Of a DNA stretch of 34,770 nt, positions 1 through 34,770 are shown in pieces (position 1 is the stretch's first letter; each line of letters starts with the position of its first letter). A program made the translations under genes and the position numbers. The notes beneath the pieces were generated by a model that was given only the letters and a program-made list of their open reading frames with translations, was not told the origin of the DNA and searched no databases. Source of the stretch: an uncultured Psychroflexus sp. (GTDB taxonomy: Bacteria > Bacteroidota > Bacteroidia > Flavobacteriales > Flavobacteriaceae); contig CAJXVZ010000033.1 in NCBI GenBank assembly GCA_913062845.1, forward strand, positions 1 through 34,770, given 5' to 3'.

Positions 1-3000
1 GGATTGTTGGCATTCTCCACACGTACCCAAATGGTTTGAGGGCTGGAGGTGTTTTCAAAAACGTCGGGGTTGGTGATCGGGTTATCGTCATTATCTGCAT
101 CAATAGCCGAAAGGTGATAAGTCACATTGTGGGTAGCGGCAGTTTGATTTGGCCCTAAGACCAAAGTATTGTTCAGGGTAAGGTTAAACGCAGAAGTAGC
201 TGTGCCGGAGCCGTCATCGCAGCTCTCCAGGTCATCACCATCAAAAATTTCCACATCAAATATTTGTATCTGGAAGCTGGTGGTAACAAAACAAGTGGGA
301 TCGGTATCATTTTCGATACGTATAAAAATGGTCTCATCGGTATCTGCCGGAAGATAGTTTAACGGATCTACAATTGGATTAAGACCACCCTGAGCATCGC
401 CCTGGGAATTGTGATAAGTAAAATTGGTTGAACTGAGAATACCAAGCGAGGTCTCGTTGTTCTGAGTAAGGTCAAAAGTCTGTGTTCCTGTAAAATCACC
501 GCACTGGGTTAAAGTTGCGGGTGGGTTGACTACTTCAATTTGTGTAATTTGAATCTCTAAAGTCGTAGTTTCAGAACACTCAGAATCATCTGGTGTAAAA
601 GTGTAAGTTGTGGTTTGCGTATTATCAATGGCTGGAGACCAAGTTCCATTTATGCCATTGTTTGATATTGTTGGCAATTCAGGTATAGTATCACCTGAGC
701 AATACTCCGGATAGGCATCAAAAGTTGGGATAATAATTGGGTTTACTACTATTTCTAAGGTTGTTGTTTCAGAACAATCTGTCGGATTTGGCGTAAATGT
801 GTATGTCGTAGTTTGTGTGTTATCTATATTAGGAGACCAAGTCCCATTTATACCATTATTTGATGTTGTGGGAAGTTCAGGTATGCTATCGCCAGCACAA
901 AATTCTGGGTATGCATCAAAAGTTGGAATTGGTATTGTGCTGTCTCTGAAATCTACATCTCCTCCAATTTGAACATCGTTATCACAATCTGGTAAATCTG
1001 TGCTAGGGTCATCTATTGAATTATTAACATCAAAGCCCGCAAATACATCAAAAGTATTGTCAATACCATCGCCATCGGCGTCTGCAAATGGAGAGCTTAT
1101 ATTGTCGGCAAGACCATTTTCTTCAATGTCTAATAGACCATCATTATCACTGTCGTCATCTAAATAGTCTTCGCTATCCATCCCATCTGTATTTATGGGA
1201 ATAAGGCCTATTGAAGAATCTGTTGAAGAACTAGTAGTGTCTAAGTCATAATTATCATCCAGCCCATCACCGTCTATATCTGTTATTCCTGCTTCAACCC
1301 CGCTTGGTGCGATATATCCAATAGTAGATTGAGCTTCAACATTATCTGGAATCCCATCATTATCTGAATCCAGGTCTAAGTAGTCAGGAACTCCATCATT
1401 ATCTGTATCTACAGATTGGCTTGTATTGCTTGTGAGATAGATTTCGTCTAAGCCTATAACATTTCCTATCCATTCTGTTTCCTGGTTTTCTATCTCTAAG
1501 GTGATTGTATTTGTTGTCGGTGTAAAGTTTAATGAAACTGTTTGCCATTGGTCAACCAGAGAGTTTGGGAGCAGTAAATCCTGACTACCTATTATATTTC
1601 CATTTCCATCCCTTACAATAAGCAGAGCATCCGGTTCTGCATCAGTACCCTGAAGATTGGCAACCCTAACGCTAAAAAGTAAAGGAACATTTGGCACAAC
1701 AGGAATACCTGTTTGTTGATAAATTAACGCCTGTGTATTATTATCCAATGCCAGATAACGTCCGTTGGTATCTCCATTGCCGTCAATATGCCCATTGGCT
1801 TCTGTTTGAAACCAAACATCTGTCATATCAGTAGAAATGCCTTCATACCAATCGCCACTTAATACATTGGGATTATTATCACCTAGGGTATTAGACATTA
1901 AAACACCTCCTGTCCCAAAATTTTGTTGAAATTCGTTTGTAGTAGTTGTTAATCCCTCGTTTACATCCAGTATTCCGTCATTATCATCATCAATATCTAT
2001 ATCATCTGTTATACCATCGCCGTCGGTGTCTGTCTGGATAATAACGATAGTCAGGGTTTGTGTTGAAGCACACTGTCCGGGGTCTGGTGTAAATGTATAT
2101 GTCGTTGTTGATGTATTATTCAAAGCCGGAGACCAACTGCCGGTAATGCCATTATTTGATGTTGTAGGCAAGGCCGGTATAGCATCTCCCGGAAAGTAAT
2201 CGGGGTAAGAGTCAAAAAGTGGCACAATATCATCTTCTATAGTTAAAGTGATAGTCTCTGCAGTTGACTCACCACAATTGTCCAAAATAGTTACTGTATA
2301 TGTAGTTGTGGTTAAAGGAGAAATCGTAGTAATAGCACTATTAGGGTTTGCCACACCCGTTGTAGGAGACCATGAATAGGTTACTCCACTTGGAATGGTC
2401 GCATCTACGTTTACAAACTCGCCTGTACATAATGTTTCATCTTGTAATTGTAAATTTTCGACAAATGAAATAGAATTAAAGCAAACCTGATGTAAATTGC
2501 TTAAGCCTCCGGTTGACCCAACAAATCCAAAAAATACCGTGTCATCTCCGTTAAAAACATTTTGCTTAATATCGAATGTCAGCGTTTGCCTTAATTCGCA
2601 ATCAAAGAAAACTTCGAAAGTTTGATTAAGTGCATCCCATTCAATTTTAATTTCGTGATCAGAACCATCTTCTATATTCGGGTTATTTGAAATTGCTTGA
2701 ACAGGAGGAGATAAGACAGTTGGGGTGTTTATATGTGATGGATTTCCGTTTATGTTTATTCCTATATGATCAAAAAAAGGATCATTTAAAATACCATTCT
2801 GAAAAGTATCAAATTCAACAATAAGTGAATTATCTATAAATTCATAACCCATACCGCCTCCGACATTTCCAATTTCCGGATTTGGTGTTCCTTTGAAGAC
2901 CAACGCCATACCATCTGCACCATTTCCGTCCTTAAAACCAAAGTTGTTCTGATAATAAATAGTAAAATCCTCATCAAAATCAATAGGATTGTCAAACCAA

Positions 3001-3152
3001 ACTCCGCCAGCCTGGTTTAATTGATCTTGTGTTATTGTAAAACAATTATTTCCCTCTTCAACAGCATCACCTATAGTAGTCGATTGCAACTGAGCGAAAA
3101 CTGAAATTGAAACTAATGAAAGAAATGAAAAAAATAAGTATTTAATTCTCAT
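1..3152 (-). CDS. Large secreted L-type lectin adhesin, C-terminus cut by window edge
   Basis: The reading frame is open from an ATG at 3152 to base 1 (about 1,050 codons) and has no stop in the window, so the C-terminus is missing. Residues 1-21 are a signal peptide ending FAQ. Residues about 35-230 look like a bacterial L-type (legume-like) lectin domain, with GADGMALVF near 79, IVEFDT near 111 and FGFVGSTGG near 208. A PKD/Ig-like module follows at about 235-300. Asp-rich thrombospondin-3-type calcium repeats such as [10 protein letters not shown] start near 374 and resume at about 580-710, flanking a jelly-roll, CBM-like segment at about 395-545. Three FDAYPE...TTTYTFTP repeats are present. 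Such proteins act as sugar-binding surface adhesins in flavobacteria. A T9SS or gliding-type C-terminal domain would be expected beyond the edge. The ligand is unknown. The lectin call is by family pattern only. Confidence 0.85.
533..928 (-). repeat. Two tandem 198-bp (66-residue) coding repeats in the lectin adhesin
   Basis: The segment encoding FDAYPE(F/Y)C(A/S)GD, then [11 protein letters not shown] and TTTYTFTP occurs twice at an exact 198-bp spacing; the CATCAAAAGTTGG landmark is at 716 and 914. Protein identity between the copies is very high. The DNA has diverged at many third positions, so the repeat is not very recent or is held by selection. A third, more diverged unit ([18 protein letters not shown]) lies at about 2040-2225. 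Confidence 0.8.
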
Positions 3153-3302
3153 AAATTAAAAAAAGGCCTAATATAATCTATATCTTTCACTTAAGCTCAA
3201 TTATAAAAATGATTGATTAAGCAAGAGTCCTGAAGACTGATTAAAAATTATTCCTGGTAAATTAATATGATCCTTAAAAGTCCACTATTGTTTTAAAGCC
3301 GA

Positions 3303-4445
3303 TCATACGAGTGCATTTTTCAGATCTGAAATTAAATCTTCAGCATCTTCTACACCTACACTTAGCCGGATCAAAGCATTGCTAATGCCCATTTTCTTAC
3401 GTTTAGCTTTCGGAATACTGGCGTGAGACATGCTTGCCGGATGTCCGACCAAAGATTCTACACCACCGAGACTTTCTGCAAGTGTAAAAATTTCTAGTTT
3501 TTTGATAAATTCAATGGCAATATCTTCTTTGTTTTTTTTCAAAGCAAAAGAAACAACACCACCAAAATTTCTCATCTGTTTTCGAGCTAGTTCGTGTTGA
3601 GGGTGACCTGAAAATCCAGGCCAGTAAACTTTTTCAACTTTAGGGTGAGATTTCAAATAATATGCTATCGCTTTCGCATTATCACAGTGTCTCTGCATCC
3701 TTAAATGCAGGGTTTTTATACCTCTTGAAGTCAAAAAACAATCCATTGGACCAGGTATAGCTCCACTGGCATTTTGGATAAAATACAGCTTGTCTGCGAG
3801 AGTCTTTTCACTTGTTACAAGTGCACCCATTATAACGTCAGAATGTCCACCGAGATATTTTGATGTACTGTGCATAACGATGTCTGCACCCAAATCCAGT
3901 GGGTTTTGAAGAAAAGGCGAGGCAAATGTGTTATCTACAACAAGTTTTAATTGGTATTTGGCTGAAATTTTAGAAACGGCCTTAATGTCTACAATATTTA
4001 AAAGAGGATTTGTTGGCGTTTCCAACCATATAGCTTTTGTGTTCTTGTTGATATGGCTTATTATTTCGTCTGTTTTATTTAAGTCAACAAAATGGAACCT
4101 AATACCAAAGTTTTTGAAAATACCGTTAAAGATTCTGTAAGTCCCGCCGTATAGATCTTTGGATGTAATAACCTCATCACCGGACTTTAAGAGTTTTAAT
4201 ACTGCATCTATCGCTGCAACACCAGAGCTAAAGCCAATACCATATTCTGCATTTTCTAATTGTGCAATGGTCTGTTCAAGATCTGCTCTAGTAGGATTTG
4301 AGGTTCTGGCATACTGAAACTTTGAATGTTTTTCAGGGGAATTGATTTTAAATGTTGAAGTCTGATAAATTGGTGTATTTACGGAATTGTATGTCGGATC
4401 AACAGATTCACTGCCTGAATGAATTACTTTGGTATCGAATTTCAT
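3303..4445 (-). CDS. metB: Cystathionine gamma-synthase / beta-lyase family PLP enzyme
   Basis: This 380-residue protein belongs to the Cys/Met-metabolism PLP-dependent family (fold type I). It probably acts in transsulfuration: joining cysteine to an activated homoserine, or cleaving cystathionine. Visible family features are YARTSNPTR near 45 (substrate/PLP phosphate region), SSGVAAIDAVL near 73, ETPTNPLLNIVDI near 142, DNTFASP near 171, the PLP-lysine motif STSKYLGGHSD (Lys196), and the C-terminal SLGGVESLVGHPASMSHA. Length is normal and there is no signal peptide, so it is cytoplasmic. It sits alone between secreted-protein genes, with no other methionine gene nearby. Sequence alone does not separate gamma-synthase, beta-lyase and methionine gamma-lyase, so the symbol is tentative. 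Confidence 0.85.
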   Translation of the reverse strand: MKFDTKVIHSGSESVDPTYNSVNTPIYQTSTFKINSPEKHSKFQYARTSNPTRADLEQTIAQLENAEYGIGFSSGVAAIDAVLKLLKSGDEVITSKDLYGGTYRIFNGIFKNFGIRFHFVDLNKTDEIISHINKNTKAIWLETPTNPLLNIVDIKAVSKISAKYQLKLVVDNTFASPFLQNPLDLGADIVMHSTSKYLGGHSDVIMGALVTSEKTLADKLYFIQNASGAIPGPMDCFLTSRGIKTLHLRMQRHCDNAKAIAYYLKSHPKVEKVYWPGFSGHPQHELARKQMRNFGGVVSFALKKNKEDIAIEFIKKLEIFTLAESLGGVESLVGHPASMSHASIPKAKRKKMGISNALIRLSVGVEDAEDLISDLKNALV

Positions 4446-4520
4446 TATAATTTTAATTTGGCAGTTATGATAGTACTAATACTCTGCTCAATAATTGATG
4501 ATGGGGTCCAAAAAAAAATC

Positions 4521-5702
4521 CTATTTTTTAATAATTTTCTTTACAAGACTCTGTTCTTCACTTTTTAGTTTTAAAATGTAAATGCCTCTGGCAAATTCTG
4601 ACATATCCAAAATTGTAGTATTGGCGTTTCTAACCTCTTTTTCCGATAATAGTGTACCTCTAAGGTCAAATATTTGAATTGTACTGAAACTGTCACTTTT
4701 TACAGTTAATATACTCTCTACCGGATTAGGGTAAATATCAATGTTTTGTTTGGACCGTAAATTTTGTGTATTTAGTAATGCAGCAACTTTTCCGGAATAA
4801 TAATAGTAATCAAAAAAATCACCATTCGAAACGGAGAAATCTAAGGGTGTGGAAGTTACTACATTGCCGGAGTTTAAGCTGACCCCTTTAAATTCGTTCA
4901 AACCCTTAAAATAGTAAATACCGGAAAAAGGATTAATGGCAGCGCCACTAAGAGAAAAACCTTCACTAATGGATTGTTGGGAAATCAAGGTCACTAAACC
5001 GGTAACAGGGTCAATCTGACTAAGAAAAATTTCGGCAGGTTGTGAATTTCTGCCTAATCCATAAAGATTTCCATCAGCGGCATTAAATAAGATATTATCA
5101 AAAAAAGCCACTTGTGAAGTATCAATAACCGGAGAATGCACCACTTGGCCGGTTGCAATATCGACTGAAAATAACTGACCATTAGACACAAATTGAAACC
5201 ATTGGTTGTTAAGATCTATTGTACTTCCCGCATTCAAAGTGATGGCATCAGTTATTGAATTTTGAGAAACAGGTGTTACAATTCCTGTCTGCGGATCTAT
5301 TTTGGATAAGTAAACCTGGTTGCCTCCGTTTTGCCCTCGTTCTAAACCTATCAATTCCTGGGTCAATTCATTGTAAACAAAATTCTGGAAGTAAGGTTGA
5401 ATACTGGTAGATATTGGAACATCTGTGACCAAATTTCCCGTACTTATATCTATGCCAATGAGATTGTTGAGACCCGTATAATAAAAAATATCAAGGTCAG
5501 GGTCTACTGTATAGGTAAAGTTTGAAATATATTCTGAGTAAGAATTTGCTGAAAGATCTTCTACAAGACCATTGATCTCGTTAACCTTGGCCAGATAAAC
5601 CTGATTGCTTGGATTGCTGGTCCTCGACACACCAATAATATCGTCATTTTGTGCATAGCCAAAGGAGATTATAAAAGTAAATAAAATAATAGCTTTCATC
5701 AC
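4521..5702 (-). CDS. T9SS-sorted secreted repeat protein, function unknown
   Basis: This 393-residue protein has a signal peptide ending GYAQ near residue 18 and a T9SS type-A C-terminal sorting domain at about 318-393: IDIYPNPVESILTV, then IQIFDLRGTLL, then ARGIYILKL and a terminal KKIIKK. Between them are three or more repeats of the form QVYLSKIDPQTGIVTPVSQNS (at about 34, 130 and 225), each followed by a segment containing D(I/V)xTG or LNSG. This spacing suggests a beta-propeller-like fold. I recognise no catalytic motif. It should be exported by Sec and T9SS and end up outside the cell or on its surface. The first two codons are both Met (5702 and 5699), and either could be the start. 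Confidence 0.8.
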   Translation of the reverse strand: MMKAIILFTFIISFGYAQNDDIIGVSRTSNPSNQVYLAKVNEINGLVEDLSANSYSEYISNFTYTVDPDLDIFYYTGLNNLIGIDISTGNLVTDVPISTSIQPYFQNFVYNELTQELIGLERGQNGGNQVYLSKIDPQTGIVTPVSQNSITDAITLNAGSTIDLNNQWFQFVSNGQLFSVDIATGQVVHSPVIDTSQVAFFDNILFNAADGNLYGLGRNSQPAEIFLSQIDPVTGLVTLISQQSISEGFSLSGAAINPFSGIYYFKGLNEFKGVSLNSGNVVTSTPLDFSVSNGDFFDYYYYSGKVAALLNTQNLRSKQNIDIYPNPVESILTVKSDSFSTIQIFDLRGTLLSEKEVRNANTTILDMSEFARGIYILKLKSEEQSLVKKIIKK

Positions 5703-5797
5703 TACTAAGATAAAACATCGCAGGTTTTTGTGGTCATGCGCTTAAGACATATTTATGAATAAATTACAGAAGACTGATGTCCTGATAAATGCTTATT

Positions 5798-6451
5798 CTA
5801 AATTTTTGTCAATGAAACTTCAACCTCGTAAGACTGCTCTACGTCAAAATTTAAACCCGGAAGATCCTCGAATCCCGGAATATTGGTAATGTCAGGAATC
5901 TCACCGGAATTTAAGATCTCTGCAAAACTGGGTAAAGCCTCATTGGAGAATAATGTAGCATTGTTCCCACTAAATGACGAGATCACATAGGTGACTTCTG
6001 TGCCGTCTGTTGTTAGTGACAGATTTCCATTAGAAACACTCCATGTGCCTGAAGCAAATCCGGATTCTGATATTGTTTCCGATTCTGGTATAGCAACACC
6101 ATCCTGCTCGCCGGTTACTTCTAAAGTAACATCGCCTGAGGAAGTATAAGTACCATCTTCAGAAAACGTGACCGTTGCATCTCCTGAAATCTTTTCTGCG
6201 GTGATTGTCTGTACAGAATTTATTGGTGGAAACCCTTCAATTGTTGCACTCAATTCCTGGGTTATAACAACAATCTGATCGGTGACTTCCCATGTTCCTA
6301 CAAAACCTGACTCCGCTACATTTTCGCCACCACCGGGTGTAGGTGTAGGTGCATTAACTTCAATATCAGGAGACAATGGCTCATTTTCACAACCTGAAAA
6401 AATTAAAAAACTAAAAACCAGAAAACTTACAAATTTGAGAGACGCTTTCAT
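5798..6451 (-). CDS. Lipoprotein with lipocalin-like domain
   Basis: I place the start at ATG 6451 (MKASLKF), not at the in-frame ATG 6484, because the signal sequence MKASLKFVSFLVFSFLIF begins there and leads straight to the lipobox FSGC. The mature protein starts CENEPLSPD and carries a Pro/Gly-rich linker (APTPTPGGG). It continues with a beta-rich domain of the lipocalin-like type found in many Bacteroidota lipoproteins: VGTWEVTD, then VTFSEDGTYTSSG, then SGTWSVSNGNLSL. There are no catalytic residues to point to. The residues after the lipid cysteine are not the acidic run linked to surface export, so a periplasm-facing location is more likely. Function unknown. Confidence 0.75.
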   Translation of the reverse strand: MKASLKFVSFLVFSFLIFSGCENEPLSPDIEVNAPTPTPGGGENVAESGFVGTWEVTDQIVVITQELSATIEGFPPINSVQTITAEKISGDATVTFSEDGTYTSSGDVTLEVTGEQDGVAIPESETISESGFASGTWSVSNGNLSLTTDGTEVTYVISSFSGNNATLFSNEALPSFAEILNSGEIPDITNIPGFEDLPGLNFDVEQSYEVEVSLTKI

Positions 6452-6515
6452 AAAACAATAATTTCCTGCAAGGTATAAAAACAAAAATCAATTGTGAAAA
6501 AAAATTATGTCAAGT

Positions 6516-6548
6516 TTTGTTTACATTTAGAAAAATGTTTTATATTTG
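6516..6548 (+). promoter_or_regulatory. Bacteroidota-type promoter for the membrane protein / XRE pair
   Basis: TTTG at 6516-6519 and TATATTTG at 6541-6548 match the Bacteroidota -33 TTTG and -7 TAnnTTTG elements with a 21-bp spacer. TTTACATTT occurs directly repeated at 6520-6528 and 6559-6567, with an inverted TTTGTAAAG between them (6545-6553). This arrangement around the -7 box could be an operator for the downstream XRE regulator (inference). Confidence 0.65.
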
Positions 6549-6591
6549 TAAAGTTTTATTTACATTTTGTATAACTTTAATGACTTATATC

Positions 6592-6981
6592 ATGACATCA
6601 CAAAAACAAAGAACCATCAAATTAGCTATGTGGACCTGGAGCTGGGTTGCAACACTGGCCATTGCCACCTTTGGACCAAAGTTTATCTGGGATGACCATC
6701 AGTTACTAACTGTTTTGGCTGTTTCTGTTAATCTGGCAAACGGTATTCTTATGATTGCAGCAAATCGTAATTTTTTTAATGCATTAGATGAATTACAACG
6801 AAAAATACATGTTGAAGCATTAGCCATAACTTTAGGATTAACGGTTGTAGCGGGTATCACTTTTTCTCTTCTGGACATTACTAATCTTATTCCTTTCGAT
6901 GCAGAAATTGGATTTCTTGTTGGATTTATGGGCATCACCTACATGATTGCTTTATTCATTAACAGAAAACGTTATGTATGA
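6592..6981 (+). CDS. Small four-helix membrane protein paired with an XRE regulator
   Basis: From ATG 6592 (MTSQKQRTIKL) the protein has 129 residues and about four predicted membrane helices, near residues 10-29, 38-56, 74-96 and 104-123. The hydrophilic loop NRNFFNALDELQRKIHVEA lies between helices two and three. An open frame extends upstream to a TTG at 6517, but that start would lie inside the promoter, so ATG 6592 (or ATG 6580) is preferred. Its stop overlaps the start of the next gene (ATGA), which implies co-translation. Small membrane proteins encoded just before YozG-like HTH proteins are common in bacteria. The partner may sense membrane state or control the regulator, but this is not shown here. 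No family name is recognised with certainty. Confidence 0.75.
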   Translation: MTSQKQRTIKLAMWTWSWVATLAIATFGPKFIWDDHQLLTVLAVSVNLANGILMIAANRNFFNALDELQRKIHVEALAITLGLTVVAGITFSLLDITNLIPFDAEIGFLVGFMGITYMIALFINRKRYV

Positions 6982-7190
6982 AGAACAGACTAAAAGTATT
7001 ACGGGCAGAACACGATATGACCCAGAAGGATTTGGCAAAAGCGGTAGATGTTTCTCGCCAAACCATCAACGCCATTGAAAAAGGAAAATTTGATCCTAGT
7101 TTGGTGTTGGCTATCAAGTTAAGTCGATTGTTTAATCAGGATATTGAGGACATTTTTATTTACGAGGAAAAAAGTCTACCGAACGATTAA
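6978..7190 (+). CDS. Small XRE-family (Cro/C1-type, YozG-like) transcriptional regulator
   Basis: This 70-residue protein is essentially one helix-turn-helix domain. It contains LRAEHDMTQKDLAKAVDVSRQ and TINAIEKGKFDPSL, then LAIKLSRLFNQDIEDIF, the typical layout of short YozG-type XRE regulators. It overlaps the membrane protein gene by ATGA, so both are made from one transcript. Its end overlaps the convergent metallopeptidase gene by 15 bp (7176-7190). Likely targets are its own promoter at 6516-6548, where TTTACATTT-like repeats flank the -7 box. It is not an obvious arabinose regulator. Confidence 0.9.
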   Translation: MKNRLKVLRAEHDMTQKDLAKAVDVSRQTINAIEKGKFDPSLVLAIKLSRLFNQDIEDIFIYEEKSLPND

Positions 7191-9824
7191 TTTCTTAACA
7201 GCACTATATCTGCCCTGGTGTACCTTAACCAAATATAATCCCGGATTAGACGGATTGAGTTTAAAAGCCTTTTTTAAATCGGAATCGTTATTGTCATATT
7301 TTTCCTTTAAAATCAAGCGACCATTGAGATCATAAACTTCAACATTAATGTTTCCCTGTTCAAGATTCAAACCACTTATTGTAAATTGACCTTCGCCTGG
7401 ATTAGGATAGATCATAAAATCCTCAAGTACATTTTCTTCAGTTGATAGATTAGGGACTAAACCTGTAGTACATATATTGAGTGTTATAGAATCTAAGTTT
7501 GATTCAACGCCATCCTCGTCAACATCGGTAATCCAAAATGTCCAGTTACCCTGAGCATTTTCACCATCAACAATGGATAAAGGATCTTCAGGAATAACAC
7601 TTTCGCCGGAATCTATATTGTTACAATCTATTGGATTACCTTCATCATCAAAAGTGAGATCTAAGCCTGAAGTCCCTGAACACAAATAAACACCTAATTC
7701 ATTAAAACCACCTGAAGGTGGTGTGAAAGCAAAAGTGATTGACCCGTTATTCTCAGCACCTGTAATATTTACATTGAAATTCAAATCTTCAATCTCCACA
7801 CTATCATTTATCTGAAAAGGAAACTGGTTGTATGAGCCGGCATTTTCAGGTATGGCAACATTAAAATCAATAACATAGTCTTCACAGACTTCTCCGTAGG
7901 TGTAATTTCCAATGGCAAAAAAAGCCTCATTGATATTAAAGAATATATTGTTTACTGCCTCAATCATAATTCTGCACTGCGTGGCATCTATGTTTGGAAC
8001 AATAATATCTTCCGATCCGTCATTTGGTGTATTCGCGGCCAGGACGGTATCGTAGGTAAGTCCGCCATCCGTAGAAAGCAATATATTTACTGTAGATTCA
8101 TCTATTCCATTGGCATCTGTTCCCGCTACATTCCATGTAATGGTTTCTGTGCTGCCAGGTGTCCAGATGATTTGATTTTCCTGAGTTTGAGAAGTTACTT
8201 TAAATGGCCCTGCATTTGTGGTTACCGTGGCCAACATGGCATTTACTGCTGTTTGACCTCCAAGGATATCATTATCTCTTACGGTCAATCTAAAATTCAA
8301 ATCCCTGTTGACGTTCATTAATATTTCCCATTCCTGAGAACCAGGATTTTCAAGAAGATCTTCCAAAGCGGGAATATATCTTACAGGATCACTTGTTCCT
8401 TCCCTGGATCTCACAACAGGCCCTGATGTTGTCGTTTCATCCGGTAATCCCTGTGGTCCGAAATCGTACTGTTCCCAGGTAAATGTATGTGCAGAAGTTC
8501 CATCGGGATCGGTTGAACTACCTGTCAATTTATAAGGTGTGCCCTGAGGAATCAAAAAGTCTGGTCCGGCATCGGCCGTAGGTGGATTATTTCCTGTTAT
8601 TGACTGGTTAGCCGGACATGAAGTAAAGCTTGAGATGTGAAACCACATGCTTGATAAACTGATCTGATGATAATAAAAATCACCAATTGGGACAACGTTC
8701 TGAGGAGCACAAAGTCCGGGATACGCCATAATTGTCGAACCACTTCCTGGTTCTACAGCAGAAAATGTAGAAATATTGGGGCCACATGAACCTGCACTGC
8801 CATTAAAAGTATGCGGAGATCCGTATTGATGACCTAATTCGTGAAGAAATACAAAGTCAAAAAACGTGCTATCCGGATTAAAGTCTCCGGTAACACCAAA
8901 GGCTTTTACAGTGGATATACAAGAAGTGCCTAGACCTGCGATACCACCACCGGCAGTGTTAAAAACGTGTCCGATATCGTAATTGGCATCACCTATATTG
9001 GTATCTATCAAAGTCTGGTTTTCATCCAGTAATGCGACATTATCAAAGTTTGAAAAAGGATCTGTAGCAGCATCAAAGAATATCAATGATGTATTATCCA
9101 CCATCGTCATTGTTACAGACAAGTCTCTTTCCAAGACGGCATTCGCATTAGACACAGCAATGCTCATAGCTGAAATAACATCTGTAAGATTGGAATTATA
9201 AAAAGCACTGTATTCTGCGGTAGCTGAAATGGCTATTCTGAAATTTCTCAGTACACCATCGTTCGCATTAAAATTTGTTGTTTCCGGTATACTATTATCA
9301 CTTGATGAAGCAACATTAAGAAGTGTACATTCAAAATAATGGTCTTCAAAACTAATGTCTTTGCTGAAATAGACTGAATAAAGATTTTTTGATAAATCCA
9401 CAGGTGAAATATACTGAGTACCACTTTCGGTATTTAGTATAATAGCCTGAAAGCCAAGTGAAGTAATTGTAAATCTGATCAACTCCTGAGGATTGGTTAC
9501 ACCCTGACCTGCATAGGCCTTAATATTTGGATAATCAGCCTGAAATGAGGGTTCCAGCACAGAAGATTCAAAGATTTTAAAGGATTTTTTTTTACCGTTT
9601 GGAGCTGGTATTTCTATCGTAGTATCGCCTGGGTTTTGCCTGTTTCCAGCATTTATAAGGTGGGTTTTAAGATTTTGAATATTTAAATTGAAATATGAGG
9701 CCTTAGAAACTTTGTCCGCTTGATTATTTAAATTAATCGGCACAGATTGGGTTTGTTCAAAAAAGTTTTGTGCACTTAATATGGACACAAATAAAATTGC
9801 AAGTAAAGTATAAGACTTTTTCAT
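7176..9824 (-). CDS. T9SS-secreted reprolysin-like metallopeptidase with P-domain
   Basis: I place the start at ATG 9824, because MKKSYTLLAILFVSILSAQ is a clean signal peptide; an in-frame ATG at 9845 adds seven residues. The 882-residue protein has a propeptide-like region (about 20-190) and a metzincin zinc-binding motif HELGHQYGSPH (His328, Glu329, His332, His338), with the downstream Met-turn region STIMAYPGLC. PKD/fibronectin-like segments follow. A proprotein-convertase P-domain lies at about 655-795 (FNVAIPENAGSYNQFPF through GNWTFWITDVDEDG). A T9SS sorting domain forms the end (MIYPNPGEGQFTISGLNL, then GLYLVKVHQG). It is a secreted protease, probably unrelated to the arabinose locus. 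The last 15 bp overlap the convergent XRE gene. Confidence 0.9.
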   Translation of the reverse strand: MKKSYTLLAILFVSILSAQNFFEQTQSVPINLNNQADKVSKASYFNLNIQNLKTHLINAGNRQNPGDTTIEIPAPNGKKKSFKIFESSVLEPSFQADYPNIKAYAGQGVTNPQELIRFTITSLGFQAIILNTESGTQYISPVDLSKNLYSVYFSKDISFEDHYFECTLLNVASSSDNSIPETTNFNANDGVLRNFRIAISATAEYSAFYNSNLTDVISAMSIAVSNANAVLERDLSVTMTMVDNTSLIFFDAATDPFSNFDNVALLDENQTLIDTNIGDANYDIGHVFNTAGGGIAGLGTSCISTVKAFGVTGDFNPDSTFFDFVFLHELGHQYGSPHTFNGSAGSCGPNISTFSAVEPGSGSTIMAYPGLCAPQNVVPIGDFYYHQISLSSMWFHISSFTSCPANQSITGNNPPTADAGPDFLIPQGTPYKLTGSSTDPDGTSAHTFTWEQYDFGPQGLPDETTTSGPVVRSREGTSDPVRYIPALEDLLENPGSQEWEILMNVNRDLNFRLTVRDNDILGGQTAVNAMLATVTTNAGPFKVTSQTQENQIIWTPGSTETITWNVAGTDANGIDESTVNILLSTDGGLTYDTVLAANTPNDGSEDIIVPNIDATQCRIMIEAVNNIFFNINEAFFAIGNYTYGEVCEDYVIDFNVAIPENAGSYNQFPFQINDSVEIEDLNFNVNITGAENNGSITFAFTPPSGGFNELGVYLCSGTSGLDLTFDDEGNPIDCNNIDSGESVIPEDPLSIVDGENAQGNWTFWITDVDEDGVESNLDSITLNICTTGLVPNLSTEENVLEDFMIYPNPGEGQFTISGLNLEQGNINVEVYDLNGRLILKEKYDNNDSDLKKAFKLNPSNPGLYLVKVHQGRYSAVKKLIVR

Positions 9825-10155
9825 CAGACTATTTTTAGGAGACATTAATGCTTATTCTATAAAGAAAATTAAAACTAATAAAATGTTTTAATTTATCATC
9901 ATTTATATAACAATTTAAATACTCCGATTCCTAAAGGGAAAATGTTAGAAAGTGTTAAAATAAAAAATCACAATATTATTTTCAAAGAATACCGGCGCTT
10001 GTATTTGAGAACATTTGTCATTTAAGCAGATATATGCTCTAAAATTACTTAAAACTCATCATAGGGAAACGATATCCAAACATCATCATCTTTGCCTCTC
10101 ATTTAAAATAAATGTTTAATTTTTTGCTTATATAATTTTTTTTTGCTTTATTTGA

Positions 10156-10174
10156 AAGTGTAAATAATACACTT
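10156..10174. promoter_or_regulatory. Palindromic operator O1 of the arabinose regulon
   Basis: AAGTGTAAATAATACACTT is a perfect 6+6 inverted repeat with a 7-bp AT-only centre; counting the inner A/T pair gives seven paired bases per arm. The same AAGTGT-N7-ACACTT pattern occurs ahead of araB (27766). It lies 15 bp upstream of a -7 element and covers the -33 position, so a dimeric regulator bound here would either block RNA polymerase or replace the missing -33 contact. An AraR-type regulator of Bacteroidota is a candidate, but none is encoded in the window. Confidence 0.8.
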
Positions 10175-10189
10175 GTATATTTAACAATT

Positions 10190-10197
10190 TATATTTC
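10190..10197 (+). promoter_or_regulatory. -7 promoter element of the arabinan-degradation block
   Basis: TATATTTC matches seven of eight positions of TAnnTTTG and lies 36 nt before the ATG at 10233. No TTTG is found 19-21 bp upstream; operator O1 occupies that place. The araB promoter shows the same geometry. Confidence 0.65.
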
Positions 10198-10232
10198 AAA
10201 CAATTACACTAATTTTTTATCATTTGTGAATC

Positions 10233-11786
10233 ATGAATAAAGTAAAACCGATCAATTTATCACTGGTAGTTGTACTACTTACGATAACGTTTTCTTTGAA
10301 TGGTCAAACCACTTCAGTAGAAATAAAGTCAAGTGCTGATGCTCCGGTCATTAGCAAACACATTTATGGACATTTTGCAGAACACCTTGGCCGATGTATT
10401 TATGGCGGGCTATATGTTGGTGAGGACAGTAAAATTCCAAACAAAGACGGCGTTAGGCAAGATATTATTGATGCTTTGATCGAATTAAAAATCCCAAACC
10501 TTAGGTGGCCAGGTGGGTGCTTTGCAGATACTTACCACTGGAAAGATGGTGTAGGCCCTAAGGAAGACAGGCCTTCTATGGTTAATAAATGGTGGGGAAA
10601 TGTTGTTGAAGACAACAGCTTTGGAACACACGACTTTCTTAATCTCTGCGAAGTTCTTGATGCAGAGCCCTATTTAGCTGCAAATGTAGGAAGCAGTACG
10701 GTTCAAGAGTTTACAGAATACATTCAATACGTTACAAGAGAAGAAGGTGTTCCCATGTCAGATTACCGAATCGAAAATGGAAGAAAAGAACCCTGGAATG
10801 TAAAATTTTGGGGAGTTGGAAATGAAATGTGGGGTTGTGGCGGTCACATGAGACCCGAACACTATGCTGATATTTACAGACAATACGCCACTTTTATGAC
10901 CGATTGGTCTAACAGTGATGATTTTTACAGAATAGCATCGGGTGCCAATGTCGACGATTACAACTGGACTGAAGTTCTTATGCGTGAGATTCCTAAAAAC
11001 TTAATTGAAGGTGTAGCTCTTCACTCCTATTCTTTTGTAGAATGGAATGACAAAGGTTCCGCTAAGGATTTCACTGAAGAGCAATATTTTTCTACCATGA
11101 AAACGGCATTAAGAATGGATGAACTCATCAGAAATCATACGGCTATCATGGATAAATACGACCCTAACAAAAGAGTTGACTTGATAGTTGATGAATGGGG
11201 TGGATGGTATCAGGTAGAGGAAGGTACCAATCCTGGATTTTTGTACCAGCAGAATACAATGCGCGACGCCATGATTGCCGGAACTACACTTAATATTTTT
11301 AATAATCATTCTGATCGGGTTAAAATGGCCAATTTAGCACAAACAGTAAATGTTCTGCAGGCCGTTATTCTCACACAGGATGAAAAAATGTTGCTTACGC
11401 CTACTTACCACGTCATGAGGATGTATAATGTTCATCAGGATGCCAAACTATTGCCCGTAGAGTTTACATCACCATTGTATGTCCATAACGGTGAAGCTCT
11501 TCCTGCGCTTTCGGTATCGGCCTCGGAAGACAATTCTGGAAACAAACATTTCTCTTTAGTGAATATTGACGCAAAAAAAGAACACGAGATAGAATTAAAC
11601 GTAGATGGTTTAAAACTAAAAAATGCGGTAGCTCAAATCTTAACCTCTAAGCGTGTGCAAGACCATAATACTTTCGATAATCCCGAAAAAGTAAAGCCAA
11701 TCGAATTTAAAGATTTTAAACTCAAAAACGGAAAATTGACATTAACATTGCCTCCTTTTTCAGTGGTAGTAGTTGAAGCTAAATAA
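10233..11786 (+). CDS. GH51 alpha-L-arabinofuranosidase, secreted
   Basis: This 517-residue retaining glycosidase should remove terminal alpha-L-arabinofuranose from arabinan or arabinose-containing side chains. A signal peptide (residues 1-25, ending SLNGQ) sends it to the periplasm or outside. The GH51 (beta/alpha)8 domain shows HFAEHLGRCIYGGLYVGEDS near 47, NLRWPGGCFADTYHW near 89, the acid/base motif GVGNEMWG (Glu198) and the nucleophile motif VDEWGGW (Glu321). The C-terminal all-beta domain ends TLTLPPFSVVVVEAK. Length matches short GH51 enzymes without the N-terminal CBM-like domain, unlike the second GH51 at 25746. It is the first gene after operator O1 and is followed 17 bp later by a GH43 gene. 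Confidence 0.95.
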   Translation: MNKVKPINLSLVVVLLTITFSLNGQTTSVEIKSSADAPVISKHIYGHFAEHLGRCIYGGLYVGEDSKIPNKDGVRQDIIDALIELKIPNLRWPGGCFADTYHWKDGVGPKEDRPSMVNKWWGNVVEDNSFGTHDFLNLCEVLDAEPYLAANVGSSTVQEFTEYIQYVTREEGVPMSDYRIENGRKEPWNVKFWGVGNEMWGCGGHMRPEHYADIYRQYATFMTDWSNSDDFYRIASGANVDDYNWTEVLMREIPKNLIEGVALHSYSFVEWNDKGSAKDFTEEQYFSTMKTALRMDELIRNHTAIMDKYDPNKRVDLIVDEWGGWYQVEEGTNPGFLYQQNTMRDAMIAGTTLNIFNNHSDRVKMANLAQTVNVLQAVILTQDEKMLLTPTYHVMRMYNVHQDAKLLPVEFTSPLYVHNGEALPALSVSASEDNSGNKHFSLVNIDAKKEHEIELNVDGLKLKNAVAQILTSKRVQDHNTFDNPEKVKPIEFKDFKLKNGKLTLTLPPFSVVVVEAK

Positions 11787-11803
11787 AATTTTAAAACTTG
11801 AAG

Positions 11804-13411
11804 ATGATGAAAAAAAGATGGATTAAAACAATTATGATTTTATGTTTGTTAGCTGGGTTTTCAGCTTGCTCTGAGGATGATTCAGACGTTACAAACATAA
11901 CAGAAGAACCGGACCCGACAGATCCTACAGAACCAGGCGATACATTCCCTGGACCAACTTATGCGGATAACTACACCAATATTGCCGGATGGGCTAACAG
12001 AAGTCAATGGAATCTGGCAAATGTACATGACCCAACAGTCGTAAAACAAGGGGAGTATTTTTACATGTACCAAACCAATGCTTCCTATGGTAATGCACAC
12101 GAAGGAAATGGAAACTTCCACGCAAGGCGATCTAAAGATTTAGTCAATTGGGAATATTTAGGCTCTACAATGGACCAGGCGCCTGAATGGATTAAACAAA
12201 AACTTAATGAAAAACGTGCTGATGAAGGCAGACCGCCAATACAAAACCCAAATTATGGGTATTGGGCACCAGCTGTTGTTCAGGTTGGAAACGTATATAG
12301 AATGTACTACAGCATTGTCATCTTAGACCTGATTGAAGGTAATGACAATTGCGCATCCTGGAACGAAGAATCCTACATCGGCCTGATGGAATCTACGGAT
12401 TTGGCCTCCAATGTATGGGAAGACAAAGGCATGGTAATCACACAAATCCCTGATGGTATAGAGGACCTTTACCGAGACAGCTGTAACGATTGGAGTGCAT
12501 ATTATAAATTCAATGCCATAGATCCAAGTGTTATAGTAACACCTGAAGGTGAACACTGGATGATATACGGTTCATGGCACACAGGTATTGCAGCAGTTGA
12601 ACTCGACCCAAATACAGGAAAACCTTTTCAACTCAACACGGAAGAAGATTACGGGGTTCGTATTACAGCACGTGGTAACATCAATACCAACAGATGGCAA
12701 GGACTTGAAGCTCCTGAAATCGTTTATAATCCGGACACTGGATATTATTATCTGTTTTTAGCATACGACGAACTTTCTGTCGCTTACAATACACGTGTTG
12801 CACGATCAACAAATATTTTAGGCCCTTACGTAGGAATCGATGGTCAAAATGTAACAGAAGGTGCTGAAGCCTGGCCAATGCTTACACACCCTTACCAGTT
12901 TAATAACCACACTGGTTGGGTTGGAATTTCACATTGTACAATATTTGAAGATCCGGATACCGGAAAATGGTATTATTCCTCTCAGGGAAGATTACCTGAA
13001 AATGTACCTGGGATAAATGCTTCTAATGCAGTAATGATGGGTCATGTGAGAGAAGTAGAATGGACATCGGACGGTTGGCCTGTTGTCGCACCGGAACGAT
13101 ATGCCGGTGTGCCTGAAACAGAAATCACCGAAGAAGATATTGTAGGAATCTGGGAACAAATAACAATGGATTACCAATACCAAGTCATGCAGACTTCAGA
13201 AAATGTAGTATTCAATGCAAATGGAACACTTGGCGGAAGTATGGGTGGCACATGGTCTCTTGACCCATCAACCAATACGTTAACCATCAATGGTAACGAA
13301 TGTAAATTGTTAGATGCATGGGATTGGGAAGCGTCACCAAGAAAAGTGACCATTTCTTATTCAGGATTAACCACTGAAGGAAGACCAATTTGGGCCAAGA
13401 AAGTTCAATAA
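11804..13411 (+). CDS. GH43 endo-arabinanase-like surface lipoprotein with C-terminal lipocalin-like domain
   Basis: I prefer ATG 11804 over an in-frame TTG at 11798. The 535-residue protein begins with a lipoprotein signal ending LLAGFSAC (Cys22). The mature start SEDDSD closely resembles the acidic lipoprotein export signal that sends Bacteroidota lipoproteins to the cell surface. A Pro/Thr linker leads into a GH43 five-bladed propeller: VHDPTVVKQGEYFYMYQ (Asp76, general base), NAIDPSVIV (Asp240, pKa modulator) and QGLEAPEIVYN (Glu302, general acid). After about residue 440 a beta-rich domain (VGIWEQI, then GGTWSLDPSTNTLTING) matches the GH43 C-terminal domain of endo-acting enzymes. The likely reaction is inverting internal cleavage of alpha-1,5-arabinan at the cell surface. 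Exact specificity is inferred. Confidence 0.9.
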   Translation: MMKKRWIKTIMILCLLAGFSACSEDDSDVTNITEEPDPTDPTEPGDTFPGPTYADNYTNIAGWANRSQWNLANVHDPTVVKQGEYFYMYQTNASYGNAHEGNGNFHARRSKDLVNWEYLGSTMDQAPEWIKQKLNEKRADEGRPPIQNPNYGYWAPAVVQVGNVYRMYYSIVILDLIEGNDNCASWNEESYIGLMESTDLASNVWEDKGMVITQIPDGIEDLYRDSCNDWSAYYKFNAIDPSVIVTPEGEHWMIYGSWHTGIAAVELDPNTGKPFQLNTEEDYGVRITARGNINTNRWQGLEAPEIVYNPDTGYYYLFLAYDELSVAYNTRVARSTNILGPYVGIDGQNVTEGAEAWPMLTHPYQFNNHTGWVGISHCTIFEDPDTGKWYYSSQGRLPENVPGINASNAVMMGHVREVEWTSDGWPVVAPERYAGVPETEITEEDIVGIWEQITMDYQYQVMQTSENVVFNANGTLGGSMGGTWSLDPSTNTLTINGNECKLLDAWDWEASPRKVTISYSGLTTEGRPIWAKKVQ

Positions 13412-13434
13412 GTTATCTATTAAAACCTAAACAA

Positions 13435-14424
13435 ATGCAGAGATTATTCATGTTTTGTGTATTGCCGTTCTTTATTTCATGCCAGGACATGAATAATAGT
13501 GTGGATAAACCTGTTGAAAGTAAAGAGACAAAAGAGCTGTCTATAAACAACCCTGTCATAACAGATGTCTTTACAGCAGATCCGGCGGCTATTGTGCATA
13601 ACGATACTGTTTTTCTTTACACTGGTCACGATATTGCTCCGAACGATTTCAACTTTTATAAAATGGAAGACTGGCTCGTCTTTTCGTCCACCAATATGGT
13701 CGACTGGAAATCTTATCCGGTGCCACTTAAAGTCGATGACTTTAAATGGGCAAAAGCCGACGCCTGGGCTGCTGAGGTGATAGAAAAAGACGGTAAATTC
13801 TTCTGGTATGTCAGTGTGGAACACGACGATACCAAGCCCGGAAAAGCAATCGGTGTAGCAGTATCCGATAGCCCAACCGGACCTTTTGAAGATGCTTTAG
13901 GAAAAGCCCTCATTACAAACGACATGACAACAGCTACGAATATCCGCTGGGACGACATCGATCCATCTGTTTTTATAGATGACGATGGACAGGCGTACTT
14001 GTTCTGGGGAAATACGGTGTGTTACTATGCCAAGCTAAAAGACAACATGATCGAGCTGGATGGAGAGATCAAGACCATCGATTTACCAAATTTTACAGAA
14101 GCGCCGTGGATTCATAAAAAAGGAGACAATTACTACCTGTCTTACGCGTATCAGTTTCCGGAAAAAACAGCCTATGCCATGAGCAAATCGATCGAAGGTC
14201 CGTGGGAATACAAAGGTATTTTAAATGAAGTGGCAGGAAACTCCAACACCAACCATCAGGCCATCATCGAATACAAAGGTAAAGACTATTTTATCTACCA
14301 CACCGGAGGAATTCAGCCTAATGGCGGAAGTTTCAGACGCTCCGTCTGTATCGATGAATTAAATTACAACGAAGACGGAACACTTCAACGGGTCATAATG
14401 ACCTCAGAAGGGATTCAAAAATAA
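13435..14424 (+). CDS. GH43 arabinofuranosidase/xylosidase-type lipoprotein
   Basis: The start is placed at ATG 13435, where the lipoprotein signal MQRLFMFCVLPFFISC begins (lipid Cys16). An open frame reaching TTG 13390 would overlap the previous gene and spoil the signal. The 329-residue product is a single-domain GH43 protein with TADPAAIVHNDTVFLYTGHD (Asp49), DDIDPSVFIDDDG (Asp176) and NFTEAPWIHKKGDNYYLSYAY (Glu222). It resembles exo-acting alpha-L-arabinofuranosidase or beta-xylosidase branches of GH43 more than the endo-arabinanase branch of its neighbours. The residues after the cysteine (QDMNN) lack an acidic surface-export run, so a periplasmic membrane-anchored enzyme is likely. It lies 23 bp after one GH43 gene and 7 bp before another. 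Confidence 0.9.
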   Translation: MQRLFMFCVLPFFISCQDMNNSVDKPVESKETKELSINNPVITDVFTADPAAIVHNDTVFLYTGHDIAPNDFNFYKMEDWLVFSSTNMVDWKSYPVPLKVDDFKWAKADAWAAEVIEKDGKFFWYVSVEHDDTKPGKAIGVAVSDSPTGPFEDALGKALITNDMTTATNIRWDDIDPSVFIDDDGQAYLFWGNTVCYYAKLKDNMIELDGEIKTIDLPNFTEAPWIHKKGDNYYLSYAYQFPEKTAYAMSKSIEGPWEYKGILNEVAGNSNTNHQAIIEYKGKDYFIYHTGGIQPNGGSFRRSVCIDELNYNEDGTLQRVIMTSEGIQK

Positions 14425-14431
14425 TACTACC

Positions 14432-15418
14432 ATGAAAACAAAAATCACCACTTTTTTTTTCTCCTTACTATTCGTTTCAGCATTAGGAATTGCCCAAACC
14501 GATAAGCCCATCACACACGATCCGGTTGTTGCTAAACAGGGCGACACCTATTATTTGTTTTGCACTGGACCGGGTATTACCAGTTTTACCTCAAAAGATC
14601 TAAAGACCTGGACAAAAGCCGATCCCGTCTTCGAAGAAAGTCCAAAATGGGCAAAAGATGTGGCGCCGGGGTTCAATGGCCACATTTGGGCACCGGACAT
14701 TATTTACCGCAACGGGAAATACCATTTATACTATTCCATTTCTGCTTTTGGTAAAAATACTTCTGCTATTGGGCTGGTTACCAATTCAACTTTAAATCCT
14801 GAGGACGATAACTACAGATGGGAGGACCAGGGTCCGGTTATCCAATCGGTACCAAACCGGGACTTGTGGAATGCTATAGATCCTAATATTATTGTAGACG
14901 AAGAAGGGACACCATGGATGTCTTTCGGGTCATTCTGGACCGGACTCAAATTGGTAAAGCTTAACGAAGACATGGATGCACCAGCCGAGCCGCAGGAATG
15001 GTACCCTATTGCCAAAAGAGACCGTGGTGAAAATATTCCTGATGCCGATGCCGGAAGAGCTGCACTGGAAGGTCCTTTCATTTTTAAAAAAGGCGATTAT
15101 TATTACCAGTTCTTATCATGGGATTACTGCTGTAGAGGTGAAAACTCCACTTACAAACTGGTCGTTGGCCGTTCCAAAGATGTGAAAGGGCCTTATGTGG
15201 ATAAAGAAGGACAAAAACTGACAGAAGGCGGCGGAAGCCTTGTCATTGAAGGAAACGAAAACTGGTACGGTGTAGGCCATAACAGTGTGTTTACGTTCGA
15301 TGGAAAGGATTACACATTTATGCATGGCTATGATGCCAGCGACAGAGGTCTTCCAAAACTCATCGTTAAAGAGGTCAATTGGGAAAATGGCTGGCCTGTT
15401 GTTGAACCTATGGATTAA
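14432..15418 (+). CDS. GH43 arabinan endo-1,5-alpha-L-arabinosidase (GH43_5-like), copy A
   Basis: This 328-residue exported enzyme has a signal peptide ending SALGIAQ (residues 1-22). The five-bladed GH43 domain shows ITHDPVVAKQGDTYYLFCTG (Asp30), HIWAPDIIYRNGKYHLYYS, WNAIDPNIIVDEEGTPWMSFG (Asp150) and AALEGPFIFKKGDYYY (Glu213). FLSWDYCCRG is a hallmark of the arabinanase subfamily. It should hydrolyse alpha-1,5-L-arabinan or long arabino-oligosaccharides by inversion. The next gene is a clear paralogue with the same motif order, so the pair arose by tandem duplication. Confidence 0.92.
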   Translation: MKTKITTFFFSLLFVSALGIAQTDKPITHDPVVAKQGDTYYLFCTGPGITSFTSKDLKTWTKADPVFEESPKWAKDVAPGFNGHIWAPDIIYRNGKYHLYYSISAFGKNTSAIGLVTNSTLNPEDDNYRWEDQGPVIQSVPNRDLWNAIDPNIIVDEEGTPWMSFGSFWTGLKLVKLNEDMDAPAEPQEWYPIAKRDRGENIPDADAGRAALEGPFIFKKGDYYYQFLSWDYCCRGENSTYKLVVGRSKDVKGPYVDKEGQKLTEGGGSLVIEGNENWYGVGHNSVFTFDGKDYTFMHGYDASDRGLPKLIVKEVNWENGWPVVEPMD

Positions 15419-15459
15419 TCTTACTGTTTTATACTTGATTAAATGCATTCTAAAAACTA

Positions 15460-16464
15460 ATGAAAATTTTTAGCTTATACATACTGCTCTTTTGTGGAAT
15501 ATGCAGTTTGGCTCAATCCAACAGAAAACCGGACGATTCTAAAGGTTTTGTGGCTCATGATCCTGTTATGATCAAAGAAGGAGAGAACTTTTATGTGTTT
15601 ACCACAGGTGGAGGCATGGCTAAAAGCACCGATCTTGAAAACTGGGAACGTATAGATCCTGTACCAACAGAGTTGGACTGGGTGACAAAAGACATTATCC
15701 CGGACTATCGTGGGCGCGGTTACTGGGCGCCGGATATTCAATACCTAGATGGCACCTATTATTTGTATTATTCGCCTTCAGCCTTTGCAAAAAACACTTC
15801 AGCAATAGGTGTCATGACCAATAAAACCTTAGATCAGAACAGTCCTGATTATGAGTGGGTAGACCATGGTATGATTCTGCAATCCATCCCCGGCAGAGAC
15901 TTCTGGAACGCCATAGATGCAAATGTGTACTTTGATCGCAAATGGGATGGCGAGGTCACTGGCTGGCTGTCGTTTGGCTCATTTTGGGGTGGCTTAAAGC
16001 TTGTAAAGCTGGATTCCACCATGAAAGCTCTGGCAGAACCTCAGGAATGGTATACCATCGCCAAACAGGAAAGAACCTTTGGCATGCCGGACACAGACCC
16101 GGGTGATGGCACCATAGAAGCACCGTTTATTTACAAAAGGCATCAATATTATTACCTGTTCATCTCAACCGGTTATTGCTGCAGAGGATTAGACAGTACT
16201 TACAAAGTGTTGGTCGGGCGTTCTCGCGACATCAGAGGACCTTACTTCGACAAGGAAGGCAAAACCCTCTATGCCGGTGGCGGTACTTTTGTGGCTGGTG
16301 AAACCGAAAAATATGCAGGAATTGGGCATTGCTCCGTTTACGATTTTGATGGGCAGACCTATTTTGTCGCGCATGGCTACGACAAAGAAGACAACGGCCG
16401 ATCGAAACTGGTTGTGAAACCCATTGAATGGGACAGAGCTGAATGGCCAACTGTAAAATTTTAA
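15460..16464 (+). CDS. GH43 arabinan endo-1,5-alpha-L-arabinosidase (GH43_5-like), copy B
   Basis: This 334-residue paralogue of the preceding gene has a signal peptide ending CSLAQ (residues 1-19). Motifs are VAHDPVMIKEGENFYVFTTG (Asp34), YWAPDIQYLDGTYYLYYSPS, WNAIDANVYFD (Asp153) and GTIEAPFIYKRHQYYYLF (Glu220), plus STGYCCRG and TYKVLVGRSRDIRGPYFDKEG shared with copy A. All three catalytic acids are kept. It differs from copy A by an insertion (RKWDGEVTG) after the second acid and by Ala for Pro next to Asp153, close to the active site. This suggests divergence towards a different chain length or branch pattern. It lies 41 bp after copy A and 9 bp before the GH2 gene. Confidence 0.9.
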   Translation: MKIFSLYILLFCGICSLAQSNRKPDDSKGFVAHDPVMIKEGENFYVFTTGGGMAKSTDLENWERIDPVPTELDWVTKDIIPDYRGRGYWAPDIQYLDGTYYLYYSPSAFAKNTSAIGVMTNKTLDQNSPDYEWVDHGMILQSIPGRDFWNAIDANVYFDRKWDGEVTGWLSFGSFWGGLKLVKLDSTMKALAEPQEWYTIAKQERTFGMPDTDPGDGTIEAPFIYKRHQYYYLFISTGYCCRGLDSTYKVLVGRSRDIRGPYFDKEGKTLYAGGGTFVAGETEKYAGIGHCSVYDFDGQTYFVAHGYDKEDNGRSKLVVKPIEWDRAEWPTVKF

Positions 16465-16473
16465 GACAACTCA

Positions 16474-18327
16474 ATGAAAAATATCGACTTCCTCATAGCA
16501 TTCCTGTTTTACGTTCTTACTAGTGAAGCGCAGAATGAATTGCTAATGAACACCTTTGGAAGAAAAACCATTTCCCTAAACGGCACATGGCACTACATCA
16601 TCGATCCTTACGAAACCGGTTTTTATGACTACAGGTTTAAGGAACGGCCTGAAGGAGATCCGGGCGCCTATTGGAATAAACCCGTCATCAAAACCAACAA
16701 TGACTGGACCGAGCATAGCTTTAAAGAGCCCTACACCATTCAAGTACCCGGTGACTGGAACCATCAGGATCCGAAATTCTTATATTATGAAGGCACGGTC
16801 TGGTACCAGCGTACGTTCGACAAACCACAACTCAATGAAAACGAAGAAGTTCATCTCTACTTTGGGGCCGTCAATTATAAAGCCGATGTCTACCTGAACG
16901 GGAAAAAACTAGTCGTACACAAAGGTGGCTTTACACCGTTTAATTTTATAATTCCAAAGGGTTTACTTCAGGAAAAAGACAACAATTTAGTTGTACATGT
17001 CAACAACAACAGGCATCCGGATGATGTACCGACGGTGAATACCGACTGGTGGAATTACGGGGGCATCACCAGAGATGTAAAATTAGTCATTACTTCTAAA
17101 CAGCACATCCGGCAATACCATTTGCAATTGGATCCGGAGCAGGACATTGCAAAAGCCAAACGAAAAGGGAGATTTAAACTGAAAGGCTGGGTAAAATTCA
17201 ATACTGCAATTTCCGACCAGGAGCTCACTATTGAAATACCAGAAGTAAAATTTAAAGAAAGTGTTTCTGTTGAAGGAAATTCTCTTCAACTGGATTTCGA
17301 GGTTAAGAACATCGAATTATGGGATACCAAAAACCCGAAGTTATACGATGTCAATTTTAGCTTGAACAAAAACACAATTACGGACAAAATAGGCTTTAGA
17401 ACCGTAAAGGTTGAAGGCACCGACATTTTGCTTAATGGAGAAAAAACATTTCTTCGCGGCATATGCCTTCACGAAGAAATTGCCAAAGAGGAACGCCGAG
17501 CTTACAGCAAAACAGATGCAGAATACCTGTTAGGTCAAGTACAGGAATTGCATGCCAACATGGTCAGGCTGGCCCATTATCCGCATAACGAATACATGCC
17601 CAGAGTTGCTGATTCCTTGGGCATTATGTTATGGACAGAAATACCGGTGTACTGGACCATAAATTTCGATAAAAAAGAAGTCTTGGACAATGCCAAACAA
17701 CAGTTGAACGAAATGGTAAACAGAGACCGGAACCGGGCATCAATTGTGCTTTGGGGAGTTGGCAATGAAACGCCGGTAAGCGATAAACGAACGGAATTTA
17801 TGACAGCATTGGTCAAAGAAGCCAAAGCCTTAGACCAAACGCGTTTAGTCGCCGCTGCACTCGAAGTAGGGTACAATAAAGGAAAAAACCATGTAGACGA
17901 TCCGCTTGGAGAATTCACAGATATTGTCGCCTTAAATGAGTATTTAGGCTGGTATGTGTCAACGCCTGATGGATGCCGAACTGCAGAATGGAGTGTAAAA
18001 TACGATAAGCCCTTTTTTATCAGCGAAACCGGCGCAGGTGCGAAAGGCGGATTTCATGCCGACAAAACCAAGCGCTTCAGCGAAGAGTACCAACAATGGC
18101 TGTACGAGGAGCAAATCAACATGTTCAAAACAAAATTCCCTGAAAGTTTTAGCGGCCTGACCCCGTGGATATTATTCGATTTTAAATCGCCTAAACGAAA
18201 AAATCCAGTCTATCAGGAAAACTGGAACCGAAAAGGACTCATAGATGAAAAAGGTAATAAAAAATTAGCCTTTTATACCCTTCAGGCGTATTACAAAGAA
18301 CTTGAAGAATTAGAAAATAACAGGTAA
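16474..18327 (+). CDS. GH2 family exo-glycosidase, secreted
   Basis: This 617-residue retaining glycosidase has a signal peptide ending LTSEAQ (1-20). It has the GH2 layout: an N-terminal sugar-binding jelly roll (SLNGTWHYIIDPYE, then VPGDWNHQDPKFLYYEGTVWYQR), an Ig-like middle domain (about 210-310) and a (beta/alpha)8 domain. The catalytic acid/base motif is LWGVGNETPVS (Glu432) and the nucleophile motif is FFISETGAGA (Glu518). At about 600 residues it is the short beta-glucuronidase-like GH2 type, not the 1,000-residue LacZ type. In an arabinose locus it may remove galactose or arabinopyranose caps. The substrate cannot be read from sequence. Confidence 0.9.
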   Translation: MKNIDFLIAFLFYVLTSEAQNELLMNTFGRKTISLNGTWHYIIDPYETGFYDYRFKERPEGDPGAYWNKPVIKTNNDWTEHSFKEPYTIQVPGDWNHQDPKFLYYEGTVWYQRTFDKPQLNENEEVHLYFGAVNYKADVYLNGKKLVVHKGGFTPFNFIIPKGLLQEKDNNLVVHVNNNRHPDDVPTVNTDWWNYGGITRDVKLVITSKQHIRQYHLQLDPEQDIAKAKRKGRFKLKGWVKFNTAISDQELTIEIPEVKFKESVSVEGNSLQLDFEVKNIELWDTKNPKLYDVNFSLNKNTITDKIGFRTVKVEGTDILLNGEKTFLRGICLHEEIAKEERRAYSKTDAEYLLGQVQELHANMVRLAHYPHNEYMPRVADSLGIMLWTEIPVYWTINFDKKEVLDNAKQQLNEMVNRDRNRASIVLWGVGNETPVSDKRTEFMTALVKEAKALDQTRLVAAALEVGYNKGKNHVDDPLGEFTDIVALNEYLGWYVSTPDGCRTAEWSVKYDKPFFISETGAGAKGGFHADKTKRFSEEYQQWLYEEQINMFKTKFPESFSGLTPWILFDFKSPKRKNPVYQENWNRKGLIDEKGNKKLAFYTLQAYYKELEELENNR

Positions 18328-18330
18328 TTC

Positions 18331-19683
18331 ATGAAAGTTATAAACTACATATTATTGTTGTTCCTAATAAGTTTAGCTATTGGCTGCCAAAGTAAAAAAG
18401 CACAAAAATCAGATTATCCTCAACGTTTTACATATGATGTTGATTTAAATACAGTTAATGTAAAAAAAGAAGGCCTTAAGGATATTGACTCTCTTCTGCA
18501 ATCTTATGTTGATGATAAAAAAGTGAATTGTGTCACTGCCTTTATTGCCAAAGGTGGCCATGTTATTTATAATAAAGCCTTTGGTTTGAAAGACATTGAA
18601 GATAGTATCCCCGCCGGTTTGGATGATTATTACGTGTTGTTCTCTCAAACCAAAGCCATAACTACTGTGGCCTTTATGACGCTTGTTGAAAAAGGATTGG
18701 TTGAAATAAATGATCCCGTATCTAAGTATTTTCCCAAAATACCCGATGAAGTTGTTACGAAAGTAAATGATGATGGCACTTACGAAACACGGCCTGTTAG
18801 AACGCCAATGACCTTTGCACACTTAATGTCGCATACTTCCGGCCTAAATGCTGGTCTCGTGAGCGAAATTCGAAAAAGAGAAAACCGAAAAAGCACCGAC
18901 CTCAGTGAGTTTGGTAAAATTGAAGTTCCTCAAAAACCCCATGGTCAGCGAAGTTTTGGCAGCAACCCCGATTCCGAATACCTTGAAGACGAAATGCTAG
19001 ACCTAGTGAAGTACCCCTTGGGATTCGATCCCGGTTCGGAATGGAACTACCATGTAAGTACAAACATGCTTGCCTATATGGTTGAAATTATCTCCGGTAA
19101 ACCACTTCAGGACTATGTCAAAGAAACCATACTTCAGCCTTTAGGAATGAACAATACAGCCTGGTACTTTACTCCTGATCACCTTTCTAAATTTGTAAAA
19201 CCTTATAACTATGTAGATGGTAAACTTATACCGGGGTCTACCATGTATGCAGAAGGCGCCATCAGCAAAAAACAAAACTACGCAGAGGGTGCCATTGGTT
19301 TAAACGGACCGATAAAAGACTATGCCAGGTTCTGCCAAATGCTTCTCAACAAAGGAACCTTTAATGGCAACCGAATTCTAAAAGCCGAGACCATTGAGCA
19401 AATGACGACCATAAATCGTCTTCCGGAGGTCAATTCAGGTGGTAAAGGATTTCAATTTGGCCTGGGCTTTCAACTGGCTAACGAAAACAACAAACACATC
19501 GATGCAGTTTCAAATTCTGCTTACTGGTGGGGCGGTTTAATGGGAACAGAATACATCATCGACCCCGAACACGATTTAATAGCTTTGTTTTACATTAATA
19601 TGTTTCAACGAGAAAACCTGTATCACGATTATTTAAGAGAGGTATTTGATCTTGTTCAACCGGGTAAAAAAAATGAGAAATGA
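18331..19683 (+). CDS. Serine hydrolase of the beta-lactamase / esterase-B type, lipoprotein
   Basis: This 450-residue protein starts with a lipoprotein signal ending LAIGC (Cys19). It has the beta-lactamase-like serine hydrolase fold: nucleophile motif SQTK (Ser105, Lys108) in FSQTKAITTVAFM, LMSHTSGL near 165, a Tyr240 in SEWNYHVSTNMLAYM that fits the second catalytic motif, and WWGGLMGTEYIIDP near the C-terminus. Family members include esterases, peptidases and transpeptidases. The gene begins 3 bp after GH2 and overlaps the GH127 gene by 4 bp (ATGA). Such tight coupling argues for a role in processing the same glycan, for example removing an ester group. That role is inference. Confidence 0.88.
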   Translation: MKVINYILLLFLISLAIGCQSKKAQKSDYPQRFTYDVDLNTVNVKKEGLKDIDSLLQSYVDDKKVNCVTAFIAKGGHVIYNKAFGLKDIEDSIPAGLDDYYVLFSQTKAITTVAFMTLVEKGLVEINDPVSKYFPKIPDEVVTKVNDDGTYETRPVRTPMTFAHLMSHTSGLNAGLVSEIRKRENRKSTDLSEFGKIEVPQKPHGQRSFGSNPDSEYLEDEMLDLVKYPLGFDPGSEWNYHVSTNMLAYMVEIISGKPLQDYVKETILQPLGMNNTAWYFTPDHLSKFVKPYNYVDGKLIPGSTMYAEGAISKKQNYAEGAIGLNGPIKDYARFCQMLLNKGTFNGNRILKAETIEQMTTINRLPEVNSGGKGFQFGLGFQLANENNKHIDAVSNSAYWWGGLMGTEYIIDPEHDLIALFYINMFQRENLYHDYLREVFDLVQPGKKNEK

Positions 19684-21650
19684 AAAACTATAATATACAT
19701 ATCATTCTGCTTTTGCTTACTATCAGCCTGCTGTCGTGTAATTCTTCGCACAAAGATCAGGTAAAAACTGAAAGTTCTACAAAAGGCTATACCATTCAAC
19801 CGGTTGATATTCGGGAAGTGAAGATTACCGACGAGTTTTGGTTACCAATTATCAAACGGGTTCAGGAAAAAACAATAGACTACGCCATTGCCAAATGCGA
19901 AGAAGAGGGACGTTTTGAAAATTTCCTTATCGCCGGTGGAGAAATGAAAGGAGACGTGAGAGGTGCTATGCCATTTGACGATACCGATGTTTACAAAATC
20001 ATCGAAGGCGCCTCAAACTCTTTGATAAGCGCACCAAATGAAAAACTTGAAAAGTTGTTAGACTCCTTGATCAGTATCATCAAAGTTGGTCAGGAGCCCG
20101 ATGGCTATTTAACTACCTGGCGAACTATTGACCCCGCAAAACCGCCGGCAACTTGGGTAAAAACCCCTAAAGGCGAACGCTGGGACGGATTGTTTATGAG
20201 TCATGAACTCTACAATGCAGGCCATTTGTACGAAGCGGCAGCTGTACATTACAAGGCAACAGGAAAACGTAATTTTCTGGACATTGCTCTAAAAAATGCT
20301 GATTTAATGGTAGATACTTTTGGCGAGGGTGAAAATAAAATTGAGGCTGTACCAGGCCATCAGATCATCGAAACTGGTCTCATTAAACTGTACCAGATTA
20401 CAGGTAAAGAGGAGTACCTCAAACTGTCTAAATACTTTTTAGACAACCGGGGTAATCCGGGACACCATGAATTATTTGGTCCTTATTCTCAGGATCATGT
20501 GCCTGTGGTAAAACAGGATGAAGTGGTTGGACATGCCGTAAGGGCAATGTATATGTATGCTGCGATGACGGATATAGCGGCGATACAAAATGATACCTTA
20601 TATGAAAATGCTGTCAATACCCTTTGGGATAATATGGTGAACAAGAAAATGTACATAACCGGTGGAATCGGTGCTAAGCACGAGGGTGAGCAATTTGGGG
20701 CTAATTACGAACTCCCCAACCTGACTGCTTACAATGAGACCTGTGCATCCATTGGCGATGTGTACTGGAACCACCGATTGCACAAGCTTTATGGGAAGGT
20801 CGAATATTTTGATGTGATAGAGCGTACGCTGTACAACGGACTTATTTCCGGTCTTTCTCTGGATGGGACGAATTTCTTTTATCCTAATGCCTTAGAGTCT
20901 GATGGTGTTTATAAGTTCAACCGTGGCGCGTGTACCAGACAATCCTGGTTCGATTGTTCCTGCTGCCCAACAAACGTAATTCGTTTTATTCCATCTGTGC
21001 CGGGTTTAATTTATTCGAAATCTGATGATACTGTCTTTGTGAACTTGTATGCTTCAAACGAAGCGGAAATAGACCTGAAAGGTGAAAAGGTGAGCATCTC
21101 TCAACAAACCAACTATCCCTGGGATGGCAAAGTCAATTTCAATATCACCTCAAATTCAGAAATAACCTTAAAGTTTAGAGTCCCCGGATGGAGCAGAAAT
21201 GAAGTATTACCTGGAGACTTGTATGCTTATACAGACAAATTTTCACCTCAGCCACTTTTAAACATTAATGGTAAAGAAGTTTCATCACCAATTGAAAACG
21301 GTTATTTTGTGGTCACCAGACAATGGAATGCAGACGATACCCTTCAAATTGAATTCCCGATGGAAGTCAGAACCATTAAATCTAATGAAAATGTTGAAGA
21401 AAATATTGGTAAACTGGCTCTGGAATATGGCCCTTTAGTCTATGCAATTGAAGAAATTGATAATCCTGATATTGATGCCATTAAAATTTCGGAAAAGGAT
21501 GAGTTTACTGTAAAAAAAGAGCCTATCCTTAAAGGTGTGAATACCATTTCAAATGAAAAATTAAAGGCTATTCCCTATTATGCATGGTCTAACCGAGGAG
21601 TTGGTAAAATGAAAGTATGGATAAACAAAACTAATACCGATGGAAACTAG
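19680..21650 (+). CDS. GH127 beta-L-arabinofuranosidase, lipoprotein
   Basis: This 656-residue protein (GH127, formerly DUF1680) is exported by a lipoprotein signal ending SLLSC (Cys20). The (alpha/alpha)6 barrel shows REVKITDEFWLPIIKRVQE near 45, GRFENFLIAGGE near 77 and GHLYEAAAVHY near 181. The zinc/cysteine catalytic set is TAYNETCASIGDVYWN (Glu353, Cys355) and WFDCSCCPTNVIRF (Cys426, Cys428, Cys429). In characterised GH127 enzymes a cysteine held on zinc is the nucleophile, and the two Cys plus Glu-x-Cys seen here fit that. It should release beta-L-arabinofuranose, a linkage of hydroxyproline-rich glycoproteins and some pectins, so the target is not only plain alpha-arabinan. Its stop overlaps the next start by 11 bp. 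Confidence 0.93.
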   Translation: MKNYNIHIILLLLTISLLSCNSSHKDQVKTESSTKGYTIQPVDIREVKITDEFWLPIIKRVQEKTIDYAIAKCEEEGRFENFLIAGGEMKGDVRGAMPFDDTDVYKIIEGASNSLISAPNEKLEKLLDSLISIIKVGQEPDGYLTTWRTIDPAKPPATWVKTPKGERWDGLFMSHELYNAGHLYEAAAVHYKATGKRNFLDIALKNADLMVDTFGEGENKIEAVPGHQIIETGLIKLYQITGKEEYLKLSKYFLDNRGNPGHHELFGPYSQDHVPVVKQDEVVGHAVRAMYMYAAMTDIAAIQNDTLYENAVNTLWDNMVNKKMYITGGIGAKHEGEQFGANYELPNLTAYNETCASIGDVYWNHRLHKLYGKVEYFDVIERTLYNGLISGLSLDGTNFFYPNALESDGVYKFNRGACTRQSWFDCSCCPTNVIRFIPSVPGLIYSKSDDTVFVNLYASNEAEIDLKGEKVSISQQTNYPWDGKVNFNITSNSEITLKFRVPGWSRNEVLPGDLYAYTDKFSPQPLLNINGKEVSSPIENGYFVVTRQWNADDTLQIEFPMEVRTIKSNENVEENIGKLALEYGPLVYAIEEIDNPDIDAIKISEKDEFTVKKEPILKGVNTISNEKLKAIPYYAWSNRGVGKMKVWINKTNTDGN

Positions 21651-23343
21651 AAAAACCTATAAGATCCGTTTGCTCTTTGTCATCTGCATTTTCTTTCAGA
21701 TCTCTGGTTTTGCTCAAACTGAGCCTGTAGAAATTCATGTAGATGCCGATAAAACCATTGGTGAAATGAATCCGATGTGGGCGTGGTGGGGTTACGATGA
21801 GCCCAACTACACTTACATGAAAGATGGGAAAAAATTATTGACCGACATTTCAAATTTAAGCCCTGTTCCGGTTTTTGTTCGTGCCCACAGTTTATTGGTG
21901 ACCGGTGAAGGTACGCATGGTCTTAAATGGGGTTCAACAAATGCCTATACTGAGGATGAAGATGGAAATCCTATTTACGACTGGACGATCGTAGATAAGA
22001 TATTTGACACCTACATCGAACGCGGGATGAAACCCTTTGCCCAAATTGGGTTTATGCCCAAAGCTTTATCTTCCAAACCAGAACCTTACCGGCATTACTG
22101 GAAACCCGGTGCTGCTTATGAAGATATTTATACAGGTTGGGCTTATCCGCCTAAGGATTATGAAAAATGGGCAGAGTTGGTGTTCCAATGGGTTAAACAT
22201 TGTGTAGAACGCTACGGAAAAGAAGAAGTGGAAAGCTGGTACTGGGAGGTATGGAACGAGCCTAACATCGGCTATTGGCAAGGCACTACCGAAGAATACA
22301 TCAAACTCTACGATTACAGCGCCGATGCTGTTAAAAGGGCATTGCCTACGGCAAAAATCGGTGGTCCGGAAACCACAGGACCTCGCTGGGATGTGGCTGA
22401 AGAATTTTTAAGAACCTTCCTGGAACATGTAAAAAACGGTAAAAATTACGCAACTGGAGAAACAGGTTCTCCGCTGGATTTTATAACTTTTCATGCCAAA
22501 GGCAACCCAAGGGTTATCGATGGCATGGTTCAAATGGATATGGGTGCTCAACTTAAAGACATCAGCAAAGGTTTTGAAATTGTAGCCTCGTATCCGGAGT
22601 TCAAAGACCTTCCCATCATCATTGGAGAGTCTGATCCGGAAGGCTGTGCGGCCTGCTCAGAAGCGGATTACCCGCATAACGCCTACAGAAATGGAACCAT
22701 GTATGCCAGCTATACCGCAGCGTCGTTTTCAAGAAAGTACGCATTGGCAGATCATTATGGCGTCAACTTACTAGGTGCGGTTACATGGGGGTTTGAATTC
22801 GAAAATCAGCCCTGGTTTGCAGGCTTTAGAGACATGGCTACCAATGGCGTGAATAAACCTGTACTCAACGTGTTTCGAATGTTCGGGTTAATGTCCGGCG
22901 ATCGACTGGAGGTTAAGCAGGACAACTTAGCTTACGATTTTAAAAAAGTACGGGACCAAAGTGTAAGAGGCAAGCAGCCTGATGTTAATGCCTTGGCTTC
23001 AAAATCCGAGAATTCAATCGCTGTGATGGTATGGAACTACCACGACAATGATGACCTGAATGTTAAGGATGCCATGGTTAAGGTTTTGATTGAACATATA
23101 GAGTCCGATAAAGTGCTGGTGCATCACTACAGGGTAGACCAGGAGCATAGTAACGCATACACCTTATGGAAAGAAATGGGCAGGCCTCAAAATCCTGATG
23201 AAACACAAATAAGCCAATTAGAAAAGGCAGGTGATCTAAAACTGTATTCATCTCCGAAGTGGCAAAGCATTGAAAAAAATACATTTAATAAAACCATCAG
23301 TTTACCCAGACAGGGTGTTTCACTCATTAAGCTAACCTGGTAA
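21640..23343 (+). CDS. GH39-like glycosidase, secreted
   Basis: This 567-residue enzyme has a signal peptide ending ISGFAQ (about 1-26). The (beta/alpha)8 domain carries MNPMWAWWGYDEPNYTYM near 43, YWEVWNEPNIGYW (acid/base Glu207) and LPIIIGESDPEGCAACS (nucleophile Glu330), matching the clan GH-A pattern of GH39. A C-terminal beta-domain ends ISLPRQGVSLIKLTW. GH39 contains beta-xylosidases, iduronidases and arabinofuranosidases that release disaccharides from arabinogalactan side chains. In this context one of the arabinose-linked activities is more likely than xylosidase (inference). It starts inside the end of the GH127 gene, so the two are translated together. Confidence 0.82.
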   Translation: METRKTYKIRLLFVICIFFQISGFAQTEPVEIHVDADKTIGEMNPMWAWWGYDEPNYTYMKDGKKLLTDISNLSPVPVFVRAHSLLVTGEGTHGLKWGSTNAYTEDEDGNPIYDWTIVDKIFDTYIERGMKPFAQIGFMPKALSSKPEPYRHYWKPGAAYEDIYTGWAYPPKDYEKWAELVFQWVKHCVERYGKEEVESWYWEVWNEPNIGYWQGTTEEYIKLYDYSADAVKRALPTAKIGGPETTGPRWDVAEEFLRTFLEHVKNGKNYATGETGSPLDFITFHAKGNPRVIDGMVQMDMGAQLKDISKGFEIVASYPEFKDLPIIIGESDPEGCAACSEADYPHNAYRNGTMYASYTAASFSRKYALADHYGVNLLGAVTWGFEFENQPWFAGFRDMATNGVNKPVLNVFRMFGLMSGDRLEVKQDNLAYDFKKVRDQSVRGKQPDVNALASKSENSIAVMVWNYHDNDDLNVKDAMVKVLIEHIESDKVLVHHYRVDQEHSNAYTLWKEMGRPQNPDETQISQLEKAGDLKLYSSPKWQSIEKNTFNKTISLPRQGVSLIKLTW

Positions 23344-23390
23344 AACATTAAAACACCAACCGCTTCAATTGAAGTTGAATATTTAAATAC

Positions 23391-24731
23391 ATGAGCACAA
23401 AACAACAAAAATTAAGCGTCCTCGAGAAAATAGGCTATGGCTCCGGAGATGCCGCAGTAAACGTCGTCATATCGTCGATGTTTCTCATCATCACCTTCTT
23501 TTACACCGATGTATTTGGCATCAAACCTGCAGACATGGCCATTTTATTTCTGCTTGTCAGATTCATCGACGCCATCACTGATCCCTTAATGGGTACGATC
23601 ACAGATCGGATCACCACAAAATGGGGACGCTACAGGCATTACTTTCTATACCTCTCTGTTCCTTTTGGAATAGCCGTTTTCCTGACGTTCACCACACCCG
23701 GATTTGACTATACCGGTAAACTGATTTATGCTTACATCACTTATATTTTCGTCACCCTGATGTTTACCTCGGTGACCATCCCTTATATTTCATTGATTGG
23801 AGTTTTAACCAGCGATCCTAAGGAGAAGTTATCGGCTAACGGGTACCGTTTGTTTTTTGCAAAAATAGCTGCGTTCTTAGTATCAATTGTAGTTCCAATT
23901 CTTGCTGAAGAATTCGGAAAAGACGATCTGCAACGCGGTTATCAGCTGGCCATGGGCGTAATGGCTTTGCTTGGAACTGCTCTGCTTCTATTTTGTTTTT
24001 TTACAACTAAAGAACGTGTCGAGCACGAAATAGACAAAAAGCCTCTGCTGGAACAATTTAAATTACTTATCAAAAATGGGCAATGGACCTTATTGTTTGG
24101 GGTTTGTTTTACAGGAACAGTTGGCTATGTCATCAGAAATTCTGTCGCCATCTTTTATGCGAAATATTACCTGGGCGGCGATGCCAGCATTCAATCCTCT
24201 TTCCTGGCTACAGGAGTGATTGGCGCCATTTTAGCCATGCCGGCATCAACATATATCACCAAACGCTATTGTAAGGTCAAATTGTTTAAATACACACAGC
24301 TGATCGTTGGAGGCATTAGTGCGTTGATGTTCTTCCTGGTCGATCCCGGAGATTTGTACATGGCCTATGTGCTTTATTTTTTGTTATCTTTTATTGTGGA
24401 TCTTCATGCACCAGTTTTCTGGTCTGCCATTGCCGAAGCTGTCGATTATGGTCATGCCAAATCCGGTAAACGGGTATCCGGACTTTCTTTCGGCGGCATC
24501 TCGTTTGCTCAAAAATTCGGAATGGGCATCGCCGGAGCAGTTGTAGGTTACCTTTTGGATTTCTTTGGATATATTCCGGATGAAGTCCAAACAGAAAGCG
24601 CACTGGTTGGTATCGCCCTAATGTTAACCATCATTCCGGGAGTCTTTCACATGATCATGGGAGGTCTGATGTTCAGGTATAAAATTACCGATACGTATTA
24701 CGAAAAAATCAAACTAAAACTCAACATATAA
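23391..24731 (+). CDS. GPH-family sugar:cation symporter (MFS)
   Basis: This 446-residue inner-membrane carrier has about 12 membrane helices. It belongs to the glycoside-pentoside-hexuronide family, with GYGSGDAAVNVVISSMFLI at the start of helix 1, FIDAITDPLMGTITDRITTKWGRYRHYF (the conserved loop 2-3 motif) near residue 58, and VDYGHAKSGKRVSGL in the second half. Members carry xylosides, arabinosides and related glycosides by proton or sodium symport. It is followed after only 1 bp by a GH43 without signal peptide, so its likely cargo is arabino-oligosaccharides cleaved in the cytoplasm. Confidence 0.9.
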   Translation: MSTKQQKLSVLEKIGYGSGDAAVNVVISSMFLIITFFYTDVFGIKPADMAILFLLVRFIDAITDPLMGTITDRITTKWGRYRHYFLYLSVPFGIAVFLTFTTPGFDYTGKLIYAYITYIFVTLMFTSVTIPYISLIGVLTSDPKEKLSANGYRLFFAKIAAFLVSIVVPILAEEFGKDDLQRGYQLAMGVMALLGTALLLFCFFTTKERVEHEIDKKPLLEQFKLLIKNGQWTLLFGVCFTGTVGYVIRNSVAIFYAKYYLGGDASIQSSFLATGVIGAILAMPASTYITKRYCKVKLFKYTQLIVGGISALMFFLVDPGDLYMAYVLYFLLSFIVDLHAPVFWSAIAEAVDYGHAKSGKRVSGLSFGGISFAQKFGMGIAGAVVGYLLDFFGYIPDEVQTESALVGIALMLTIIPGVFHMIMGGLMFRYKITDTYYEKIKLKLNI

Positions 24732-24732
24732 T

Positions 24733-25734
24733 ATGGATTTTGATAGAACAAATGCCCCTTTTGTCGAGCAACGTGCAGACCCATTCGTATATAAACATAC
24801 GGATGGCTATTACTACTTTACCGGGTCAGTGCCGACCTACGACAGAATAGAATTACGGCGTGCAAAATCTATAAAAGACTTAAAAAATGCTGAAACGCAC
24901 GACGTGTGGTTCAAGCACGAAAGTGGTCCAATGAGCAGACACATTTGGGCGCCGGAAATTCATTATCTCGATGGCAAATGGTATGTTTATTTTGCAGCAA
25001 GTGAAGAGGAAGACATCTGGAAATTAAGACCCTATGTCATCGAATGCCAGGGTCAAAATCCGTTGACGGATGAATGGAAAGAACTGGGACAAATGCAGTC
25101 CGCTGAGGAGGATGATAAATCCTTTATAGATTTTTCCTTAGACGGAACTGTTTTCGACCATAAAGGAAAACGCTACTTCTGTTGGGCTGAAAAAACCGGT
25201 GGACAATTTGCAGCATCCAACTTATACCTGGCTGAAATGGCATCGCCTGTAAAACTAAAGACCGTTCAATTTATGCTCACCACACCGGATTACGACTGGG
25301 AACGCATCGATTTCTGGGTGAATGAAGGCCCGGCAGTCATTAAGAACGAAGGTAAAATTTACATTACCTTTTCAGCCAGTGCCACAGGCGCCTGCTATTG
25401 TATGGGACTGATGGAAGCCGATGAAGATGCGGACTTACTGGATAGAAATTCCTGGACTAAATCCAGATACCCCGTACTTGAAACAGATGAAAATAAGAAA
25501 ATATTTGGACCGGGACATAACAGTTTTACAGTAGCTCAGAATGGGACGCCACTTTGTATTTATCATGCCAGAAGTTATAAGGACGCTGTAGGTGATCCTT
25601 CAGTTGTTCCGGAAAGTGATAAACGACCTTTAGAAGAAATTAAAGACGATCCGCTTTATGACCCTAACCGACATGCCAGACTGATGGAAGTTACGTTTGA
25701 TAAAAAAGGTAGACCAGTTTTTGAATTTTATTAA
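24733..25734 (+). CDS. Cytoplasmic GH43 exo-alpha-1,5-L-arabinofuranosidase (GH43_26-like)
   Basis: This 333-residue protein has no signal peptide; it begins MDFDRTNAPFVEQRADPF, so it should stay in the cytoplasm, unlike the other four GH43 proteins. Catalytic positions are Asp16 in QRADPFVYKHTDGYYYFTGS, Asp137 in IDFSLDGTVFDHKGKRYF and Glu198 in WVNEGPAVIKNEGKIYITFS. The motifs and the C-terminus (LMEVTFDKKGRPVFEFY) resemble the exo-1,5-alpha-L-arabinofuranosidase branch GH43_26. It starts 1 bp after the GPH symporter gene, which fits a coupled import-and-cleave step for short arabino-oligosaccharides. Confidence 0.88.
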   Translation: MDFDRTNAPFVEQRADPFVYKHTDGYYYFTGSVPTYDRIELRRAKSIKDLKNAETHDVWFKHESGPMSRHIWAPEIHYLDGKWYVYFAASEEEDIWKLRPYVIECQGQNPLTDEWKELGQMQSAEEDDKSFIDFSLDGTVFDHKGKRYFCWAEKTGGQFAASNLYLAEMASPVKLKTVQFMLTTPDYDWERIDFWVNEGPAVIKNEGKIYITFSASATGACYCMGLMEADEDADLLDRNSWTKSRYPVLETDENKKIFGPGHNSFTVAQNGTPLCIYHARSYKDAVGDPSVVPESDKRPLEEIKDDPLYDPNRHARLMEVTFDKKGRPVFEFY

Positions 25735-25745
25735 TACTACAACAC

Positions 25746-27767
25746 ATGACTAGTACAATTAAATATTTCTCTTTGTTAACGCTTCTATTGGCGCTGACTT
25801 TACAATCTTGCAAAAATAAAGGCCAGACCGAAGAAAAAAAGGAAACAGAATCAATTGATGTTTTGAACCTAGGCCTGGATACCAGCGACACAGGCATTAA
25901 GGTGCAACCCACCATGTACGGTATTTTCTTTGAAGACATCAATTTTGCAGCTGATGGTGGTTTGTATGCAGAATTGATTAAAAACCGTTCCTTTGAATTT
26001 CCGGATGCAAAAATGGGCTGGAGACAGCCAAACAGCCGAAGACCATCACTAAATTTAAATTCAGGATTTGCTAAAATCACCAATTATGCTAATCCAAAAG
26101 GCGGGAATAAAAAGTATAGCCATACCGTAATTCATAATGATGAAAATTACGAGTTATATAATGAAGGCTTCCGCGGTATTGGTCTGCACGAAGGCAAGAA
26201 ATATGACCTTTCTGTCATGATGGCGAATAGCAAAGGGATTGAAAATGTCAACTTTGCTTTGGTAGATACGACAGGAATTGTCCTTGCCGAAACTGCATTT
26301 CAACCTGCTTCAGGCGACTGGCAAACCTACGAAGCTGTTTTAGAACCAAATCGTACTGAAGCCAAAGCCATGTTGAAGATCACCTTTGAAGGCACTGGAA
26401 GTGTAGATATGGATATGATTTCTTTATTTCCACAAGATACCTGGAAAGGTAGAAAAAAGGGACTTCGAAAAGATTTAGTACAACTTTTAGACGACCTAGA
26501 TCCGGGCTTTCTACGTTTTCCGGGTGGATGTATTGTTGAAGGACGCAGCCTTGAACAACGCTATCAGTGGCAAAAAACAGTTGGTAAACCCATCGGACGT
26601 GAATTATTGATCAACCGATGGAACAACCTGTTCGCCGATCGGGCAGCTCCGGATTACTACCAAAGTTTTGGCTTAGGCTTTTACGAATATTTTCAATTGT
26701 CTGAGGATTTGGGTGCAGAACCTATCCCGATTTTAGGCTGTGGGATGGCTTGCCAGTTCAACACCGGAGAGTTAGTTCCGCTTGACAAACTAGATCCTTA
26801 CATCGAGGAAGCCTTGAATTTGATAGAATTTGCCAACGGAGACACCTCAACTTACTGGGGAAAACTCAGGGCAGACATGGGTCATCCGGAACCTTTTAAC
26901 ATGAAATATCTGGGCATTGGCAACGAACAATGGGGTCCGGAATATTTTGCACGCTATGAGATCTTTGCTGAGACTATAAGTGAAAAACATCCTGAGATCA
27001 TTTTAGTTTCTACGCCCGGACCATTCCCTGATGGCGATATGTTCGAATATGGTTGGGAACAAATGAAAAAATTAGACGTTGCTTTAGCAGACGAGCACTA
27101 TTACAGACCACCAGAATGGTTTTTGGAACATGCAGATCGTTACGACAGTTATGACAGAAACGGGCCAAAAGTTTTTGCAGGCGAATATGCGGCGCATCCC
27201 AAGGATGTTGAAAATGGTCCGTTAGAAAACAACTGGCAAGCCACATTGGCCGAAGCCGCCTTTATGACCGGACTGGAACGAAATGCAGATGTTGTTCACC
27301 TCACAGCTTATGCACCTTTAATGGCTCATGCTGAGGCCTGGCAGTGGGCGCCGAACTTAATCTGGTTTAACAATCTGGAAGCCTACGAAACCCCAAATTA
27401 CAAGGTTCAAAAAATATTTAGTAACAATCCAGGTACAGATGTTATTGCGATAACTGAAAACGCTAAACCCTTAACAGGACAACATGGCATTTATGCCTCT
27501 GCTGTAAAAGACATTGATAAAAATGAAATCATTATAAAGATAGTCAATGTGAATAATACCGAAATAGAGGTTACCATTAATGGCAAAGGCATGAAGAACA
27601 CTTCTGCGGAACTACTCACCTTAAGGCACGATGAGATGTCAGCAACAAATTCTTTTGAACAGCCAGATAATATCTCATTGATAAATAATAGTGTAGAAGT
27701 AAAAGATTCAAAAATAAAGCTGAAACTCAAAAGCCATTCAGTGAATGTGTTAAAGGTGAAATTATAA
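25746..27767 (+). CDS. GH51 alpha-L-arabinofuranosidase with N-terminal carbohydrate-binding-like domain, lipoprotein
   Basis: This 673-residue enzyme has a lipoprotein signal ending LTLQSC (Cys22). The long GH51 form is seen: QPTMYGIFFEDINFAADGG near 54, a CBM-like beta insertion (about 110-230, FRGIGLHEGKKYDLSVMM), FLRFPGGCIVEGRSLEQRYQW near 255, acid/base GIGNEQWGPEY (Glu394), ALADEHYYRPPEWFL near 446 and nucleophile VFAGEYAAHP (Glu480). A beta-sandwich ends the protein (SHSVNVLKVKL). It removes alpha-L-arabinofuranosyl units by retention. It differs in architecture from the GH51 at 10233, so the two probably trim different linkages. It is the last gene before operator O2; its stop codon overlaps that palindrome by 2 bp. 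Confidence 0.94.
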   Translation: MTSTIKYFSLLTLLLALTLQSCKNKGQTEEKKETESIDVLNLGLDTSDTGIKVQPTMYGIFFEDINFAADGGLYAELIKNRSFEFPDAKMGWRQPNSRRPSLNLNSGFAKITNYANPKGGNKKYSHTVIHNDENYELYNEGFRGIGLHEGKKYDLSVMMANSKGIENVNFALVDTTGIVLAETAFQPASGDWQTYEAVLEPNRTEAKAMLKITFEGTGSVDMDMISLFPQDTWKGRKKGLRKDLVQLLDDLDPGFLRFPGGCIVEGRSLEQRYQWQKTVGKPIGRELLINRWNNLFADRAAPDYYQSFGLGFYEYFQLSEDLGAEPIPILGCGMACQFNTGELVPLDKLDPYIEEALNLIEFANGDTSTYWGKLRADMGHPEPFNMKYLGIGNEQWGPEYFARYEIFAETISEKHPEIILVSTPGPFPDGDMFEYGWEQMKKLDVALADEHYYRPPEWFLEHADRYDSYDRNGPKVFAGEYAAHPKDVENGPLENNWQATLAEAAFMTGLERNADVVHLTAYAPLMAHAEAWQWAPNLIWFNNLEAYETPNYKVQKIFSNNPGTDVIAITENAKPLTGQHGIYASAVKDIDKNEIIIKIVNVNNTEIEVTINGKGMKNTSAELLTLRHDEMSATNSFEQPDNISLINNSVEVKDSKIKLKLKSHSVNVLKVKL

Positions 27768-27784
27768 GTGTAAAATTAACACTT
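27766..27784. promoter_or_regulatory. Palindromic operator O2 ahead of araB
   Basis: AAGTGTAAAATTAACACTT has the same AAGTGT-N7-ACACTT form as O1 at 10156 and overlaps the TAA of the preceding GH51 gene by 2 bp. It lies 15 bp before TATATTTG, the same distance as at O1. Confidence 0.82.
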
Positions 27785-27799
27785 ATTAAAAAAATAGTT

Positions 27800-27807
27800 T
27801 ATATTTG
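27800..27807 (+). promoter_or_regulatory. -7 promoter element of the araBDA block
   Basis: TATATTTG is a full match to TAnnTTTG, 22 nt before the ATG at 27830. No -33 TTTG is present at the normal distance; operator O2 sits there instead. This allows the araBDA block to be transcribed apart from the upstream glycosidase genes. Confidence 0.72.
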
Positions 27808-27829
27808 TTTTTATAAAGTAGTATTCGGT

Positions 27830-29521
27830 ATGAAAAGGTATGTTATAGGACTTGATTACGGGTCAGATTCAGTAAGAGCTGTATTGATTGATACTCAGAA
27901 TGGTGCAGAATTAGCATCAGAAGTATTTTGGTATCCTAGATGGAAAAAACAATTGTATTGTAATCCAGGCATAAATCAATTCAGACAACATCCGTTAGAC
28001 CATATCGAAGGTTTAGAGTTCACCATAAAATCCGTCATTTCTCAAAGCGGTGTTAATCCCGAGTCTATAGTCAGCATTTGTATAGATACTACAGGTTCAT
28101 CACCCTTACCACTAAATGCTGAAGGTACACCACTGGCATTAACCCAGGAGTTTGCCGAAAACCCAAATGCTTTAATGATTTTATGGAAAGATCATACTTC
28201 AGTAAATGAAGCCAATGAGATCAATGAACTTTCCAGAAACTGGGGTGGTGAAGACTTTACAAAATATGAAGGCGGTATCTATTCTTCAGAATGGTTTTGG
28301 GCCAAAATTTTACACATAACCAGGAAGGATAAAGCTGTTAAAACAGCAGCCCATACCTGGATGGAACATTGTGATTACATGACCTACCTTCTGGCTGACG
28401 AAAAAGATCTGAACAAATTTAAACGCAGCAGATGTGCTGCCGGACATAAAGCCATGTGGCATGAAAGCTGGGGTGGCTTACCTCCAAAAGAGTATTTAGC
28501 AAAACTAGACCCCTATCTGGCAGATTTAAGAGATAATTTATATGAAGAAACCTACACTTCAGAAGAGATCGCAGGAAATCTCAATAAAGAATGGGCTGAA
28601 CGCTTGGGTCTTACTACAAACACGGTTATTGCTGTTGGTACATTTGATGCCCATTCCGGTGCGGTAGGTGCTAATGTTGACCATCACGCCTTGGTCCGCG
28701 TTATGGGCACATCAACCTGTGATATCATGGTTGCTGACGAAAAGGTTTTAGGGGATACCTGCGTCAAAGGTATTTGCGGACAAGTAGATGGTTCTGTTAT
28801 TCCAGGAATGGTTGGTTTAGAAGCCGGGCAATCGGCATTTGGTGATGTATTGGCCTGGTTCAAAGGTGTTTTGGAATGGCCCGTGGAAAAGCTGGTGATG
28901 ACGTCTAAAATTCTATCGGATAGTCAAAAGGAAAAACTGAGACAAGAAATTGAAGCCAACTTTATCAGAGCATTAGCGGTTGAGGCTGAACAGATTCCTC
29001 TGGAAGAAGCCATTCCAATTGCTTTAGACTGGGTAAACGGCCGAAGAACTCCTGACGCCAATCAGGAGTTGAAATCAGCCATGACAGGAATCTCACTCGG
29101 AACAAAAGCCCCACATATTTTTAAAGCTCTGGTCAATGCCATTTGCTTTGGTGCAAAAATGATCGTAGATCGTTTTGAAAGTGAAGGCGTAAAAATTGAT
29201 ACAGTGATTGGAATAGGAGGTGTTGCCCGAAAATCTCCATTTATCATGCAAACCCTGGCCAACGTTTTAAATATGCCCATTAAAGTAGCTGAATCCGATC
29301 AGGCTCCGGCATTAGGTGCTGCCATTTACGCCGCAGTTGCAGGAGGCGTTTATGATAATGTGATCCAGGCCAGTAAAACCATGGGAAGCGAGTTTGAAGC
29401 CGAATATTTTCCTCAGGCCAAAGAAGTAAAAACCTATTCAAACCTCATGGAGTCTTACAAAACCTTAGGAGAGTTTATAGAGAATACAACAAAACTGAAC
29501 AAATATGAGTACCAAATATAA
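27830..29521 (+). CDS. araB: L-ribulokinase
   Basis: This 563-residue FGGY-family kinase phosphorylates L-ribulose to L-ribulose 5-phosphate with ATP in the cytoplasm. Length equals that of known AraB proteins. Visible motifs are YVIGLDYGSDSVRAVLIDT at the N-terminus (phosphate 1), SICIDTTGSSPLPL near 83, WKDHTSVNEANEIN near 134, VMGTSTCDIMVADEKVLGD near 290, GLEAGQSAFGDVLAWF near 325, and the C-terminal IGGVARKSPFIMQTLANVL plus ALGAAIYAAVAGG. The start at ATG 27830 (MKRYVIGLDYG) fits the family N-terminus. Its end overlaps araD by 17 bp. It is the first gene after operator O2. Confidence 0.97.
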   Translation: MKRYVIGLDYGSDSVRAVLIDTQNGAELASEVFWYPRWKKQLYCNPGINQFRQHPLDHIEGLEFTIKSVISQSGVNPESIVSICIDTTGSSPLPLNAEGTPLALTQEFAENPNALMILWKDHTSVNEANEINELSRNWGGEDFTKYEGGIYSSEWFWAKILHITRKDKAVKTAAHTWMEHCDYMTYLLADEKDLNKFKRSRCAAGHKAMWHESWGGLPPKEYLAKLDPYLADLRDNLYEETYTSEEIAGNLNKEWAERLGLTTNTVIAVGTFDAHSGAVGANVDHHALVRVMGTSTCDIMVADEKVLGDTCVKGICGQVDGSVIPGMVGLEAGQSAFGDVLAWFKGVLEWPVEKLVMTSKILSDSQKEKLRQEIEANFIRALAVEAEQIPLEEAIPIALDWVNGRRTPDANQELKSAMTGISLGTKAPHIFKALVNAICFGAKMIVDRFESEGVKIDTVIGIGGVARKSPFIMQTLANVLNMPIKVAESDQAPALGAAIYAAVAGGVYDNVIQASKTMGSEFEAEYFPQAKEVKTYSNLMESYKTLGEFIENTTKLNKYEYQI

Positions 29522-30206
29522 AGCCTTAAAAGAAGAATGTTACGAAGCCAATATGCAGCTCAACGCCTTAGAATTGGTGGTCTATACTTTTGGTAATGTG
29601 AGTGCTGTAGACAGAGACAATGGTGTTTTCGCCATTAAGCCTAGTGGTGTTCCGTATGAAACTCTGACATCTGAGGATATTGTTATCGTCGATTACGACA
29701 ACAACATTATTGAAGGAAAACTAAGACCTTCATCAGACACAAAAACGCACGCCTATTTGTACAAAAACTGGAAAGACATCGGTGGAGTAGCTCATACACA
29801 CGCCAAGTTTTCCTGTGCCTGGGCACAAGCTCAAAAAGATGTGCCCATTTTCGGAACAACTCACGCCGACCATCTTACGGCAGACATTCCATGTGCGCCA
29901 CCTATGAGAGATGAATTAATTCAAGGTAACTACGAACACAACACAGGTATTCAGATTCTGGAATGTTTTGAGGATAAAAACTTATCGCACAATGAAGTGG
30001 AAATGGTTTTGATAGGAAATCATGGTCCTTTCACCTGGGGTAAAGATGCTGCTAAAGCCGTTTACAACAGTAAAGTACTGGAAGTCGTTGCAGAAATGGC
30101 TTACCTCACTTTACAAATAAACCCTAATGCCAGTCGTCTCAAAGACGCTTTAATAAAAAAACACTATGAACGTAAGCATGGAAAAGATGCTTACTACGGA
30201 CAATAA
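29505..30206 (+). CDS. araD: L-ribulose-5-phosphate 4-epimerase
   Basis: This 233-residue class II aldolase/epimerase-family protein converts L-ribulose 5-phosphate to D-xylulose 5-phosphate, linking arabinose to the pentose phosphate pathway. Family motifs are [20 protein letters not shown] near 35, the metal site [17 protein letters not shown] (His97, His99), [17 protein letters not shown] near 117 and [17 protein letters not shown] (His173). Length matches characterised AraD. The ATG at 29505 lies inside the end of araB (17-bp overlap in a different frame), implying translational coupling. Confidence 0.96.
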
Positions 30207-30219
30207 ATTTAGAACGATT

Positions 30220-31716
30220 ATGATAGATATTACCCAAAAAGAAGTTTGGTTTATCACCGGTAGCCAACATTTGTATGGCCCGGAAACTTTGGCACAGGTA
30301 GCCGATAATTCTGCAGAGATTGTAAAAGCCCTTGATAGTTCAGAGGTCATTCCTGTAAAAGTTATCATTAAGCCTACAGTAAAAACTACCGAGGAAATAT
30401 ATGAAACCCTTACCGCTGCCAACCATGCAGAAAATTGCATCGGTATCATTACCTGGATGCATACCTTTTCTCCGGCAAAAATGTGGATCAGGGGCTTAAC
30501 GGCGCTTCAAAAACCACTTTGCCATTTGCACACGCAGTTCAATAAAAGTATTCCCTGGGGAACTATTGATATGGACTTCATGAACCTGAATCAGGCTGCT
30601 CACGGTGACAGAGAATTCGGGTTTATGGTCAGTCGTTTGAGAAAAAACAGAAAAGTAGTGGTTGGTCACTGGTCTGAAGAATCTGTGCAGAAACAAATCG
30701 GAGACTGGACGCGTGTCGCTGCAGCCTGGGATGACTGGCAAGGGGCTAAATTTGCCCGTTTTGGAGACAACATGCGATTTGTGGCCGTTACCGATGGCGA
30801 TAAAGTAGAAGCTGAAACCAAATTTGGCTTTTCAGTGAATACTTATCCTGTTGGAGACCTGGTAGAGGTCATTAATGCCGTATCAGATACAGAAATTGAT
30901 GAGTTGATCAAGGAATACGAAGAAAGCTACAATATAAGCGAAAACCTTTTAGCTGATGGAGATAAACGTTCCTCATTAGTCGAAGCCGCCCGAATAGAAT
31001 TGGGTTTAGAGAAATTTCTTGTTGACGGTGGCTTCAAAGGTTTTTCGGATACATTTGAGGATTTGCATGGCATGAGGCAGCTACCAGGTATTGCTGTTCA
31101 ACGATTGATGGAAAAAGGCTATGGCTTTGCCGGCGAAGGCGACTGGAAAACAGCAGCTTTGGTTAGAGCTATGAAAGTCATGGGCTCAGGACTTGAAGGT
31201 GGTAATGCCTTTATGGAAGACTACACTTATCATCTTGACCCAGAAAATCCAAGAGTTTTGGGGTCACATATGCTGGAGGTCGATCCGTCTTTGGCGGTAG
31301 ATCAACCAACATGTGAGGTGCATCCATTGGGTATTGGCGGAAAAGAAGATCCGGTGAGATTAGTCTTTAATGGTAGAGCGACTGACTCCTTAAATGCTGC
31401 ACTCATGGATTTTGGCAATCGTTTTCGATTACTCATCAATAAAACGATTGGTGAAGAGGTTAAAGAAGACCTACCTCATCTTCCGGTAGCCAGAGTGATG
31501 TGGAAACCTTTACCTGATTTCAAAACAGCCTGCCAGGCCTGGATTTTGGGTGGTGGTGCGCACCACACCTGTTACAGCGAAAATGTAAGTGTAGAACAAT
31601 TAGAAGATTTTGCTGAAATCGCGGGTATTGAATCCCTAGTGATCGACGAAAATACAACCATCAGAAATTTTAAGTATGACATCAAAACAAGTGAAGCATA
31701 CTACAAATTGCATTGA
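30220..31716 (+). CDS. araA: L-arabinose isomerase
   Basis: This metal-dependent isomerase converts L-arabinose to L-ribulose. I choose ATG 30220 ([20 protein letters not shown]), which gives 498 residues and the usual AraA N-terminus. An in-frame ATG at 30166 would lie inside araD and add 18 unconserved residues. Visible features are [25 protein letters not shown] near 78 and [29 protein letters not shown] near 106. The metal ligands appear as Glu in [11 protein letters not shown] and [11 protein letters not shown], and His in [12 protein letters not shown] and [10 protein letters not shown]. It lies 13 bp after araD. Confidence 0.97.
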
Positions 31717-31728
31717 TAATTCCAAACC

Positions 31729-32910
31729 ATGAATACCTTTAGAACCTATTTAATCATAACCTTAATTGTCTTTTCCGGTATTTTACTTCAATGTAAAAAT
31801 GCAGATAAAAATCATTCAGATATTAAAAATGAATCTATGATAGAGACCAAACTACCCATCACAGAAGCAATCTTTGGCCAAACCAAAGACGATGAAAGCA
31901 TTGAAGAATATACGCTTAAAAATGAAAATGGTGTTGAGCTCAAAGTGATTACTTATGGTGGTAGAATAACTTCACTTAAGGTTCCTGATAATAAGGGATC
32001 TTTTGAAAATGTAGTTTTGGGTTTTGATGATCTCGAAGCATATGAGGCGGACAATCCTTTTTTTGGAGCTCTTATTGGACGTTTTGGTAATCGAATTGCC
32101 AATGGAAAATTTACCCTTGACGGTAAAGAATACGCGCTTGCACAAAATGATGGCAAAAACCACCTGCACGGTGGAGTTCAAGGCTTTGACAGAGTCGTGT
32201 GGAAAGCTAGTCCAATGGAAGGCGAAGAAGATTCAACATTAAAGCTCACTTATTTTAGTAAGAACGGCGAAGAAGGTTATCCAGGTAATTTGAATGTTAC
32301 AGTAGTTTATACCCTTACTGGTGATAATACTTTAGAAGTCACCTATGAGGCGACTACTGATGAAACAACCATCATTAATTTAACCCAGCATGCCTACTTC
32401 AATCTTACCGGAGATTTTTCAAATGATATTTTAAACCATAAACTGGTTTTAGATGCTGATGCTTATTTACCTGTAGATGCAACTTTAATTCCAACAGGAG
32501 AAATCAGACCTGTTGAAAATACCCCTTTTGATTTCAGGAATGCCAAAACTATAGGTCAGGATATTTCGGTTGAAAACGAACAACTTAAAAGAGGACAGGG
32601 TTATGATCACTGTTGGGTATTGAATGGAGAGCAAGGTGATATGCGCTTTGCTGCTTCTGCTTATGATGAAAACTCCGGCCGGATGATGGAAATCTACACC
32701 ACAGAACCCGGCATTCAGTTTTATTCGGGGAATTTCCTTGACGGCACACTTCCGATGCCTGATGGAGGTAAATATGAACACCGCACAGGCTTTTGTTTAG
32801 AAACGCAGCACTATCCTGATTCTCCAAATCAAGATAAATTTCCTTCGGTAGTCTTAAAACCCGGTGAAAAATACAATACAAAAACCACCTTCAAATTTTC
32901 AGTAAAATAA
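31729..32910 (+). CDS. galM: Exported aldose 1-epimerase (mutarotase)
   Basis: This 393-residue protein equilibrates alpha and beta anomers of free sugars. The GalM fold shows LKVITYGGRITSLKVPD near 71, GALIGRFGNRIANGKF near 114, KNHLHGGVQGFDRVVW, the catalytic His in NLTQHAYFNLTG, and the catalytic Glu in CLETQHYPDSPNQ near the C-terminus. An N-terminal hydrophobic segment (YLIITLIVFSGILLQC) indicates export, probably as a lipoprotein, although Gln before the Cys is not a textbook lipobox. The retaining and inverting enzymes of this locus release different arabinose anomers, so an envelope mutarotase next to a sugar symporter makes sense. It is 12 bp after araA. Confidence 0.92.
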   Translation: MNTFRTYLIITLIVFSGILLQCKNADKNHSDIKNESMIETKLPITEAIFGQTKDDESIEEYTLKNENGVELKVITYGGRITSLKVPDNKGSFENVVLGFDDLEAYEADNPFFGALIGRFGNRIANGKFTLDGKEYALAQNDGKNHLHGGVQGFDRVVWKASPMEGEEDSTLKLTYFSKNGEEGYPGNLNVTVVYTLTGDNTLEVTYEATTDETTIINLTQHAYFNLTGDFSNDILNHKLVLDADAYLPVDATLIPTGEIRPVENTPFDFRNAKTIGQDISVENEQLKRGQGYDHCWVLNGEQGDMRFAASAYDENSGRMMEIYTTEPGIQFYSGNFLDGTLPMPDGGKYEHRTGFCLETQHYPDSPNQDKFPSVVLKPGEKYNTKTTFKFSVK

Positions 32911-32929
32911 TAAGACATAAACCAAACCT

Positions 32930-34549
32930 ATGCAGACCTTAGATACATACGACTGGATTGCCATTTTTTTTTACTTTTTAGTTCTTGCAGGCCTTGCCGT
33001 TTGGGTCATTAGAAAGAAAAATGCCAATACAGAAGATTATTTTTTGGCAGGTAAAAATGTAGGCTGGTTTGTGGTTGGTGCTTCAATTTTTGCTTCTAAT
33101 ATTGGTTCAGAACATGTTGTTGGCTTAGCCGGCGCAGGCGCAGGTGATAAACTTCCTATGCTTATTTACGAAATTCAGGCCTGGGTAGTACTCATGCTGG
33201 GTTGGATTTTCCTGCCGTTTTATGCCCGTAGTGGTGTATTTACGATGCCGGAATTTTTAGAAAAACGCTTTGATGCCCGATCACGTTGGATACTTTCCAT
33301 ATTTTCAATCGTAGCATACGTTTTGACTAAAATTTCAGTAACAATTTATGCCGGTGGAATTGTAGTCTCTGCACTTTTAGGCATTGACTTTTGGACGGGC
33401 GCACTTGCCACAGTCATACTTACAGGGATTTATACAGTTCTTGGTGGCATGCGTGCTGTGGTTTACACTGAAACTTTACAAGCGGTTTTGTTAGTGATAG
33501 GCGCAGCAGCCTTAACTATCATCGGTTTAGATAAAGTTGGTGGCTGGGAAAGTATGACCGAAACGGTGTCGCCGGAATACCTCAACATGTGGCGTTCTAT
33601 GGATGATCCAAATTTTCCCTGGTTGCCATTACTGATTGCCAGTACCATAACGGGGGTTTGGTATTGGTGTACAGACCAGTACATCGTACAACGTGTATTG
33701 ACCGCAAAAAACATTAAAGAAGGAAGACGAGGAACTATTTTTGGAGCCTTCTTAAAGTTACTGCCGGTGTTTTTGTTCTTAGTTCCCGGTATCATTGCCT
33801 TGGCTTTAAAAATGAGAGGCGAATTGCATTGGGATTCTGCAGATGAAGCTTTTCCCGTTTTGATGAGCAACTTGTTACCTTCCGGACTAAGAGGTCTGGT
33901 AGCAGCTGGACTATTAGCGGCCCTGATGAGTTCTCTGGCTTCGGTGTTTAATTCTTGTTCTACTTTATTTACAATAGATATTTACAAGAAACTTAGACCT
34001 GAAACCCCGGAAAAAAAATTAGTGAGAACAGGTCAAATCGCTACGGCAATTATCGTAGTTATTGGGATGCTTTGGATACCTGTGATGGCTAATATCTCGG
34101 GAGTATTGTATGAGTATTTGCAAAGTGTACAATCTTACATTGCGCCACCTATAACCGCAGTATTTTTAATGGGTATCTTTTTAAAGCGGATTAATGGAAC
34201 AGGAGCATACGTGACCCTAATTACAGGGTTGGTCGTTGCAGCGATCCGAATAGTTCTTGAGTTGGTAAAAGACTCTTTTAGCCATGATAGCTTATTGTAT
34301 CAGTTCGGAGCCATGAACTTTTTATCCTTTGCCTCCTGGTTCTTTTTATTCTGCATTATTCTGATAGTTGTGGTTAGTTTATTTACCGCAAAACCACCAA
34401 AAGAAAAAGTAGATAACCTGACTTTTGCTACAGTGACGAGCGATGAAAAGTCTAAGAATAAAGGCAGTTACAATTGGGTTGATATTCTGATTTCTGTATT
34501 AGTAGTGTTGGTTGTCATCGGTGTAATGATCTTTTTTAACGGGGAATAA
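32930..34549 (+). CDS. SGLT-type sodium:sugar symporter (SSS family)
   Basis: This 539-residue inner-membrane protein has about 13-14 hydrophobic helices and a LeuT-like SSS layout. It shows YFLAGKNVGWFVVGASIFASNIGSEHVVGLAGAGA (unwound helix 1 region), GGMRAVVYTETLQAVLL near 172, WYWCTDQYIVQRVLTAKN near 244 (sugar-type SSS signature), and LVAAGLLAALMSSLASVFNSCSTLFTIDIYKKL near 322 (sodium site). It should bring free arabinose, or a related monosaccharide, into the cell with sodium. It lies 19 bp after the mutarotase gene and closes the araBDA transcript, complementing the GPH carrier of the upstream block. Confidence 0.93.
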   Translation: MQTLDTYDWIAIFFYFLVLAGLAVWVIRKKNANTEDYFLAGKNVGWFVVGASIFASNIGSEHVVGLAGAGAGDKLPMLIYEIQAWVVLMLGWIFLPFYARSGVFTMPEFLEKRFDARSRWILSIFSIVAYVLTKISVTIYAGGIVVSALLGIDFWTGALATVILTGIYTVLGGMRAVVYTETLQAVLLVIGAAALTIIGLDKVGGWESMTETVSPEYLNMWRSMDDPNFPWLPLLIASTITGVWYWCTDQYIVQRVLTAKNIKEGRRGTIFGAFLKLLPVFLFLVPGIIALALKMRGELHWDSADEAFPVLMSNLLPSGLRGLVAAGLLAALMSSLASVFNSCSTLFTIDIYKKLRPETPEKKLVRTGQIATAIIVVIGMLWIPVMANISGVLYEYLQSVQSYIAPPITAVFLMGIFLKRINGTGAYVTLITGLVVAAIRIVLELVKDSFSHDSLLYQFGAMNFLSFASWFFLFCIILIVVVSLFTAKPPKEKVDNLTFATVTSDEKSKNKGSYNWVDILISVLVVLVVIGVMIFFNGE

Positions 34550-34584
34550 CTGAATTTTAAAACTAATTCCTCAATAGAATACAA

Positions 34585-34609
34585 CTAAGGGCTGTTAAGA
34601 GGCCCTCAG
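34585..34609 (+). terminator. Possible hairpin terminator after the arabinose locus
   Basis: A 9-bp stem with one mismatch and one G-T pair (CTAAGGGCT / GGCCCTCAG) and a 7-nt loop lies 36 bp after the symporter stop. It lacks a following T-run, so it is only a candidate. Confidence 0.4.
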
Positions 34610-34631
34610 GATAAATATGTTTAACCCGAAT

Positions 34632-34650
34632 AAGTGTGTTATTTACATTT
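34632..34650. promoter_or_regulatory. Near-copy of the arabinose operator (O3 candidate)
   Basis: AAGTGTGTTATTTACATTT keeps AAGTGT-N7-ACAnTT, with one mismatch in the right arm compared with O1 and O2. It follows the symporter gene, so it could control a gene beyond the right edge. No matching -7 element is seen at the 15-bp distance of O1 and O2, which lowers confidence. Confidence 0.45.
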
Positions 34651-34770
34651 ATTTAATTAAAATTCAATTATTATGATTTCACAATTACATTTCAACCTGA
34701 GTTCGATTAATATTTTTAGAGATTTTATGGCATAAAAAAAGAAATAGCTTTATATTTAAAGTGTTGAAAT

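Follow-up and report, generated by a model that had tools for sequence, protein, structure and literature searches.

Palindromes and Arabinose Genes in the Window

The window, the whole stretch of 34,770 nucleotides from an uncultured Psychroflexus sp. that was analyzed, includes two perfect palindromes, one before a run of arabinan and arabinoside genes and the other before araB. The genes, the promoter elements and the predicted operators are as follows.

10123..10126, + strand: possible -33 element TTTG, 20 bp 5' of TTTATTTG
10147..10154, + strand: likely -7 element TTTATTTG, 5/6 fixed positions, 1 base 5' of operator 1, layout as in the GH51, susC and tkt relatives
10156..10174, + strand: predicted AraR operator 1, perfect palindrome AAGTGT-N7-ACACTT, 5' of the GH51/GH43 operon
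10190..10197, + strand: -7 element TATATTTC of the original prediction, 5/6, 15 bp 3' of operator 1; second promoter or chance
10233..27767, + strand: arabinan/arabinoside genes for GH51, four GH43, GH2, beta-lactamase family, GH127, GH39, MFS transporter, a fifth GH43 and GH51 (Pfam)
27766..27784, + strand: predicted AraR operator 2, perfect palindrome, sharing bases with the stop codon of the GH51 gene before it
27800..27807, + strand: -7 element TATATTTG of the araB promoter, 6/6, 15 bp 3' of operator 2; layout kept at araB in relatives
27830-29521, + strand: araB (Pfam and NCBIfam)
29505-30206, + strand: araD (Pfam and NCBIfam; PDB match)
30166-31716, + strand: ORF of araA (Pfam and NCBIfam)
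31729-32910, + strand: aldose epimerase (Pfam and NCBIfam)
32930-34549, + strand: SSF symporter (Pfam and NCBIfam)
34632..34650, + strand: one-mismatch site AAGTGTGTTATTTACATTT, 3' of the symporter gene; the contig ends at 34770

The epimerase and the symporter may be called araM and araP by analogy, names borrowed from Bacteroides. The gene at 29505-30206 was also considered as a regulator and rejected, since Pfam, NCBIfam and the PDB match identify it as araD.

The original prediction described AAGTGT-N7-ACACTT palindromes at 10156-10174 and 27766-27784, with -7 elements 15 bp past them (TATATTTC from 10190 and TATATTTG from 27800), as modules of an arabinose regulon. All four elements were confirmed in the window sequence, and the regulon is supported by what follows the sites, namely genes of arabinose catabolism and arabinan digestion. 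Markov models of order 1-3 predict 0.0018-0.0031 perfect copies in the window, and the chance of at least two is P = 1.6e-6 to 4.9e-6. The window contains 12 perfect 6-7-6 inverted repeats, among which AAGTGT is the sole arm occurring twice. The two palindromes are genuine and far above chance expectation. The genome-wide search that had been proposed as a check revealed three perfect copies in 3.37 Mb, against one for the reversed control and 0.17-0.30 expected; besides those before the GH51/GH43 operon and araB, the third is located 5' of the transketolase-transaldolase genes (tkt-tal), adjoining araR.

Looser matches are not enriched, either at up to one mismatch in the genome (12 versus 13 for the control) or at up to three mismatches in the window (27 versus 20.5 expected, with 27 reached in 8 of 100 shuffles), and therefore one-mismatch sites count only with context. 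Two such sites were found in the window, at 12526 within a GH43 gene and at 34632 past the symporter gene. The former is inside a coding gene and belongs to a mismatch class equal to the control, and was treated as chance. A copy of AAGTGT at 34759-34764 falls in a stretch common to two other contig ends and was not counted. A CRP-like site (the Bacteroides consensus given in PMC3878776) was rejected as well; its core gave 4 window matches at up to 3 mismatches versus 4.35 expected, none of them 5' of either operator and one within the start of araB.

The AraR Protein of This Genome

A single NrtR_WHD protein is encoded in the whole genome, on another contig than the window (C9:18320-19012). 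It is AraR-like, in agreement with the NrtR-like AraR that had been proposed as the regulator type. It shares 97 of 208 residues (47%) with BtAraR (BT0354) of Bacteroides thetaiotaomicron, and matches PF00293, PF21906 and PF19368 (Nudix and NrtR/AraR winged helix, including Pfam AraR_C), all above the cut-off. No NCBIfam model reached its cut-off for this protein, the best being the ADP-ribose-responsive NrtR (135 bits versus 400). In the tree, it falls within a 32-row group including BtAraR, with the support 100/99 and 11 rows outside; there is no named XylR among the rows. These results establish the identity of the regulator.

Residue conservation is likewise established among its near relatives. 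The arabinose-binding R34, R86 and H131, the pocket residues Y5, F36, G47, G48, F49 and F129, and the GTGT-reading K179, R180 and N181 (within D178-K179-R180-N181) are identical in the C9 protein and 80/80 near relatives, while V92, a pocket residue at the dimer edge, is replaced by T in 80/80. Three of the six base contacts of BtAraR are altered in the C9 protein (K184N, K204T and R205K). PMC4666351 describes K184, K204 and R205 as identical among AraR orthologues, and these residues characterize the Bacteroides/Prevotella AraR subgroup. The C9 protein has N, T and K at these positions; thus, it is classified in the AraR branch of the NrtR family and not in that subgroup.

Distribution of the Site among Relatives

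In the 80 named near araR loci, 34 perfect sites were found versus 0 controls, and 148 versus 2 at up to one mismatch; 5 of the 80 loci have no site at this threshold. Full-length AraA was found from 29 of 199 genomes of the family, and all 29 encode an AraR homologue of at least 52% identity. Of these 29 genomes, 20 have a site no more than 150 bp from araB (15 perfect, 5 one-mismatch), and 8 have one farther upstream in the same-strand gene run leading to araB; the remaining genome has it in an adjoining stretch (L191). In Flavobacteriaceae relatives, sites were found 5' of araB, GH51/susC, araR and tkt. Neither araA nor a close AraR is present in the only sampled genome of the same genus.

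The motif also occurs outside araA genomes, since 31 of the 170 family genomes without full-length AraA contain a perfect site (43 sites versus 19 controls). Among class-wide homologue loci with flanks of about 1.5 kb, just 6 of 30, the window's own included, have a perfect or one-mismatch site. K179 or H131 is missing from some distant class-wide homologues.

Two Positions of the Predicted Operator Relative to the Promoter

The layout was scanned in 140 stretches (the named araR loci L016-L095, L156-L213, L005 and the window; L001-L004, L006-L015 and L096-L155 were omitted). Since the stretches were chosen for araR, araA or, in part, a perfect site, the counts describe layout and not prevalence. 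Promoters were made non-redundant with a 75% identity cut. Genes in relatives were named by comparison with 22 reference proteins from this genome, so that any other gene lying between a site and araB would go unseen. In class A, the -7 element is 14-16 bp 3' of the operator; in class B, a -7-like element is directly 5' and the operator lies over the start site.

Class A was observed in 23 of 31 non-redundant araB promoters, and TTTG is absent 19-21 bp 5' of the -7 element in all 23, with only ~0.6 expected by chance. Operator 2 spans about -46 to -28 of the araB promoter, as positioned relative to TATATTTG; the claim that the operator takes the place of the -33 TTTG thus holds at araB, where the layout is conserved. 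At GH51 sites, a -7-like element is directly 5' in 22/28 and 14-16 bp 3' in 1/28, which is the window itself. The corresponding numbers for susC are 22/26 and 2/26, and tkt sites are divided into class A (4/16) and class B (11/16). Neither layout was recognized at 7/31 araB and 6/28 GH51 sites. The strict class B pattern matches only the tkt site in this genome, and operator 1 is one base off in the -7 element. The susC site on C9 scores 4/6 for the upstream element and 5/6 at 15 bp downstream. No clear -7 element was recognized for araR itself.

Conserved placement is therefore established for araB, while the identical geometry originally claimed for both modules is doubtful at operator 1, whose GH51 and susC relatives are mostly class B. 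Operator 1 fits both layouts, with the competing -7-like element on the opposite side from TATATTTC; the relatives point to class B as the most likely one, and its resemblance to operator 2 is probably in part accidental. With TTTATTTG as the -7 element, operator 1 would likely span -3 to +16. It is possible, if somewhat less likely than not, that one repressor uses two fixed positions according to gene role: araB would be gated at a promoter without a -33 element, and susC, most tkt and, less clearly, GH51 would be gated over the start site of -33/-7 promoters. The araB promoter, without a -33 element, may then depend on a separate activator.

Alternative Explanations

Both modules could instead be class A, as originally proposed, with the first operon starting near 10202 from TATATTTC. 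The 5/6 match at exactly 15 bp fits this, tkt demonstrates that either layout is possible for one gene, and at GH51 sites the upstream element often deviates from the consensus (last base A in 14/20), with TTTG at the -33 place in only 6/20. However, 5/6 matches arise as background in 4-5% of 3-position slots, no GH51 site but that of the window has a downstream element, the upstream element predominates at GH51 and susC sites, and the window carries the arrangement TTTG-N20-TTTATTTG-A-operator; this explanation is rather unlikely. The original prediction also allowed either a repressor or an activator substituting for -33 recognition; such an activator could be AraR or another factor. The spacing fixed at 14-16 bp and the missing TTTG at class A araB promoters would suit an activator, although few TTTG are expected by chance in any case. 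The -33 motif is generally weak in Flavobacterium johnsoniae (PMC6847099), and a promoter without it therefore does not call for a special factor. Activation was rejected as the main reading because at most sites of susC/GH51 and tkt the operator comes directly after a -7-like element, where replacement of the -33 element is impossible. The repressor option fits better, as arabinose takes BtAraR off its DNA, araM is under BtAraR repression in vivo, and at several targets the presumed start lies within the operator; an activator is very unlikely.

The sites could also belong to another regulator, such as a XylR-like NrtR paralogue or an unrelated dimer. PMC4666351 describes XylR as a second sugar-regulating NrtR branch in Bacteroidota, and the palindrome can occur without araA. 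Against this, the only NrtR_WHD protein of the genome is grouped with BtAraR, in a tree without a named XylR, and one-mismatch copies of the motif are located upstream of its own gene, between araR and susCD; ownership by another regulator is very unlikely.

Proposed Regulation and Comparison with Known Systems

The comparison with known Bacteroidota AraR sites, another suggested check, establishes the identity of the site: arms and spacing coincide exactly with the core sequence of the BT0365 oligo, to which BtAraR binds in vitro (EMSA), and the window motif is the published Bacteroides AraR operator. The palindromes are very probably operators of the AraR repressor encoded at C9:18320-19012, judging from sequence comparison, and L-arabinose would release it to co-induce arabinose and arabinan genes. 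The two operator positions and the published B. thetaiotaomicron genetics argue for arabinose-relieved repression and not activation. We infer that AraR, as a dimeric Nudix-fold/winged-helix repressor, binds in this species and, without arabinose, would occupy the operators and block RNA polymerase. At araB it would cover about -46 to -28, the place of the -33 element, and at the first operon it would most likely lie over the start site, from -3 to +16. L-arabinose would release AraR from the operators, leading to joint induction of the arabinan hydrolases, the araBDA-epimerase-symporter operon, the araR/susCD region and transketolase-transaldolase.

The BtAraR regulon of B. thetaiotaomicron (PMC4666351; PMC5061871) likewise combines an NrtR-family Nudix/wHTH regulator, the operator AAGTGT-N7-ACACTT, the arabinose pocket residues, and an arabinose catabolic operon with GH51/GH43 and SusCD genes. 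DNA binding of BtAraR is relieved by L-arabinose (PMC4666351). Loss of araR raises araM mRNA on glucose to the arabinose level, ~30-fold up, and leaves the steady-state mRNA of arabinan genes unchanged on glucose or arabinose (PMC5061871), so that the first operon may not be tightly controlled. In contrast to BtAraR, the C9 protein is 47% identical with three DNA-contact residues changed, araR is located beside susCD and tal-tkt outside the ara operon, a single operator precedes araB where araM of B. thetaiotaomicron has a tandem pair, and a tkt-tal site is present. The main text of PMC4666351 contains no mention of transketolase, transaldolase or tkt, and that of PMC3878776 none of transketolase or tkt. 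BtXylR (BT0791) belongs to the same NrtR family in Bacteroidota; according to PMC4666351 it forms a branch of its own, with 33% identity to BtAraR. Bacillus subtilis AraR shares the name and represses arabinose genes without L-arabinose, but unlike the C9 AraR it combines a GntR-type domain for DNA binding with a LacI-like sensor domain (PMC4666351).

The AraR system itself is already known, and what is added here, two positions of the operator and tkt-tal as a target, is modest. A mode of regulation elucidated in gut Bacteroides is extended to Flavobacteriaceae, with the prediction that the pentose-phosphate genes tkt-tal can be members of the AraR regulon. If the two operator positions do follow gene role, scavenging and pentose-phosphate genes would respond to the same arabinose signal differently from core catabolism, which gives a simple testable rule for how a single operator may act from either of two places in the promoter, in a phylum whose promoter code is unusual.

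Probable arabinose operators in the window and in the genome

The palindrome AAGTGT-N7-ACACTT occurs at 10156-10174 (operator 1) and 27766-27784 (operator 2). Both copies and both TATATTT(C/G) elements were found where the original prediction placed them. Two perfect copies in 34.8 kb are expected by chance with P = 1.6e-6 to 4.9e-6 (Markov models, order 1-3). The last GH51 gene ends in a stop codon that overlaps operator 2. The surrounding genes, and two related sites on contig C9 of the same genome, are as follows:

10233-27767, GH51, GH43, GH2, GH127, GH39, transporter and GH51 genes
27830-34549, araB, araD, araA, aldose epimerase and SSF symporter
7176-9845 and 4521-5702, minus strand, a Reprolysin-like peptidase and another protein, each with a Por secretion tail (Pfam), adjoining the arabinan operon
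C9:18170 and 18236 (L005, the C9 stretch, 6171-6189 and 6237-6255), two one-mismatch sites between araR and susC

The proposed genome-wide search (3.37 Mb, 155 contigs, the window being contig 33) returned three perfect copies versus one for the reversed control motif. The third copy, C9:21760-21778, lies in front of transketolase-transaldolase (tkt-tal). Mismatched versions of the motif show no excess over background in the window or the genome. The suggested link to AraR agrees with the known site: arms and spacing are the same as in the BT0365 gel-shift oligo of Bacteroides thetaiotaomicron, which carries AAGTGT-AAAAAAG-ACACTT (PMC4666351, section 7).

At its end, the contig carries a stretch (34694-34768) that recurs, reverse-complemented, at the beginning of two other contigs (C11:1-75 and C27:1-54). 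This repeat boundary falls just past a site at 34632 near the window end, and thus a gene possibly served by that site is cut off.

The AraR protein

The genome encodes one NrtR winged-helix protein (C9:18320-19012), flanked by divergent susCD and convergent tal-tkt. Its best solved relative is the B. thetaiotaomicron repressor BtAraR (5bs6; E 6e-69), with 97 of 208 aligned residues identical. It passes Pfam AraR_C and reaches no NCBIfam cut-off. In the tree, the two proteins fall in one 32-row group with support 100/99. By the residue roles reported for BtAraR (PMC4666351, sections 14 and 15), the C9 protein and 80/80 near relatives retain R34, R86, H131 and the greater part of the arabinose pocket, while V92 of the pocket is T in all of them. 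Among the DNA contacts, K179, R180 and N181 are conserved in the C9 protein, whereas K184, K204 and R205 are changed.

Sites in relatives

In 80 named araR loci (974,618 bases), 34 perfect sites were found versus 0 controls; with up to one mismatch there were 148 versus 2, and 75 loci carry at least one site. AraA was matched in 38 of 199 family genomes, 29 at full length and 9 weakly. All 29 full-length genomes have AraR, 24 at ≥60% identity and 5 at 52-56%. Of the 29, 22 carry perfect sites (52 in all, 7 controls); among the 170 genomes lacking a full-length AraA, 31 do (43 in all, 19 controls), a difference with Fisher p 2e-9. When one mismatch is allowed, 20 of the full-length AraA genomes have a site no more than 150 bp from araB, and 8 have it farther upstream in the run of same-strand genes to which araB belongs; in the one remaining genome, a site precedes the GH51 gene in the adjoining stretch L191. 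Class-wide, a site is near only 6 of 30 AraR homologues.

One-mismatch sites are paired 63-66 bp apart in L005, L018, L019, L021, L173, L181 and L184-L187, mostly upstream of araR, and 99 bp apart in a number of Flavobacterium loci. Do these pairs reflect looping, or one operator for each divergent promoter? Perfect operators in two relatives (L158, 13564-13582; L167, 15423-15441) precede a GH95-GH127 gene pair and, directly, a GH97 gene. One genome, G143, has two AraR copies (C1:365942 and C1:2864280), each 71% identical to the C9 protein. G174, the sole same-genus genome sampled, is without araA and has only a distant Nudix match, and therefore the arabinose regulon looks accessory.

Two promoter layouts

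Non-redundant sites were scored at the six fixed positions of the -7 consensus TAnnTTTG, with at least five counted. In class A, the -7 element lies 14-16 bp after the operator; in class B, it ends 0-2 bp before it. Such a slot has a background of 4-5% downstream and 6-11% upstream.

Number of sites with each layout
Gene, class A, class B
araB, 23/31 (all six positions in 21), 6/31
GH51, 1/28 (the window's own), 22/28
susC, 2/26, 22/26
tkt, 4/16, 11/16

The class B element is one base from the operator in 11/16 tkt sites, every one with a final G, and in 20/28 GH51 and 19/26 susC sites, where final A is commoner than G (A in 14 and 11). TTTG lies 19-21 bp before these one-base-gap elements in 9/11 (tkt), 16/19 (susC) and only 6/20 (GH51) cases; pooled, class B elements have it in 31/50 versus a background of 4%, and araB in 0/23. 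By the final-base and TTTG counts, tkt and susC make a strong case for class B; GH51 makes a weaker one, and its conserved flank might also belong to the operator.

The modules were predicted to share one geometry. This stands for operator 2, which is plain class A, and is doubtful for operator 1, which shows both layouts: TATATTTC at +15, and TTTG-N20-TTTATTTG-A-operator upstream. Because GH51 relatives are class B, the upstream element is the likelier promoter; the downstream one could serve as a second promoter or have arisen by chance. At tkt in the same genome, the layout is class B and the element matches at all six positions.

The arm beside the -7-like element is AAATGT rather than AAGTGT in 20/28 GH51 and 18/26 susC sites (L016-L095, L156-L213); first arms at araB are AAGTGT in 27/31. 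A weaker arm adjoining the promoter may tune repression.

Proposed regulation and known AraR systems

Among the open-access papers listed for AraR, none deals with AraR in Flavobacteriaceae by its title or abstract start, and flavobacteria are absent from the consulted passages of review PMC10766802. The AraR system itself is known; the modest additions are tkt-tal as a target and the two conserved operator positions.

Taking the -7 element to lie at -12 to -5 (passages of PMC6847099 and PMC9723704), the operator would cover -46 to -28 in class A with 15 bp spacing, and -3 to +16 in class B. Judging from homology and placement, AraR would block polymerase from either position and would leave the operator upon binding arabinose. 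The complex of BtAraR with the BT0356 promoter is abolished by 0.5 mM L-arabinose (PMC4666351, section 12). According to passages of PMC5061871, araM mRNA in a B. thetaiotaomicron araR mutant on glucose is as high as in arabinose-grown wild type, and araM also requires the CRP-like BT4338.
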